DNA from: Novipirellula aureliae
GTDB taxonomy: Bacteria; Planctomycetota; Planctomycetia; Pirellulales; Pirellulaceae
Reading direction: 5' to 3'
Assembly: GCF_007860185.1 (NCBI RefSeq)
Contig: NZ_SJPY01000001.1
Span: 953,132 to 1,017,131, forward strand
DNA length: 64,000 nucleotides
Part shown: positions 1 to 64,000 of the stretch, piece by piece
How the letters are laid out: the number at the start of each line of letters is the position of its first letter
Numbering within the stretch: the first letter of the stretch is position 1
Notes under the pieces: generated by a model
Database searches by the model: none
What the model was told of the DNA's origin: nothing
What the model saw: only the letters and a program-made list of their open reading frames with translations
Translations under genes and position numbers: made by a program

Positions 1-745
1 CTTTGGTGCCGCAGCCCGAGTGGATCGACCACATCGGCGAGATAACCGCCTGCTCATTCGACATGACAATGTGCCGGGTTTCATCACCTGGGCCCATCAT
101 GTGGAACACCCTCGAATCATCATCGAGTCCAAAGTACAAGTAGACCTCCGTGCGACGCTCGTGCGTATGGCACGGCATCGTGTTCCAAACACAGCCCGGT
201 TCGAGCACCGTAAAGCCCATGACCAACTGGCAACTCTTGATTCCATTCTCGTGAATGTACTGATAAATCGTGCGTTTATTGGCATCTTCGACCGATCCTA
301 GCTTCAATGCATTGGCGTCAGCCTTCTTCGCCTGCTTCGTCGGATAATCGGCATGCGCGGGATACGAAATCAGATAGAATCTCGCTGGACTATCTTTATC
401 CACGCTTTGGAAAGCCACCTCTTTTGCGCCGCGGCCAATATAAAGGCCGTCAAGATTCTCCATCGAATAATCGGTGCCATCGACGGTTACGGTTCCATTG
501 CCGCCGATGTTGAGCACGCCAATTTCGCGACGCTGGCAGAAGTAGTCCGCTGCTAGTTCTTTGCCTGCCTCAAGTGCCAAACAGGACTGCGTTGGAACAG
601 CGGCGCCAACAATCGCCCGTTCCACTTCACAATAGAGCAGATTGAGTTTGCCTGTTTCGAACAAATCTACCATGAATTCGTTGCGCAATTCATCCGTGGT
701 CATGCGTTGGTACTGCGATTTCCCAACGGCGTATCGTATGTCCAT
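1..745 (-). CDS. kduI: 5-dehydro-4-deoxy-D-glucuronate isomerase, 3' end outside window
   Basis: The reading frame stays open from the ATG at 745 to the window edge, giving 248 codons of a family that is about 278 residues long, so roughly 30 C-terminal residues are missing. The protein starts MDIRYAVGKSQYQRM and contains the cupin metal-site region NTMPCHTHERRTEVYLYF, which is typical of KduI. The enzyme isomerises 5-keto-4-deoxyuronate to 2,5-diketo-3-deoxygluconate in the cytoplasm, the substrate of KduD. It is the last visible gene of a minus-strand operon with the GH105 fusion (128 bp upstream) and kduD. Identification is secure; only the C-terminus is unseen. Confidence 0.93.
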   Translation of the reverse strand, partial: MDIRYAVGKSQYQRMTTDELRNEFMVDLFETGKLNLLYCEVERAIVGAAVPTQSCLALEAGKELAADYFCQRREIGVLNIGGNGTVTVDGTDYSMENLDGLYIGRGAKEVAFQSVDKDSPARFYLISYPAHADYPTKQAKKADANALKLGSVEDANKRTIYQYIHENGIKSCQLVMGFTVLEPGCVWNTMPCHTHERRTEVYLYFGLDDDSRVFHMMGPGDETRHIVMSNEQAVISPMWSIHSGCGTK

Positions 746-846
746 GTTTCGTTCCTTTAGTGGTGCGTTATTGAACTGATATATGTTTTTGTCATCTCCC
801 CCCGCTTTGCCGGAGAGAGCAAGATCCCAAAAGGGCCTATGGATTG

Positions 847-891
847 TTGAGCGTTGAACTATTGAGCGTTGAACTATTGAGCGTTGAGATA
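847..891. repeat. 15-bp tandem repeat, three copies, over the stop of the GH105 gene
   Basis: Unit TTGAGCGTTGAACTA occurs at 847-861 and 862-876, with a 13/15 copy at 877-891. Read on the minus strand, the most upstream copy encodes the last residues (YLNAQ) and the next copy begins with the TAG stop (876-874). Because the unit is five codons long, a second in-frame TAG follows 15 nt later. Confidence 0.95.
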
Positions 892-2919
892 CATTTCCCA
901 ATCGGCCTCGCTCTTAATGACGCCCGCTTTTTTCCAGCCATAGCCGGCGCGGTAACGCACCATTCCGTTCTCATCCGATTTGGTAAGCAAGAGAATGTGG
1001 CCCGCGTCTGTGTCCGTTGCGTCTTTCGCTTCGACCACGCGAATTTCGTCAATACGCTCTGGGGCCATCATCGCTGCGGTCCCCAACTCGCTGGCATCTA
1101 GGTTTTCCCAGCATGCAATCCAGCCCTGTTCTTTATTGGAGATTGGCTTCGCTTTGCCATCATGAGTCGTCACGCCGATGCAGATCGGCAATCCGGCCGC
1201 GATTTCTCCATCCTTCGTAAAAACGGCACTGACATCAAAGAGTCGTGATCCCAGTTCGATGGTGATCGTTTTTTCTTCGCCATAGACCACGCCGTCAATT
1301 TCCCGCTCATAGCTTAACTTGAAGATCGACCTTGCGGGCGTGGATTCAATCACTTCGTATTTGGTGTAGGTTTCCAGTGGTTCGCGTTTGCCGTTGAGCC
1401 AAAGTCCCGTTCCGCCAGTCCCCGCGGAGGAACCGACGTGATAATTGTCGAGTCCTTCGCCGTGATCTTGGTGGTACGACTTCCCATTGCTGGCTTCTGC
1501 GTACCACTTGTCGATGATCGGATAGGTCACGCGTTTGAGCCAGCAGTCGATACCACTATTTTCCGCTCCGCTACGTAGTGCGGGACCATACGCGCGAAAG
1601 GCAATGAGATCGTTTTCCCAGGCGAAGTCGTCTTGGCGTTCGGGAACGAATCGACAAAATGTCCGAGTCTCATTTGTTTTACTTGATTGGTCAGGAGTCG
1701 CGGTAGGCCGTCCGGCACTGAGCCGCGGCTTTGCCGGGTTAACGGTTCCACCGAGCATCTTGTAGACTTCGGTGCCAGCGGCGAGAAACGCACCGATACC
1801 GTAGACCTCGGTCTTGTCTGGATAGGAATCGCCTGGTGCAGCGCCTACCGGTTGTACATACCCCAACAGACCTTCCTCGGTAACACATTGCGTCAGCGCC
1901 TGCCACCCTTTCAGCACTGCCGGCTCGTACGTCGCACGATCGAGGATTCCATTGTTAATGCCCCATGCCAAGCCAAAAGTAAAGAACGAGGTTCCGCTGG
2001 TTTCCTTGACCGGGTAACCCTCCACGCCGCCGAGCAGGCCCATTGACCAAGTGCCATCTTCTCGCTGAATGGTTTTGAGTCGCGCGGCCATCGTCTTGTA
2101 CAAGTCGACATAGAACTCACGGCCTTTCCAGTCTTTTGGTAGGTCAGGAAGCATGAGGGCAAGTCCGCCGAAGACCCAGCCATTGCCGCGTGCCCAAAAG
2201 ATTTTCTCGCCATTTTCCTCACGTTTTTCGAAGAAACTTGAGTCTCGCCAGAACAAACTTTCCTCTTTATCCCAGAGCAAATCACACGTGGCGTGGTACT
2301 CCTGATCCATGAAATCGAGGTACTTTTGATCGCCCGTTATTTTCGCCAATCGCGCCCAGACGGGCGGTGCCATAAACAATGCATCGCACCAACCCCAGCG
2401 ATTGTGCGCATCGGTCGGCGTCTCATTCCATAGCAGAGTTCCCGTCTTTGGATGGGCCAAAATATCATCGAACCTCGCTCGAATCGGTCCGATCATTGCT
2501 GGATCTTTGAAGTCCTCATACATCGACAGATAGAATTGGCCAACCGTGTGGTCATCCGCATGATATTTTCGCTTATGAGGGTTCCATCCATTTCGCTGGC
2601 CGATCTCGTACAGCCAATCCGCATACTTAACTGGATCATCCGCAACGCCTCGCCATTGATTCATACCTGCATAGAGGGCACCGTGATGCCAGGTCAAATC
2701 GTGATGTTTTGCAAGCGGTCTTCCCCCATTTTGCAATCGTTGGCGATCCCGATCGGACAAGGCTCGGTACTTACTGGAGTCCTCAAACGTCTTGATCTGC
2801 CAATCCGCAACTTTTTGCGTGATTGCTTTCACCTCTTCGGGAGTAGGCTTCGCGGCTTTCGCCGCTTGGATTCCAAAACACGCGATCAATGTCGCCAGAA
2901 ACACTGTGCTAAATTTCAT
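874..2919 (-). CDS. Exported GH105 unsaturated uronyl hydrolase fused to DUF4861
   Basis: I chose the ATG at 2919 because it opens a clear signal peptide (MKFSTVFLATLIACFGIQA) after an AAAAGG-like ribosome site; this gives 681 residues. Residues about 25-385 form a GH88/GH105 alpha/alpha toroid, with the motifs DDHTVGQFY (about 122) and WCDALFMAPP (about 177) holding the acidic residues expected in the active site. Residues about 425-681 match the DUF4861 family, which often accompanies pectin-degrading enzymes. GH105 enzymes remove the unsaturated uronic acid left by polysaccharide lyases; the product is what KduI and KduD use, which fits the operon. The order is kduD, 54 bp, this gene, 128 bp, kduI. 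The polysaccharide (pectin, ulvan or another uronan) cannot be told from sequence. Secretion is inferred from the signal peptide. Confidence 0.88.
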   Translation of the reverse strand: MKFSTVFLATLIACFGIQAAKAAKPTPEEVKAITQKVADWQIKTFEDSSKYRALSDRDRQRLQNGGRPLAKHHDLTWHHGALYAGMNQWRGVADDPVKYADWLYEIGQRNGWNPHKRKYHADDHTVGQFYLSMYEDFKDPAMIGPIRARFDDILAHPKTGTLLWNETPTDAHNRWGWCDALFMAPPVWARLAKITGDQKYLDFMDQEYHATCDLLWDKEESLFWRDSSFFEKREENGEKIFWARGNGWVFGGLALMLPDLPKDWKGREFYVDLYKTMAARLKTIQREDGTWSMGLLGGVEGYPVKETSGTSFFTFGLAWGINNGILDRATYEPAVLKGWQALTQCVTEEGLLGYVQPVGAAPGDSYPDKTEVYGIGAFLAAGTEVYKMLGGTVNPAKPRLSAGRPTATPDQSSKTNETRTFCRFVPERQDDFAWENDLIAFRAYGPALRSGAENSGIDCWLKRVTYPIIDKWYAEASNGKSYHQDHGEGLDNYHVGSSAGTGGTGLWLNGKREPLETYTKYEVIESTPARSIFKLSYEREIDGVVYGEEKTITIELGSRLFDVSAVFTKDGEIAAGLPICIGVTTHDGKAKPISNKEQGWIACWENLDASELGTAAMMAPERIDEIRVVEAKDATDTDAGHILLLTKSDENGMVRYRAGYGWKKAGVIKSEADWEMYLNAQ

Positions 2920-2961
2920 TTGTAAACCTTTTTCAATGGAGTCATTCACCGATCCGCACGT

Positions 2962-2979
2962 AACTTACCGAACTTACCG
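2962..2979. repeat. 9-bp tandem duplication over the kduD stop
   Basis: AACTTACCG occurs twice in direct succession (2962-2970, 2971-2979). On the minus strand this reads CGGTAAGTT twice; the TAA of the first copy (2976-2974) is the kduD stop codon. Confidence 0.9.
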
Positions 2980-3744
2980 ACCCATCCAACCGCCGTCGAC
3001 GGTCACAATGGATCCATTCATATAGGACGATGCCTCCGATGCTAGAAAGACACAGGGACCGCCGAAGTCTTCCGGTGTCCCCCACCGGTTGGCGGGTATG
3101 CGTTCCAAAATTGCTTTCGAACGAACGGGATCGTCACGCAGTGGTTGGGTATTCGCAGTTGCAATGTAGCCAGGTGCAATCCCGTTCACGTTGACTCCTT
3201 TGCTCGCCCATTCGTTGGCAAAAGACATCACCAAACGACCAACGCCCGCCTTGCTAGCTGCGTAACCGGGAACGGTGATGCCACCTTGAAACGTCAGCAG
3301 CGAGCAAGTGAAGACAATTTTTCCATTGCCCCGCTCTACCATGTCCTTGCCGAATTCACGTGTCAGGATGAATTGTGAATTCAGATTGATTTCGATGACG
3401 CGGTCCCAGTATTCATCTGGATGTTCGGCGATCGGTTTCCGCATGATCGTTCCGGCATTGTTGACCAGAATGTCGATCGTGCCAAACTTCTCTTTAACGA
3501 CTTTGATCCCCGCATAGAGGGATTCGCGGTCACTGAAGTCCGTTGAATAGAAGAAGTAGTTGCGACCAAGTTTTGCAATGATGTCTTTGGTAAACCCTCG
3601 CTCGCCCTCCTTCTCTGTGCGGCATAGGTTGATGATATCCGCACCGGCTTCTGCCAACGCCGTTGCCATCCCTTGGCCAATACCTGTTGAGGCCCCGGTC
3701 ACGAGTGCGGTTTTTCCCGCCAAATTAAATGAATCCAAAATCAT
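2974..3744 (-). CDS. kduD: 2-dehydro-3-deoxy-D-gluconate 5-dehydrogenase (SDR family)
   Basis: The start at 3744 (MILDSFNLAGKTALVTG) is preceded by GGAG and puts the Rossmann motif TGASTGIG near residue 17; the product is 256 residues, normal for KduD. Other short-chain dehydrogenase marks are NNAG, the catalytic Tyr-Lys pair in PGYAASKAG and the C-terminal VDGGWMGR ending typical of KduD. It reduces 2,5-diketo-3-deoxygluconate to KDG with NAD(P)H, directly after KduI. It is first in the operon kduD, GH105-DUF4861, kduI, so the promoter should lie in the 560 bp upstream. A related SDR with other sugar-acid specificity is possible, but kduI in the operon makes KduD the best call. Confidence 0.9.
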   Translation of the reverse strand: MILDSFNLAGKTALVTGASTGIGQGMATALAEAGADIINLCRTEKEGERGFTKDIIAKLGRNYFFYSTDFSDRESLYAGIKVVKEKFGTIDILVNNAGTIMRKPIAEHPDEYWDRVIEINLNSQFILTREFGKDMVERGNGKIVFTCSLLTFQGGITVPGYAASKAGVGRLVMSFANEWASKGVNVNGIAPGYIATANTQPLRDDPVRSKAILERIPANRWGTPEDFGGPCVFLASEASSYMNGSIVTVDGGWMGR

Positions 3745-4303
3745 GACTAACTCCGCCTTCTCTCTCTTGAAGCATTCCAAAGATCTTTTTGCAAACCACT
3801 CGGCAAACGACGAGCATTTCTTCCCAATACCATTCGCTCGCTATCGAGGGCTATTCGAACAACGCCGTTGAGGTGGGAAGGTTCCTCAAACCAAATCAGC
3901 AGGAAACCCAAATCGGTAGGCCAGTTCTACGGTGGCGGGTAGCGGAGGCCAGGGTGCATGAAAATGCATCGACCGCAGCGAGTACGAGAAATGTCGTTTT
4001 CATTTCAGATCGTTCAAACTGGGCTCTCGGTGTCAAACTGCTCGGCTAACGCGTGTTTCCAACGCTGGAGAGCGGCCAGAAACGATCACCTGAACTCTCG
4101 CAAGTGGCTTTGCACGATTACCTAACAATCATACCTACCTTTGATTCCGATTGACATAGGCCGATTATAGGTAAAAAACAGCCTCTGTCCAAGGGCACCA
4201 TCCGACGTTCCAGGTCAAGTCACTTTTCAGGTTGGATCTTAGCTTGGATACCGCTCTCGTTTATCGCATTGCGTCCGAATGAATGGCATCCGTCGTCGCC
4301 GTT
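3745..4303. other. Intergenic region upstream of kduD
   Basis: No convincing gene is present on either strand; the short open frames lack ribosome sites and recognisable motifs. The region must carry the promoter of the kduD operon (minus) but I could not pick a specific box. It ends in the tandem repeats at 4304. Confidence 0.6.
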
Positions 4304-4380
4304 GGTAGATCGTCACCGTTGGTAGATCGTCACCGTTGGTAGATCGTCACCGTTGGTAGATCGTCACCGTTGGTAGATCG
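4304..4380. repeat. 17-bp tandem repeat, 4.5 copies, over a stop codon
   Basis: GGTAGATCGTCACCGTT is repeated without change at 4304-4320, 4321-4337, 4338-4354 and 4355-4371, followed by a 9-base partial copy to 4380. The partial copy and the start of the next one code the C-terminus (IYQR) of the minus-strand gene; its TGA stop is at 4366-4364. The perfect identity suggests a young expansion. Confidence 0.97.
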
Positions 4381-5515
4381 GCAAGTAATGATACCGAACG
4401 CTCAAGCTCAGCACCGCTAGTGAAGTTGCATAGACCGCTCCAACGTTTCGCTCTTCACTGTTTTCGGCGACCCACGAACCATTGGTCTTTTGTGAATCGA
4501 GAAGCATTTTTGACGTTACTTCCTCGGCCGTTTTGGCATACTTTCCGCCAGCTTGATGCATTGCTTGAGCATAATAGTAAATGCCGTAAAAGAAAAAGCG
4601 ATCATTCTTTTCGGGTGGGTACTTTAGTAACCACTCCGCTGCGCTGGTAACCATCGGCGACTCGTACAGCCCGCACACTTGAATGGCCAGCAACCCAGCC
4701 GAGGTCATGGCGAACGTGCTTTGCCGTGAGCCGGGCATGTAAGTAAACCCACACCGAACAAGTGCACCGTCTTCCCCCGCCGGGGTTGCACTTGTAGCGG
4801 TCGTTAGTAGCTCCGGCTGGGCGAAAGATTCTTGTAGAAATTCTATCGCAAAATCGATCGCTTGCTTGGGGACGTTTAAGCTGTCGTTTTTTGCACTTCG
4901 TAGTGCCATCACCTGCCAAACCGATACGCTTAGATCGGAATCTCGGCTGGTTGGTTCGTAACGCCATCCACCACGATGCCGCCTGGATTTAGGGACTTTC
5001 TGCGCTGCCAAAATCAGGGCGATCGCGGGCGCGAGGGCCTCGAAAATTCGCCGGTTCTGATCGCGGCTAACCCCCATGCCCAGCATTTCCGTCAACATCA
5101 ACGTTGTGATGCCGTGTCCGTACATTCGCGATGAATCGTACTGGCCGAAATAGCCCTCTTTGGTTTGATGGACGGGCTTGAGTACATAGTCGATTGCGCG
5201 CCGCATCGAATGAGCAAATTTTGAATTGTCACTAGGTTGAGTTCCGATCGAAGCCATCGCCATGATCGCAAGCGAAGTCATGGTGACGGGATGGTTCCGG
5301 TCTGCGATCGCACCTTCGGAGTCTTGCTTGTCAATTAGAAAATCGATAGCTTGCTGAACCGCACGATCGGTTGCATCGGCAAGGTAGAGTCGTGCGGAAA
5401 ACTCTTCGGCGATTACGGGATCGGAATGCGAACCCGACCATGAGGATGCCAGCAATGCCCCGGCCGTCTGCATGGCTCGCCGGCGAGTATATTTGTCACG
5501 ATCATTAACCACCAT
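4364..5515 (-). CDS. Tat-exported prenyltransferase/squalene-cyclase-fold protein
   Basis: The ATG at 5515 lies one base after the TAA stop of the upstream gene, so a translationally coupled start giving 383 residues is preferred over the longer open frame. The N-terminus has a twin-arginine-like signal (YTRRRAMQTAGALLASSW). The rest shows repeated helical motifs of the alpha/alpha barrel seen in terpene cyclases and protein prenyltransferases, for example GAIADRNHPVTMTSLAIMAM and GAVYATSLAVLSLSV. I see no DxDD or metal-binding signature, so a binding or scaffold role outside the cytoplasm is more likely than terpene cyclisation. It is last in the operon with the BatA, VWA and coiled-coil genes. 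From general knowledge, such proteins accompany this cluster in planctomycetes; the function is not known. Confidence 0.75.
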   Translation of the reverse strand: MVVNDRDKYTRRRAMQTAGALLASSWSGSHSDPVIAEEFSARLYLADATDRAVQQAIDFLIDKQDSEGAIADRNHPVTMTSLAIMAMASIGTQPSDNSKFAHSMRRAIDYVLKPVHQTKEGYFGQYDSSRMYGHGITTLMLTEMLGMGVSRDQNRRIFEALAPAIALILAAQKVPKSRRHRGGWRYEPTSRDSDLSVSVWQVMALRSAKNDSLNVPKQAIDFAIEFLQESFAQPELLTTATSATPAGEDGALVRCGFTYMPGSRQSTFAMTSAGLLAIQVCGLYESPMVTSAAEWLLKYPPEKNDRFFFYGIYYYAQAMHQAGGKYAKTAEEVTSKMLLDSQKTNGSWVAENSEERNVGAVYATSLAVLSLSVRYHYLPIYQR

Positions 5516-5516
5516 T

Positions 5517-8500
5517 TTATTCCTTTGACCGAGTGCTTTGCCGGGCGACCGCTTCGAAGTAGGCTTCGATTTGCGTCTGGTATCGAGGCGAAGTTCCTGT
5601 TCGCGAAGCTTCGGCGGCATCTTCTCGGCCTCGCAAACGAAGTTGTCCCCAATCCGATTCCCCTAAACGTTCGACGCCTTCGACTTCTAAAACGCCACCC
5701 TTCGATTCCGCTGCGGATGCCATCGCAGAAGGAGCACTCTGTGATCGGACTGCATTCGGAGACGGTTGTCGTTGGTTTGATAACGAAGACATTGTAGAGG
5801 AAACGATTTGCTCCTGTCGTTTCATCGCAATCGATTGCATCTGTTGGTTCATCTCTGATGCCAGCGTTGGTGACACATCGGCGGCTGACTTTGACGAACC
5901 TTGCTGCGAGTCCCCGTTTCCCTTGGATGCCTGCCCCGCATCTTGACGGTTGGGGATCTCTCCTGGAAAGACGACACGGTCGAGTTCATCGAGTGTCCGC
6001 GCTAGCTGCATCGCTTGCCGCTGTTGCTCCTGCTGATTTGCGGTGGTCGGTTCGGGTTGCGATCGGCCAATCTCGGCGCGGAACGCCCTTGATAGCTGCT
6101 GAGCTTCCGCTTCGATTGCATTGGACGCCTTCGCAATTTGCGTTAGAATCGGTTGGTCACGATCGTCGGATTGCTGTGATTGTTGAAGGATTCCCTCGAT
6201 GACATTTTCCGATTGCTTCGATGATTCGACTGCGTTTTCCTTGACCGCTTCGGTTGCCTGGCGGAATTGTTCAGCCAGCTGGTGATCCCCCAGACGCTGC
6301 TGATGTCGCTTGGTACGAGCGAGCTGATCGACGACCAAGGCCGTTTGGTTGGTGATCTCCACCTGAGTCTGGTGAGCCAATTCGAGCGATTGGCGAGAGG
6401 GGTTGATTGCCTCTGCTTGTTGTGTTTGTTCAACCATCGAAGCGATCCGGTCACCTATTAGCGAGATCGCCTCACCCGCCTGCCTCATCAAGACCGCAGC
6501 CGCTTCCGCAGCAGGGTTCGGTTGCTCAAGGGGTTCAATACGCAGTCGCTCGACAATGCCCCGCTGCCGATCGGCAAGCAGTTGCTGCTGTTGGGCAAAG
6601 ACCTTGGACGCACGAGCGGCCGCTTCGGTCCGTCTGGATCTTTCGACTTGCTCGCCCGTGCCGGAAGTCTGCCGCTGAGCTTCACTGATACGGCGGCTTG
6701 CTTCTTCCGCGTTGTCTGACCACCAATTCGCCTGGTTTAGAAGTTCACGGCTAAGTTGATTGCGTGATTCGATTTGAGCTTGCCGCGCGTCACTCGTTAA
6801 ACGTTTTCGTTCCACTTCATTGGCGACACGATCCTTCTGAGCGGCTTCGATAAGAGCTTTTTCGATATTAGCGATTCGAGTTAGTACTTCGGCAAACTGT
6901 TGCTGGGTCTGTCGTGCCGATTGATTGATTTCCGACATCAATCGATCTTCTCGGTTGGTATCACGAATCGACTGCGAGATTGCCTGTAATGCTCGTTCTA
7001 ATTCAGAAATTTCGTTTCGGACTTCTGTCTGGTTCGCCATCGCAGCGGTTCGATGGGCACGGTTCAAAATCGCACCTTGCACCGCTGTTGTCTGCCGAAC
7101 CAAACCTTCAAACAGCTGGGACTGCCGTTTTTTCTGCTCTCGGATTTCTGGGTCGGAGGTTTCAATGCGGTTGTTCAGCTCCTTTTGTTTCTTTGCCGCA
7201 TCGAGCAAATCGTTGATTGCGGTCTGCGTGGTATCGGAAGCAATTTTCACGAGAGCTTGCTGCATCGGTTCGTTGCGTTTCAACTCCACTTCAAGTCGTT
7301 TGAGCAACTCTTCGGGCGAAGAATTGCCAACTTTCGACAGTTGTGCGGCTTGGTCAAAACCGTTTGCCATTGCCTCGGTTTCCTTCTGCGCGTCGTCCGC
7401 CAATGCTCTTGCTTTTGCCAATTCGTTTCTCGACTCCGTCAAATCTTGGCCTTTTTCGGCTCTCTCGAAATGGTCAGCGGTTAAGCGGAGCGACTCTTCG
7501 AGTGTCTTAAGTGCGTCCGCGGTCCGATCAAGATTTTCACGTCGGTCCTGTTCGCTAGGACTTATGGTCGCTTTTCGCATCGAGGTTTCCGCTTGCTGAA
7601 GGGAACGGCCAATTTGGGCAGCCGCATCGTCGGCATCGCGTGCAAGTTGTTGTTCGTGCGGGTCGGCCAAGTCAGCGGTGTTTGCGAGGTCCGCTAAACG
7701 CTGCATCGTTTCTGCGGCCGCATCGGCAGCAATTTGTTGCTGTTGAGCAAGTTTCTGTGCGGTCGCTTGTGAAGTATCTTCTCGATCGCGTACACGCTCC
7801 TTCGCTGCAGCTGCTTTCTGCTCTGCTTGGCGAGCTTGCTCAACCAAACTAGGGACGTACCGACGGATGATCTGACGTGCTTCGATCACTTTGGGCTCGT
7901 TGATCTTAATCGCTGCGTTCCATTCGACGAAGACATCGCGGAGCAGTGAATCGATTGGCTGATAATTTTCTCCTCGCCAACGCCGCTCGTTGATCTGTTC
8001 CGCCGCTCGGCGGAAGCCGGGAAGACGACGAACCTGTTTGATCGCTTCAGACGATTGCAAATCGATGCCTCGATCGATTCGCTCGAACCAGTACGGATGT
8101 TCCACGCGAGCCTTGGCGTAAGTCACAGCGTCGGATTGCCGGAGGTCTCTAGCGGACCCCATTTGGCTTTCCGATGAAATCAGTTCAAAGAGTTCGCGTT
8201 TGATTTGAACCGCCTCATGAGCACTTTCCAATACTTCACCCGCTGCCAAAAGCTCACGCATCGCCACCCTCGGCTCGATGTCGAACGCCTCACGAAACGG
8301 ATCCGACTCAATAAATGCAATCGCTTTCGCTAGAAGATCCAAATCGGATGCGTAGTCCAAATCAACATTCGAACCAATTCGATGCATCGACTCGTATTGC
8401 TCAAGCTGATTCAACCATTGCTTAAAGAAGAACTTGTTTCCAACCTCTTTTCGAATCGACTTGAATTCCAATCGGGCTTGATGATTCAAACGATCGGTTC

Positions 8501-10685
8501 GCCGATACAAGTCGCTGGCGAGTTGGTCTTTTAGCAATCCATTATTGCGAATCTGCTTCAAGTCGTTTGCAAATCGACTCATCAATTCCCGCAGATTTTC
8601 TTCGCCAGGCGGATCCTGTAAAGCGTTATCGAGTCTTATTTGCCAAGACTCCGAAAACCGCATCCACTCTTCGAAAGGGCGTCTTTGAGAATTCGAAAGC
8701 ACAATGTCATACTTTCGAATGAGACGATCGATTGCGGACAAACGGACGATGGCGAGTCGGTAGTAACGCTCAAACAAAGGAAGCGGCAGATCGATTTGGC
8801 CAGTCACGATCGGCTCGAGACTTTCGCAAATCGCAGTAACATCCGCCATTACGGCAGAGGTTAAATGATGGTTGGTAATCGCCCATGCAAAACCGCTCAG
8901 CTGTTCGAGTTGTTTCGTCGAGTCCGAACGGATGATTGCCCTGCCCATTTGTTCGACGTTGATCACGTTGGAAGGTGAAGACAAACGAGCGAGCGTGCTG
9001 GTCAGGTTTTGTAGGAGTTCTTCCTTTTGAGCCGGTTGGCCGCCGTTTTGCTCTGTCGATTTTTCGACCCAATCGATCGTTTGCACCGCTATCGAGTGCA
9101 TCGCATCCAACAACGTATGTCGCGATCGGTCAAACGTTTCATCGACGACAAATAGTTGCCGCCAATGGGAGGTGCCTTTTTGGTTGTGGCGGTCGATCGC
9201 GGCCAAGCGAATGCGAACGACGTCTCCATGACTCAGCTTTGAGTGACCTGACTCATGCTCTGACGCTAGACGAAGCAAATCAATGGTCTTGCTAATGAAA
9301 AACTGGGACGCTGGGAGTGAGTCGACCGAAATCGCTACTTCCCCAATCGCCCCGACGACGGCTTCCGAGCCATTGACACTCACTTCGTAAAACACATGGT
9401 CAATAGGCAAATCGTCTTGAACCGATCCGTCGATGGTGATGGTTTCGAGCGGTGAAACCAATTCGCTCTGTTGCGGATCTTTATCCAATCGAACGATCGG
9501 AGCTGAGTCGAGCACTGGGGTGATCGCATAGCGGGGGCCGAATGGATTGTTCAATTCCGTTTCGATACCGACTGCGTCGATGTGATACTCCGCCGCCGAT
9601 TCGATCGGCACGATGCCGGTAAAGGCCATGTTTGATGAATCAGCCGGTTGCAGTGCGAGAGAGCGATCGTCGTTCTTGTAGACGACAAGCACATCACGAA
9701 CGGCTTGATCGAAATGCACCATTAAGTGGGCGTTTGTTCCTTTCAAAGCGTTCAAATGGCCCTCGGTGCTCTGTTCGCATACATCGGGAAGACCCGTATA
9801 CGCAGGGAATTCGTAACGCCACTGGAACAACTTGGTCGACGGCCGGCCGATCGGTGTCAAGGTATACCAAAGCGTGACGGCGTCGCCGGCAACGACGCGG
9901 TAGTCGATCGGATGGTCTCCCATTTCCAGATTTGCGGAATAGACGGTGGAACTTTCCAGTTGACGTTCAATCATTTGTTTGGACGCCAAGACTCCATCAC
10001 TTTGATACTCGAGTGTGACTTGGTCCGCTGGCTTGCCCGCGAGATCAACGATCACCGCAATCGTATCGCCCTTAGGGACAAATCGTGTAACGGGTGACGG
10101 TTCAATAATCGTCACGCGAGTCAACGAGGCTCGCTCGATCGCTGCAATTGGCATCGCTGCTCGAGCCAAACGGCGACCAAACTGTAATGAAGGAATGAGC
10201 AGGAGGAGTAAACATCCCACGCCGAGCACCACAGAAGCGATCAACCAACGGCGCACCAAATCGATCGGCAATGCTTTCGGTATATCAAGCGTAAGAAGTC
10301 GGCGAGCCACCATGCTTTGCAAACGGTCATGCAATTCGACCGAGCCGTTGATGTTTTGTCGATCAGAAAACTCGACGGCCGACAATAGATCATCATGTAC
10401 ACGGGGTTCAACCGCTTGCAATTGCCGAGCGGCTCTCAATGTGTTTTGGTGCCGAAGATACCGTAGCCCCAACGCCCAAAGTGAAAACGCCGTGATCGCA
10501 TAGGCGACAAGACTAAGCGCGATCCGAACGAGACCAGGCAATAACCAAAGGTAGTCGCAAAGAGCTACCAAGCTCATCGCCAATAGAAACGCGAGTGTCG
10601 CAATGGACACACTCCGCAGCAGAATCAACCGTCGCCGACGGCGTGAAAACAATTCCAGCGTCTCAATCGTTATTGGATCAAGCAT
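5517..10685 (-). CDS. Giant membrane-anchored coiled-coil protein, DUF4175-like
   Basis: The 1722-residue product has two hydrophobic segments at about 20-45 and 50-75 and a third near 148-168 (IASVVLGVGCLLLLLIPS). A beta-rich part to about residue 480 looks like Ig-type repeats. From about 900 to 1650 there is a long Gln/Ala/Glu/Arg-rich coiled coil. This plan (N-terminal helices, extracytoplasmic beta part, low-complexity coil) resembles DUF4175 proteins. It starts 4 bp after the VWA gene stop and ends one base before the prenyltransferase-fold gene. I infer a structural envelope role, perhaps as a ligand for the VWA domains encoded next to it. No catalytic motif was seen. The 5.2-kb gene has no frameshift. 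Confidence 0.75.
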   Translation of the reverse strand: MLDPITIETLELFSRRRRRLILLRSVSIATLAFLLAMSLVALCDYLWLLPGLVRIALSLVAYAITAFSLWALGLRYLRHQNTLRAARQLQAVEPRVHDDLLSAVEFSDRQNINGSVELHDRLQSMVARRLLTLDIPKALPIDLVRRWLIASVVLGVGCLLLLLIPSLQFGRRLARAAMPIAAIERASLTRVTIIEPSPVTRFVPKGDTIAVIVDLAGKPADQVTLEYQSDGVLASKQMIERQLESSTVYSANLEMGDHPIDYRVVAGDAVTLWYTLTPIGRPSTKLFQWRYEFPAYTGLPDVCEQSTEGHLNALKGTNAHLMVHFDQAVRDVLVVYKNDDRSLALQPADSSNMAFTGIVPIESAAEYHIDAVGIETELNNPFGPRYAITPVLDSAPIVRLDKDPQQSELVSPLETITIDGSVQDDLPIDHVFYEVSVNGSEAVVGAIGEVAISVDSLPASQFFISKTIDLLRLASEHESGHSKLSHGDVVRIRLAAIDRHNQKGTSHWRQLFVVDETFDRSRHTLLDAMHSIAVQTIDWVEKSTEQNGGQPAQKEELLQNLTSTLARLSSPSNVINVEQMGRAIIRSDSTKQLEQLSGFAWAITNHHLTSAVMADVTAICESLEPIVTGQIDLPLPLFERYYRLAIVRLSAIDRLIRKYDIVLSNSQRRPFEEWMRFSESWQIRLDNALQDPPGEENLRELMSRFANDLKQIRNNGLLKDQLASDLYRRTDRLNHQARLEFKSIRKEVGNKFFFKQWLNQLEQYESMHRIGSNVDLDYASDLDLLAKAIAFIESDPFREAFDIEPRVAMRELLAAGEVLESAHEAVQIKRELFELISSESQMGSARDLRQSDAVTYAKARVEHPYWFERIDRGIDLQSSEAIKQVRRLPGFRRAAEQINERRWRGENYQPIDSLLRDVFVEWNAAIKINEPKVIEARQIIRRYVPSLVEQARQAEQKAAAAKERVRDREDTSQATAQKLAQQQQIAADAAAETMQRLADLANTADLADPHEQQLARDADDAAAQIGRSLQQAETSMRKATISPSEQDRRENLDRTADALKTLEESLRLTADHFERAEKGQDLTESRNELAKARALADDAQKETEAMANGFDQAAQLSKVGNSSPEELLKRLEVELKRNEPMQQALVKIASDTTQTAINDLLDAAKKQKELNNRIETSDPEIREQKKRQSQLFEGLVRQTTAVQGAILNRAHRTAAMANQTEVRNEISELERALQAISQSIRDTNREDRLMSEINQSARQTQQQFAEVLTRIANIEKALIEAAQKDRVANEVERKRLTSDARQAQIESRNQLSRELLNQANWWSDNAEEASRRISEAQRQTSGTGEQVERSRRTEAAARASKVFAQQQQLLADRQRGIVERLRIEPLEQPNPAAEAAAVLMRQAGEAISLIGDRIASMVEQTQQAEAINPSRQSLELAHQTQVEITNQTALVVDQLARTKRHQQRLGDHQLAEQFRQATEAVKENAVESSKQSENVIEGILQQSQQSDDRDQPILTQIAKASNAIEAEAQQLSRAFRAEIGRSQPEPTTANQQEQQRQAMQLARTLDELDRVVFPGEIPNRQDAGQASKGNGDSQQGSSKSAADVSPTLASEMNQQMQSIAMKRQEQIVSSTMSSLSNQRQPSPNAVRSQSAPSAMASAAESKGGVLEVEGVERLGESDWGQLRLRGREDAAEASRTGTSPRYQTQIEAYFEAVARQSTRSKE

Positions 10686-10689
10686 CCTT

Positions 10690-13095
10690 TTAAACTAACC
10701 CCGCTCGCTTACGCAGTAGCCATTCAATGGACAACAGCAAAACAATCAATCCAAACCAATAGTACGACTGCCAAAGCAAAATCTCGGACTCAACGATCAC
10801 ACCACTCGAAAGGGGTTGCAATTTGTCGAGAAGTTGTTCAACGTTCGTTTCCGTTTCATCGAAATATTCGCCTTTCCCAGCGGTCGCGACAGCGACCATT
10901 CGATTTCGATCAAGCGACAGTCGATTCGATTCGACGAGCTGATTCGAACGAACCCAAATCGGAGTCGAAACTCGCAAAGCTTCCATCCCAAAACCGCTAG
11001 CTCGGATCTTCACGTCATAACGTCCGGTTTTTAGTTGTGACGTTTGGCCACGGTAGGTTCCACGCGACCGGTTTTCGACCGAAAGCGGTACGGCTTCTAC
11101 AACTTGATCCCCCACCATTAGTAGGGCATCAACCGTCGCATCGCCAACCGCTTCACCATGAGGCCCTCTCAATCGAGTACGAAGCAGCGAAGATTCACCC
11201 TCATTGTAGTCAACTTTGTCCGTTCCGATCGCTACGAACCCATTGTCAACGGCGAAGGGCGGTTGGATCGCATTTTCGATTAATTGATTCCAGAAACGAG
11301 CGTGTAATTGGTCCGCCAACTTGTAACGCCATCGCCACGATTGGTCCGATGACAGATAGAAGATGCGGCCCGATCCGTACAATTGAGTGACCATCCAGGG
11401 GGGCGACAAATCTTCACCCATTCGCAAGTTCGCCAACACTTCCGCGCCAGGTTTTGCTGCGGTGGTGACGCTATGGGATGGAGGCGGCAACTGTTTCCAA
11501 AGTGTATCGAGGTTAGAACTTGTCGCATGAATGTCAAATACGGGATGATCGCGGCCGAGCGGAGTTAACTCGATCGGGCCGGCTGCAGCGGCGGTTCCGC
11601 CGAGCGGAAAACGGACGGGGACGAGATCCGCAAAATTGGTTGCCGCCAAATCGGCAATCTGACCATATTGACCATCGATGATAATTAACCCACCACCGCG
11701 AGCAACAAATCGCCGAATCAAATCTGCATCCTTTGCCGTGATTTGATCGGCGGGAACCTCACCCAATACAATCGCATCGTAGACGGATATCGCTTCGGCA
11801 TTCGAAGGGAATTGTCCCGCTGCTTCACCTCGATCAATTTGCGGGGTCTCGGTGCCAGGCCCAAACAGGACCGTATCCACTTGCCACGCCGGATCTCGCT
11901 CGAAAATATTTTTCAAGTAGCGGGTTTCCCAGCGACTTGATCCATCCAAAATCAACAGGCGGCGTGCCCGAGTCGATGCCGCAACTCGAAATCGCATCGA
12001 GTTGTTTTCGCTCAAGAGAGAGTGGTTCGGATCGTCTCGTGATTCGAGTGACTTTTCATCCGCTGAGACAGCATTCACCACCGCTCGAAACTCGACTGCC
12101 ACGGCGTCGCGTTTGATTTGCCGATCGGTATCGCTTGTGACCTCCTTTTGCTGAACCAAGTCAGCCAGGCCAATCTCGAAGTCCACTTCTTGTTCGCCAT
12201 CATGGCGGGGGGGTAACCGCTGTTGCCAAACGGTCCTCCCCAAATGCTCGATCCGTACTTCGATCTCTTTTTCTGTCATGCCATAGTGCTTGACGACGAC
12301 TTGCCCTTTGAATTTACCGTCGACGGCAACGGATTCAGGACGGACGACTTGGACAATCCCCAGGTCAACAGGTTCTGTTTCACTGCCGATGCCAAACGTC
12401 ATAACCTGACGGGGAATCTCGATCATTCGTTCAGCCGCTTGCACCGGAGATTCGCCTGCGTTATGCCGTCCGTCGCTAAACAATACGACCGCTTCATGAA
12501 TCGGCTGTTTTTCAACCGCGAACGTTTTCGCATTTGAATCTTCGGGGAGCTGAAAAGCCAAAGACAAATCCGTGCGGTTTGATTTGGCAAGGAGCTCACC
12601 AAGCACCATAGGCGACTCATCCGAGTCGCTGGTCCAAATCGGAATGGATGCATCGCCATCAATGGCAACGATTTCAATCTGATGCGTTGAGCGAAGACGA
12701 TCGATCAAGCCTGGTTTGCCGTTCCGACCAGTCAATAATTTGGTCGCCCGCCGGAGCCGAGTTTCGAGCGGATGCAATGAGTGATCATCCGTAATGGACA
12801 TACTAGAAGAAACATCGAGGGCAAACTGAACGCGGCCAAGCGTTCCGATGGTTGATCGTGAATACCAGACGGGACCTGACAAAATCAGAATCGTCAGTGC
12901 AATGGCCAAACCGCGAAGCAGCGGCAAGAAAATGGACATTGGTGCGGCAAGGTTGCGAGTTTCTCGGTAGTAAAACAGCACGACCGCAATCATTGCCACA
13001 GCAGCCAAACCCACGACTGCGAAAAGGGGCATGTTCGCCGTAAACCGAAGTGAAGCAAGAAGCCAATTCACCGTGCTTGCACTCCTGTGCTCCAT
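10690..13095 (-). CDS. Membrane protein with VWA domain and glutamine-amidotransferase-like domain
   Basis: The ATG at 13095 (MEHRSASTVNW) is chosen over an upstream Met; it gives 801 residues and overlaps the end of the BatA gene by 28 bp. Two transmembrane helices (about 22-42 and 55-78) precede a von Willebrand A domain with the MIDAS motif DVSSSMS near residue 94. In the middle, VARGGGLIIIDGQYG belongs to a class-I-amidotransferase-like fold without an evident catalytic Cys. A last helix near the C-terminus (YYWFGLIVLLLSIEWLL) anchors the protein again. It lies between the BatA-like and giant coiled-coil genes. These families form planctomycete operons usually linked to MoxR ATPases; none is present here. 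Confidence 0.8.
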   Translation of the reverse strand: MEHRSASTVNWLLASLRFTANMPLFAVVGLAAVAMIAVVLFYYRETRNLAAPMSIFLPLLRGLAIALTILILSGPVWYSRSTIGTLGRVQFALDVSSSMSITDDHSLHPLETRLRRATKLLTGRNGKPGLIDRLRSTHQIEIVAIDGDASIPIWTSDSDESPMVLGELLAKSNRTDLSLAFQLPEDSNAKTFAVEKQPIHEAVVLFSDGRHNAGESPVQAAERMIEIPRQVMTFGIGSETEPVDLGIVQVVRPESVAVDGKFKGQVVVKHYGMTEKEIEVRIEHLGRTVWQQRLPPRHDGEQEVDFEIGLADLVQQKEVTSDTDRQIKRDAVAVEFRAVVNAVSADEKSLESRDDPNHSLLSENNSMRFRVAASTRARRLLILDGSSRWETRYLKNIFERDPAWQVDTVLFGPGTETPQIDRGEAAGQFPSNAEAISVYDAIVLGEVPADQITAKDADLIRRFVARGGGLIIIDGQYGQIADLAATNFADLVPVRFPLGGTAAAAGPIELTPLGRDHPVFDIHATSSNLDTLWKQLPPPSHSVTTAAKPGAEVLANLRMGEDLSPPWMVTQLYGSGRIFYLSSDQSWRWRYKLADQLHARFWNQLIENAIQPPFAVDNGFVAIGTDKVDYNEGESSLLRTRLRGPHGEAVGDATVDALLMVGDQVVEAVPLSVENRSRGTYRGQTSQLKTGRYDVKIRASGFGMEALRVSTPIWVRSNQLVESNRLSLDRNRMVAVATAGKGEYFDETETNVEQLLDKLQPLSSGVIVESEILLWQSYYWFGLIVLLLSIEWLLRKRAGLV

Positions 13096-15083
13096 TGTTG
13101 GTAGACCAATTCCGTCACCATCAGTACGAGCAATATGGCCAGCAGCGATTTCCAAAGTTCTCTTCCAAATTGTTCCTCCGTTTGAATTGTATTGATCGAA
13201 TCGACATCGTCATGAATCGTCGCTCCGATTAGATCCGTGATCGATCGGATCGTTTCAGAGTTGGCTGCTTGCAATTGTGATTCCAGAGCCGGCGGTTGCC
13301 CCGCACCGTTCTGCCATTTGTCGATGGACGTAACCAAATCGACGACCAATTGCTGCATCAAGGGAACGAACACGGGGCGCAGAGGCAGATTGGTCCAGCC
13401 GGTATCCGCAGGGATTGCAAATTGGACAATGCTACCTGCACCTCGCGTCGCGGCCACGACGATCGGATCACCGTTTTGCATCGAGAGTAACACGGTAGAG
13501 TCCACGTCGCTCGACAAACGCAATTTTCGATAGGCATAAATGTCGACATCACGAAGCGGATTGCGGTCGCCACGACTGAGCCCCTGCCAGGCAGCGTATC
13601 GCAGTTCTCCGCTTTCGACTCGCAGTGGCGCCGCCGCCGACGTGGGCTTTTGCTTCTCTGGAACCACTCCGGCTAACTCCTTTATCGAAGCGGGAAGCGG
13701 CATCGTCACGTCACCATGCTGGAACCCAGAACGATAGTTTGCGTCACTTAAATTCGCCCCGTCAAACAAGATGAGCGAACCACCCGATTGAACGAATTCG
13801 GCAATCTTGTTTTGTGCGACAACCGATAAGTCCAAGACATTGGCGAGCACCAAAACGTCAGGACGGTTCTTGCCCAATTCATCCTCGATGCGATCGGCTG
13901 AAACCGTGGTCGTAATGATTGCATCCACCTCGTCCGATTGAGCAAAGGTGAACGGGCTGAGCGCAATGCGCAGAAAATCAGTTTCGCTTTCGAGCGGCCG
14001 CTCGCTCGGGTCACCATCGACCAGCCATACTTTGATTTGTTCGATCACTTGCAACAAAGACGAGCGAGTATTGTCAGCCCTCAAATGGTCTGCGGATTCA
14101 ATCGACGCTGAATCAATTTGCACGGATATCTCATATCCGCCTGGTTCAGGAAATCGATAGGGAATCCGACTGGTTGCTTTCCCATTTGCGGGAACACTGA
14201 CGGGAGCCGAATCCAAACGTTCTCCATTGATTGACCAAATCAATTTTAGTTCTGACAATTCTTGGTCGGCGGAACTTCGAATGGTCGCCGTCAATTCAGT
14301 CTGGCGTTCTGGAACCACAACGGGCGACTGCGTGTCGATCGACTCGATCCAAACGTTTTTGGGATCAGGGTCGTTCGCGGACAAATTCCAAAGTTGAATC
14401 CTTGGAAAGGAAAGCGATGGTGAATCTTCTGTTTTTGAATTTTCGACAAATGACCTGACGCTTTCGATCGATGAATGATCCAAATTGACGTTTTGGAAAT
14501 CGGATGCGATGATGATTCGACGGTAGGGATACGAACCATCTTTGGCAACTGCGACGGCACGACGAATAACATTCGCAAGCGAAAAGGGGCCACGGATGGT
14601 TTGCATTTCATCCGCTTTTTCAATCGCCAAAGCGGGCGATATCGTCGCGGGCGGATCGTCGAGGTTGTTGGTCGGCATCCAAATCACCTCGTCACGCCTC
14701 GACTCGCTCGTGAATAAATTGCCGAGACTTTGACGTAACCGACGGATTCGCGAAACATTCGAAGCATCGGTGGTTGTCATACTTAAACTGTCATCGATGA
14801 CCAGAACGATGGATTGAGGGCCATCGGAGGATGAGACTTGAAACCACGTCAGGACAGGGCGGGCCAGGCAAAATGCCAACACGATTGGTATCGCACAGCG
14901 AATCAATAGCAGAATGAGATTCGTCCACTTGAGACGGCGGCGATTGTTGTGGACGATCGGAGCGAGCAAATACATTGCTCCCCAAGGAACGGTTTGCAAG
15001 CGACTGCGGTGCAGCAGATGGATCACCAGCGGAATCACAAACGCTGCGGCGCCAAAAGCGAGAATTCCGTTAAGCAGAGACAC
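13068..15083 (-). CDS. BatA-like aerotolerance protein with VWA domain
   Basis: The start is a GTG at 15083-15081, sharing one base with the TAG stop of the upstream mini-gene (TAGTG), so translation is probably coupled. The 671-residue product begins with the BatA N-terminal module: a hydrophobic helix, then IHLLHRSRLQTVPWGAMYLL, then a second helix. A VWA domain follows with VLVIDDSLSMTT (DxSxS MIDAS) near residue 95. The middle has an amidotransferase-like segment (FVQSGGSLILFDG), and a C-terminal helix is near 650. Bat proteins are inner-membrane VWA proteins linked in other bacteria to stress tolerance and MoxR chaperones. The exact role here is unknown. It is first of the four full-length genes in the operon. 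Confidence 0.82.
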   Translation of the reverse strand: MSLLNGILAFGAAAFVIPLVIHLLHRSRLQTVPWGAMYLLAPIVHNNRRRLKWTNLILLLIRCAIPIVLAFCLARPVLTWFQVSSSDGPQSIVLVIDDSLSMTTTDASNVSRIRRLRQSLGNLFTSESRRDEVIWMPTNNLDDPPATISPALAIEKADEMQTIRGPFSLANVIRRAVAVAKDGSYPYRRIIIASDFQNVNLDHSSIESVRSFVENSKTEDSPSLSFPRIQLWNLSANDPDPKNVWIESIDTQSPVVVPERQTELTATIRSSADQELSELKLIWSINGERLDSAPVSVPANGKATSRIPYRFPEPGGYEISVQIDSASIESADHLRADNTRSSLLQVIEQIKVWLVDGDPSERPLESETDFLRIALSPFTFAQSDEVDAIITTTVSADRIEDELGKNRPDVLVLANVLDLSVVAQNKIAEFVQSGGSLILFDGANLSDANYRSGFQHGDVTMPLPASIKELAGVVPEKQKPTSAAAPLRVESGELRYAAWQGLSRGDRNPLRDVDIYAYRKLRLSSDVDSTVLLSMQNGDPIVVAATRGAGSIVQFAIPADTGWTNLPLRPVFVPLMQQLVVDLVTSIDKWQNGAGQPPALESQLQAANSETIRSITDLIGATIHDDVDSINTIQTEEQFGRELWKSLLAILLVLMVTELVYQQWSTGVQAR

Positions 15084-15184
15084 TAGCTCTGCCTCCGATT
15101 CGAAACCGTCTGGCGACGCAATGATTTCAGCGACGCAACGGGTGCAAGCGACTGTGGCGAAACGAGGTCAAGGATTCGGATCAT
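15083..15184 (-). pseudogene. 33-codon remnant of a DUF58 gene, internally deleted
   Basis: Minus-strand ORF starting MIRILDLVSPQ and ending SNRRQS before a TAG. The intact DUF58 protein encoded at 17956-18858 starts MTRILDLVSPQ and ends SNRRIG before a TAG. Codons 1-26 align to the start of the paralog and the last six to its end, so about 267 codons are missing in frame. The leader just upstream (AAAGAA, then GGCATCCGCATC before the ATG) also matches that of the intact gene. The stop overlaps the GTG of the BatA gene. It is either a leftover or a leader peptide kept for translational coupling. Confidence 0.8.
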
Positions 15185-15491
15185 GATGCGGATGCCTATT
15201 CTTTCTTGGATCGAGTAACATACGCGATAAATCGCCCGTTTTCTATGACAGTACGTCATTCACGAATCTGGAAACCCGTAAATGAGTCGTTTCGCTCTTT
15301 ACCACGATGCTGGCGGCGGACATCGATCGTTCTTGCACCGGTCGGGGACGTGATCTAATGCATCGTGAAGAGTTCTGTCCGACGAAAACCGAATTAATAT
15401 TATTTTCTGCTCGTAACAGAGGACTGTCAAAGATCGACGTCTTCTTTAATTACCCATCTCTTGTCACCTCAAGTTGAACGAGAAACACGCT
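15185..15491. other. Divergent intergenic region between the BatA operon and GH16
   Basis: The first 30-40 bases next to 15185 match the leader of the intact DUF58 gene (18859-18897). The AT-rich stretch near 15393-15407 may carry a promoter for either side, but no clear -35/-10 pair stands out. No gene is seen. Confidence 0.5.
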
Positions 15492-16334
15492 ATGCGAATT
15501 TCAGCTAACTCTCTTTCCATCACTCTCCTCGGTTGCTGTTGTCTCTTGCCCGCAAACAGCTCTGCTCAAGAGGCGGTGTTGGATGCGAAACCAGCGTCCC
15601 TGACCTACTCCCAGTTGGTTTGGAGCGATGAATTTGAAGGAGAGGAGCTCGATCGGTCGAAATGGAGCATTGAGGTCAATGCCTTTGGGGGCGGCAACCA
15701 AGAACTTCAAATTTACACCGATCGCCAAGAAAACGTTCGTGTCGAAGATGGAAACTTGGTAATCGAAGCTCGAAACGACAAGGCGGCAGTCAGCGGTACG
15801 GAGCGAGAATATTCGTCGGGTCGAGTTCGAACGAAAAAACGTGGCGATTGGAAATACGGCAGGATTGATGTTCGAGCAAAGGTTCCGGCCGGAAAGGGAA
15901 TCTGGTCCGCAATCTGGATGCTGCCGACCGACGAAAAGTACGGCGGCTGGGCGGCGAGTGGCGAGATCGACATTATGGAAATGAGAGGGCAAGATCCCAA
16001 TATTGTCCTGGGAACCCTTCACTACGGTGATAACTGGCCGCGGAACACCCACTCAGGCGATCAGTACAAACTAGAAGCAGGAAGTTTCGCAGATGACTTT
16101 CACGTCTTTTCAATTGTTTGGAAGCCTGGGCAAATCGACTGGCTGATCGATGGCAAACGATACCAAACTCAAACCAAATGGAGCACAGCCGGCGCCGACT
16201 TTCCGGCACCGTTTGATCAGGAATTTCATCTGCTTTTGAATGTCGCGGTGGGCGGCAATTTCCTTGGTTCGCCTGATGCGACGACCGAGTTTCCCCGCCA
16301 GATGCAAGTCGATTACGTCCGCGTTTATCAGTAA
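15492..16334 (+). CDS. Exported GH16 endo-beta-glucanase (laminarinase type)
   Basis: The ATG at 15492 starts a signal peptide (MRISANSLSITLLGCCCLL) with Cys residues near its end, so lipidation is possible. The 280-residue product has the GH16 active site GEIDIMEMRG (ExDxxE) near residue 160, plus WSDEFEGEELDRSKW at the N-terminus and LGTLHYGDNWPRN after the catalytic loop; this combination is typical of beta-1,3-glucanases that cut laminarin. An upstream TTG in frame is less likely. The gene stands alone on the plus strand between two halves of what looks like a rearranged DUF58/BatA region. Substrate is inferred from motif similarity. Confidence 0.9.
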   Translation: MRISANSLSITLLGCCCLLPANSSAQEAVLDAKPASLTYSQLVWSDEFEGEELDRSKWSIEVNAFGGGNQELQIYTDRQENVRVEDGNLVIEARNDKAAVSGTEREYSSGRVRTKKRGDWKYGRIDVRAKVPAGKGIWSAIWMLPTDEKYGGWAASGEIDIMEMRGQDPNIVLGTLHYGDNWPRNTHSGDQYKLEAGSFADDFHVFSIVWKPGQIDWLIDGKRYQTQTKWSTAGADFPAPFDQEFHLLLNVAVGGNFLGSPDATTEFPRQMQVDYVRVYQ

Positions 16335-16574
16335 GTCTCGTAGACAGCTCTCGGGCAAATCTTGTCAAATTTCTCTTTGGGCATTTTGGGGTGTTTTAGG
16401 GTCGATCCAGTCGAACACTTCCGTGAACTTGATCGCTACCTTGCAAACAAATTTCGACAGGACCGATGAAGAGGTTGCTTCGCCCTGAATCACTCCACTT
16501 TCTTCGAACTCGATCGATTGATTTTTGATTGAATGCCGCCCCGAACCGAAAAGCAAGCGAGCGAAACGTCCCCG

Positions 16575-17771
16575 CTATTGGCTCCGCCATTTCACGCCGT
16601 CGTCGAGCATCGACTGGACTGCGGATTCGACTTCACCCGTAATTCGGGCGATTTGTCCCTTGTCCTTGCGGTCCGCTGACACCTTGACTGGCGATCCAAA
16701 CGCTAGCCGCACACTCCGCTCAGCTTTAATCGATGCGGTAGGATGTTTCAAAATATCCTCTTCAAACTTATCGAGCGTTTCGGCTAGCCGCTCGATCGAC
16801 GGTTTCGCTTTGACGTAGTCCCCAGGGTAACTGAACGATTGAACGACCAAGAACAGATCCTCGAGGTCATTGTTGAGGTCCGTTGTCACCTGCGAATCCG
16901 ATTCGACGTTTTCGAGCTTGCCAATAATGGCTCGCCGCGCCGCTTTGACGCGTTCCGGTACGGAACCGATACCACCATCGATCTCGTGACGCGACTCGAC
17001 GGATCGTAGAATATGATCACTCAAAGAGCGAATCCGCTCCGGCAGCGGTCCCGAATTAGCCTGCTCGAAATACTCTAACTCTTTCACAGCCAACAATGCC
17101 TCGGCGAAGTGATAGATACGTTTTTCAAGTGGCCGATCGCTACGACGTCTCCAAAAAATCGCTTCTTCCAATCGCCCCATCGTCTCTGTCAGCTGCGGAG
17201 TCGGGTCTTCCTCATAGCGATACGTAATCGCGCACGGGATACAGACAATCGGTCGATCCGATTTACGTGCCGCTGCAACCGCGATCGCCGACGCTCCATC
17301 TCGAAACGGAGTTACACGATCGTTGCAATGATAGATCTCGCCTTCGGGAAACAAAACCAACGGCTGCTTTTTCTGTTGCAAGATGCCGGTTGCCAATCGA
17401 AATGCACCGATGTCGTTCGCTTCACGGTCGACGCTAAAACAACCATGGCACCGAAGCAGACGCTGCGTTAGCCAAGGTTTTCCGTCAAAGACATGCCAAG
17501 TCGCCATGACATACAATGCCGTACCAATCAAATCCGCCGCCGCATAGATTGTGAACGGATCCGCATGGCTGGAATGATTCGGCATCATTAACACGCCGCA
17601 TCCCGCATCGAGTTGTTCGCGTACAATGGCATCGCCAACCACTTCAACATTCTTGATCCGCAGCTCAGACCACTGGCGGCGTTTGCGAAACGGTCTCAGC
17701 CAATTCACCAACCAAGGAGTCAACTGGGGCGTCCAAACATTAGGAGCAAAACGCATGCGATATCGGTTCAT
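16575..17771 (-). CDS. PlsC-type lysophospholipid acyltransferase
   Basis: The 398-residue protein has the four acyltransferase blocks in order: PNHSSHADP (HX4D, His66/Asp71), GCFSVDRE near 100, LFPEGEIYHC near 140 and IVCIPCAITYRY near 165. Family members transfer acyl groups to lysophosphatidate or related lipids at the inner membrane. The extra 180 or so C-terminal residues are longer than in classical PlsC and show no known motif. Its ATG overlaps the TGA of the small upstream ORF (ATGA), which itself overlaps DUF58, so the three are probably co-translated. Confidence 0.85.
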   Translation of the reverse strand: MNRYRMRFAPNVWTPQLTPWLVNWLRPFRKRRQWSELRIKNVEVVGDAIVREQLDAGCGVLMMPNHSSHADPFTIYAAADLIGTALYVMATWHVFDGKPWLTQRLLRCHGCFSVDREANDIGAFRLATGILQQKKQPLVLFPEGEIYHCNDRVTPFRDGASAIAVAAARKSDRPIVCIPCAITYRYEEDPTPQLTETMGRLEEAIFWRRRSDRPLEKRIYHFAEALLAVKELEYFEQANSGPLPERIRSLSDHILRSVESRHEIDGGIGSVPERVKAARRAIIGKLENVESDSQVTTDLNNDLEDLFLVVQSFSYPGDYVKAKPSIERLAETLDKFEEDILKHPTASIKAERSVRLAFGSPVKVSADRKDKGQIARITGEVESAVQSMLDDGVKWRSQ

Positions 17772-17956
17772 TGTTGGTACGCTTCACTGTTTAAAGAAGT
17801 CGGCCATTCGCCTCGGGGCTTCATGGTGCAATTGGTGCAATTGTTGTGCTCCTGCGAATGCAGGTGTTTTCCGTCTAAGGATAGCGTGATCGAGGTAATT
17901 TCATTTGAATGTCCCGCGAACTGCGAAGTGAGTTCCAACTTACCTTTTCGCTGCAC
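17768..17956 (-). CDS. Small ORF resembling a single WD40 blade, linking DUF58 and acyltransferase
   Basis: A 62-codon ORF starts with GTG inside the DUF58 stop (TAGTG) and ends with a TGA inside the acyltransferase ATG (ATGA). Its segment FAGHSNEITSITLSLDGKHL looks like one WD40 repeat (GH near the start, DGK near the end). One blade cannot form a propeller, so it may be what remains of a longer WD40 gene, kept because it couples translation of its neighbours. A 9-bp tandem repeat lies inside it (TNCT/NNCT region). Function is unknown, and coding status rests on the overlaps and the WD40-like segment. Confidence 0.45.
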   Translation of the reverse strand: MQRKGKLELTSQFAGHSNEITSITLSLDGKHLHSQEHNNCTNCTMKPRGEWPTSLNSEAYQQ

Positions 17957-18858
17957 TAGCCGATTCTCCGGTTCGATACATAGTGATGCAGCGCATGGTC
18001 GAGCGGTTCATCGGTTTGGATCGTTACCAAATCAATGCGATTTCGTGTGCAAAGTTCACGAAGTTCGGATGCGTGATCGTCGAACCGCTTCAAATAGCCA
18101 CGGCGGATCAGGTCGGGATCAAGCTTAATATCGTCGGTTTGCCGTTCGAGATCTTGAAACTGGACATGCCCATGAAACGGAAAGTCGACTTCGTCGGGAT
18201 CGAGAATATGGAAGAATACAATCTCATGTTGTTGGGCACGGATTTGTGCAAGAACGCGTCCGAGCTTTTTGAGGTCTCCCATGGCATCGGACACCAGCAC
18301 GACAAGTCCTCGTCGTTTAAGGTTGGGCACGATGCTGGAAATGGCAGCCCCCAGATCGGTTTCCGATCCATCGATCGGGCGACACAAAGCATTCAACACG
18401 GCTTGCAAATGTGACGGGCGGTTGCGGGGCGGAATGTTCGCTCGCACGATGTGGTCGAACGTGATCACACCGACCGAGTCTTGCTGGGATAGCATCAAAT
18501 ATGCTAGCGATGCCGCCAGGCCCTGAACGTAGCGGTCCTTGTTGCCTTGGGTGCTACGACTCCCCCCATACATCATCGAGCCGCTGCGGTCGACCAGCAA
18601 CGTGCAGCGTAAGTTGGTTTCCTGTTCATGTTGGCGGATGGACAGCCGATCGCTTTTTGCGAATGCTTTCCAGTCCACGTCCTTGAGTTCGTCGCCACGG
18701 ACGTAGGGGCGATGCTCTTTGAATTCGACGCTGACACCTTTTTGAGGCGAGCGATGGCGTCCCGAGAAATAGCCCTCGACCGTCTGCCGAGCCAAAATCT
18801 GCAGTGACGCGACTCGCGCAAGCTGCTGTGGCGAAACGAGGTCGAGGATTCTGGTCAT
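17956..18858 (-). CDS. DUF58 protein with VWA-type metal site
   Basis: The 300-residue protein has the DUF58 core (RPYVRGDELKDVDWKAFAKS, residues 50-69) followed by a VWA-like MIDAS motif VDRSGSMM (Asp90, Ser92, Ser94) and LVVLVSDAMGDL near 205. No membrane helix is predicted. DUF58 proteins normally work with MoxR AAA+ ATPases and BatA-type VWA proteins; here the BatA operon begins 2.8 kb downstream and no moxR is in the window. Its stop overlaps the next GTG. Upstream AAAGAAAAGG is a plausible ribosome site. A deleted paralog sits at 15083-15184. Confidence 0.88.
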   Translation of the reverse strand: MTRILDLVSPQQLARVASLQILARQTVEGYFSGRHRSPQKGVSVEFKEHRPYVRGDELKDVDWKAFAKSDRLSIRQHEQETNLRCTLLVDRSGSMMYGGSRSTQGNKDRYVQGLAASLAYLMLSQQDSVGVITFDHIVRANIPPRNRPSHLQAVLNALCRPIDGSETDLGAAISSIVPNLKRRGLVVLVSDAMGDLKKLGRVLAQIRAQQHEIVFFHILDPDEVDFPFHGHVQFQDLERQTDDIKLDPDLIRRGYLKRFDDHASELRELCTRNRIDLVTIQTDEPLDHALHHYVSNRRIG

Positions 18859-18976
18859 GATGCGGATGCCTTTTCTTTCCGGAATAGAGTAGCATAGATT
18901 AACGATGAGGGATTTCTAGCGAAGTCCCCTACGGAAATTTTCAACGACCTGTTTTCTATAACGGAGCTTTAGAAGA

Positions 18977-19396
18977 ATGTCAGTCAATATCCAAGCCACA
19001 TACCATGGTAGTCTTCGCGTCGATGCGGTCCATGGGCCGAGCGGCGTCCAACTTCACACCGATGCGCCCGTCGACAATGGTGGCAAAGGATCGAGTTTTT
19101 CGCCCACGGATTTGGTCGCAACGGCTCTGGGCAGTTGTCTGTTGACAATCATGGGCCTCGTTGCCGAGCGACACGAAATCGATTTATCCGGGACGACGGT
19201 GAGCGTTACCAAGGAAATGGCCGCCGACCCGGTGCGTCGCATCGGCCGCCTTGAAGCGATCGTCACGATTCCGGCGGGCCGAGTGAACGATTCGAAGATG
19301 CGAGAGCGAATCGAAGCGGCAGCCCGAAAGTGTCCCGTCCACCAAAGCTTGCATCCCGATATCGAGGCACCGATCGAGTTTGTCTACGAAGCGTAG
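18977..19396 (+). CDS. OsmC/Ohr-family peroxide-reducing protein
   Basis: The 139-residue protein has the two conserved redox cysteines of the OsmC family: Cys54 in ALGSCLLT and Cys119 in RKCPVHQSL, plus FSPTDLVATA before the first. OsmC-family proteins are cytoplasmic dimers that reduce organic hydroperoxides. The upstream GGAG lies about 14 bp before the ATG. It is divergent from the DUF58 gene and followed by a convergent zinc-ribbon gene. The YhfA/OsmC branch fits better than Ohr, but the subgroup is not certain. Confidence 0.9.
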   Translation: MSVNIQATYHGSLRVDAVHGPSGVQLHTDAPVDNGGKGSSFSPTDLVATALGSCLLTIMGLVAERHEIDLSGTTVSVTKEMAADPVRRIGRLEAIVTIPAGRVNDSKMRERIEAAARKCPVHQSLHPDIEAPIEFVYEA

Positions 19397-19416
19397 TGTC
19401 CGATGTCATCGTCACT

Positions 19417-19632
19417 TTAGGGGGCTCCATCGATACGCTGTTGTTTGTCATGTTTTTTCGCATGCCTTGCCATGGCCTGCGGTTTGGCAGCAGCGGGTGA
19501 AGTTGCCGCTTTTTTCTTTTCTCCGACGAGATGCGATTCACTGCATTTGGGACATCGAACTCGCCTTCCCCTAAGCTCATCGGGAATGCTCAGTCGTTGA
19601 CCGCATTTCGTGCAGGTTAGTACGAGTGCCAT
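19417..19632 (-). CDS. Small zinc-ribbon protein
   Basis: A 71-residue protein with two CxxC pairs (Cys7/Cys10 and Cys27/Cys30) around SIPDELRGRRVR, the MJ0042-like zinc ribbon that is very common at the N-terminus of planctomycete proteins. The rest is Lys/Ala-rich and probably disordered. It could be a stand-alone metal-binding or nucleic-acid-binding peptide. It ends 20 bp from the convergent OsmC gene. Function unknown. Confidence 0.65.
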   Translation of the reverse strand: MALVLTCTKCGQRLSIPDELRGRRVRCPKCSESHLVGEKKKAATSPAAAKPQAMARHAKKHDKQQRIDGAP

Positions 19633-19821
19633 TTCGGCTCCGACAGTAACGATGATAGGAAAAGAAAGCGTAGGGAGTAACTGGAACCATCGTGCCGTCT
19701 GGCTTCTCGACGAGGGCTACGGTTTCTACCGGGGGCTGTGACACGTTTGCATATCAGTTTTTGCGGGCGTTCGAAGATTTGCGAAAAGATCTCTATCCAC
19801 TGCACGGTATCCACTGCAGGG

Positions 19822-19866
19822 TGATCTTACACACAGTGATCTCACACACAGTGATCTTACACACAA
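19822..19866. repeat. 15-bp tandem repeat, three copies, downstream of the permease
   Basis: TGATCTTACACACAG, TGATCTCACACACAG and TGATCTTACACACAA follow each other, then TGATCG. The array lies 32 bp beyond the stop of the NCS1 gene. A CACTGCA/TCCACTGCAGG duplication precedes it. Confidence 0.92.
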
Positions 19867-19897
19867 TGATCGTTTGATTTTGTTTAATCGTTGTTGT

Positions 19898-21280
19898 CTA
19901 CTGCGGTGCGCTAGGCATTGACAATATCTTTGTGGTCATGCCGATCTTGGCGAGTACTAGGTAGAGCACGAAGCCGACGATGATCGCTGCAACCGGTGGG
20001 CATGGCATCGCAAAATCGATGCCCAATCTTGGTGCTAAAGTGGGCCAGACACCGACGACGAATCCACATGCCCAAGAAATCCATCCCGCTGGATTGAACC
20101 CTGCACGCGGGCCAGGCCACTGCTTGCCAGCCAACAGATAATCAGCGGTCATTGCACCACAGATTGGCCCGAATGATGCGCCGATAAATCCGAAGACACC
20201 CGCTGCATTACCCGCCTGGCCTGACAAAACCAAGCCAATCGCACAAGCTGCACCGATGCCACACGAGACGAATGGATTGACACTTGGAAGCGTGTTTTTG
20301 AGACTCTCGGCAGCGATGAACGAGCTAAAGCAAGCAGGTGGAAAGGCCGCTAATGCCAACAGGAGCATGAAGACCTTTCCGGTCCCCGTCCCCATAATCG
20401 ACTCCATCAACTTGGTGGGTTCGAGTGGCGTTTCGCCGCCCGCGATCATGCCGCTTCCGTAAGTTCCCGCGACGATTAGTAGTGCCAAGCAACCGGTGAA
20501 GATCGTAACGCCAGCAACTCCGACCAAGCCGCCCAAGTGGACGTCCTTTTTGGTTGGGTTACTTGACGCGATGTCGACGCCCGCAGCACCTGCAGTGGCA
20601 AAGAAACCGACCACGTTTGCGATCAGAATGAACATCAAGTCCAATGATGAAACATTTAGGTCTGCGGTGACGCCCAGCATACTCGGCTCAAAACTTCCGA
20701 TACCCGAGAAGGTCTTGGCAAACAAAACCAAGAGGATGACTAGCGGGATGAGTGGCAAGTAGGTCGCTACTTTGGCAACATACGCGATTCCCTTCAAACC
20801 GACGAAGACCGCCAACAACGCCCACGCGATCGCAATTCCCATGTGGACCGCAGAACCACCGTCATGGCCTGCAAAACTGGCCACCAACATCGCAGAGAAG
20901 TATGCGTTAACGGCCAACCAACCGAATTGCAAGATACCCATAAAGAAGCCAGGCATGATAAAACCGCCTCTCACCCCGTAGGTGGACGTGCCGACCACGG
21001 CCAACGACAAGCCGGTCTTCATCCCCATCAAGCCGGGAGCTAGATAGCAGCAGAAGTGACAGACGAGGGCCGCAATGACGACTCCGAGCAAGGCGATCGC
21101 AAGCCCATGTCCAAGCACTCCGCCTGCTGTCGCCGCACCACTGGCGGGAACATTGTCCCAAAAAACAAACCACAACATAATTCCCGCGTAGGTTTGGGCC
21201 GTGCTTTTGAACCACGGCATTCGGCCTTCTTGTGGGACAGGTTTAGCTGACGCGACATAGTGCGGTAAGTTCGTTGCCAT
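19898..21280 (-). CDS. NCS1-family permease (cytosine/purine or related)
   Basis: Starting at ATG 21280 (MATNLPHYVASAKPV) gives 460 residues with about 12 hydrophobic segments. The order of helices and motifs such as YAGIMLWFVFWDNVP in helix 1, GFFATAGAAGVDIAS in the middle and SFGPICGAMTADYLL near the end fit the nucleobase:cation symporter-1 family (CodB type). These import cytosine, purines, hydantoins or thiamine-like compounds with Na+ or H+. The neighbours give no hint of substrate. A longer frame upstream exists but would place polar sequence before helix 1. Confidence 0.85.
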   Translation of the reverse strand: MATNLPHYVASAKPVPQEGRMPWFKSTAQTYAGIMLWFVFWDNVPASGAATAGGVLGHGLAIALLGVVIAALVCHFCCYLAPGLMGMKTGLSLAVVGTSTYGVRGGFIMPGFFMGILQFGWLAVNAYFSAMLVASFAGHDGGSAVHMGIAIAWALLAVFVGLKGIAYVAKVATYLPLIPLVILLVLFAKTFSGIGSFEPSMLGVTADLNVSSLDLMFILIANVVGFFATAGAAGVDIASSNPTKKDVHLGGLVGVAGVTIFTGCLALLIVAGTYGSGMIAGGETPLEPTKLMESIMGTGTGKVFMLLLALAAFPPACFSSFIAAESLKNTLPSVNPFVSCGIGAACAIGLVLSGQAGNAAGVFGFIGASFGPICGAMTADYLLAGKQWPGPRAGFNPAGWISWACGFVVGVWPTLAPRLGIDFAMPCPPVAAIIVGFVLYLVLAKIGMTTKILSMPSAPQ

Positions 21281-21576
21281 TGAGTTGTCTTTTGCGGGAA
21301 ATTGGTGAGGGGGAAGGGAGTGCTCATGCCCATCGCAAGAGTATAGCCGCGATGAAGCACCGGTAAACCAGGCTAAGGTAAAGAGATCTGCCATCGTGGC
21401 GAATATCGTCAAGACCTTCGTGCGCGATCACTTAGCGGGCGAAAGGCTTGACGACTTCCGCTGCCCAAAGATTAAGCGGTGGCAAGCTGCGAGCGAGAAT
21501 TGCTTCACAGAGGGCATCTCCGCGAGTAGAATCCGAATCAACGAATGATTTACACCCCAGAGCGAGGACTGAATGG

Positions 21577-22671
21577 ATGGCAAGCGAATTAACTTATTCC
21601 GAAAGCGAAGTTCAAGGACTGAAGGCACAAGAGGCAAAGGACTATTGCATCGAACTGATGCGACAATTAGCCGCTCGTGAAGGAGGGCCAATTTCTCCAG
21701 GCGAAGTCCAGTTGCAAGAACTTCAATACGAACTGGAAGTGAAGGAGGCGGAAGCCGAGGACAATCGACAACGCGAAGCTCATCTGGAACGCATGAAAGA
21801 ACTTGAGCTGGAGATAGAACGAGAGAAAGCAGAATGGGCTAAGGCGGAACGATTGGCCGATGATCGGCGCGAACGTTACGCCAAAGTGATCAGCCAAGTT
21901 GCCGAGTCACAAGAAAAACTGAGTGTTCAGTTGGATCGAGCGACGCGGGAACACAACGTCAAGCTGCAAATGATGCAGTCCGAACATGATGCTCGCCGCA
22001 CGGCTCTGCAACAGGAACTCGAAGAGCTGACCAATCAGCGTGATACATTGGTCGAAGAAATTGGCAAGTTGGCCGACTTGAATACGGCTGCCGAGGATGT
22101 CGATCGTTTGCGATCGGAAATAGAAGAGAAACGTGCCGATGCAACACGGCATCAAAAACAATTGGATGATGACATCGAAGCGGCGGCATTTGAAAAAGAA
22201 AAAGAACTCAAACGTATCCGACGCGAACAGGACTTGACTTTGGCCGAACTCGAAGCGACCCATCGCAAACAACTTCTCGAAGCAAAATCGGATGCACTCG
22301 ATGCAATGCTGAAGGACCTGGGGATGGCCAAAATCAATCCCATTGAACTGGAACAACTTCGCCAACAAGCGGCTGAACAACGATCACTTGCCGAGCAGGA
22401 AGTCGAATCGATTCGGCAAAGTGCAATCGACGAGTTCAAACGACAATTCAATGTCACGGCGGGTGAACCGTTGGACGTGACCGATTTGTTCTACCGCGAA
22501 AAAGCGTTGCAGGAAGACAATCAATCGTTGGAAAAACACGTCCAGAAATTGGAGTCCGAAATCGCTCGGATGCGGACGCATATCGAAAGCGAATCGTCAC
22601 GAGTTGCATCCGCAATCGAGGCCGCTCGTACCAACATCCAAAATAACATTGAACCGGGTGTGAAACGCTAA
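21577..22671 (+). CDS. Coiled-coil protein of unknown function
   Basis: The ATG at 21577 follows GAGG; a longer in-frame extension upstream looks non-coding. The 364-residue product is almost wholly heptad-patterned, rich in Glu, Lys, Gln and Arg, with no signal peptide or membrane helix. A short break is centred on PISPGEVQLQ near residue 38 and another on NVTAGEPLDVTDLFYREKAL near 295. Such proteins often act as cytoskeletal or scaffold elements, but no family was recognised. It stands alone, divergent from the permease and convergent with the GH5-like gene. Confidence 0.8.
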   Translation: MASELTYSESEVQGLKAQEAKDYCIELMRQLAAREGGPISPGEVQLQELQYELEVKEAEAEDNRQREAHLERMKELELEIEREKAEWAKAERLADDRRERYAKVISQVAESQEKLSVQLDRATREHNVKLQMMQSEHDARRTALQQELEELTNQRDTLVEEIGKLADLNTAAEDVDRLRSEIEEKRADATRHQKQLDDDIEAAAFEKEKELKRIRREQDLTLAELEATHRKQLLEAKSDALDAMLKDLGMAKINPIELEQLRQQAAEQRSLAEQEVESIRQSAIDEFKRQFNVTAGEPLDVTDLFYREKALQEDNQSLEKHVQKLESEIARMRTHIESESSRVASAIEAARTNIQNNIEPGVKR

Positions 22672-22729
22672 GGCACGCCAAAAACACAAATGTGAATGGC
22701 GTGTGCTGCTTTGGTGTAGCGGGAAAGCC

Positions 22730-23671
22730 TCAAGGGTCTTCTTGTATCTGACGGATCTTTTCGGCACCAAAATGATTGTCCTTGTCCCAAAAACTGTACG
22801 AATCTCCGTTGTCCCAGCCGTGCCAATGGTAGGTTTCCTTGACGTGTTGTCCGCGTTTTTTCAAGTTCCGCAGTGCATCTTGGAGCCCTTGAAGTGCCAA
22901 CACATTTCCGTTCCTCGTCGATGAGGCGTTGTAGACATCACCTCGATTGAGGGCTGCACCGAATTCGGTGATGTAAATGTCGTTGCTGACCCCCGATAGG
23001 CTGGTTTGAATGAGCTGCGAATAGTTCCCTAACGATTGCTGCCCACGCGGCAACCAATTGGGGTAAAAGTGGTACGCCAAGTCTCCGGTCCAGCCTGCCT
23101 TAGCGACCGACTGAATGTCTTCCGCGTAGCCAATTCCATTGAGGATGCAGCGTTCTTCGGGCAAACCAGCCTTAGCGATGAGAGTATTCATTGCCTGCAA
23201 ATACTCTTCAGCAGACCGATAGCCAAACGGTTCATTAAAGACCTCAAATTTGACGTCTTGTAGATGCTTGACCCGTTCATAGACGATCTTCCATGCTGCC
23301 GCCATTTCGGCTAGATCGTTGACACGGCCATTGCCATGCTCGATTTCACCCGGTTGGTTCGTGTCGTTCATGCACACGATACCTCGACTGCCCAACTTCG
23401 CAAAAAGGGTCAACATCTCGGTGAGTGCCTCGGAGTCATGGCAGGTTTCGACGTTGACCAACATGCGGAAATGATCAAAGTGTGACTCTTGTATTCTGGC
23501 GATGTCTTTTTCGTCATAATCGTATTGGTAAACGCCTGGCAGAAACGCGCCTTGGTTCGACGAGCCATGGGTCCGCGGCAAATTCATTCCGCCAGCATGA
23601 CTAAAACCCGTGAAGCTCAATACGATTCCGGTTGCCCAGAAAGACGTTAGCAAGGTGTTTTGGAAAATCAT
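22730..23671 (-). CDS. Exported GH5-like (clan GH-A) glycoside hydrolase
   Basis: From ATG 23671 the 313-residue protein starts with a signal peptide (MIFQNTLLTSFWATGIVLSF). It has the two glutamates of clan GH-A: EVFNEPFGY (acid/base after Asn) near 150 and IYITEFGAAL (nucleophile) near 235, with YHFYPNW between them and YHWHGWDNG near the C-terminus. This fits GH5 or a close relative acting on beta-glucans or mannans, but the exact family cannot be decided by eye. An earlier Met (23707) would extend the leader by 12 residues. Confidence 0.75.
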   Translation of the reverse strand: MIFQNTLLTSFWATGIVLSFTGFSHAGGMNLPRTHGSSNQGAFLPGVYQYDYDEKDIARIQESHFDHFRMLVNVETCHDSEALTEMLTLFAKLGSRGIVCMNDTNQPGEIEHGNGRVNDLAEMAAAWKIVYERVKHLQDVKFEVFNEPFGYRSAEEYLQAMNTLIAKAGLPEERCILNGIGYAEDIQSVAKAGWTGDLAYHFYPNWLPRGQQSLGNYSQLIQTSLSGVSNDIYITEFGAALNRGDVYNASSTRNGNVLALQGLQDALRNLKKRGQHVKETYHWHGWDNGDSYSFWDKDNHFGAEKIRQIQEDP

Positions 23672-24119
23672 CGATTGAATCCTTCGGTAAGTTGCTGACC
23701 CCCTCAAGCGAGAGGATGTTTAAGAAACGTCGATTTTAGTGGCGGAAGCTTTTGAGTAAAGGCGAACGATAAACCAACCGAAGGGATTTCAGCCCTCAGG
23801 ATGGCGGTCGAACGCAGCGAACACCGCTGAAATCCGGACGACGAAGGGACTATCGACATCCCAACAAGATCCACGACTGCTTTGTCACAACGAAGAATTG
23901 GGGTAAGAATCTATCGTGGCTGTGGCTTTCCGTTGTAACTTACTGGGGCAAGATCCCCCAGCCACTCTTTTGCCAAGCCTAAAATCAAGCGGCGACAAAG
24001 CACTTCATTAAAACGCTTCGTTGAACGGTAGGGTGGTTGAACGGAAAAAGAAACGAGTGTCTCAAAACAATGATTCACAGCGATGGCAAAATTTTCAGCG
24101 ATGGTAAATAGGACGAAAC
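23672..24119. other. Intergenic region with one inverted repeat
   Basis: No gene is seen. GGATTTCAGC (23784-23793) and GCTGAAATCC (23826-23835) are perfect inverted repeats 32 bp apart, so transcripts from either side could form a hairpin. There is no T-run, so it is not a standard terminator. Confidence 0.55.
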
Positions 24120-25016
24120 ATGGACGAGTCGATTCAAAACAAGCTACCACAAAACAAGCTACCAATCGTCTCTCTGCGTATCGGGGCGTTTCTTTGTTTT
24201 GCTGGTTGGACTTGGGCACACTTTTATTGGGAAGGACCCTACAATGCGTTGCTTTGGCATGAGAGGGCATTTGAACTTGCAGGCCGCTTGGGCCTCGATT
24301 GGGATCGATTTGTTGGATCCGGTGCAGATGACGGCTTTGTGCAAAAATGGATCGCCAGAATCGGTTGGCTGTACCTGGGATGTACCATTCTGACGCTGAC
24401 TGTCAGAAAAAAATCCTGGGTACAGATGTCCGCCTTGGTGTTGGGTAGCGGGTTGCTGACGCTACTCAGTTACGCGGCCTACGTTTCATCGCAGTACCAG
24501 TTGCCGATGTTCGTTGAACAGGGCGGCCAGATATTGATGCCCATTCTGCTTGTCATGGCGTTAACCTTTGGGGTGACTCAGCGGGCGACCGTGGTCACCG
24601 CAATGATTGCCGTGATCACGACCTTTGCCGGTCATGGTTGTTATGCGCTTGGCCTTTGGCCGACACCCGGAAAATTTTGTGGCATGACAACCCTGATTCT
24701 CGGCGTTGAGTACCCTACTGCTCAAACGCTACTGCGAATCGCAGGCGTCCTCGATTTCTTGGTGTGCATTGGTATTTGCATTCCATGTACACGCCGGGTG
24801 AGTGCTTTGTATGCAACCCTCTGGGGGTTTTTGACCTCCATCGCGCGTCCGGTCGCCGGTATGTCGTGGGGACTCATTTATTGGGGAGCAGACCATTATC
24901 TTCACGAAGCAGTGTATCGAGCGCCACACTTTCTTGTTCCTTTTTATTTGTTTCTAATAGGGCGGCAGCCTTCCAAACCAAACAAACCCAATCGCCCAGT
25001 CCATGATCCAAAATAA
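24120..25016 (+). CDS. Multi-pass membrane protein of unknown function
   Basis: The 298-residue product has about seven hydrophobic segments (near 16-36, 77-95, 100-122, 138-154, 157-181, 204-223, 229-248) and a Lys/Pro/Asn-rich tail. The N-terminus contains an in-frame 15-bp duplication (NKLPQNKLP; 24135-24149 and 24150-24164). No family was recognised. It overlaps the PhoD-like gene by 14 bp, so the two are probably co-expressed. Its TAA stop is in another 15-bp tandem duplication (25013-25042), which also codes the N-terminus of the phosphatase (NKHRINKHR). Confidence 0.75.
   Translation: MDESIQNKLPQNKLPIVSLRIGAFLCFAGWTWAHFYWEGPYNALLWHERAFELAGRLGLDWDRFVGSGADDGFVQKWIARIGWLYLGCTILTLTVRKKSWVQMSALVLGSGLLTLLSYAAYVSSQYQLPMFVEQGGQILMPILLVMALTFGVTQRATVVTAMIAVITTFAGHGCYALGLWPTPGKFCGMTTLILGVEYPTAQTLLRIAGVLDFLVCIGICIPCTRRVSALYATLWGFLTSIARPVAGMSWGLIYWGADHYLHEAVYRAPHFLVPFYLFLIGRQPSKPNKPNRPVHDPK
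24135..24164. repeat. 15-bp in-frame tandem duplication at a gene start
   Basis: CAAAACAAGCTACCA occurs twice in direct succession and duplicates five residues of the N-terminal cytoplasmic tail of the membrane protein. Confidence 0.95.
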
Positions 25017-26847
25017 ACACCGTATAAATAAACACCGAATATTCGTACTCTTCTACTTGGCCATGCTCTTTGCCGACGCTTCGCTTTTCGCTCAGCAACA
25101 GAGCCAACGGCCCGCTCGAGCCGACCTATCGATCCCCGATGTCGAGCGGAGTGAGGTGATTTGTTTTGCGTTGTACACGGTCCACGACAAGACCCTTAAA
25201 CTGACTGCCCAACTTTATCCTCTTGAAAAAGGCGACCCCAAGACGGCTCGTTTGGAAATCCTCAAAGGTGTCCAGTGGTTGGAAGTTGCCAAGGCGGACG
25301 TAATCGAAGCAGGATGGACCGCACCCTTTCGCGTCGAAAACTGGGATGACACCCGCGCGTACCGCTATCGTGTGCGGCATGGTGCGGATGCGAAGTATGA
25401 AGGCGTTATCCGCAAAAACCCTGTGGACAAAGCTGAGATGATTGTCGCTGGATTTACCGGCAACTCGATTCAACCGGCTCACGGTGGCGATATTTCTCGT
25501 CAGGATCTCCTTGAAAACGTGAAGAAGATCGATGCCGACGTACTGTTCTTTTCCGGCGATCAAGTCTACGACCACCATCGCCATTATGCGGCATGGCTAA
25601 AATTCGGGCGAGACTTCGGAGATATCATCAAAGACCGTCCGACGATCTGTTTGCCCGATGACCACGATGTCGGACAACCCAACCTGTGGGGCGAAAGCGG
25701 AAAGATCTCGACGCTCGGCGGTGCCGCCGACGGAGGTTATTCTCAACCTGGCGTTTATGTCCAGGAAGTGGAACGAGCGCAAACGAGCCATCTGCCCGAC
25801 CCGGTCGACCCGCAAAGGATTGGCCAAGGCATTGGCGTCTATTTCACCAATTTGAATTGGGGGAATGTCGACTTCGCGATTCTAGAAGACCGCAAGTTCA
25901 AGACCGGTCCAGCGGGGCGAGTTCCCAAACAAGGGCCGCGACCTGATCATATTCGCAATCCCGATTATGATCCCGCCAGTGTCGATGTGGAGGGTGCCAT
26001 TTTGCTGGGCCAACGACAACTCGATTTCATTGATGACTGGGCCCAAGATTGGAAAAATGCAAAGATGAAAGTTGCATTGTCGCAAACGATCTTTTGTGGA
26101 GGTGCTCACATTCACGGCACCGCGAACGGTCGGCTGCATGCCGATATGGACTCCAACGGTTGGCCACAAAGCGGACGCAATCGTGCACTCCGATCGTTAC
26201 GCAAAGCGTTCGCGTTCCACTATGCGGGTGATCAACACCTAGCCACGATCTTTCATCACGGCATTGACGAACACCGCGACGCGATCTGGTCGTTCTGTGT
26301 TCCCTCCATCGCCAACCTTTATTTGCGTTGGTGGAAACCGCTTGAACCGGGAACGAATCGTGAACCGGGCAGCTTCGAATACACGGGGGATCAAGTCGAT
26401 GGATTCGACAACAAAGTCACCAACTACGCAGCCGCGAACCCTGAGGAAACACCGGCGGGCAACTTGTTGAACACGCGCGCGGCGGGTTTTGGCATTGTGC
26501 GTCTCAATACGAAAACACGCCAGATCACGATGGAATGTTGGCCACGAAACGTCGACATCACCGATCCCGCCGCCAGGCAATACCCGGGATGGCCCCGCAC
26601 GATCTCGCAATTCGACAACTACAATCCACCATCGTGGGGAAAGCTTGACGCGTTGACGTTTGACGTCGATTCACCCGTTGTCCAACTAATCGATTCGGAG
26701 AACGCCGAAATTCTATATACGGTTCGTGTGAACGGGCGTCGTTTTGTGCCTCATGCGCCGCGCGGTCGAACGTTCGTCATCAAAGCGGGCAAAGACGCTC
26801 CGGAAACGATCGTGAAAGAAAAAGCTCGCGTGGGCGACGATGGGTAG
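25003..26847 (+). CDS. PhoD-like metallophosphatase, exported
   Basis: The 614-residue product has a hydrophobic N-terminal segment (IFVLFYLAMLFADASLFA) consistent with export. The metallophosphatase motifs of the PhoD family are present: FFSGDQVYDHH near 185, LPDDHDVGQ near 218 and FHYAGDQHLATIFHHG near 405, with the N-terminal beta domain before them. PhoD enzymes are Ca/Fe-dependent alkaline phosphatases or phosphodiesterases that free phosphate from organic esters. The ATG lies inside the preceding gene (14-bp overlap); the first codons fall in a 15-bp duplication. The stop TAG (26845-26847) lies in a 16-bp duplication. Confidence 0.85.
   Translation: MIQNKHRINKHRIFVLFYLAMLFADASLFAQQQSQRPARADLSIPDVERSEVICFALYTVHDKTLKLTAQLYPLEKGDPKTARLEILKGVQWLEVAKADVIEAGWTAPFRVENWDDTRAYRYRVRHGADAKYEGVIRKNPVDKAEMIVAGFTGNSIQPAHGGDISRQDLLENVKKIDADVLFFSGDQVYDHHRHYAAWLKFGRDFGDIIKDRPTICLPDDHDVGQPNLWGESGKISTLGGAADGGYSQPGVYVQEVERAQTSHLPDPVDPQRIGQGIGVYFTNLNWGNVDFAILEDRKFKTGPAGRVPKQGPRPDHIRNPDYDPASVDVEGAILLGQRQLDFIDDWAQDWKNAKMKVALSQTIFCGGAHIHGTANGRLHADMDSNGWPQSGRNRALRSLRKAFAFHYAGDQHLATIFHHGIDEHRDAIWSFCVPSIANLYLRWWKPLEPGTNREPGSFEYTGDQVDGFDNKVTNYAAANPEETPAGNLLNTRAAGFGIVRLNTKTRQITMECWPRNVDITDPAARQYPGWPRTISQFDNYNPPSWGKLDALTFDVDSPVVQLIDSENAEILYTVRVNGRRFVPHAPRGRTFVIKAGKDAPETIVKEKARVGDDG
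25013..25042. repeat. 15-bp tandem duplication over a stop codon and the next gene's start region
   Basis: ATAAACACCGTATAA followed by ATAAACACCGAATAT (13/15). The TAA at 25014-25016 ends the membrane protein; in the other frame the repeat codes NKHRINKHR of the phosphatase leader. Confidence 0.9.
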
Positions 26848-26866
26848 CTACGACGATGGGTAGCTA
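26835..26866. repeat. 16-bp tandem duplication over the phosphatase stop
   Basis: CGACGATGGGTAGCTA occurs twice without mismatch (26835-26850, 26851-26866); the TAG of the first copy is the stop codon. Confidence 0.95.
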
Positions 26867-27309
26867 ATCGTAAGACGGCTTCGCCGAATGATTGCTAGCT
26901 TGAGTGATGTCCGCTGCGGATGCCAGCCCAGCGACGACAAGACTCCTTGACCGAGCCTACGATCAAGGGCGACAATCACAGTTGACCCATCTTCACTAAA
27001 CTCGTAACTTGCCATACTTGAAGCACTTAGATGGCTCAAAATGCACCCAAATCAATCCCTGACCAGGGCGTTTGGTCAATGCATGGCCCCCTATTTGCCG
27101 TAGACTACCAAAACAGTAGGTGCAATGCCATTTTGACGCAGCTTGATGCTTGGCCGTCGCAATCGCGTGAGCCCATGTTTTTCCGCAACAAACTGTGTTT
27201 TTTAGGGCTATCCCTCTAAAAAACCGAAACCTTTATAAAATAGCTGGGCCGAATCGATGGCCAAACGGCTATCCGCATACGATTATTATTTATTTAACGA
27301 CAGAAACTC
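26867..27309. other. Intergenic region upstream of secA
   Basis: Two short open frames (minus 26848-27039, plus 27031-27219) have no recognisable motif or ribosome site and are not called. The AT-rich stretch TTTATAAAAT near 27230-27239 could be a -10 region for secA, but no matching -35 is clear. The last 30 bp before the secA ATG are AT-rich. Confidence 0.45.
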
Positions 27310-30300
27310 ATGTCAATCTTCGAACAACTGTTTGACGTTCTTGGCGTCATCTTCGGCGGCTTTGCCAAAGGTGCCAATCGCGTCGTGACCGGCATCTTCG
27401 GCTCCGCGAACGCTCGAACCGTCGCCCGCCTACAACAACGTGCCTCGCGTATCACCGAGCTCGAGCCGAAATATGAGGCGATGAGCGACGAGGAATTACG
27501 CGCTCAGACCGAGATTTTTCGCCAACGACTGCGGGATGGTGAAACCTTGGACGATATCCTCGACCAAGCCTTCGCGGTATGCCGTGAAGGTGGAAAACGG
27601 TTCCTGGGGATGAGGCATTATGACGTCCAACTAATCGGTGGAATGGTTTTGCATAATGGTGATATTGCCGAAATGGTCACCGGTGAAGGGAAAACGTTGG
27701 TCGCCACGCTACCGGCCTACCTAAATGCGCTTGAGGGCAAAGGCGTGCATGTCGTGACGGTCAACGATTACTTGGCACGTCGTGACATGGAATGGATGGC
27801 GCCGCTCTACATGAATTTGGGTCTGACCGTCAATGCTATCCAATCGGGTATGGCCACGGCCGATAAGCAAGCGGCTTACCTGTGCGACATTACTTATGGA
27901 ACCAACAACGAATTTGGTTTCGATTACTTACGTGACAACATGCGTCCAGCGGCGAAGGGCGACGATCGATATCCGAAAGAAGCTCAGCAGTGCCAAGGGC
28001 CGCTCAATTTTGCGATCATTGACGAAGTCGACAACATTCTCATTGACGAAGCACGGACTCCGTTGATCATTAGTGGGCCTGCCGATTTGGATCTCGGGCG
28101 TTACGCCGAAGCGGATCGTGTTGCGCGGCAATTGCAAAACGAGACACACTTCAAAGTCGACGAAAAACAGCACAACGTTTCGCTGAACGATGAAGGGGTT
28201 CGCGAAGCCGAACGATTGGCGGGGGTCGAAAGTTTTTATACCGCTGGGAATATGGAATGGCCCCACTTGATCGACAATGCATTGAAGGCGCATTACTTGT
28301 ACAAGCTTGACGTGAACTACGTCATCAAAGATCGCCAAATCATCATTGTCGACGAGTTCACCGGTCGCTTGATGGAAGGTCGCCAATGGAGTGATGGACT
28401 GCATCAAGCTGTCGAAGCAAAAGAGGGCGTGCCGATCAAACAAGAGACGCAAACGTTTGCCACCGCGTCGCTGCAGAATATCTTCAAGATGTACAAGAAG
28501 TTGTCGGGGATGACTGGTACGGCGATGACCGAAGCGACCGAATTCATGAAGATTTATGGGCTCGACGTCGTTGCGATTCCAACCAACCGTGAAATGGAAC
28601 GGATCGAACATCCTGACTTGATCTACTTGACCGAAAAGGACAAGTACAAGGCATTGGCTGAAGAGGTCGAACGAAGCAACAAATGGGACGTCATCACCTT
28701 GAAGAACGGTGACGAGATTTGGGGCAAAATCCAAAGCGAAAATGATGAAGAGGTCACCTTCCTGCGGAAAGACGAAAAGAAAGCCGAAAAGATCTCCGAT
28801 GCGAAGATCGTCCGTATCGAACGCGCCGGTCGACCGGTTCTGATCGGGACGGTTAGTATTGAAAAGAGCGAACGCTTGTCGGCCTTGCTCGAACGACGCG
28901 GCATCAAACACGACGTCTTGAACGCGAAGAATCACGGGCGTGAAGCAGAGATTGTCGCTCAAGCAGGCCGGGTCAACTCGGTCACAATCGCGACCAATAT
29001 GGCGGGCCGTGGTACGGATATCGTCCTCGGGGGGAATCCCGAAACGATGGCTTGGGCTCAGCTCCAACACAAGTACCCAACGCGTTTGGAAGTGCCCGAT
29101 GACGAATGGAATGCTCTCGTCCAAGAGATTGACGATCGTGAAAAGATGAGCGAAGAGGGCGACATCGTCCGAAAGCTTGGCGGTTTGTATGTGCTGGGGA
29201 CCGAACGCCACGAATCTCGACGTATTGACTTGCAACTTCGCGGTCGCTGTGGACGTCAGGGCGACCCTGGTTCAAGCCGGTTCTATCTGTCTCTCGAAGA
29301 CGACTTGATGCGGATTTTCGCTGGTGATTTCGTCAAGAGCATGATGGAACGATTGGGAATGCAAGAAGGCGAAGCGATCGAGTCCGCCATGGTGACCCGT
29401 CGTATCTCGGCAGCCCAAAAGAAAGTCGAAGAACGTAACTACGAAATCCGTAAAAGCTTGCTCGACTATGACGAAGTCATGGACGAACAGCGTAAACGGG
29501 TTTACCGCTACCGCCAAAACTTGCTCGATGGCCATTCCTCTCGCAACATGGTCTTGCAACTGATCCGTGGCCAAATCGATAAACACGTCAGTCTGTTCTT
29601 GGATCCCAAGTATGGTGTCGAATCGTTCGCTGCGTTTGCCGGTAACCAACTGAATTGCAAATTGGAAGCTCGCGATTTCGTGAATATGGATTTCGATATG
29701 GCCAAGTCCTATTCGGTCGATCAGGCCGAGCGGGCAGCGGAGGTGATGGTCGAAGAAATCGTCGAAGAGAATCTGCCGCAGTCGATGGAGGATGAATGGA
29801 ATTGGAAAGCGTTGGTCAATTGGGCGAACACTCAATTGGGAACCAATTACCAAGAGCATCAACTCAAGGCATTGGAACGGGACGAATTGGTCAGCGAGTT
29901 GATCCTCAAAGCTCACGAACGAATCGCAAAGGTCGACTTGAGCGAAGGGGAACCGCTTCTCGATGCCGATTTTTCTCTCCGTACCCTGTGCGGCTGGATG
30001 CGGCACAAGTTTGGAATTGAAACGACGCCGGATGAGTTCCGCGATGCCGAAGATCTACGCAAGGTGTCCGATTCGTTGATGCAGCGAGCCGAACAGGCTT
30101 ACAACCAGAAGGAAGCGGAATATCCGGTGATTGCCGGCATTTCACGCTTCACGGAAAAACAAGGGGCTCAAGTTTCGCTCGATCGCGAAGGCTTGGTTGC
30201 TTGGGTGAGAAGTCGATTCGAGGTCGATCTTAGCCCTGAAGATGTCCGACTCAATCGTGACGACCTGAAAGCCCAACTTGTTGAATTTAGCCGCAAAGCA

Positions 30301-31026
30301 GGGGATGCAGCCGAAACCAAACACAAATTGGCGGAGACGAAGATCGAAGAAGTCTTCGGTGACGCCGATAAAAACACGACGGCGATCGTTGCAAGTGGAA
30401 ATAATGGCAACTTGGATGCGTTGGCTGTATGGCTTCAAAAAGAACTCAATCATCATGCCGACAAAAACGATTTGGCTCGAAAGGATCGCGAAGCGATTCG
30501 CCTAGTCGTCGATGGTGCTGTCGATGACCGCTTCTATCCCGAAATGCGACGAATGGAACGGCAAATTTTGCTCAGCATTGTCGATGAAGGCTGGAAGAAC
30601 CATTTGCTGACAATGGACCACTTGCGGAGCAGCGTCGGCTTGAAGGGCTACGCCCAAATGGACCCCAAAGTGGAATACAAACGCGAAGGGATGCGGTTGT
30701 TCGATACGATGTGGGAATCGATCGGCGAACGTGTCACCGATCTGATTTTCCGTATGGAATCCTTTAACGAAGATTTCATCCGTAGCACTTGGGTCGAAGC
30801 AAAGACGCACCAAGATGATCCAAGATCGGCCAGCAATGCGGGAACGATGCGAGATGCCAATACACCCGCCCAGCAAGCGGCTGAACAGAGCAATCAAGAA
30901 GAAACGTCGCGGCCCGACCCGATTCGGCACGCCGAACCTCGAATCGGTCGCAATGACCCATGTCCATGCGGAAGCGGTAAAAAGTACAAATCGTGTTGTT
31001 TGAGAAAACGCGATCAAGTTATTTGA
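27310..31026 (+). CDS. secA: Preprotein translocase ATPase SecA, enlarged
   Basis: The 1238-residue product carries the SecA motor: Walker [10 protein letters not shown] (about 122-130), [33 protein letters not shown] and [16 protein letters not shown]. SecA drives export of unfolded proteins through SecYEG. E. coli SecA has 901 residues; two regions explain the excess. Residues about 457-505 form an inserted block ([13 protein letters not shown] and following) with an Sm-like beta pattern, just before [15 protein letters not shown]. Residues about 830-1085 contain four related helical units where E. coli SecA has one. The C-terminus ends with the SEC-C zinc motif [16 protein letters not shown], which binds SecB or ribosomes in other bacteria. 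waaA follows after 31 bp. Confidence 0.97.
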
Positions 31027-31037
31027 TTTTATTAGAG

Positions 31038-31053
31038 ATCCTTCGGAAAGGAT
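31038..31053 (+). promoter_or_regulatory. Small hairpin covering the waaA ribosome site
   Basis: ATCCTT CGGA AAGGAT forms a perfect 6-bp stem with a tetraloop. The 3' arm contains the AAGGA Shine-Dalgarno sequence of waaA, whose ATG begins 5 bp later, so the stem could lower initiation unless ribosomes finishing secA (stop 12 bp upstream) open it. Confidence 0.35.
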
Positions 31054-31057
31054 TCCG

Positions 31058-32389
31058 ATGTTCGCCAATTTGATTTATCTATTCGCGCTGCTGCTCGTTT
31101 CGCCGTTGGTTGCGTACCGCATGATTCGGTATGGCCGCTATCGTCGCGGATCACGAGAAAAGCTGTTCGGATTATCGAAAAATGCTGCGTTGTCGCTCAG
31201 CAACGGCAAACGCTGCGTTTGGTTGCACGCAGTTAGCGTTGGCGAAGTCAATTTGGCGAAAGGGATCGTCGGTCGTTTGCGAAGTCGCTATCCTGACGAC
31301 ACGATCGTGATTAGCAGCTCAACCGATACAGGGTACGACCTAGCGATCCAGCATTTTGGAGCCGATAAAGTCTTCTTTTGCCCGCTCGATTTTTCTTGGG
31401 CGGTTAGCCGGACGATCCAAAATCTGAACCCAAAACTTCTGTTGTTGGCCGAACTCGAACTTTGGCCCAACCTCATTCGAATCGCCAAAAATCACGATTG
31501 TCCCGTGATGGTTTTTAACGCGCGATTGAGTGAGAAGAGTGCATCGGGCTACCATCGGTTCGGGCCATTTACCCGGCGGACCTTTGCCCGCTTATCGTGG
31601 GTTGGGTGCCAGAACGAACACAATGCAGAACGATTTCGCCGTTGTGGAACTGTAGCGAATCGAATCACGATTACAGGCTCGATCAAATTCGATGATGCGC
31701 CCACCTCTCGCGAAACAATGGAAGTGCGTTCAAGAAAAGAATGGGCAAATATCGATCCGTGGCATCGAATTTGGGTCGTCGGCAGCACACAGCCTGGTGA
31801 AGAGAAGATGGCCTTGGATGTCTATCAAACGCTCCGCCATGAGCATACCGAATTGCGATTGATCCTGGTTCCAAGGCACCCGGAGCGTTTCGATGCGGTC
31901 GCAAAACTGGTCGAGTCGTCTGGGTTGAATGTGCGGCGAAGAAGTGCGGCCAAAATAAGCCACGAAAAAGACTGGAATACCGACACGGTGATCCTCGTTG
32001 ATACCATCGGTGAGCTGCGACATTGGTGGGGGGTTAGTCAGATCGCGACGGTTGGCGGCAGCTTTGCCGATCGCGGTGGCCAAAACATGCTCGAACCGGC
32101 TGGCTACGGCAGTGCGGTTTCGTTCGGTCCCGACACCCGAAATTTTAAAGAAATCGCCAATCAACTAGTCGTCAACGATGCCGCCGTCCGCGTCGCCGAT
32201 CAAGCCGAACTCACCCAGTTCGTTCGCCGCTGTTTGACCAACATCCCAGCAGCAGAGGAACTCGGCATGAATGCTCAACGACTGATCCACAGCCATCAGG
32301 GAGCGTCCAGCAAGACGATCGAGGCGATTGCTGCGGAATTAGATCAAGGCGGCGAAACGAAAATCGAGCAAACGAAAAAATGTGCTTAG
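31058..32389 (+). CDS. waaA: 3-deoxy-D-manno-octulosonic acid (Kdo) transferase
   Basis: The 443-residue product begins with a membrane anchor (MFANLIYLFALLLVSPLVAYR), then the WaaA signature RCVWLHAVSVGEVN with the catalytic acidic residue, LLLAELELWPNLI, VVGSTQPGEE, LVPRHPERF and GGSFADRGGQNMLEP. WaaA adds Kdo to lipid IVA at the inner membrane. It implies that this planctomycete makes a lipid A-Kdo core. It probably shares a transcript with secA (31 bp gap). Length is normal for the family (about 425). Confidence 0.93.
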   Translation: MFANLIYLFALLLVSPLVAYRMIRYGRYRRGSREKLFGLSKNAALSLSNGKRCVWLHAVSVGEVNLAKGIVGRLRSRYPDDTIVISSSTDTGYDLAIQHFGADKVFFCPLDFSWAVSRTIQNLNPKLLLLAELELWPNLIRIAKNHDCPVMVFNARLSEKSASGYHRFGPFTRRTFARLSWVGCQNEHNAERFRRCGTVANRITITGSIKFDDAPTSRETMEVRSRKEWANIDPWHRIWVVGSTQPGEEKMALDVYQTLRHEHTELRLILVPRHPERFDAVAKLVESSGLNVRRRSAAKISHEKDWNTDTVILVDTIGELRHWWGVSQIATVGGSFADRGGQNMLEPAGYGSAVSFGPDTRNFKEIANQLVVNDAAVRVADQAELTQFVRRCLTNIPAAEELGMNAQRLIHSHQGASSKTIEAIAAELDQGGETKIEQTKKCA

Positions 32390-32608
32390 TGGTGGGCTGA
32401 TGGAGACGTCGGGTTGTTTCTCAATCCTCTCGGGGCTTGCAATCGCCCGTAAAAGATTGCCTACATTTCCCTTGGTGACAATCGGTTGCCCAATCGGTTA
32501 AGATACCCTTCGAGGCTCCTATTCCTTTCACGGTCGTTTTAGCGGCCCCGTCCTGCTCGTCAGGGCGGTCATTCTTGCGAAAGCGGGTCATGCTTGGGCA
32601 CCAATCGA

Positions 32609-33733
32609 ATGCACTCTACGACACGATTTGAACCGAATCCGACGATAACGCTACATGGTTCCCCGCATGGAAAAACCGATACGGAATTGGTGCGCCGATA
32701 CGATGATTTGCTGCAAAAGCGCAAAATAAGCTGGACCGGTCACCACCATTTGCTGCGACTTCTTGGTCGTGGTGGACAGGGTGAAGTCTATTTGACCGAG
32801 TATCGCGGCACGGATGGATTTACGGTTCCCGTCGCCATGAAAGTATTTTCACCCGAGCGATATCCCGACAGCCGATCTTATGACGAAGCGATGGCCCGTG
32901 TCGCCTCCATCGCTGCTCGCGTGGCTCTGATCCAGCACGATAATTTGCTCGATGTCCAGAACTTTTTCGAGCGGCATCGAATTCGAATCATGATGATGGA
33001 ATGGGTCGATGGCTACGATTTGCGGCAACTCGTCTCCCCACAATGCTTGGAGTTGCTTGGGCATCATGTTAGCCAACGACGTTGGTCTTATATCAACGAA
33101 GTGATTCTAACCGAGGGACCGGTGCAGTCGCGATTCAAAGCGGGGGTCGCGGTCGCGATCGTCCGCGAATGCTTGGCGTCGCTTGCGGCACTGCATCGCG
33201 AGAACATTGTTCACGGTGACGTAAAACCATCGAACATTATGCTTAAACGATCCGGCCATACCAAGTTGATCGACATGGGATCGGCATTCGACTACACCGA
33301 TCCACCTCGCGACTGCGAATGCACACCGATTTACGCGGCTCCCGAAGTCCTCGAAAACAATCAAGTGACTCCCCGAAGTGACCTCGCCAGTGTTGGCTAC
33401 GTGTTAATTGAACTGCTTAGTGGGACCAGCCCGTTTGCGGGCAAAGAGAGTTTGCGGCAACTTTTGCAAGCCAAACGCGAATTGCCTTCACGATTGCATA
33501 CGGTCTTACCCGAAGATGTTCTGCGTAACGAATTGCTGATGAATTTTTTGCTTGGCTTGATTGCCCCCGACCCCAACCGTCGTTTCCCCAGCGCCGAAGC
33601 GGCAGAGCATGTCGAACAAGGTGCTGCAGCTTTTCATCGTCAATTGATTCGCAGCGACATGGCGACGGAGTACGATAACGATATTCGAGTTTGGCTCGAG
33701 GAATTACGACAGCTGGAAAGTTTCGAAGCTTAG
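32609..33733 (+). CDS. Serine/threonine protein kinase, soluble
   Basis: From ATG 32609 the product has 374 residues; a TTG five codons earlier is an alternative and no strong ribosome site decides. Kinase motifs in order: glycine loop LGRGGQGEVY, VAMKVF (ATP lysine), ENIVHGDVKPSNIM (catalytic loop, HGD instead of HRD), KLIDMGSAF (DMG instead of DFG) and YAAPEV (APE). All catalytic residues are present, so it should be active. No membrane helix or sensor domain follows, unlike many bacterial PASTA or WD40 kinases. It is followed after 13 bp by an inositol monophosphatase gene. Confidence 0.85.
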   Translation: MHSTTRFEPNPTITLHGSPHGKTDTELVRRYDDLLQKRKISWTGHHHLLRLLGRGGQGEVYLTEYRGTDGFTVPVAMKVFSPERYPDSRSYDEAMARVASIAARVALIQHDNLLDVQNFFERHRIRIMMMEWVDGYDLRQLVSPQCLELLGHHVSQRRWSYINEVILTEGPVQSRFKAGVAVAIVRECLASLAALHRENIVHGDVKPSNIMLKRSGHTKLIDMGSAFDYTDPPRDCECTPIYAAPEVLENNQVTPRSDLASVGYVLIELLSGTSPFAGKESLRQLLQAKRELPSRLHTVLPEDVLRNELLMNFLLGLIAPDPNRRFPSAEAAEHVEQGAAAFHRQLIRSDMATEYDNDIRVWLEELRQLESFEA

Positions 33734-33746
33734 GAAGTCAAACGAG

Positions 33747-34541
33747 ATGGATCAACAACACTTGGATGTAGCGATTGCGGCTGCTCGAGCCGCCGCGGTT
33801 GAATTGATGGCCCGGCGAGATGACCGCATTGTCCGCGAAAAAGCCCCCAAAGATTTGGTGACCGACGCGGACTTGGCTGCTCAGCAGGCCATTCGCTCGA
33901 TCCTCTTCGACCGTTTTCCCGAGTATGCTTTTGTTGGTGAAGAAGAAGGCGAGAACGAACCACCCCAAGCGGTTCGCCGCGGTGAAGTCGATGCGCCACC
34001 TTGCTGGGTCGTCGATCCGCTTGATGGAACGGTCAACTACGTTCATCGACTACAAAACTTTGCCGTGTCGATTGGTTTGTACGTCGCAGGCAAGATGCGG
34101 CTTGGCGTCATCTTTGATCCCGTCTACGACGAGTTGTTTACGGCAATTGATGGCGGCGGAGCGATGGTCAATGGACGCTCGATGAGACCTAGCGGCTGCC
34201 GGAAAATTGATGAATCCCTCTATTCCTGCAGTTTCTCCGCAGGCGTTCAGGGGGATGCACCCGAGGTGCAAAGGTTCTTGCGGGTGCTCGAACATTGCCG
34301 TGCGCTACGTCGACTTGGGTCCTGCGCGCTCAATATGTGCTACGTCGCCGATGGCCGACTCGATGGGTACTGGGCCACTAGTGTCCAGCCTTGGGACGCT
34401 GCGGCAGGAATCGTGATTGCTCGTGAAGCGGGTGCCATCTTGTCTCAGTACGATGGCGCACCGCTCGACGATTGGAACCCAATGTTCTGCCTGAGTGCCT
34501 CCGAGGAACTGCAACACTCGATGCTTGAGTTGTTGAAGTAG
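33747..34541 (+). CDS. Inositol monophosphatase family protein
   Basis: The 264-residue protein has the metal-site motifs of the family: GEEEGENEP (Glu), WVVDPLDGTVNYVH near 88-101, and the C-terminal VQPWDAAAGIVIA. Enzymes of this fold hydrolyse inositol-1-phosphate or related sugar phosphates (also 3'-phosphoadenosine phosphate) with Mg2+ in the cytoplasm. It lies 13 bp after the kinase gene, so a shared transcript is likely. The substrate cannot be fixed from sequence. Confidence 0.9.
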   Translation: MDQQHLDVAIAAARAAAVELMARRDDRIVREKAPKDLVTDADLAAQQAIRSILFDRFPEYAFVGEEEGENEPPQAVRRGEVDAPPCWVVDPLDGTVNYVHRLQNFAVSIGLYVAGKMRLGVIFDPVYDELFTAIDGGGAMVNGRSMRPSGCRKIDESLYSCSFSAGVQGDAPEVQRFLRVLEHCRALRRLGSCALNMCYVADGRLDGYWATSVQPWDAAAGIVIAREAGAILSQYDGAPLDDWNPMFCLSASEELQHSMLELLK

Positions 34542-34875
34542 TTGCCTTTTTTTTAACCGCGCGTACCAAGCAGTTCGCGTTAGTATCGCGAATCTTTGTA
34601 TCGCGAATCACGCGGTCTGATGAGCACGCGGTTGACCAGTAAAACAACACTTCCAGCAGAACCTCCTTTTGCCGTTCCGTAGGGCCTTTTGGCATGAATT
34701 CCATGCACGGTCACCGCCAGGTTTCTGAAGGAATCGATTTTTCATCCACATCGAAAGCCGTCCGGTCTCACCCTGAAATCAAAGATTGATAGGCACTCGT
34801 GGTGTATCAAAGCCTCGTTTTCGAGTAGTGGACGAGGTAACGAGTCCCTTTGGATCGCTTCCAACGTCCAAACGG
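34542..34875. other. Convergent intergenic region
   Basis: Lies between the convergent phosphatase and RND genes. It contains the 15-bp duplication at 34584-34613; otherwise no gene, clear terminator or other feature was seen. Confidence 0.5.
34584..34613. repeat. 15-bp tandem duplication after the inositol phosphatase gene
   Basis: TATCGCGAATCTTTG then TATCGCGAATCACGC: the first ten bases are identical and in register, the last five diverge. It begins 42 bp after the stop codon. Confidence 0.7.
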
Positions 34876-37101
34876 CTAAGGTTGCGAAGCGGGGGCGACT
34901 GATTTCTCAAACGGTTTTCCGAGCGGTCCTGCCAAAATCGAGGGTAATAGAACCAAGTCGCCCACCAACGCGGAAAGCAACAAGGCCACCATCAGGCATG
35001 AAAAGTGCAAGATCGGCACGAACGAACTGACCGTAAACACCAGCAAGCCGCCCGCACAAATGAACGTCGTGTGCATCATGGCACCGGCACAACGTTCAAA
35101 TGCATCCTCCAGGGCACTGGATCTCGGTAAACCGTTGTGCAACCCTCGACGGAACCATGTGAGAAAGTGAACGGTGTCGTCAACCGCAATGCCCAAAGCG
35201 GCGCTGGCCGTCATCACAGATCCAATTTGAATCGGTACGTTGATCCACTCGAGTCCGCCGAAGACCACGACAGCAGGAAAAAGGTTAGGGATCATCGCCA
35301 AAGCCGCTGCGGTGAAACTGCGCAGAACAAATACCAAGACGACCCCGATCACAGCGAATGCGGCTAAGAAGCTTCGAAACAAATCTTGCAACAGTTGACG
35401 CTGAGCCTTGTAGATCAGCGGGATCACTCCTGTATACATTCCTCGTGCATTTTCCTTTGCCAATAAGGGGTCAATCCTATTTTTTAGCCGCTCGGCAAAA
35501 CGCCCATAATCCAAATCGCCAATCGCCTCGGCGCGTACTGTGATCCGCCAAAGCTGCTCCGTTTCAGTCCGTGCAAAAAAGTGAGCCTCCATCAATCGCT
35601 TAAGCGTTACAGGGCTATTGATTATTTTTCGCTCCAAAATATCTCGAATGCTACTTCCGCTTGGCAATGCAGATGAAAGATTCACAGCTGACATCGTCAC
35701 AACCTGTTCTTCGGATGATTGGATCTCGGCTTGTACTTTGGCGACAACGTTCAACTGTTCGGACAATTCTCGTGGATCATCCTTGTCGAAACGGACAAGC
35801 ACTTCGAGTGGAACCATGGGGCCGATGTTCGATTCAAGCCACTGGTAATCCTGAATGGCATCGCTATCGGGTAGGAATCGATCTTGTAGTTTTACCGTCG
35901 ATTTGACGTACGGTAGCCCCCAACCGAAAAACGCCATTGCGGTTAAGCATACGATTAAAATCGGCAGGTGTCGCGAATTGACAAAAGCGATATAGCGTGA
36001 AGAAGCATTCAAGTGAGCAACGGTGGTTTTGGGATTCGCTTTCGTTGCTTCGTCCGGGTTGATCTTGGGTGGAAACAAATGAAGGGCTGCAGGAAGCATC
36101 GTAAACAACACCGTCAAGCTGCTGAGCACTCCGGCGGCGGCATAGAGCCCGAACTCTTGGATCGGTTCGATTTTGCTCATCACCAACGAGATCAAACCAA
36201 TTGCCGTCGTCGTCGCCGCTAAAACGCAAGGCATGAAGCCATGCGAAATCGCTTTTCTTAAGGGGTCGTTACATTTCGAGTCCAATACGGAATCGCGGTA
36301 ATAGTTCGCGAGGTGAACCGCCGACGAAATACTGAGGACATAGATCAATGGCGGTAGCATTGTCATCAGCAAATTCATCTTGCTGCCGCTGAGATACAAA
36401 ATGGCAAGTGCGACGGCGGTGCTGTAGCCCGCGACAACCAAGACGATCATGGCGACGCGCAGACTCTTCATGCGAAGACTCGCAATGACAAACGAGATCA
36501 ATGCGGAAAAACCTGCGAGTTGAAAGAGCAATCGCCGGCTTTCCCTATCGATCGCGGCTGCGTCGACCGTCGGACCACCAAGCCGCAATTCGCTTCGGTC
36601 TAAATCGGTCTCCGATACCGTGACCTGTTCGATTTGCTCAACGGCAGCGACTCGGTCCGCTTGTCCGGCAGCAGACGTTGACAGAACCAGACAAGTCGTT
36701 TCGAGGTCGGGACCGACTAAGATACCACGCAGTCGACGAAGTGCGGATGACCGCGACATGCCGTTCGGGGATTCCGTCATCTCCGCCAATACACTTGGCC
36801 CACTTAGCACCGTATCGAATAACGGAGACGCTTCAAGCTTTGCAGACACCTCGCTGACACGCGAGTCGTCAATCGTGCAGCCTGGCCAGCTAACAACTGC
36901 AATTTCATCGCTGCCAAATTGCTCGCCAAACCAATCGTAGTCGTCGGTTTCCGCAAATGACTTGGGTAACCATTGACGCGGATCGTTCGAGGTGCTGCGC
37001 AATGCTGACACCGCAGCGAAAACAATGAATGGCGATGCAAGTGCCAAGAGAAACAGAGTGAGTTGGGCAATCCTTGTCCGTCGCACGTTCACGCAAAGCA
37101 A
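34876..37101 (-). CDS. RND/MMPL-family transporter
   Basis: The 741-residue protein has a first helix (IAQLTLFLLALASPFIVFAAV), a large periplasmic loop, a block of helices (about 190-345), a second loop and a second block (about 570-730). The conserved ALGIAVDDTVHFLTWFR near 655-671 and its counterpart in the first block fit the RND superfamily, MMPL-like branch, which exports lipids or hydrophobic compounds using the proton gradient. It is shorter than tripartite RND pumps (about 1000 residues). The start overlaps the end of the alpha/beta hydrolase gene by 13 bp, so the two form an operon. Confidence 0.85.
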   Translation of the reverse strand: MLCVNVRRTRIAQLTLFLLALASPFIVFAAVSALRSTSNDPRQWLPKSFAETDDYDWFGEQFGSDEIAVVSWPGCTIDDSRVSEVSAKLEASPLFDTVLSGPSVLAEMTESPNGMSRSSALRRLRGILVGPDLETTCLVLSTSAAGQADRVAAVEQIEQVTVSETDLDRSELRLGGPTVDAAAIDRESRRLLFQLAGFSALISFVIASLRMKSLRVAMIVLVVAGYSTAVALAILYLSGSKMNLLMTMLPPLIYVLSISSAVHLANYYRDSVLDSKCNDPLRKAISHGFMPCVLAATTTAIGLISLVMSKIEPIQEFGLYAAAGVLSSLTVLFTMLPAALHLFPPKINPDEATKANPKTTVAHLNASSRYIAFVNSRHLPILIVCLTAMAFFGWGLPYVKSTVKLQDRFLPDSDAIQDYQWLESNIGPMVPLEVLVRFDKDDPRELSEQLNVVAKVQAEIQSSEEQVVTMSAVNLSSALPSGSSIRDILERKIINSPVTLKRLMEAHFFARTETEQLWRITVRAEAIGDLDYGRFAERLKNRIDPLLAKENARGMYTGVIPLIYKAQRQLLQDLFRSFLAAFAVIGVVLVFVLRSFTAAALAMIPNLFPAVVVFGGLEWINVPIQIGSVMTASAALGIAVDDTVHFLTWFRRGLHNGLPRSSALEDAFERCAGAMMHTTFICAGGLLVFTVSSFVPILHFSCLMVALLLSALVGDLVLLPSILAGPLGKPFEKSVAPASQP

Positions 37102-37892
37102 CTCGGCAAAAATTCTTCAAGTAACTCAGCGAACTCGGCTGGCTTTTCCCAATTCGGGGCGTGACCACACTGGTCAATGAACTTTAACTGTGACCCTCGG
37201 ATGAGACGCTGGAATTCTTCGCCAGTCGCCGGAGGAGTGATCTCGTCTTCGCTTCCCCAAATAATAATGGTCGGCAAATCGAGCGACGCTAGCTCACGCT
37301 CGACACTACGGTCACGTGTCGCCCTCGATACCCGAAGCAGAAACCTTACATAGTCGCGATCCATCACCGCAGAGTGCCAATGGTCAATCAATGCCTCCGA
37401 AACCAAGCTGTGATCGTATAAGATGCCTGTCACCGTTTTTTTTACAAATTCGCGAGTTGGACGCGAACGCAAACCGCGAATGGGGCTGCGTTCAAACAAC
37501 CCAGCACTACCAGCTAAAACCAAACCTTTTGCATGTCCAGGCTGGCGAAGACATAAATCGATCGCAATCAAGCCACCAAGCGAATTGCCGCACAGCACAA
37601 ACTGGTCTAGCTCCAAGGTCTTAATCAAATCCTCGATCGTCTCGCTCAAGTCTGCAACGGTTTGCATCCCGTTAAGACGCCGACCCGGTTGCGGGTCAAT
37701 GGGAAGCTGAGGTGCAATCACCCGGTAGTGGTCCGACAATCGGTCCATCACCTCCGCATAGTGCTCAGGCGTACCGAATAGACCGTGAAGAAACAAAACG
37801 GTGTTTGGCCCCGACCCCTGATCAACCAATCGATCAAGATCGACGGAGGGGCGAGAATCACGGTCGTTTTTAGGTTTAGAGCTGAAAATCAC
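37089..37892 (-). CDS. Alpha/beta hydrolase
   Basis: The 267-residue product shows the fold's motifs in order: VLFLHGLFGTPEH (oxyanion loop), CGNSLGGLIA (nucleophile Ser), WGSEDEITPP (Asp) and DQCGHAPNWEKP (His). No signal peptide. It resembles MhpC/2-hydroxy-6-oxo-dienoate hydrolase-like esterases, but the substrate is open. It overlaps the RND gene downstream, which suggests that it acts on the lipid-like compound moved by the transporter. Confidence 0.85.
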   Translation of the reverse strand: MIFSSKPKNDRDSRPSVDLDRLVDQGSGPNTVLFLHGLFGTPEHYAEVMDRLSDHYRVIAPQLPIDPQPGRRLNGMQTVADLSETIEDLIKTLELDQFVLCGNSLGGLIAIDLCLRQPGHAKGLVLAGSAGLFERSPIRGLRSRPTREFVKKTVTGILYDHSLVSEALIDHWHSAVMDRDYVRFLLRVSRATRDRSVERELASLDLPTIIIWGSEDEITPPATGEEFQRLIRGSQLKFIDQCGHAPNWEKPAEFAELLEEFLPSCFA

Positions 37893-38081
37893 GGGCGAAC
37901 TTTGAATAGAACTCAGTTGGACGAAAATCGCCCATCGAACACGGTCGGTCTAGAATCTTGTCTATGTATTAGCCCACCATTCTATCTACCGAGTCGTAGC
38001 CCGTCTAACACCCAAAGGGCAGAAAAATCCACTTTCACTCGCAAGTATCGCAAAAACCACCCATTCGGGCTATCGGTAATG

Positions 38082-40325
38082 CTATGGTTTTTGACAATGT
38101 TGATCGAGCCAATCAAAGAAGACGCGGCCCCAAACAACCCCATTTTGTGGGCTTAAAACCCAATGACCTTCGTCTGGGAAATACAGGAATCGGCTCTCGA
38201 CGCCTTGCACCTGTGCCGCCGTGAACGCTTCCATGCCCTGAGTGACTGGGACGCGAAAATCTTTCTCGCCATGAATGACCAGGAGCGGCGTTTTCCAATT
38301 CCCTGCAAATTTGTGGGGTGAAAACCGCTCGTAATCAGCAGCAACTTGCTCACTCTTCCAATACGGGCCACCTAAATCGTGATTCACAAAGAACAGTTCT
38401 TCGGTCGATCCGTACATCGATTCCAAGTTGAAGACACCGCAATGAGCGATCATCGAACAGAAGCGATTTGCACTATTACCCATCAACCAATAAACCGTGT
38501 ATCCCCCGAAACTGGCCCCGATCGCCGCGACGCGACTCGGGTCAATCTTCGGATCGGCGATCATCGCATCGGTCGACGCCAAGATATCCTGCATCGCCTG
38601 CCCGCCCCAGTCTCCGCTAATTTGGTCGTTCCACTCTTGCCCAAATCCTGGCATCCCGCGGCGGTTGACCGCTAACACGACGTACCCCTTGGCAGCCATC
38701 ATGTGAAAGTTCCAACGGTAAGAGAACCATTGACCGATCTGTCCCTGCGGCCCCCCTTGGCAATACGTCAGCATCGGCCATTGCTTTGCTGGCTCCGACT
38801 TTGAATCCGATTCCCCTCGATAGCCTGGTGGCAAGATGACCCAGTTGTGAATCTGCTTTCCATCGGTGGCGGTGAAGAACCGTTCTTCAATCGTCGGCAA
38901 TTCCAGTTTTGCAAAGATCGTTCCATTCACATCGGTAATCGTTGTGACCTGCTTGGATGTTGGTTCGATGATTCCTAACTCGGTCGGACGTAGCATATTT
39001 TCTTGCGCTACAATCACTCGCTCCGATGCAGCGTCTTGCTCGGAACCGCCCGTCGTTCCGATAACCTTAAAGTTGAACCGACCACTTGAAACCGGAGTCA
39101 ATTGCCGATTGGTTAGGTCGATCGAGAAGACTTGGTGCGTGCCATGCGTTTCACTGTCAAAATAAACTCGCTTGGAATCGGCACTCCATGTCGCGCGGTG
39201 CGTGGTTTGGTCGATCCCTTTGGTTAACTCCTCCATCTCGCCACTGTTGCGATCGTAAAGCATGATACGATTCCGGTCCGCTTCGAAGCCGGCCCGCTCC
39301 ATCGAATGGAAAGCGATAAACCGTCCGTCGGGTGAATAGGCCGGGTCCATATCGTAGCCCGCCATCCCAGGTGTGATGTTTCGGAGCGTCCCGCCATTCG
39401 TATCGACCAGAAAAATACTGCTGTCGGTACTTTCCGCTGGATTGTTCACAAGCTTAATTGTCAAAGCGACCTGTTTGCCATCGGGCGAAAAAGTGAACTG
39501 CTCGCGGCCGCCGAACGGAGGTAGCGGACAATCCGCCTTTAGCGATGGCATCAAATCAATCGGCTCGGATGCATTGCCCGAATCGTCGATCATCACCGTA
39601 TGCAGATGGCTGTAGGCGTAATCATGCCAAGCGTTCCAGTGCCGAAACATTAAGGAATCGATAATCCGAGCATCCGCTTTCGGCAGATCTTCAAATATCT
39701 CCGTCACCTTTTTATCCATTTTGACGTCGACGGTAAAAGCGATGGCATCGCCGCTCGGCGAAGACTTCAAATTCGCGACCCCATTTTCAACCGATGTCAA
39801 TTGCTTCGGCTCACCACCACTCGGATCGAGCATCCAAACTTGAGGCTTCGGTTTTTCGTCCTTCCCCTCCTCGGATTCGCCCGCTTTGGATTCGCTACCC
39901 TCAGCTTTCTCCGCCTCTTTCCCAGGTGCAATGTAAACCAGCTTGGCACCCGTCGTGTGATCAAGCCAAGCGAGTGACCCGAGTCCCTTGATGTCTTTTA
40001 GTAGCGTCTTGGCTTTCGCGGTTTGGAGCGGTGTGTCGAACGCGGTGGCTACCTTTCCGTCTGGCTTTGGCGGCGTTTGGGGAAGCGGTTGCAGCAACAA
40101 ACTAACCGTGCCTTCGTTTTCCGCTAAATCGTATCGGGTCACCAAGTAGGCAATCGATTTCCCATCGGGCGAAACGGCGGCATCGCCGATCCGAGCTAAA
40201 TCCCAAAGTCTTTCAGGAGTCAGTGTTTCAGCACGAGCGTTCGTCATGACGACGAGGATCGAAAGTAAAATTGGAAAAGCTCGCATGGGTAAGTTTCTCA
40301 GAGTTGTGGTAGGTTTTCTCAACAT
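38082..40325 (-). CDS. Exported S9-family prolyl oligopeptidase-like peptidase
   Basis: The 747-residue product has an export signal (MRAFPILLSILVVMTNARA beginning at residue 14), a WD40-like beta-propeller (about 40-470, with DMDPAYSPDGRFIAFHS) and a C-terminal hydrolase domain with GASFGGYTVYW (Ser), HGEKDFRVPV (Asp) and DEGHWVL (His). It resembles dipeptidyl or acylaminoacyl peptidases that trim short peptides. The ATG at 40325 overlaps the TGA of the upstream small gene, so coupling favours it; the ATG at 40286 would start directly at the signal peptide. Confidence 0.87.
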   Translation of the reverse strand: MLRKPTTTLRNLPMRAFPILLSILVVMTNARAETLTPERLWDLARIGDAAVSPDGKSIAYLVTRYDLAENEGTVSLLLQPLPQTPPKPDGKVATAFDTPLQTAKAKTLLKDIKGLGSLAWLDHTTGAKLVYIAPGKEAEKAEGSESKAGESEEGKDEKPKPQVWMLDPSGGEPKQLTSVENGVANLKSSPSGDAIAFTVDVKMDKKVTEIFEDLPKADARIIDSLMFRHWNAWHDYAYSHLHTVMIDDSGNASEPIDLMPSLKADCPLPPFGGREQFTFSPDGKQVALTIKLVNNPAESTDSSIFLVDTNGGTLRNITPGMAGYDMDPAYSPDGRFIAFHSMERAGFEADRNRIMLYDRNSGEMEELTKGIDQTTHRATWSADSKRVYFDSETHGTHQVFSIDLTNRQLTPVSSGRFNFKVIGTTGGSEQDAASERVIVAQENMLRPTELGIIEPTSKQVTTITDVNGTIFAKLELPTIEERFFTATDGKQIHNWVILPPGYRGESDSKSEPAKQWPMLTYCQGGPQGQIGQWFSYRWNFHMMAAKGYVVLAVNRRGMPGFGQEWNDQISGDWGGQAMQDILASTDAMIADPKIDPSRVAAIGASFGGYTVYWLMGNSANRFCSMIAHCGVFNLESMYGSTEELFFVNHDLGGPYWKSEQVAADYERFSPHKFAGNWKTPLLVIHGEKDFRVPVTQGMEAFTAAQVQGVESRFLYFPDEGHWVLSPQNGVVWGRVFFDWLDQHCQKP

Positions 40326-40669
40326 TCAGCCATTTTATACGCTTGTGACGATCGTTCCCAGTCTCCTACCTGGAAACGCAATGTTTCCAAGGTCCGCCAC
40401 GGTGCGAGCGGCTCGAGCCAATCGGCGATCCCCAAAGACCCGGCCCAAGAAGTGGCCGCGGCGATGTCACGACTGTCAAAATCGCCCTCCAGCCGATCTT
40501 CGATCTTGGCAGCGTTCAGCCCCGCGCCCGGCGAGTCTTCCTGTTGGGACAGATCGCCGGGCTCCGTCACCGAATCGTCCAACCCAGGACTAGCGAATCC
40601 AACGGAAATTCCTAGCAGAATCAAGGCGATGCAGGCCAATCGTCGGGGCAGCGAATGGGGGACTCGCAT
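40319..40669 (-). CDS. Small exported protein of unknown function
   Basis: The ATG at 40669 follows a strong GAGGAGG site and opens a signal peptide (RLACIALILLGISVGFAS). The mature part of about 90 residues is acidic, with LGIADWLEPLAPWRTLETLR near the C-terminus and a last Cys. No family was recognised. It overlaps the S9 peptidase gene by 7 bp, so it is probably translated with it; a role as a partner or inhibitor is conceivable but not shown. Confidence 0.7.
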   Translation of the reverse strand: MRVPHSLPRRLACIALILLGISVGFASPGLDDSVTEPGDLSQQEDSPGAGLNAAKIEDRLEGDFDSRDIAAATSWAGSLGIADWLEPLAPWRTLETLRFQVGDWERSSQAYKMAEC

Positions 40670-40842
40670 GGTTGTATACCTCCTCAAGGTAGCATAGCCG
40701 CAATACCATGGGGCAGGTTTTTAACCCGTCCCCCCCAAAAAAAACAGACAAGATGCAACCCTGCTTCAAGAACAGCAACTGCGGCAATCGCCAATGGAGT
40801 GAACGGTAGGATATAGCCCACCGTGTACGAGAAAATACGGGC

Positions 40843-40871
40843 TTGCAAACAATGGCAAACTAATAGATACT
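40843..40871 (+). promoter_or_regulatory. Possible sigma-70-type promoter of the tRNA gene
   Basis: TTGCAA (40843-40848) and GATACT (40866-40871) are 17 bp apart and lie 65 bp before the tRNA. Both boxes match the consensus only in part. Confidence 0.35.
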
Positions 40872-40935
40872 CTGGCCCTGAAATTATCGGCCCGGTTGCT
40901 GCAAAGCGAGCGGGACCGTAAATTAGTGAAGAAGA

Positions 40936-41019
40936 GCCGAAGTGGCGGAATTGGCAGACGCGCTGGATTCAAAATCCAGTTCTCGCAAGGGAGTGAGGGT
41001 TCGAGTCCCTCCTTCGGTA
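40936..41019 (+). tRNA. tRNA-Leu, anticodon CAA
   Basis: The 84-nt gene folds with acceptor GCCGAAG/CTTCGGT, D-arm GCG/CGC, anticodon stem CTGGA/TCCAG around the loop TTCAAAA (anticodon CAA, codon UUG), a long class-II variable arm (CTC/GAG core) and T-arm GAGGG/CCCTC with loop TTCGAGT. The discriminator base is A and CCA is not encoded. The first pair is G-U instead of the usual G-C. A strong terminator follows 26 bp later. Confidence 0.96.
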
Positions 41020-41045
41020 TCAGTGGTCAGAAATGGCCACGACTG

Positions 41046-41082
41046 GCCTGGAACGGACAAAATCCGTTCCAGGCTTTTTTTT
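41046..41082 (+). terminator. Rho-independent terminator of the tRNA-Leu gene
   Basis: GCCTGGAACGGA, loop CAAAA, TCCGTTCCAGGC form a perfect 12-bp stem directly followed by eight T. Confidence 0.95.
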
Positions 41083-41608
41083 CGCACTCTCCGATCGATC
41101 TGCACGGCGCTGTGTGAAATTGTTCGCGATGTCCACCCAAGGTCATCCGGGGACATGACCGGACACCCCGCGTTGCAACAAATCCTTGTCCTTCTCGGGC
41201 TGTCGCGGTGCTCTCTTGCCACTGTTGGCGTAGAGGAAAACACCTGGAACACAACTGTGTAAAGCAATTTTGGCAGCAAAGGGACATTGGCAGTCCAGGG
41301 ACAGAGCATCATCTCAGGTGATACAGCAACACATCGAACAGAATTCATTGGTATTCTTGTTTGCCTATCGTGTTTGATTATCAACAATCAGGCATGCAAA
41401 CTCGTGAGATAGGCTCCTTCCCCCGGAATGGCCGCAAGGGGTGCGTACCTTCCTGCTGAGTGCTTAAAGACACGGCTTCGAGAACATTGACTTGCATCTT
41501 TTTTTTCTCTACGCCAACGGCGTTACATTGCGCAGCCCAGGGTTAAAGCTGGCAATCGCTTTTGCGATTGACGCTGCAACCCTGGGGAGACTTGCATCGT
41601 TTTTTTTT

Positions 41609-41858
41609 CTACGCCAACGGCGTTACATTCCGCAGCCCAGGGTTAAAGCTGGCAATCGCCTTTGCGATTGACGCTGCAACCCTGGGTAGACACGAAACGC
41701 CCACCCCGTGCCCCACCCCGGTTTTGGCGGCGAAGCCGCCGAAACCGGGGTGGGGCACGGAGAGGGGGGGAAACCAAGCAACCCAGGGTTGCGGTTTGCT
41801 GCGCTTGCGCTGGCAAAGCCTTAACCCTGGGCTATGTTATGTAACGCCGTTGGCGTAG
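41609..41858. repeat. 250-bp nested palindrome, copy 1
   Basis: The outer arms CTACGCCAACGGCGTTACAT and its complement (ends at 41858) are perfect. Inside, CCCAGGGTT/AACCCTGGG occurs in both halves, so each arm can fold alone (with GCAATCGC/GCGATTG inside) or pair with the other arm. The centre is a GC-rich hairpin with the stem CCGTGCCCCACCCCGG. The right flank begins directly after the last base. Confidence 0.9.
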
Positions 41859-42212
41859 AGGAAAACACCTGGAACACAACTGCGTAAAGCAATTTTGGCA
41901 GCAACGTACGGCAGCAAAGGGACAGAGCATCATCTCAGGTGATACAGCAACACCCGAACAGGATTCATCGGTATTCTTGTTTGCCTATCGGGGGCAGTCC
42001 AGGGACAGAGCATCATCTCAGGTGATACAGCAACACCCGGACAGAATTCATTGGTATTCTTGTTTGCCTATTGTGTTTGATTATCAACAATCAGGCATGC
42101 AAACTAGTGAGATAGGCTCCTTCCCCCGGAATGGCTGCAATGAGTGCGTACGTTCCTGCTGAGTGCTTGAAAGACACGGTTTCGAGAACACTGACTTGCA
42201 TCGTTTTTTTTC

Positions 42213-42462
42213 CTACGCCAACGGCGTTACATTCCGCAGCCCAGGGTTAAAGCTGGCAATCGCCTTTGCGATTGACGCTGCAACCCTGGGTAGACACGAA
42301 ACGCCCACCCCGTGCCCCACCCCGGTTTTGGCGGCGAAGCCGCCGAAACCGGGGTGGGGCACGGAGAGGGGGGAAAACCAAGCAACCCAGGGTTGCGGTT
42401 TGCTGCGCTTGCGCTGGCAAAGCCTTAACCCTGGGCTATGTTATGTAACGCCGTTGGCGTAG
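42213..42462. repeat. 250-bp nested palindrome, copy 2
   Basis: Same length and almost the same sequence as the copy at 41609-41858, with the same flanking blocks on both sides. A T-run precedes it, as in the other copies. Confidence 0.9.
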
Positions 42463-42510
42463 AGGAAAACACCTGGAACACAACTGCGTAAAGTAATTTT
42501 GGGCAGCAAC

Positions 42511-42993
42511 GTACAAGGTCACGCGCACCTGAATCTTTGCTCTGACACGCTCAATTTCGATCCATACAAAACGATGTGTTTGCGAGTGAGGTGCATCCCA
42601 TGTTAAAATGCCCGCACTGATTCGAATTGCAGAACTCCCGGCGATCGTGGCATTCCTTGGCGTCACGCATCGCGCGTGCCGGAGGCGCAGCTAGGGGGAG
42701 CGTTAGGCCGTATGCTGTTGGATCTCGTCACCGGTTGACCGAGGTTGTGTGGGGCAAACCGCTTGATTCGGCAAGGACAGACCACGGGCCAAATCGTTTC
42801 AGGGCCAAATCGGACTCCGGATGTTTCGCATCGTTTGGTCCTGGGGCGACAATTGTCGGTAGGCCAGAAGGTGTCGAGCGGTCGGCAAGCAGTGGCGAAA
42901 TCAAACCGGGATAGCGGCGAGCGGCTATGAAACATCATCTCGATAAGGCCAATCAGTATTCAACTCGATCAACCCAAATTAGCGAGACAACGA
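42511..42993. other. Region between the palindrome array and the alginate lyase
   Basis: No gene on either strand is convincing. The overlapping short frames share no known motif. It presumably carries the alginate lyase promoter; GCGAGACAACGA just before the ATG has only a weak ribosome site. Confidence 0.45.
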
Positions 42994-43788
42994 ATGGTGA
43001 AGTGGAATTTTACTCTTGGTTTTGCGATCGCATCTGTATTTGCGATATCGTCGGCGACCGCTGCTGAGCCGAACCGCCCAATCGATTTGAGCCACTGGAA
43101 GTTGACGCTGCCTACCGATGCTTCCAATCAGTATGGCGGTCACGCGGCGGAGGTGTCAGCGGCAAAACTCACCGCCGGATTCCAAGATCCGCATTTTCAA
43201 ACGGATGCAAAGGGGCATCTGGTTTTCTGGTGTCCCGTCAACGGTGCAACGACCGGAGGGACCAAGTACCCGCGATCCGAGCTTCGCGAAATGCTCGACG
43301 TGGACAGCTCGAGAGTGAATTGGCCGATGCCGGGAACTCACGTTCTAGACGCTCGTTGCCGGGTGACACAGGTCCCCAGCAACCCAAAAGTGATCATTGG
43401 CCAGATCCACAGCTACACGGGAATGTCCAAGCCGCTGATCAAGCTGCAATACGTCAAGGGCCGCATCGAAGCATTGATAAAGGAGAGCCCGACAAAGGAC
43501 AAGGATCAAAAGCAAATTTTTGCCGGAGGCGATTTGAACACGGACATCGCTTATCAAATCAAACTTCAGGACGGAGTGCTGTCAATTACCGTCAACGGGG
43601 AGACGCAGTCGCAGAACGTTTTGGAGAATGATGCCGATTGGGCGAACCAGACATTCTACTTCAAAGCAGGCGCGTATCCTCAAGACAATGAAGGCGACGA
43701 AAGCGAAGGGGCGCGGGTTGCGTTTTCTTCGCTAAAGGTGAGTCACGTTCAAGTGATTGCACGTGATGGATCTAGCCAAGGCCGTTAG
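42994..43788 (+). CDS. Exported PL7-family alginate lyase
   Basis: The 264-residue product has a signal peptide (VKWNFTLGFAIASVFAISSATAA region) and a single PL7 beta-jelly-roll domain. All three family signatures are present: YPRSELREM near 88-96, IIGQIHSY near 132 and the C-terminal YFKAGAYPQ near 223. PL7 enzymes cleave alginate by beta-elimination, leaving unsaturated uronates; QIH often goes with acceptance of guluronate-containing blocks. No lyase-processing genes lie next to it; it stands alone between the repeat array and an unrelated gene, which fits recent acquisition. Confidence 0.92.
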   Translation: MVKWNFTLGFAIASVFAISSATAAEPNRPIDLSHWKLTLPTDASNQYGGHAAEVSAAKLTAGFQDPHFQTDAKGHLVFWCPVNGATTGGTKYPRSELREMLDVDSSRVNWPMPGTHVLDARCRVTQVPSNPKVIIGQIHSYTGMSKPLIKLQYVKGRIEALIKESPTKDKDQKQIFAGGDLNTDIAYQIKLQDGVLSITVNGETQSQNVLENDADWANQTFYFKAGAYPQDNEGDESEGARVAFSSLKVSHVQVIARDGSSQGR

Positions 43789-43860
43789 GATTACCCGTTT
43801 CGATTGGTGCCAACCCCGTGCCAATCCAAACGAGCCATTTTGCTAAAGCACTTGTCAATT

Positions 43861-45330
43861 TTACGCCAACGAGCCTAGTGGTTTGGAGTGTCTTTCGAGA
43901 CGCTTCATGACACTGCTTTGTGACGCAGCACTTGACTTGCATCCGAAGAAACCACGGTCCTGAATCACTTCGGCAACCTCTTCTGGAACGTGCTCGGTCC
44001 AGCTCGAATCGCCAGCTTGGATCATTCGCAAAACCTCGCGTGAAAATGTTTCGAGATGCAAGGGATTGAAATTGTCCAATTGCTCAATGCATCCTTTTTC
44101 TACCAAGTACTGATACAGTTTGCGGATTTCGGGTGCAATTTGCAGATTGTCGACCATGGTCAATTCGCCCGTCTCGCGATTGAGCAGGGGATAGATGTAG
44201 AGTTTTAGATCGTTTTTGAACATCCTTCCAAAGGATTCAAGGATACCACCATCCAGCTGCGTGTAGTACTTTTCGTCAAACAATTCGCAAAGCGAACCGG
44301 CACCCATCGTGATGCCAATTTTCTTCTTGGTGTACCGTGCCAAGTAGGCTGCCAAGCGGTAGTACTCAAAGTAATCCGAAATCAGGACTGTCATTCCACA
44401 CGCGGCAAGCGTATCGGCTCTCGCTAAAAAATCTCGCAGATCGATATCGCCGTTGGCTTGCAAATTACGCATCGTGATTTCCGCCAACGTGACAACTTCC
44501 TCTTCCTCGACATCCACTTCGTGGGTGAATTTCTCGTGAGCCGCCTCGAGCATATCGAGATTGACGTGGGTGATCGGTCGAAAGCTGCCTCGTTGGACGA
44601 GGATGGGCTTTTTGTAAAGAACTTCCGAAGGCTGCATCACTTCACCGCTAGCCGAAAACATCGCCGAATTGCTCAATCCTAATTGGACCAATCGCAAACT
44701 CATGACTCGATTGTCAACGTGTCGGAAGGCGATGCCTGAAAACTCGATCATATCGATTTCGATTCGCCGAGTGCTCAGGTCATCGAGTAGCGATTCGATC
44801 AACTGGTCCGGTTCGTGATTGAGGAAGAACGCACCGTAGAGCAAATTGACGCCGACAATCCCGAGGGCTTCTTGCTGGAGCGAGTTTTCGGTATCAAGCA
44901 TTCGTACGTGGATAATGATTTGGCTGTCTTCGTCACGCGGGTGAGCTTGAAAACGAATGCCCATCCATCCATGGCAATCGTTGGTCCCATGAAAATTACG
45001 AGCCGAAACGGTGTCGGCGAAAGCAAAGAATGCGGTTGTGTCGCCACGCTTTTCTTTGAGTCGTTCTAGATTCAGGCGGTGCTCGTGGTCGAGCATGTCT
45101 TCCATTCGTTGCCGGCAAACGTAGCGCTCGCATTCGCCGTAGATGGCATCACTGACCGACATATCATAGGCCGACATGCTCTTGGCAATCGTCCCGGCTG
45201 CCCCCCCGGCACGAAAAAACCAACGCACAACTTCTTGTCCAGCACCAATTTCAGCAAACGAGCCATAACGCCGCGGATCGAGATTAACGGCGAGAGCTTT
45301 CTGTGCGGTATTGGCTTGGACGGATGTCAT
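43861..45330 (-). CDS. Conserved soluble protein of unknown function
   Basis: Starting at ATG 45330 (MTSVQANTAQKAL, after a GGGG site) the product has 489 residues. Conserved-looking segments are YGSFAEIGAGQEVVRWFF, GGAAGTIAKSMSAYDM, DTTAFFAFADTVSARNF, CHGWMGIRFQ and LGIVGVNLLYGAFF. I recall relatives in cyanobacteria and Bacteroidetes that carry labels such as TonB-dependent receptor or nicotinate-nucleotide adenylyltransferase; neither fits, as there is no signal peptide, beta-barrel or HxGH motif. No membrane helix is seen. It is a single gene. Confidence 0.75.
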   Translation of the reverse strand: MTSVQANTAQKALAVNLDPRRYGSFAEIGAGQEVVRWFFRAGGAAGTIAKSMSAYDMSVSDAIYGECERYVCRQRMEDMLDHEHRLNLERLKEKRGDTTAFFAFADTVSARNFHGTNDCHGWMGIRFQAHPRDEDSQIIIHVRMLDTENSLQQEALGIVGVNLLYGAFFLNHEPDQLIESLLDDLSTRRIEIDMIEFSGIAFRHVDNRVMSLRLVQLGLSNSAMFSASGEVMQPSEVLYKKPILVQRGSFRPITHVNLDMLEAAHEKFTHEVDVEEEEVVTLAEITMRNLQANGDIDLRDFLARADTLAACGMTVLISDYFEYYRLAAYLARYTKKKIGITMGAGSLCELFDEKYYTQLDGGILESFGRMFKNDLKLYIYPLLNRETGELTMVDNLQIAPEIRKLYQYLVEKGCIEQLDNFNPLHLETFSREVLRMIQAGDSSWTEHVPEEVAEVIQDRGFFGCKSSAASQSSVMKRLERHSKPLGSLA

Positions 45331-45571
45331 AGAAATTGCCCCAGAGGTCGTTACAAATGAAATGTCTCTGTTAGATATGAGTGACAGACCACTCCGAGGC
45401 GGGGAGAAAGACGCCAAGTCGTTCAGGTTTTCTGGATATAAGGCCCTGCAAGCATCATTGCCGGAATGATCGGCCATTTGCTCCGTCTATCCGAGACGTC
45501 GTCTCGGTTTCTTGCCGGGTCTGCCGTTGGTTGCCCCAGCCCATTCAAGACGCTGGCAACTCAAGAGGCTT

Positions 45572-46261
45572 TTACAAGCGGTCGGCCCAAGTGGCGACAT
45601 CACTCCGGGTTGCTCCGTAGGGAACGCGGCCCAGAACAGGAACGTCGCTATATCTCGAGATCTCCGCTGCGTTTTCGTCAGCCGATGGGTCAAGCGAGTT
45701 GCTGACATCGCTCAACACGATTCCGATGGGTGTGATCCCGATCGCCTTTGCGGCGGTACAGGTCGCTAGCGTTTGATGGATCGTACCGAGTCGGTTTGCT
45801 GCGACGATGAGGACGTCGATCGTTCCCAGGGAGCGGGCCAATTGCTTGATGAGATCTGCATTGAGAAATCCATCCGCTAGGGGACTAAAGAGGCCACCGG
45901 CTCCCTCCACAATCAAGATATCGTACCCTTGCTTCCAAGGATCGACCCCGCTGACGAGCAGCTCCGCATCAACCGTCTTGCCCTCGGCTCGCGCGGCATT
46001 GGGTGGAGCAAGCGGTGCTAAAAATTTCTGGGGGCAGACATCTGCCAAAACGCCCGGTTTTCCTGCTGCATTCCAAAGTTTCCGTGCGTCATCGGCGATC
46101 CGTTCACCCGCTTCGGCATGGCAATCGCTCGCTACCGGCTTGTAGACTCCAACTTGGCTGCCAGAATATCGGAAGGATTCGGCAACTAAACATCCGACAA
46201 ACGTTTTGCCGACATCGGTGTCGGTTCCGGCAATCATCAGTCGTTTTGGCGATCGATTCAT
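45572..46261 (-). CDS. bioD: ATP-dependent dethiobiotin synthetase
   Basis: The ATG at 46261 (MNRSPKRLMIAGTDTDVGKT) places the P-loop GTDTDVGKTF at residues 12-21, as in BioD; the length of 229 is normal. YKPVASDC, LIVEGAGGLFSPLADG and VANRLGTIHQTL are further BioD motifs. It closes the ureido ring in biotin synthesis. No other bio gene is near. It is divergent from aguB with only 34 bp between the starts, so promoters must overlap the coding ends. The longer upstream frame is an artefact of the divergent gene. Confidence 0.93.
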   Translation of the reverse strand: MNRSPKRLMIAGTDTDVGKTFVGCLVAESFRYSGSQVGVYKPVASDCHAEAGERIADDARKLWNAAGKPGVLADVCPQKFLAPLAPPNAARAEGKTVDAELLVSGVDPWKQGYDILIVEGAGGLFSPLADGFLNADLIKQLARSLGTIDVLIVAANRLGTIHQTLATCTAAKAIGITPIGIVLSDVSNSLDPSADENAAEISRYSDVPVLGRVPYGATRSDVATWADRL

Positions 46262-46295
46262 TTCGTCCACTTTCTTACCATCAGGATTTTTTGTC

Positions 46296-47183
46296 GTGAC
46301 ACGCAGCGTAAAATTAGGCCTTGTGCAGATGAAAGATGCCGGCACAAAAGCGGCCATGATCGAGAATGCCTCCAAATGGATTCGCGATGCAGCGGGGCGT
46401 GGAGCCCAAGTTATCTGTCTACAAGAATTGTTCAACGGGCCTTACCCCTGTCAGAGTGAGGATCATCGCAATTTTGACCTAGCCGAACCGATCCCTGGCG
46501 AATCGACCGAAGCGATGTCCAAGTTGGCGGCGGAGCTTGGCGTGGTGATCGTCGTCCCGCTATTCGAACGCCGAGCAGCCGGTTTGTATCACAACACGGT
46601 TGTTGTCATGGACGCTGACGGATCGTTGGCAGGCGTTTACCGAAAGATGCATATCCCGGATGACCCATTGTTTTATGAGAAGTTTTACTTTGCGCCTGGC
46701 GATTTAGGTTTTCGCCCGATCCAAACGAAGTTCGCCAAACTCGGGGTGGGAATTTGTTGGGATCAATGGTACCCCGAAGCTGCTCGTTTGTTTGCCCTTT
46801 CCGGCGCTGAGATTTTGCTCTATCCGACCGCGATTGGTTGGATTGATGAAGAGAAGGACGAGTTCGGTGCGGGGCAGCTTGATGCTTGGCAAACGACAAT
46901 GCGTGCTCACTCGATCGCGAACGGCTTGTGGTTGGGCGCACCCAACCGCGTCGGAGTCGAAGGTCAGTTAGAGTTTTGGGGGTCCAGTATAATCGTTTCG
47001 CCTCGCGGCGAAGTCGTTTGCGAAGGCAGTCAAGAGGAAGGCGTTTTTATCGCCGATTGCTGTCTCGACGAGATCGATCTGGTGCGGACCCATTGGCCGT
47101 TTTTACGCGATCGTCGAATCGATGCCTATGGTGGATTGCTCCATCGATACAACGATGAACCGATTCCGTTTCCGAAGCCCTGA
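46296..47183 (+). CDS. aguB: N-carbamoylputrescine amidase (carbon-nitrogen hydrolase)
   Basis: The start is taken as GTG 46296 (VTRSVKLGLVQM) because CAGGA lies 10 bp upstream and the conserved domain begins here; the product has 295 residues, as usual for AguB. The catalytic triad is visible: Glu in ICLQELFNGPYP, Lys in YRKMHIPDDP and Cys in GICWDQWYPEAA. The enzyme hydrolyses N-carbamoylputrescine to putrescine. The partner agmatine deiminase gene (aguA) is not in the window. An ATG at 46206 would read into the bioD coding region and is unlikely. Confidence 0.9.
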   Translation: MTRSVKLGLVQMKDAGTKAAMIENASKWIRDAAGRGAQVICLQELFNGPYPCQSEDHRNFDLAEPIPGESTEAMSKLAAELGVVIVVPLFERRAAGLYHNTVVVMDADGSLAGVYRKMHIPDDPLFYEKFYFAPGDLGFRPIQTKFAKLGVGICWDQWYPEAARLFALSGAEILLYPTAIGWIDEEKDEFGAGQLDAWQTTMRAHSIANGLWLGAPNRVGVEGQLEFWGSSIIVSPRGEVVCEGSQEEGVFIADCCLDEIDLVRTHWPFLRDRRIDAYGGLLHRYNDEPIPFPKP

Positions 47184-47281
47184 TCGCCGTAGTCGAAGTT
47201 GCCAGACTTTGGGCGGAATTGATTGCGCGGGTCCAGTCTTTGGCGAGATCGGCTACTTCCAAATCAAATGTCGCAGAGCCA

Positions 47282-48346
47282 CTAACTATCGGAATCATCG
47301 AGGCCGTAGTCTTTGATTTTTTTGTGCAGCGTATTGCGGTTGATCCCCAGCATCACAGCTGCTTTGGTTTGGACGCCACCGCAAACGGTTAGCACTTGCG
47401 AGATCAGCTCCTTCTCGACTCGCTCGACGACTAAGCTGTGCACGCCCCCTTCTTCCAAATTCGCTTCGCCAATGCCGCGCATGACGACGTCGCGGGTCAA
47501 CGAATCAATGTCTCCGGAAGATCTTTCGACACCGACAGGGACTTCGTTGTTGGTGACGCACAATGGCAATAAGCTAGGTGTCAACTCATCGGTCTCGGCC
47601 ATCACAACGGAGCGTTCGATGTAGTTTTGCAACTCACGAACGTTACCGGGCCAATGGTAGTCTTGGAGAGCTTCGAGAGTTCCCGGCGCGATGTGCACAA
47701 CATAACGATCGTTGATTTCGTTGTAGTATTCGAGAAAGAATGAAACGAGCGCGGGGATATCTTCACGGCGTCGGCGGAGCGGTGGGATTTCAATGGGTAC
47801 GACATTTAATCGCCAATACAAGTCTTCACGAAATCGTTCTTCGTGAACTTCGTTCATCAGATCGCGGTTGCTTGCCGCGATGATGCGGACATCGGTGCTG
47901 AGTGTGGTCGTATCACCGACGCGCTCAAATTCTTTTTCTTGCAGCACGCGAAGTAGTTTCACCTGCAAGGTCAGCGTTGTGCTGTTGATTTCGTCCAAAA
48001 AAATGGTACCGCCCGCTGCGGCTTCGAAACGACCAGCCCGGTTGGCGACCGCACCGGTAAAAGCTCCGCGAACGTGTCCAAACAATTCGCTTTCCAGCAA
48101 ACTTTCACTCAATGCACCGCAATTCACTCGCACAAACGGGCCGCCGCTACGGTGACTCAGGCGGTGGATCGCCCCGGCGATCAATTCCTTGCCGACTCCG
48201 GTTTCGCCAAGGACCAAGACGGACGCATTGCTGCCAGCGACGCGGCGGGTGATGCGATAAACCTCTTGCATCGCTGGCGAATTGCCGATGATCCCCGCAA
48301 TGGGAGCGTCGCTGGTGCCGTTAGGGGAGTTACCGAGAATCGCCAT
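47282..48346 (-). CDS. Sigma-54-dependent transcriptional activator without receiver domain
   Basis: The 354-residue product consists of an AAA+ domain and a Fis-type helix-turn-helix. Walker A GETGVGKEL is near 45-53, the sigma-54 contact GAFTGA near 95, Walker B GGTIFLDEI near 112, the arginine finger region in RFREDLYWRLN, and WPGNVREL near 225. The C-terminus AAVMLGINRNTLHKKIKDYG is the DNA-binding helix-turn-helix. No N-terminal receiver, GAF or PAS domain is present, so activity must be set by partner proteins, as in PspF, or by expression level. It is divergent from glgB (230 bp between), which may be a target. Confidence 0.92.
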   Translation of the reverse strand: MAILGNSPNGTSDAPIAGIIGNSPAMQEVYRITRRVAGSNASVLVLGETGVGKELIAGAIHRLSHRSGGPFVRVNCGALSESLLESELFGHVRGAFTGAVANRAGRFEAAAGGTIFLDEINSTTLTLQVKLLRVLQEKEFERVGDTTTLSTDVRIIAASNRDLMNEVHEERFREDLYWRLNVVPIEIPPLRRRREDIPALVSFFLEYYNEINDRYVVHIAPGTLEALQDYHWPGNVRELQNYIERSVVMAETDELTPSLLPLCVTNNEVPVGVERSSGDIDSLTRDVVMRGIGEANLEEGGVHSLVVERVEKELISQVLTVCGGVQTKAAVMLGINRNTLHKKIKDYGLDDSDS

Positions 48347-48576
48347 GAAATATTCTTGCGTGTCTGCAAACCCTATCTTTCCTAATTAAATCGACTCATC
48401 CTCTGCGAACGTCTTGGATCGCCGAATCACTCACAAAAATAGTCTTTAATTACCCATTCGGGTACCCGCCAATGATTTGATTTCTGCTCGCTAATACCTT
48501 GCAGTCGTCGTCTAAACAGAAGATAACAAAATGAGCCGTACCAAATTTTGCGCCTCTTCAACAGAGAAATCAGATA

Positions 48577-50568
48577 ATGAAGCCCACTCGCCCAAATGCG
48601 TCAAAAGACTCGGTCACCCACAAAGTCGCCTCACCCGAAGCAAAATCATCCGCTGGAAAATCGTCGGGCACCGCGAACGAGGCGAATTGCGAGGCCAAGA
48701 ACGAACGTTATCATTGGCTTGGTGCCCATTTGGAAACTCGCGACGGCGTCGAAGGGGCTCGTTTCGCAGTATGGGCTCCAAATGCGACTGAGGTCAGTGT
48801 GTTGACCGACGGGAACGGTTGGCAGCACGGAAGTGATTGGCTTTCGGGCAGCGATTCGGGCGTCTGGTCCGGTTTTATTCCGGGTGTAGTGGAAGGCACT
48901 AGCTACAAATATGGTATCCGAACGAAGCAAGGCGAACTGCTTCACAAAGCAGACCCGTTCGCCTTTTCCGCCGAGCATCCGCCGGCGACCGCGTCGATCA
49001 TCCACAGCCTTGACAATTATCAGTGGAATGACTCCTCGTGGATGAACGAACGAGCCGAATCCAACTGGCTGACCCGCCCGGTATCCATTTATGAAGTCCA
49101 TCTCGCTTCATGGAAACGCCCTTGGGATGGACGTCCCTACCACACCTATCGAGAACTTGCTCCGATGCTTGTCGACCATGTCAAGTCGTTGGGGTTCACC
49201 CATATCGAATTGATGCCGATCGCCGAGTTTCCATTCGATGGCTCGTGGGGCTATCAAGTAACCGGCTACTTTGCTCCGACGAGCCGTTTTGGATCGCCCG
49301 ACGATTTCCGTTACTTTGTCGATTATTGTCACCAGCATGGGATTGGTGTCATCATGGATTGGGTTCCCGCTCACTTCCCCTATGACGCGCACGGGCTAGC
49401 CCGATTCGACGGGACGGGGCTTTACGAGCATGATGATCCGAAACAAGGATTCCACCCCGATTGGAAAACGCATGTTTTCAATTATGGACGAAACGAGGTG
49501 TGTGATTTCTTGCACGCCAATGCGAGATTTTGGCTCAAGGAATACCACATTGATGGACTTCGTGTCGACGCCGTCGCATCGATGTTGTACTTGGACTATT
49601 CACGGAAAGATGGTGAGTGGATTCCGAATTGTTTTGGAGGGAACGAAAATTTCGAAGCGATCGACTTTATGAAACAACTCAATACCCATTTGCACGCCGA
49701 CTTTCCTGGTGTGATGACTTTGGCCGAAGAATCGACCTCTTATGGCGGAGTTTCGCGGCCAGTCTATACCGGTGGCCTTGGCTTCGGTTTCAAATGGGAC
49801 ATGGGTTGGATGCATGACACACTGGAGTACATCAAGCGTGATCCAATCTACCGCAAGTACCATCAAAACGAATTGACATTCCGTTCGGTCTATGCCAACA
49901 GCGAAAACTTTGTGTTGCCGCTATCGCATGACGAGGTGGTTCACGGCAAAGGGTCGCTGCTTTCGCGTATGCCGGGTGACGATTGGCAAAAGTTCGCCAA
50001 TATGCGACTGCTTTATGGATACCAATACACCGTGCCAGGCAAAAAGTTGTTATTTATGGGGTGTGAGTTTGGGCAGCGGGGTGAATGGAATCACCACAGC
50101 CAACTCGATTGGAAGCAGCAGGCGGAACCGCTCAACAATGGGCTACAGTTATTCCTCGGCGACTTGAACCGAGTTTATAAGGATTATCCTGCACTGCATG
50201 AACTCGATTGCACACCAGGCGGTTTTTCTTGGATCGCTGCGGATGATGCGGCCAAGAGCATCTATACCTACTGCCGCACGTCAAGCGATGGCCAGCAAGT
50301 CGTGGTCGTGGTCAACTTTACCCCATCGCCTCATTTTGATTATCGCATTGGGGTACCAGGCAAGGGATCGTACATCGAAATTGTCAATAGTGATTCCGAG
50401 CTCTACGGTGGTAGTAACATTGGCAATTTGGGGCTGCGCCAAACGGACGACCAGCCGAGTCACGGACGCCCCTACAGCCTCGAACTAAACATTCCACCCT
50501 TGTCAATCGTGATGCTAACGCTCGATTCGGCCGCCGCGACTGAAAAAGCAGACGCCAGCAAAGCGTAG
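48577..50568 (+). CDS. glgB: 1,4-alpha-glucan branching enzyme
   Basis: The 663-residue enzyme starts with a polar, Lys/Ser-rich leader of about 45 residues, then a CBM48 domain ([20 protein letters not shown]) and the GH13 barrel. Catalytic motifs: [28 protein letters not shown] (nucleophile Asp), [11 protein letters not shown] (acid Glu) and [14 protein letters not shown]. It makes alpha-1,6 branches in glycogen in the cytoplasm. Other glg genes are not near. The leader is longer than in most GlgB proteins; in-frame ATGs further in are not conserved starts. Confidence 0.95.
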
Positions 50569-50739
50569 CCAGAATCGACCAACGGAAGACCTAGCATCCA
50601 CCGCGATGCAACTTGCAAAGATCGTTCCGCTTTCTTGCATCGTTGCTTATGAATGTAGGCTGCAGGAATTACATTGGCGGCTGGACATGGGAGCCAGGTT
50701 GAAAACAAACGGGCTTATCGTTAACGACCCCTAGGTAAC

Positions 50740-51000
50740 CTAGATGCCCATTTGCTGGAGCATATCAGCGATCCGGCCAAGGGTGTTTGTCAACAAGGGG
50801 TGTGATTCTTCGAAACTTCGCGCTGACTCATGCACTTGTTTGCTAAGCTGAGTTCCCCCTTTCGCTTTGCTTTCAATGACTCGTTCAATTTCCTGCATCG
50901 TGTTTCGTAGTCGTTCAACTTGTTCGGGGTCGAGGTGTTCAGCTTCTTCGAGCTCTTGATGAACCGAGCGGAGCGCCTTTAGTAGATCGTCTTGGGGCAT
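50740..51000 (-). CDS. DUF4404 family protein
   Basis: An 86-residue, highly helical acidic protein (LLKALRSVHQELEEAEHLDP near the start) that matches the DUF4404 family in size and pattern. A GGAAAT site precedes the ATG. Function is unknown; the divergent neighbour is the DUF4432 gene. Confidence 0.75.
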   Translation of the reverse strand: MPQDDLLKALRSVHQELEEAEHLDPEQVERLRNTMQEIERVIESKAKGGTQLSKQVHESARSFEESHPLLTNTLGRIADMLQQMGI

Positions 51001-51205
51001 AGCTATTTCCTTTTGGTTTGGTTGTCGACAACAAGGCGGTCGGCAAATGTATTTGAGCAGATACTCTATCCTATATGGATTCTATCAGAAATCGGTTCGC
51101 CCACCATTTCTTTCAGGCGATCGGGAAGTCACTTCACGAGACCGATTCTTCGGTGTATCCTGACCCTTCAGGAACTGGAAAGAAACGAATAGTGACAAAG
51201 CGACG

Positions 51206-52381
51206 ATGGTAAATACAAAATATGCTCGTGTTTTAGACCACCCGGAATCCTCTATTCGTTGGGATCAAGAGTCCCCGTTGACGATGACGGTTGAAACGCG
51301 TGAAGGCGAAATTGAAACGCGATATGGTCGATTCGTTGGTGGTCCAGCGGATGGGGTCGAAGTGGTCGAAATCGATACGGGTGTGATGCGAGTCGTGGTG
51401 TTGCCAACACGTGGCATGTCGATTTGGAAGATTGAATCAAAAGGAATTCGTTTTGGATTCGACTCCCCCATCGCTGGACCGATTCACCCATCGCTCGTGC
51501 CTATCGATGACCCGAGTGGGCTCGGGTTTTTGGAGGGTTTCGATGAGCTGGTCGTACGTTGCGGACTTGAAAGTAACGGAGCCCCGGAGCATGACGAGCA
51601 TGGGAACTTGGTTTATCCCGTGCATGGACGGATTGCAAACTTGCCTGCCGACGCATTGTCGATCGAATACGATGAAGCGTCGGGACGTTTGGAATTGATC
51701 GGTGAAGTGATGGAGGCGCGATGGTTCGCCAAGCGACTTCGTCTAAAGAGCCGATTACGCGTGCGAGCAGGCAGTTACCGCGTCTACCTACTTGACGATG
51801 TCACCAATGAATTGTCGAAACCTGCCACGATGCAGCTCCTCTATCACATCAATATCGGTTCGCCCGTTTTAGACGATGGTGCGGTACTCGAAGCTCCCAT
51901 TGAGGAGCTTGCTCCGAGAGACGAATTGTCAGCGGGCGAAATCGACGAGTGGAACCAATTTGGTGCACCGCAGGACAACTATGTAGAACGGGTCTACTTC
52001 ACGAAGTTGTGTGTGGACGATTCGAATGAGACGACGACGATGGTTCGCAGTGGCGACGGATCATGCGGATTAGCCGTCACGCACAATGTCAATCATTTAC
52101 CCTATTTCATTCTTTGGAAAAACACGGCTGCCAAGAGCGATGGGTATGTCGTCGGCATGGAGCCAGCAACGAACTTTCCCAACAAGCGGTCGTTTGAAAC
52201 CGAGCAAGACCGATTGGTGACGATTGAACCAGGCGAGACAAAGTCGTTTCGATTGTCGTTGTTGCCGCTGATCAATGAGCAAGCGGTCAACAAGACCAGC
52301 GAGCGAATCAAGTCGCTCAGTGAAACCTTTGAAGCAACCGTTCACCGGCAACCCAAAGCGGGTTGGTCCGATATGTCTTAG
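51206..52381 (+). CDS. DUF4432 aldose-epimerase-like protein
   Basis: The 391-residue product matches DUF4432, a galactose-mutarotase-like beta-sandwich family. Visible landmarks are VVVLPTRGMSIWKIE near 60, DELVVRCGLESNGAP near 125, VYPVHGRIANLPADAL with the expected His, QLLYHINIGSPVLDDGA and VGMEPATNFPNKR near 320. The fold suggests epimerisation or binding of a sugar at C1; the substrate is unknown. A weak ribosome site is present before ATG 51206. Confidence 0.85.
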   Translation: MVNTKYARVLDHPESSIRWDQESPLTMTVETREGEIETRYGRFVGGPADGVEVVEIDTGVMRVVVLPTRGMSIWKIESKGIRFGFDSPIAGPIHPSLVPIDDPSGLGFLEGFDELVVRCGLESNGAPEHDEHGNLVYPVHGRIANLPADALSIEYDEASGRLELIGEVMEARWFAKRLRLKSRLRVRAGSYRVYLLDDVTNELSKPATMQLLYHINIGSPVLDDGAVLEAPIEELAPRDELSAGEIDEWNQFGAPQDNYVERVYFTKLCVDDSNETTTMVRSGDGSCGLAVTHNVNHLPYFILWKNTAAKSDGYVVGMEPATNFPNKRSFETEQDRLVTIEPGETKSFRLSLLPLINEQAVNKTSERIKSLSETFEATVHRQPKAGWSDMS

Positions 52382-52409
52382 GGCGGCGTGTCGCAATGTC
52401 GCTCGAGCA

Positions 52410-53765
52410 TCACGCTACCTTTCGATAGCTCGCTTGATCGGTATCGATGCGATACAAGTGCTCTCGGGTTGGCGGCATCCCCGACAATCCTTTGGATGCC
52501 TTTTTCGTCGCGACGACTTGAAAAATCTTGATCGAACCTGCCGTGAAGCCGCCCGAGGCACCGGCCAGATAGGCGACCCATAGTCGGTAACGTTCTTGGC
52601 CCACGAGTTCGATCGCCTGTTCCTTATTCGCCGATAGGTTTTTGCACCAAAACCGGGTCGTCAATGCATAATGCTCACGCCATGATTCGACATCGTGGAC
52701 TTCGAAACCACTTTGTTCCATAAAATCGGTGGTCATCCCGACGGGGGTCAATTCAGAACCTGGAAAAATGTACTTGAGCAAGAACTTTCGTTCGGGTCGG
52801 ATTTTTGCCGCATGCCGCTTCGACTTTTTCGAACTTCTAGCGATCGCGTGATTGAGTACAACGCCTCGATCGCGAAGCATTGAATTGATCTTGTCGAAAT
52901 AACGCGGGTAGTTTGCGACGCCGATATGCTCGGACATTCCAATACTGGATATCTTATCATAGGTACCGACATGGTCTGCGTAGTCACAGATCTCGACGCT
53001 AACTTGATCGGTTAGCCCGAGTTCGGCGATTTTGGCTTTGGCGTAATCATGTTGCTGCTGCGACAACGTGATGCCATGGGCTTTGACGCCAAAATGTTGG
53101 GCTGCATGACAGATCAACCCACCCCAACCGCAGCCGATGTCGAGCATCGTATCGCCGGGTTCCAGCCGCAGTTTACGGCAAATCATATCGAGTTTGTCAT
53201 GCTGAGCTTGATCGAGCGAGTTGTTCCAGTCACGGAAATAGCCACACGTATAAATCATTTCTTTGCCCAGGAACAATTTATAGAAGTCGTTCCCGACATC
53301 GTAGTGAAATTGGATGTAGTCGGTGTTTTTGCGTTTCGATTCGTCGCGTCCGACCATATCGTCGCGGAAACCGGCGTCAAGATCGGCGACTTCCGTCTTC
53401 GCAAACAGGAAAGGCAACGTCCGTTTGGCAACCATCCATTTGCCAATTTCTTTTAGCCGTTTTCGGTTGGATCGTTTTGTTTTGAGAGCCTCGGAAAAAT
53501 CGATCAAATCGCCGCCTTCGAAATCGATATGCCCGGTCGCATAGAGTCGTACGAGGGTTTCGAGCCCCGGTTTTCGCAATAATGCACCGATCACCCCCGG
53601 CCCGGATAGACTGATGATAAACTTTCCATCGGCTGCCGCACCTAGGGGAATAACGTCGCCATCCCAAAGTCGCACCGATGCATTCAGATCGAGTGGTTCG
53701 GCAACTTCACGGAGAATTTCTTTAATTGAACGAAGTTGCGTTTGCGCTGAAAATAGGTGTCCCAT
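52410..53765 (-). CDS. cfa: Cyclopropane-fatty-acyl-phospholipid synthase
   Basis: The ATG at 53765 follows GGAGG and gives 451 residues; the longer frame upstream overlaps the next gene and is unlikely. The S-adenosylmethionine motif TMLDIGCGWGGL lies near 205, with YDVGNDFYKLFL and YTCGYFRDW before it and ISSIGMSEHIGVANYPRYF after it, all standard for Cfa. It adds a methylene group to membrane-lipid double bonds. An N-terminal part of about 120 residues matches the SCP2-like segment of Cfa. Confidence 0.92.
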   Translation of the reverse strand: MGHLFSAQTQLRSIKEILREVAEPLDLNASVRLWDGDVIPLGAAADGKFIISLSGPGVIGALLRKPGLETLVRLYATGHIDFEGGDLIDFSEALKTKRSNRKRLKEIGKWMVAKRTLPFLFAKTEVADLDAGFRDDMVGRDESKRKNTDYIQFHYDVGNDFYKLFLGKEMIYTCGYFRDWNNSLDQAQHDKLDMICRKLRLEPGDTMLDIGCGWGGLICHAAQHFGVKAHGITLSQQQHDYAKAKIAELGLTDQVSVEICDYADHVGTYDKISSIGMSEHIGVANYPRYFDKINSMLRDRGVVLNHAIARSSKKSKRHAAKIRPERKFLLKYIFPGSELTPVGMTTDFMEQSGFEVHDVESWREHYALTTRFWCKNLSANKEQAIELVGQERYRLWVAYLAGASGGFTAGSIKIFQVVATKKASKGLSGMPPTREHLYRIDTDQASYRKVA

Positions 53766-53842
53766 CCGTGGAACCTCCAGAGGTAGGAAAGGTAAGTTTT
53801 TCGGGAAGCGGGTCGATCCTACCAAAAACAGTGCAAAATCAC

Positions 53843-56560
53843 TTAGACCAATTTTTTCCGGGCAATCACCACATCTTCGGCGATATTCCGACTTAATTTG
53901 AAATCGCGATGCGAAAAGATATCGATCATCCGTTGATTGGCTGGGGACATTTCCGCAACCACACTTTGGATTTTCCAACGTTTGCAGAGTTGTAAGCAAT
54001 AGTCCGTCAAAATCGCACCGATTCCATGCCCCTGCCATTTGTCGCTGACCAAAACCGCAAACTCGGCTTCACGGTGATCGACGTCAGCGACGAGGCGACC
54101 GACGCCCACAAAAACGGGTTTGCCTTCGTGTTGAATCTCCGCTGCGATTGCCAATTCTCGGTCATAGTCGGTAAAGCAAAATCGGGTCGCCATTTCATGC
54201 GTGGTCGCTTTGAACATATAGCGAAACCGCATCCGCAGCGTTTCTGGCGAGCAAGACGCCACCAAATCACACCACTGTGGTTCGTCTTCCGGTGCGATCG
54301 GACGCAATAGGAGTGGCGTATGATCGGACAGCGTAAATTGCTCACGGAATTCGGACGGGTAAGGCCGTATCGCCAAGTGGGGGTAAAGCGATTGAGACTC
54401 TCTGGCCGATCCGTTTCGCGAATCGAGATTCCCTGGATCGCGACGATCGAGAATGATGCGGCAATCGAGAGCCACAGCGTCTTCGGGGGTCACCAGCAAC
54501 GGGTTGATGTCAAGCTCTTTGATTTGAGGATGATTGGCAACCAAATAGCTAATTCTCATTAGCACTTCGACGAGCCGATCGAGATGGACTGCCGGTTTGC
54601 CTCGGAACTCACCGAGCATCGGCCACGCTCGTAGGGATTGAATCATACGGCGAGCGAGTGTTTCGCTCAGCGGAGGCAGTTCAAGCGAACTGTCTTGCAT
54701 GATCTCAGCCATGGTACCGCCAGCACCGATGAGCAAGACGCTGCCGAAGACCGGGTCGCGCTTGGCTCCGACGATCAGTTCCCGCCCGTTGGGGGATGTG
54801 ACCATGCTTTGCAGCGTCACTCCTTCGATACACGCATCTGGCCTTCGTTGCTTGGCTTGCAACGTGATCTGACCAAAGGCATCGGCAACGCCTTGAGGGT
54901 CGGTCAAATTCAAGATCACGCCACCCACTTCGCTCTTGTGTGTGATTTCTGGTGAAAAGATTTTCATCACGACGGGGTAGCCAATTCGTTTAGCCAATGT
55001 GACAGCATCATTGCTGGAACGAGCGACTAACGTTTTGGTGGTTGGCACGTTGTAAGCTTCGAGTAGCGTTTTCGATGCGACTTCGCTGAGTGTGTCGCTG
55101 CCTTCGCTGCGCAGTTTTTCGAAGACGGATCGCATTTTCGTTTGGTCCAAGTGAAAACGAACGGGGATCGAACGAGGCGTTTCATACAAAATCTCTCGCC
55201 TACGTGCGTACTCGACCAAATACATAAAGGCGGAGACGGCTTTTTCGGGAGTTCGATAGACAGGAAGACCCGCATCGCTCATTAGCTCCATACCCGGTCG
55301 AACACGGACGCCTCCCATCCATGCGGCAAGCACCGGTTTGGAAGTTTTCTTTGCTGACGTCAAAACCACTTTGGCTGTCTCTACTGGAGCGGTCATCGCT
55401 TGAGGCGAAAGGATGACCAAGAGGCCATCGACGTTGTCGTCCTGGAGTACGATTTCGATCGCGTCCTGGTATCGCTGTGGTGGCGCATCGCCGAGGATGT
55501 CGATAGGATTGCCATGGGACCAAGCCGATGGCAGGATCGCAACAAGTTTCTCAAGCGTTTGTTTGGACAGCGTTGCGAGTGTGCCCTGGCGTTGTAGCAG
55601 GGCATCGGTCGCCATCACGCCTGGGCCTCCTGCGTTGGTAACAATCGCCAAACGCGGGCCTTTCGTTTCGTTCTTTCGTGCTAGCAGTGCAGCACAATCA
55701 AAGAGATCCCCTACTTCAAAAACGCGGACAATCCCTGCTCTCGCAAAGGCGGCCTCATAGACGCTGTCGACTCCCATCATCGCCCCCGTGTGTGACGCGG
55801 CAGCTAGAGCCGATTCGGTGAACCGGCCAGCTTTATAGGCAATGATTGGTTTGCTTCGAGTGAATGCTCTCGCTGCGCTCATGAATCTGCGTGCATCCGT
55901 GATCGACTCGACGTACAAGATGATCGAATCGGTGTATTGGTCCATTGAGAAATAGTCGATTAAATCGGCCATTCCGACATCGAGCATATTGCCAACGGAG
56001 ACAAAGTAAGAGAAGCCGATTTTCTTTTCGATTGCCCAATCGAGCACTGCAGTGCAGAGCGCCCCCGATTGAGAAATAAAAGCAATGCGGCCCTTGGGCG
56101 GCGAATCGCTGGCGAAGGAGGCGTTCAGTCCTCGATGCGGCGAGATGATTCCAAGACAATTTGGCCCGACGATCCGCATGTTGTCGTAGCGTTTTTTTAC
56201 CGTCAAGATTTCCTGCTCGAGCTCTTGGCCCCGCTTACCGACTTCGCGGAACCCGGCGGACAGGACAACGATGCCACGAATCCCTGCTTGTCCGCAGCGG
56301 TCGATCGCATCGGGGACGTTCGCAGCCGCTATCGCAATTACCGCCAAATCGGGTGTTTGCGGCAAATCGTCAAACGACGAATAACAGCGTACACGCTCAA
56401 TCTCTTCAAAGCGAGGATTGACCGGAAAAATTTCGCCTTGATAGCCGCCCGCGATTAAATTTTGAATGACCGTGCGTCCGACACTCGATTCACGCGGCGT
56501 TGCCCCCACGATTGCAACGTGCCGCGCAGCAAAAATCTTGTCGAGGTTACGAATCGACAT
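53843..56560 (-). CDS. NDP-forming acyl-CoA synthetase fused to GNAT acetyltransferase
   Basis: The 905-residue protein has the order CoA-binding Rossmann domain (HVAIVGATPRESSVGRTV, 10-130), succinyl-CoA-synthetase-like domains (IVGPNCLGIISP), an ATP-grasp domain (YPVVMKIFSPEITHKSEVGG, near 535) and a C-terminal GNAT domain (about 740-900, with WQGHGIGAIL as acetyl-CoA loop). This is the architecture of Pat/YfiQ lysine acetyltransferases. However AAASHTGAMMG keeps the His that is phosphorylated in active acetyl-CoA synthetases, so the ligase half may also work. It could modify and switch metabolic enzymes such as acyl-CoA synthetases. It is single in its transcription unit. Confidence 0.88.
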   Translation of the reverse strand: MSIRNLDKIFAARHVAIVGATPRESSVGRTVIQNLIAGGYQGEIFPVNPRFEEIERVRCYSSFDDLPQTPDLAVIAIAAANVPDAIDRCGQAGIRGIVVLSAGFREVGKRGQELEQEILTVKKRYDNMRIVGPNCLGIISPHRGLNASFASDSPPKGRIAFISQSGALCTAVLDWAIEKKIGFSYFVSVGNMLDVGMADLIDYFSMDQYTDSIILYVESITDARRFMSAARAFTRSKPIIAYKAGRFTESALAAASHTGAMMGVDSVYEAAFARAGIVRVFEVGDLFDCAALLARKNETKGPRLAIVTNAGGPGVMATDALLQRQGTLATLSKQTLEKLVAILPSAWSHGNPIDILGDAPPQRYQDAIEIVLQDDNVDGLLVILSPQAMTAPVETAKVVLTSAKKTSKPVLAAWMGGVRVRPGMELMSDAGLPVYRTPEKAVSAFMYLVEYARRREILYETPRSIPVRFHLDQTKMRSVFEKLRSEGSDTLSEVASKTLLEAYNVPTTKTLVARSSNDAVTLAKRIGYPVVMKIFSPEITHKSEVGGVILNLTDPQGVADAFGQITLQAKQRRPDACIEGVTLQSMVTSPNGRELIVGAKRDPVFGSVLLIGAGGTMAEIMQDSSLELPPLSETLARRMIQSLRAWPMLGEFRGKPAVHLDRLVEVLMRISYLVANHPQIKELDINPLLVTPEDAVALDCRIILDRRDPGNLDSRNGSARESQSLYPHLAIRPYPSEFREQFTLSDHTPLLLRPIAPEDEPQWCDLVASCSPETLRMRFRYMFKATTHEMATRFCFTDYDRELAIAAEIQHEGKPVFVGVGRLVADVDHREAEFAVLVSDKWQGHGIGAILTDYCLQLCKRWKIQSVVAEMSPANQRMIDIFSHRDFKLSRNIAEDVVIARKKLV

Positions 56561-56696
56561 AACTATCCTATCATCGCTAGTACAAAAGTGTTCGGTTGAC
56601 CATTTGCCATTAGAGCGTATGAACCAAAGAAGAACCTAACCGATTCGCGATGGATCCTTCCATGCAGTAACGATCGCGACAGTATGCCGCATGTCT

Positions 56697-57917
56697 TCAC
56701 CATGCGAAAAACGGCCACGGGCCCTCACCCGAATGACCAGGAGGGATTTCCACAAAGCCAATGCTTTGGCCTAACGATACGAGGTCGCCCGACCCGAGAC
56801 TCGGAACCGCTGCGACCACCGCATTCTCCTTACCCTGTTCAAAACTGTTTTCAACATGGCGGACTAACCGCATGACGTGAAGCGGCAGTGACTTGCTTGC
56901 CGAATCATGTAGTCGAACTTGCGGTGGATGCTCTCGCCAATCGTTTTGACCCGACATCTTAGCCAGTAGAGGGCGTGCGAAGCGTCTCGCTCCGACCGTC
57001 GCGCTGACGGGGTTTCCAGGCAAACCTAGGATCAACTTTCCTGCTCTCGTTGCCGCACCTAGGATTGGCTTCCCCGGGCGGATCGGTAATCCATGAAAGA
57101 CGATCTCGGCACCGAACCCGGGAATGATCTTTGGCACGTAGTCGTAGTCGCCTTGGGAGACCCCGCCGGTCAGAAACACCGCATCGGATTCAGACAAGCA
57201 TTTTTCTAAACTTTCAGCAAGCGAGAAACGATCATCTCGGCAATGATGATGATCGATAAACCGGACCGAGGCGATCGATCGCAACATCGATTCGATCGCC
57301 GCTGCATTACTATTTCTTAGTTGCCACGGCCTAGGCGATTCCTGTTCGAAACGATCAACTTCGTTCCCCGTTGTAATGAGCGACACACGAACTTGGTCAA
57401 ATACGTTTGCCGAATAGGATCCAAAATTGACCATTGTGGCGATCGAAGCAGGGGTGACAAGCGATCCAGCAGCCAAGACACAGTCATTCGTCTTGGCATT
57501 CTCGCCCGCTCGACGAATATGTTCTCCTGGTGAGGCATTCCTAGCCGAGGAGAGAAACTCGATCGAGTGCTCGTGTTCAATCGTATCTTCTCGTTTCACG
57601 ACCGCTTCACAGCCGTCGGGTACGACGGCCCCGGTAAAGATCCGGAGCACGGCATTGGGAATCATTGGCGGAGGAGCCTCGCCCGCAACACATTCCCCGG
57701 CAATCGGAACGGCAGAGCGTGAACCGAAATCGCTCAGACGAATTGCGTAGCCATCCATTGCCGACACGTCCGCAGCTGGACTGTCTCGATCAGCCAACAC
57801 GTCACTGGCTAATACACGACCTACCAGCTGGTCCGATTCAAGTTGATGAGTTTCACGGCGTAACAAGCGTTCTGCCAGCGCATCGATCGCACGATTGGGA
57901 TGATTGAAATCCGTCAC
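56697..57917 (-). CDS. moeA: Molybdopterin molybdenumtransferase
   Basis: The 406-residue product has the MoeA landmarks DVSAMDGYAIR near 48, IFTGAVVPDGCEAVVKRED near 92, VSLITTGNEV near 180, FLTGGVSQGDYDYVP near 247 and LGLPGNPVSATVG near 295. MoeA inserts molybdate into adenylylated molybdopterin. The ATG overlaps the TGA of the beta-CASP nuclease gene by 4 bp (57914-57917). No other moa or mog gene is in the window. Confidence 0.93.
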   Translation of the reverse strand: MTDFNHPNRAIDALAERLLRRETHQLESDQLVGRVLASDVLADRDSPAADVSAMDGYAIRLSDFGSRSAVPIAGECVAGEAPPPMIPNAVLRIFTGAVVPDGCEAVVKREDTIEHEHSIEFLSSARNASPGEHIRRAGENAKTNDCVLAAGSLVTPASIATMVNFGSYSANVFDQVRVSLITTGNEVDRFEQESPRPWQLRNSNAAAIESMLRSIASVRFIDHHHCRDDRFSLAESLEKCLSESDAVFLTGGVSQGDYDYVPKIIPGFGAEIVFHGLPIRPGKPILGAATRAGKLILGLPGNPVSATVGARRFARPLLAKMSGQNDWREHPPQVRLHDSASKSLPLHVMRLVRHVENSFEQGKENAVVAAVPSLGSGDLVSLGQSIGFVEIPPGHSGEGPWPFFAW

Positions 57918-59500
57918 TTTTGAAGTGTCTCCGCTAAACGCCGGATAAGATCCTGTTTTTCATGCGCGTTTTTGGCCGCGTTTAGTTTCGCTCCCAGGTC
58001 GAGCATGAATTGGGCGTAGTCGTTATTCCAATCCCTGACACGTTGGCTGGCGTCGAGTCGCGGTTGTTGAGCGGCCACAGCGGTCGGTTTTGAGCCAGCG
58101 ATTAACTTGAAGCGTTGGTCAAATTGAGGCAAGAAGATTTTTTCTTTATCGATACCACGTTCATGGAGTTTCTCTCGCATCACGCTACGAACATCGTCTT
58201 CCCCATGATTCAAGAACAGTGCGGTCTTGACGGGGCCACGTTCGACGACCCAATCGAGTAACTCTCCTTGATCGGCGTGAGCGGAATAGTTGCCCAGGCG
58301 TCGGATCGCCGCTTCGACCTTATATTCTTTGCCATAGATTCGAACCCGTTTCGCACCGCTCGTAATGATCTGCCCCAACGTTCCTGGAGCCTGGTATCCG
58401 ACAAACAGAACCGTAGAGTTCTTTTTCCAGATATTGTTTTTGAGGTGATGCTTGATTCGACCCGCAGTACACATGCCGCTGGCCGAGATGATGATCGCTC
58501 CCTTGGCAACATGGTTGATCGCCTTGCTCTCTTCGACACTTTCGACGATATGGAAGCGTCGATGGCGAAAAATTTTTGCTTCATCAATCTCAATGTCCTC
58601 GAGTTCTTTGGAATGCTTGACAAAGACTTCGGTCACCTTTTTCGCCAATGGTGAATCGAGGTAAACATCGCATTCGGGGATAAGTCCTTGGCTGAGCAAT
58701 ACACCGATGTCGTGGAGTAATTCTTGGCTGCGTTCCACGGCGAAGGATGGGATGACAACATTCCCCCCTCGTTTCAGACCGGCTGTCAATTCCTCTTGCA
58801 GCATTTCCCGTCGTCGCTCCAGAGTGTAGTCATCGCGGTCTCGATTGCCGTAGGTGCTTTCGCAAACGACGTAATCAAACCCAGCCGGTGCATCGGGTTC
58901 AGGATGAAAAGCCTTCTCGTCTGGCCCAAGATCACCGGAGAACAGCATCCGAATTGCTTGGTCTGAATCGGCATCATCAAGACGCACTTCGATCGATGCC
59001 GAGCCGAGCAGGTGGCCAGCGTTCCAAAGCCGGCAGCGGATTGAGGGATCCGGCGCAAACCATTGTTCGTACCCAACTTGCTCCAATTGGGCAAGTGTTT
59101 GCTCGGCGTCCGCCAAGGTGTAGATCGGCTCGACTAGGTCTTCGCCCTTTTGTCGTAGCTTGCGATTAAGACGTTCCGTGTTGCTTTCTTGAATGTAAGC
59201 GGAATCGCGGAGCATGAATTCAAGCAGATCACAGGTGGCTTCCGTCGCATAGATTTTTCCTGAAAATCCAGACCGAACGAGCTTGGGAAGTAAGCCCGAA
59301 TGATCGATGTGCGCGTGAGTCAGAAGCAAAAAATCGACTTTGGATGCATCGAATGGGAATGGTTGATAATTGAGCGATTGAGTCGTCTTGGTCCCTTGAA
59401 ACAATCCGCAATCGACAAGAAACCGTTTATCGCCGCTCTCGATATGGGAGCAAGATCCTGTGACGGTGCCGGCAGCACCACAAAAAGTTAATGACGCCAT
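57914..59500 (-). CDS. Metallo-beta-lactamase/beta-CASP RNase-type hydrolase
   Basis: The 528-residue product has all beta-CASP motifs: FLVDCGLFQG, LLTHAHIDHSGLLP (metal site), MLFSGDLGPDEK, VVCESTYGNRD, VIPSFAVERSQELL and, in the RMMBL part, NYSAHADQGELLDWV. Such proteins resemble the archaeal and eukaryal CPSF73/Ysh1 nucleases, and bacterial members are thought to process RNA. It overlaps moeA, an odd pairing for these two functions. A predicted cytoplasmic enzyme; substrates unknown. Confidence 0.9.
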   Translation of the reverse strand: MASLTFCGAAGTVTGSCSHIESGDKRFLVDCGLFQGTKTTQSLNYQPFPFDASKVDFLLLTHAHIDHSGLLPKLVRSGFSGKIYATEATCDLLEFMLRDSAYIQESNTERLNRKLRQKGEDLVEPIYTLADAEQTLAQLEQVGYEQWFAPDPSIRCRLWNAGHLLGSASIEVRLDDADSDQAIRMLFSGDLGPDEKAFHPEPDAPAGFDYVVCESTYGNRDRDDYTLERRREMLQEELTAGLKRGGNVVIPSFAVERSQELLHDIGVLLSQGLIPECDVYLDSPLAKKVTEVFVKHSKELEDIEIDEAKIFRHRRFHIVESVEESKAINHVAKGAIIISASGMCTAGRIKHHLKNNIWKKNSTVLFVGYQAPGTLGQIITSGAKRVRIYGKEYKVEAAIRRLGNYSAHADQGELLDWVVERGPVKTALFLNHGEDDVRSVMREKLHERGIDKEKIFLPQFDQRFKLIAGSKPTAVAAQQPRLDASQRVRDWNNDYAQFMLDLGAKLNAAKNAHEKQDLIRRLAETLQK

Positions 59501-59867
59501 CTTTTAGATTTGCTCTCACGAGGTCCGAGGAAAATGTATGCTAAATGTTGTATCATAATCGACAGCAGAAGTCGCCAAGACTATCGTCGATTCACCTTGT
59601 GGACCAAAACGCTTCTCGTTTTTCCGCTCCGAACACGGCACGCGGATTGCACCCGTCTGCTCAACTGGGTTATCTACCATACACAAGATTTTCGCCCCCA
59701 TTACATCTCCGACTTTCCCAATGCAGCCCACTCACACCCGTTCTGAAAAACGCCACGCAAAACACCACGCACGAAACGATTCGACTCTTGGATTTGACGA
59801 CACTGGAATGATGACTTCGAGGGTATTGCCGGAAGAACAGGAAGTTCGTCAAAATTTACCGGTCAAC
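59501..59867. other. Divergent intergenic region
   Basis: Between the nuclease gene (minus) and the oxidoreductase (plus). In-frame ATGs at 59721, 59808 and 59811 could extend the oxidoreductase, but the encoded residues are low-complexity and polar. Otherwise no gene or motif was seen. Confidence 0.45.
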
Positions 59868-60806
59868 ATGCGGGCGATCGTGTACCGAGACTACGGTGGT
59901 CCTGAAGTGTTGGAGCTTGCCGAAACCAAAACACCTTTTCCCGATCCAAAGAAAGTCATCATCCGAGTCGAAGCGGCGGGAGTCAATCCAATCGACTATC
60001 GACTTCGTGCCGGCCAAGCTCGTTATGTATTGCCAGGCGGCTTCCCGAGAATTCCTGGCTATGACGTCGCAGGAACGATCGTGTTTGCCCCCGGCGAAAG
60101 CGGTTTCTACCCCGGCGATCGTGTCATGGCATTCTTGGACAATAAGTATGGTGGCGGTTATGCAGAGTACGCACGGTGTCGATCCAATAGTGTCGCCAAA
60201 ATCCCCGAAGACATGTCTATCGAACACGCGGCGGCAATTCCTTTGGCGGCCACCACGGCACTCCAATCGCTGCGCGATCACGGAAAACTAAAGGCAAAGG
60301 ATCGAGTGCTGATCAACGGGGCAAGTGGTGGGGTCGGAGCCTTTGCCGTTCAGATTGCCAAAGCCTACGGAGCACTTGTTACAGGAGTCGCGAGCGGTGC
60401 CAATGAATCGTTTGTGATGTCACTCGGTGCCGATGAATTCATCGATTACGAAAAAGTCGATTTCACCCGGGCGGGTCAAGCCTGGGATCTGATCTTTGAT
60501 GCCGCTGGTAAAAGTGGTTACCTCAAAGCTCGCAACGTGATGACCCAAAAGGGCCGCTTCGTTTCAACCGAGCCGAATTTGTCAGGTGCCATCATGACTA
60601 TTTTAACCAAATTTTCGTCCAAAGGTGGTGTGATCATGTTGGCAACACCTTCACGTGATGATTTGCGCGAACTCGTGCAGCTGTATACTGACGAGAAGCT
60701 GACGGTGACGATCGATCATCTCTTCCCACTCGCGCAAGCAAGCGATGCACACAAGCGGATCGAAAAAGGTGTTGACCGAGGAAAAATTGTCCTGACAACC
60801 AAGTAG
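59868..60806 (+). CDS. Zinc-independent alcohol dehydrogenase/quinone oxidoreductase
   Basis: From ATG 59868 (MRAIVYRDYGGPEVLELAE) the 312-residue product is a medium-chain dehydrogenase: IRVEAAGVNPIDYRLR near 30, GYDVAGTIV near 60, AAIPLAATTALQSL near 128 and the nucleotide loop LINGASGGVGAFAVQIA near 148-164. The zinc-binding Cys/His residues are absent, so the quinone oxidoreductase (QOR) branch, NADPH-dependent, fits best. The stop codon (60804-60806) is the first repeat boundary of a long tandem array. Confidence 0.87.
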   Translation: MRAIVYRDYGGPEVLELAETKTPFPDPKKVIIRVEAAGVNPIDYRLRAGQARYVLPGGFPRIPGYDVAGTIVFAPGESGFYPGDRVMAFLDNKYGGGYAEYARCRSNSVAKIPEDMSIEHAAAIPLAATTALQSLRDHGKLKAKDRVLINGASGGVGAFAVQIAKAYGALVTGVASGANESFVMSLGADEFIDYEKVDFTRAGQAWDLIFDAAGKSGYLKARNVMTQKGRFVSTEPNLSGAIMTILTKFSSKGGVIMLATPSRDDLRELVQLYTDEKLTVTIDHLFPLAQASDAHKRIEKGVDRGKIVLTTK

Positions 60807-61098
60807 CAGCGTCTCTCCGAGCCGTTGAACGCACGCATCTTTCACACCACCAACAGTAGCAGCGTCTCTCCGAGCCGTTGAACGCACGCATCTTTCACAC
60901 CACCAACAGTAGCAGCGTCTCTCCGAGCCGCTGAACGCAACGCATCTATCACACCACCAACAGTAGCAGCGTCTCTCCGAGACGTTGAACGCACGCATCT
61001 TTCACACCACCAACGGTAGCAGCGTCTCTCCGAGACGTTGAACGCAACGCATCTTTCACACCACCAACAGTAGCAGCGTCTCTCCGAGACGTTGAACG
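60803..61098. repeat. 53/54-bp tandem repeat, 5.5 copies, starting at a stop codon
   Basis: Units begin GTAGCAGCGTCTCTCCGAG at 60803, 60856, 60909, 60963, 61016 and 61070 (partial to 61098). They differ by a few substitutions (GCCG/GACG) and by a one-base insertion in units three and five. The TAG of the oxidoreductase is bases 2-4 of the first unit. Frames on the minus strand read a repeated peptide rich in Cys, Arg and Trp and are regarded as non-coding. Confidence 0.95.
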
Positions 61099-61519
61099 CT
61101 ATCCCGGATGATTCATGTGATGGCTCGTCATTTGAGTAACTCATTAAAGCGAAAGGGTTTGTGTGAATCCTTGGAGAAACACTCTGCGAATTAGCCATTT
61201 TGGCGTTAGCCGACTGCTGATTTCGTCGCGAAACCCATTGCCACTCTTGCTCGACTCTCTCGATGCCTCGGAGCAAGAAGCAACGCAGATCGAACATCAC
61301 CATGATGACCGCGAACGGTGTTTCGCCGAAATGATGGCGGCGGCTGTACGCGATACTGGACTCATTCTTCTGCATCTTTGCTCGGTGCCGATGACGGGTC
61401 GATTCGTGAATATCATCAAAATCACTTCTCGACCGACGTCGCATTGTTTTTAGGCTCGGAGGGCGATACATCATCGCTATGTGTCGCGCTCCGGGCTATT
61501 GGTTCGGTTGTCATCCATT
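61099..61519. other. Region without recognisable gene
   Basis: Open frames on both strands (plus 61163-61453 and the minus frame entering the repeat array) have no motif that I recognise. It may be decayed sequence next to the transposase remnant. Confidence 0.4.
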
Positions 61520-61661
61520 CCGGTGGCTTACCGGCCTGTCGATTTAATCGTTTAACGCTTAGCCGAAGGCGTCAGCTTTTTCATAAGCGGTCGCCTATGG
61601 CTTGGCGTTAAACAATAAGTCGAGTCAAACCGATTAAATCGACAGGCCGTCACGCCACCGG
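61520..61661. repeat. 142-bp palindromic element, second family
   Basis: The outer arms CCGGTGGC/GCCACCGG are followed by the perfect 18-bp arms GGCCTGTCGATTTAATCG (61533-61550) and its complement (61631-61648). Inner arms GTTTAACGC (61550-61558) and GCGTTAAAC (61605-61613) make the hairpin continuous. It encodes no protein and looks like a REP/MITE-type element. Confidence 0.88.
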
Positions 61662-61714
61662 CAGCGGATGTTTCGGCCTCCGGCCTCGTGCTTTGTCAAT
61701 CTTTGATTTTGCCT

Positions 61715-62133
61715 CGTCAGAAGAATTTGTGGGTAAATTTGGGTTCGGGAAGATCGCCAAGGTTGTGATACAACGCAATTTCGTAGGCGTTTTGAGTCCG
61801 AAAGCCATAAGGTTTTCTGGTAATCGGTTTTAGTTTGTTGTTAAATCCCTCGACACCTCCTGATGACAAGGCCTCATCGGCTCGCCTTGCTCATCTTTTG
61901 CATCACATGAAAGCGGTCGAGAATGTGGGTCGCATTGGCACTTATTGGGCGATGACTTTCAGGTAAGCCTGCCACATATCACTGCAAACAAATTGAGTTT
62001 TCGAACAGCGATCTTTACCAAGGAAACGAAAGAAACGAAGCAACGGATTGGCTTCCAAGCGGACGACGGTTATGAGACGCGTCGGGTGAGCCACCTTTGG
62101 GCCAGGTCTTCGGATCAGCATACTGGCCATCAT
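61715..62133 (-). pseudogene. Decayed ISL3-family transposase
   Basis: Minus-strand fragments match the ISL3 transposase in order but in different frames: FFRFLGKDRCSKTQFVCSDM, WQAYLKVIA, THILDRFHVMQKM, GVEGFNNKLKPITRKPYGFR and LYHNLGDLPEP, ending in a TGA at 61715-61717. The N-terminal half is missing and there are at least two frame disruptions, including an early stop after KVIAQ. No terminal inverted repeats or target duplications are visible, so the element is dead. Confidence 0.82.
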
Positions 62134-62162
62134 CAGTCCATTCTACTTGGAGCAATGCGTTT

Positions 62163-63503
62163 TCAGGTCTCGCGGAGGTATGCCCAATCTTGAGCTAAAT
62201 TCTTGCTGAGTCGGCGCAGTCGGCGCATGGAGAATGCAACGACGCTTGCGGAGAGAGAGAGCAGCGGAATAGTAAAAGCGATCGCTGCTCCGAGAGGGCC
62301 ATAGGCGGGGAACAGCCACGCCATAAAAGTAAACGTCGCCAAAATATGCAACCCCGCCAAAGTCACGAAGATTTGGTTTTTCCCTGTATACAAAAGGCAA
62401 CTCGACGTGAACGAGCACACCGTCCAGGCACTCGAACCAATCCCGATGATCAGCATCCACCCATAGCCCACCGTATACCTCTCGCCATACAAATTCAATA
62501 TTGCAGGCCCGCCCAGAAAGATTGTCAGCAGGTAGACCAGGACGACGGCCCAAACGATTCTCCCCCGGCGAGCCATCAGGACTCGCACATGCCGCCAACG
62601 GCACCGTTGAAGATGCTCAGCTAGAATCGGTTGGTAGTACTTGTCGGTCGCCTTGCCGATCAGGGAGACTAAACAGCCAAGCTCGAACGCAGGGGCAAGG
62701 TGTGCTACATCGCCTGCTGCGTGCGGCAAGTAACTGGCGATTACCAAAGGCGACCGCCAGATCACGATGATCAATAAGTAGTATTGTAAATAGGAAGAGC
62801 TGATTTTGATCCATGACCACCATTGTACGAAAAATCTTGCTATCGATTTCTTTTCGACATGCGATTTCGGTTCCGTTGAAGCTTGGTTTAGCACGTTGGA
62901 TTGCCAAATGGCCAGGGCGGAAACGACGAGCACCGCTACGGAACCTGACAGGTAACAACCAACCGCACCCATAGGCGACAGCAGGTCTTGGTAGATGCAA
63001 GTAATCAACAAACCGAACGTTGTCGCAGGCATCACGATCCGAGCAAGAACGACACCGAACAGCGGATGAAGAAAGGCAAACCACATGTCAATCGCAACGG
63101 CAGCCAGAGCAATAAGTGGCATTCCCAAAAATGCCAATCGAAGGGTTAGTGGATGCGGCGAATCGAGTAGGCGAATTGCGATCGGGTATCCTACCGCCGC
63201 AATCAACGCACTGAAGATGATAACGCTAAATACGGACAAAGCCACGTAGAGACGAACATGATAGGCTTTGCCTTCGCCTCGGTACGCTGGAATGATTCTT
63301 AGAGCATACTTCCCAAAGCCGGTTTCACCGAGACTCGAGAGTAAGCTTAAGGTGGCAACCGCTGTAATGTAATGCTCGAATGCGACTGGCGCAAGCGAAT
63401 TTGCGACGATCATGGTCGCGCCATAACCGAGCAAAACGCCAATGACATTGATCGAGATCAAAATCAAAGGTATGCGAATACCGATTCCGACATGCCGATT
63501 CAT
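62163..63503 (-). CDS. Polysaccharide (oligosaccharide-lipid) flippase
   Basis: The 446-residue protein has about 12 hydrophobic segments and the start of a Wzx/MOP-type transporter (LILISINVIGVLLGYGATMI), LGETGFGKYALRIIPAYRG in the first loop and a Ser/Ala-rich C-terminal half with AFTIPLLSLSASVVAFSM. Such proteins flip undecaprenyl-linked glycans across the inner membrane. No glycosyltransferases lie next to it within the window, and the dead transposase lies 30 bp beyond its stop. A role in capsule or surface glycan export is likely. Confidence 0.82.
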   Translation of the reverse strand: MNRHVGIGIRIPLILISINVIGVLLGYGATMIVANSLAPVAFEHYITAVATLSLLSSLGETGFGKYALRIIPAYRGEGKAYHVRLYVALSVFSVIIFSALIAAVGYPIAIRLLDSPHPLTLRLAFLGMPLIALAAVAIDMWFAFLHPLFGVVLARIVMPATTFGLLITCIYQDLLSPMGAVGCYLSGSVAVLVVSALAIWQSNVLNQASTEPKSHVEKKSIARFFVQWWSWIKISSSYLQYYLLIIVIWRSPLVIASYLPHAAGDVAHLAPAFELGCLVSLIGKATDKYYQPILAEHLQRCRWRHVRVLMARRGRIVWAVVLVYLLTIFLGGPAILNLYGERYTVGYGWMLIIGIGSSAWTVCSFTSSCLLYTGKNQIFVTLAGLHILATFTFMAWLFPAYGPLGAAIAFTIPLLSLSASVVAFSMRRLRRLSKNLAQDWAYLRET

Positions 63504-63801
63504 TCGGACAATTCATTTCTATTGTTGTTTTATGCGATTCAAAAGACGATGCAGGAACCAATATACTTGCAGCAGTGTCAACACAAGCTCAAAACTCGAT
63601 GAGATAATCAACATAATGCTGTTCTCTGAATCGCAATCCGCACGGAGTGGGCGATGGTTGCAACGCGTATTGTTCATCGGCGACCGAGGAGGCTGGGGGG
63701 GATTTGATGTTGTGGACAATGCGCGTTTTACCCGACCCGCCTTTCCCCGAAACAGACGGACAAGCATCTGACGAAAGCGTAGCGAAGATGTCAGTCGTAC
63801 G
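63504..63801. other. Intergenic region
   Basis: Between the flippase gene and the end of the upstream oxidase gene, both on minus. No gene or clear promoter was recognised; a GGCTGGGGGGG stretch lies near 63691. Confidence 0.4.
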
Positions 63802-64000
63802 TCAAAATCGATCGGCTCGGTAGGGCTCGACGGCTAGATGCGTTGGTTTGCCCGAGATCATTTCACCGATCAGTTTGCCCGTGGCGGGAGCCATGCTGAG
63901 GCCTAGCATGTTATGTCCGGCAGCGATGTAGACGTTCGAGAAACTTGGGCACCGATCAATGACGGGAGTGCTATCGTAGGTCATTGGCCGCCATCCACAC
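63802..64000 (-). CDS. FAD-dependent D-amino-acid dehydrogenase-like protein, C-terminus
   Basis: Only the last 65 codons are in the window; the start lies beyond base 64000. The part GWRPMTYDSTPVID and YIAAGHNMLGLSMAPATGKL is the C-terminal FAD-binding region of the DadA/glycine-oxidase (DAO) family, where the GH and the Gly-rich stretch close the active site. Family members oxidise D-amino acids, glycine or proline derivatives. The exact member cannot be told from the fragment. Confidence 0.8.
   Translation of the reverse strand, partial: CGWRPMTYDSTPVIDRCPSFSNVYIAAGHNMLGLSMAPATGKLIGEMISGKPTHLAVEPYRADRF

Follow-up and report, generated by a model that had tools for sequence, protein, structure and literature searches.

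Most stop-codon tandem arrays in Novipirellula aureliae probably belong to a genome-wide population of short, selectively filtered duplications

The genome of Novipirellula aureliae carries a population of short tandem duplications at a density about 4- to 20-fold that of most sampled genomes, and selection has filtered this population: inside genes almost only multiples of three survive, and gene starts are avoided. Judging from sequence, an active process of local duplication combined with selective tolerance best explains the tandem arrays that cover six stop codons in the analyzed window, a 64-kb stretch of contig NZ_SJPY01000001.1, and we assign this reading a probability of roughly two in three. 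Five of these six arrays probably belong to the genome-wide population, the units of which are mostly 12-18 bp long with a mode of 15 bp, although the single 9-bp array is of a commonplace type; the remaining one of the six is a REP array.

The first-pass annotation had placed the stop codons of six genes inside short tandem duplications, and TRF, the list of open reading frames and the letters themselves agree that each stop in the 64-kb window indeed lies inside its array. On the minus strand, TRF reports a 15-bp array of 2.7 copies (847-887) over the stop (874-876) of a GH88/GH105-type gene (874-2949, Pfam match PF07470), a 9-bp array of 2.1 copies (2962-2980) over the stop (2974-2976) of a kduD-like short-chain dehydrogenase gene, and a 17-bp array of 5.2 copies (4293-4380) over the stop (4364-4366) of a prenyltransferase-fold-like gene. 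The last 17 nt of the latter gene are the first copy of the array, and its only Pfam matches, to squalene-hopene cyclase, are weak and below the cut-off. On the plus strand, an imperfect 15-bp array of 2.1 copies (25011-25041, 93% matches) covers the stop (25014-25016) of gene 24120-25016 and also lies within the first codons of a long open reading frame (25003-26847), the start of which the in-house gene caller puts at 25063. A 16-bp array of 2.0 copies (26835-26866) covers the stop (26845-26847) of a PhoD-like gene (Pfam match PF09423), and a 53-bp array of 5.6 copies (60802-61099) covers the stop (60804-60806) of a zinc-type dehydrogenase gene.

Where the ends of orthologs were compared (13 chosen loci, of which L025 and L117 are one and the same place in genome G001), they carried no arrays. 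All seven orthologs compared with the kduD-like gene lack the array and have identical last codons (the paralog L032, with 34% identity, was excluded), four of four relatives share the homologous stop of the prenyltransferase-fold-like gene without its array, and no array was found at the 3' ends of four PhoD-like orthologs. The PhoD-like protein ends about ten residues earlier than its ortholog in genome G002, which means that the protein's terminus has changed in this lineage, through this duplication or some other event. For array-bearing genes at large, the sampled stretches gave a single usable ortholog comparison; there the repeat is missing from the G001 gene.

The 53-bp array at 60802-61099 is a GTAG-type REP repeat, and the GTAG of its first unit supplies the TAG stop of the dehydrogenase gene. 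The sequence GTCTCTCCGAGAC within the unit occurs 118 times on the contig, 115 times outside the window. The view that the arrays are not a dispersed element has therefore to be corrected for this array. The palindromic core, GTCTC-TCC-GAGAC, has 118 copies on the contig, 110 of them intergenic, and their head positions read G in 97%, T in 92%, A in 95% and G in 92%, with the window array headed GTAG. GTAG-tagged REP elements, in the available text of their description (PMC3733652), often supply a TAG stop to flanking open reading frames and form a superfamily that occurs in Planctomycetes; they share with the present array the GTAG head, the palindrome and the many intergenic copies, and the same text offered no feature that would set the two apart. 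As for a cognate Y1 transposase (RAYT) next to the repeats, the genome has 13 Y1_Tnp matches, and the three sites inspected (L252 and two on C1) showed no copy of the REP core. The exact core was not found in sampled stretches of seven relatives.

Three other window arrays had been named initially, two of them as lying within 45 bp after a stop. This stands for the 15-bp array of 3.4 copies at 19821-19871 (minus strand, TRF), 27 bp downstream of the stop of gene 19898-21412, while the array near 34584 turned out to be two 12-bp copies 3 nt apart that are absent from the window's TRF list at a score of at least 30. The third, a 15-bp duplication in two copies (24135-24164, plus strand), had been described as sitting at a gene start; it actually lies within the reading frame of the membrane-protein gene beginning at 24120, where it doubles five codons close to the N-terminus (codons 6-15) and keeps the frame, and not before the start of that gene.

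Exact arrays with periods of 12-18 bp number 152 on the contig as compared to 0 in a Markov-4 random copy. The resulting density of about 100 per Mb (155 in 1.554 Mb) is similar in one of two same-genus genomes sampled (41 in 0.383 Mb of G001), whereas the other samples hold 0-25 per Mb (4 in 0.160 Mb of G002, 3 in 0.400 Mb of G013, and 5 in 0.320 Mb of four others). Counts vary with the smallest period allowed, being 152 or 155 for the contig and 7 or 10 in 1.35 Mb for the control of 75 non-planctomycete loci, from which five planctomycete loci (without any 12-18-bp array in 0.08 Mb) were excluded. G002 belongs to the same genus yet has a low load, which shows that load does not simply follow genus. 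Counts of reverse transcriptases (PF00078) were rejected as a correlate, since G008 has the most matches yet a low load. Exact 9-bp arrays, the kduD kind, exceed their Markov-4 shuffle (40 vs 5) but at 25.7 per Mb are no denser than in the 75 control loci (26.7 per Mb). Inside genes, 59 of the 71 exact arrays with periods of 10-120 bp have periods of 12, 15 or 18 bp, i.e., four, five or six codons, and periods are divisible by three in 60 of 62 arrays in coding sequence vs 35 of 82 between genes, which indicates that selection filtered the duplications. Intergenic arrays are clustered only at short range (9 pairs closer than 200 bp vs 3.5 expected; 24 closer than 5 kb vs 21.3); the GC content of the units is like that of their surroundings, and self-complementarity is, if anything, slightly low.

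Between genes, exact copies exceed one-mismatch copies at every period from 12 to 18 bp, and 36 of 46 clean intergenic two-copy cases have 0-3 bp of extra identity, closely matching the expectation without microhomology. This share depends on the filter, as seen from the unfiltered intergenic cases (43 of 68) and the clean cases in coding sequence (13 of 25). That plain slipped-strand replication made all duplications, the missing microhomology reflecting flanking matches since lost or mutated, is possible but doubtful. It would suit the extra identity of at least 4 bp in 10 of the 46 clean cases between genes and 12 of the 25 in coding sequence, the three or more copies in 39 of 155 arrays and the degenerate flanks in 40 of 155. 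However, it leaves the 36 intergenic cases to be accounted for, and slippage should favor shorter units, yet periods of 10-11 bp are represented by 8 arrays as opposed to the 152 of 12-18 bp.

Local duplication with tolerance would assign slipped-strand replication a narrower role, limited to a further class that shows 5-8 bp of microhomology and to the growth of longer arrays. The remaining duplications would be generated on the spot, from a nick or from a flap about 15 nt long that escapes trimming and is retained; we infer such an origin because no Ku was found and microhomology is lacking in most clean intergenic cases. The presence of the Pol I 5' exonuclease, which should normally trim flaps, runs against the flap step. 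MutS1, RecJ, XseA and the Pol I 5' exonuclease domain are all present in eight of eight genomes, and the loss of any of them was discarded as a cause. We would propose only tentatively, and regard as rather unlikely, that the lineage possesses a so far undescribed mutational process, independent of Ku, that inserts tandem copies of 12-18 bp at a high rate, mostly without microhomology, and thereby seeds intergenic arrays and new peptide repeats.

Are stop codons preferred? Our counts cover the contig of the window (1,553,630 bp, 21% of the genome, 1141 genes from the in-house caller), with exact arrays as the main measure, and were set against two null models that place either the duplicated unit (unit model) or the entire array (whole-array model) randomly over permitted DNA. 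In the comparison of stops, starts and intergenic positions that had been set beforehand, no clear stop preference emerged: of exact arrays with periods of 9-120 bp not wholly in coding sequence, 12 of 145 overlap a stop (expected 12.7 in the unit and 25.2 in the whole-array model). For periods of 12-18 bp, 9 arrays lie over a stop (expected 6.3, P=0.16, and 13.4, respectively), or 6 once the window is left out (6.1 and 12.8). Within the window, which was chosen for this pattern, the proportion is five of six exact non-coding arrays (P=8e-4 or 3e-5 when the window is considered by itself), and outside it 7 of 139 (expected 12.1 and 24.1). Two excesses sit less comfortably with local duplication and tolerance. 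TRF arrays overlap stops slightly more often than expected in the unit model (31 of 201 vs 23.7, P=0.047; 56.0 in the whole-array model), and 383 kb of G001 hold 4 arrays over a stop (expected 0.84, P=0.006, and 2.2, P=0.18), where the expectation is lowered because the sample has N runs and only 65% of it is called coding.

Overlap with starts is below expectation for both exact arrays (3 vs 11.4 and 21.5) and TRF arrays (8 vs 20.4 and 40.3), and this avoidance makes gene ends look favored beside starts. The 50 bp downstream of stops hold 22 arrays (579 per Mb), the 50 bp upstream of starts 9 (210 per Mb; Fisher P=0.011). Both contrasts support the earlier suggestion that stop-spanning duplications are tolerated. 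With 9 arrays over a target of 1141 stops x 17 bp, such duplications reach about 464 per Mb; they survive at a frequency similar to that of duplications immediately downstream, since the original stop is retained in the first copy. A true attraction to gene ends, whether through breaks or slippage at sites of translational or transcriptional termination or through selection for spare stop codons, draws on the window cluster, the TRF and G001 excesses and the surplus of arrays just after stops over those just before starts, but is unlikely in view of the contig-wide counts and those outside the window. Furthermore, convergent gaps (310 per Mb) are not denser than codirectional gaps (371 per Mb; divergent, 254 per Mb), so gene ends as such are not hot. 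Periods of stop arrays are divisible by three in 5 of 12 cases, near the expected third, and the next in-frame stop is at least 48 nt away, or absent within 147 nt, in 5 of 12. Neither a clear favoring of gene ends as duplication sites nor selection for spare stops, both raised by the first-pass annotation, thus found support.

It is similarly improbable that the duplications are footprints of mobile elements, i.e., 12-18-bp target-site duplications left after element loss. The narrow size range and the lack of microhomology would fit, as would a CG signal that 30 zero-excess cases show four bases beyond the boundaries, but this signal was gone in 36 further clean cases (15 vs 14.0 expected), and no such flanking duplication was conspicuous among the contig's 60 longest self-repeat pairs, mostly tandem arrays and thus a weak test. 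Fill-in of staggered breaks followed by Ku-type end joining would yield tandem copies without microhomology, as known in other organisms. This route is very improbable here, as Ku (PF02735), matched in 8 of 40 relatives, gave no match in N. aureliae, G001 or G002, and ATP-dependent ligase (PF01068) none in these three or G008. An assembly artefact from contig ends joined with uncollapsed short overlaps, which the short units and many two-copy arrays might suggest, is scarcely credible, because it would not respect the reading frame as the genic arrays do and a second genome, G001, shows equal density.

As head-to-tail copies with a unit of about 10 bp or more, the arrays resemble minisatellites. 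Bacterial satellites, in the accessible text of Subirana and Messeguer 2019 (PMC6749651), likewise comprise short-unit tandem copies in genic and intergenic positions, with multiples of three predominating where genes are involved, and Rhodopirellula baltica is tabulated there with 29 satellites (4.06 per Mb). However, those have at least four copies and units of 10-260 nt, whereas the present arrays mostly have two to three copies of 12-18 bp. Local tandem duplications from unprocessed flaps are also proposed for eukaryotic replication mutants in the available portions of PMC10287905 and the preprint PMC12633238; those in PMC10287905 are 23-49 bp long with microhomology, while ours occur in a bacterium with a Pol I 5' exonuclease domain. 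Apart from the GTAG REP paper (PMC3733652), our literature search, which covered listings and partial texts, turned up no paper about tandem duplications that span stop codons in bacteria.

Taken by itself, the pattern at stop codons amounts to ordinary tolerance. More weight falls on the genome-wide signal: two related genomes with several times the usual load of fresh 12-18-bp duplications in a sharp size range offer a natural setting in which to ask how bacteria can generate short duplications in the absence of Ku and, through genic units of four, five or six codons, how new peptide repeats originate.

All six stop codons that the first-pass annotation placed within tandem arrays do lie in them: those of the GH88/GH105-type, kduD-like, prenyltransferase-fold-like, membrane-protein and PhoD-like genes and of the zinc-type dehydrogenase/oxidoreductase. 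The array at 24135, assigned there to a gene start, is instead a doubling of five codons in frame within a gene. The kduD-like gene ends on the same codon, with no array, in all seven orthologs compared, and the prenyltransferase-fold gene has a homologous end codon, again with no array, in four of four relatives. No array was present at the four ortholog ends compared for the PhoD-like gene; the N. aureliae protein stops about 10 residues short of its ortholog in the congeneric genome G002, and its end has therefore changed. Two longer imperfect arrays occupy gene-poor surroundings at 41489-41691 (100 bp x2) and 41918-42071 (83 bp x1.9); a 14-base piece of the latter, AGGGACAGAGCATC, has 15 copies on the contig, 12 of them outside the window.

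The contig was analyzed in full (1,553,630 bp), with genes called by a purpose-built codon-pair model (1141 genes, 84% coding). It carries 248 exact tandem arrays of periods 9-120, i.e., 130 intergenic, 103 in coding sequences, 12 over a stop and three over a start. Observed overlaps were compared with two null models, which randomly place either the whole array over positions touching non-coding DNA or the duplicated unit alone; we think that the latter better models the first duplication event. The 12 exact stop overlaps compare with 25.2 (whole-array) or 12.7 (unit) expected, the nine at periods 12-18 with 13.4 or 6.3 (unit P=0.16), and the seven among 139 non-CDS exact arrays outside the window with 24.1 or 12.1. 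The window contributes five of the 12 and we read it as a local cluster of stop arrays. Arrays found by TRF, which include imperfect ones, overlapped stops in 31 of 201 cases (56.0 or 23.7 expected; unit P=0.047), and four overlaps were counted in the congeneric genome G001 (2.2 or 0.84), whose sample contains runs of N and has 65% of its length called as coding. The TRF count under the unit model and the G001 count lean toward the proposal that duplications favor gene ends, the exact arrays of the contig do not, and we regard any stop preference as slight at most.

Avoidance of gene starts, and hence an asymmetry between starts and stops, is clear: three exact arrays overlap a start (21.5 or 11.4 expected), as do eight TRF arrays (40.3 or 20.4). 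The 50 bp that follow stops hold 22 arrays (579 per Mb) and the 50 bp that precede starts hold nine (210 per Mb; Fisher P=0.011), while stop-spanning positions, a target of 1141 stops x 17 bp, take nine (about 464 per Mb). Convergent gaps, bound only by gene ends, contain 310 arrays per Mb; the figure is 254 for divergent gaps and 371 for codirectional ones. The asymmetry and gap densities are as predicted by tolerance, because the first copy preserves the stop; this earlier idea also fits the flank contrast, and the ortholog ends mostly agree with it. Selection for spare stops, likewise suggested before, is not evident, since lengths are in frame in five of 12 stop arrays and thus show no bias.

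The 53-bp array at 60802-61099 is of another kind. Its unit is a GTAG-headed palindromic REP-type repeat with the core GTCTCTCCGAGAC, found in 118 copies on the contig (110 between genes), often in runs spaced 26-46 bp, so that the earlier exclusion of a dispersed element does not hold for this unit. The GTAG head gives the window gene its TAG stop; of the 82 matching heads on the contig, which do not include the variant copy in the window, three likewise provide the stop of a called gene. Termini of GTAG REPs are described as often supplying TAG stops to flanking ORFs (PMC3733652), which already explains this overlap. No exact match to the core turned up in sampled stretches of seven relatives. 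Nor does the core lie beside Y1 transposase matches (PF01797) at three places examined of the 13 in the genome (on contigs C1, which is that of the window, C2, C3, C6, C7, C8, C9 and C10).

Exact 12-18-bp tandem duplications number 155 in 1.554 Mb of the contig and 41 in 0.383 Mb of G001. Loads are lower in the other samples: four (0.160 Mb) for the likewise congeneric G002, three (0.400 Mb) for G013 and five (0.320 Mb) for four further genomes of the family. Five named planctomycete loci (0.08 Mb) have none, and 75 loci from outside the planctomycetes (1.35 Mb) have 7-10. None remain when the contig is randomized under a Markov-4 model. The size range is sharp (152 arrays of period 12-18 versus eight of period 10-11). 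Periods are multiples of three in 60 of 62 arrays in coding sequences versus 35 of 82 intergenic ones, which indicates that the arrays are real and selection-filtered rather than assembly errors. In intergenic DNA, copies that match exactly are more numerous than those with one mismatch at every period from 12 to 18 (multi-copy arrays counted more than once), and most duplications are therefore young or kept alike. Self-comparison of the contig also revealed long tandem arrays or self-repeating stretches, with larger units, at 747400-750796, 298807-299683, 1545195-1546235, 844980-845838 and 935407-936392. Bacterial minisatellites are already known, and Rhodopirellula baltica is tabulated among species that carry satellites (PMC6749651); our literature searches found no paper on such a dense, narrow-size 12-18-bp class in a planctomycete lineage.

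Among clean (filtered two-copy) intergenic cases, 36 of 46 have 0-3 bp of extra identity, matching the expectation without microhomology, and 10 have 5-8 bp. The corresponding 0-3 bp fractions of 43/68 in unfiltered intergenic and 13/25 in clean CDS cases make a second, microhomology class clear. A CG signal four bases beyond the duplication boundaries in 30 cases was not seen in 36 further cases and is not relied on. Ku-type end joining is an unlikely source, as neither Ku nor ATP-dependent ligase matches were found in N. aureliae, G001 or G002. Across the eight genomes compared, ligase matches were also not found in G008 and were present in G013, G015, G020 and G021; the four genomes without a match include both with the highest duplication load, on samples too small to call a link. 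MutS1, the Pol I 5' exonuclease domain, RecJ and XseA were present in all eight genomes tested. Flap-derived duplications have been considered in work on yeast and human cells (PMC10287905; preprint PMC12633238). We favor an origin in which the duplications of N. aureliae would arise locally where DNA is nicked or a flap is displaced, slippage being a possible second route.
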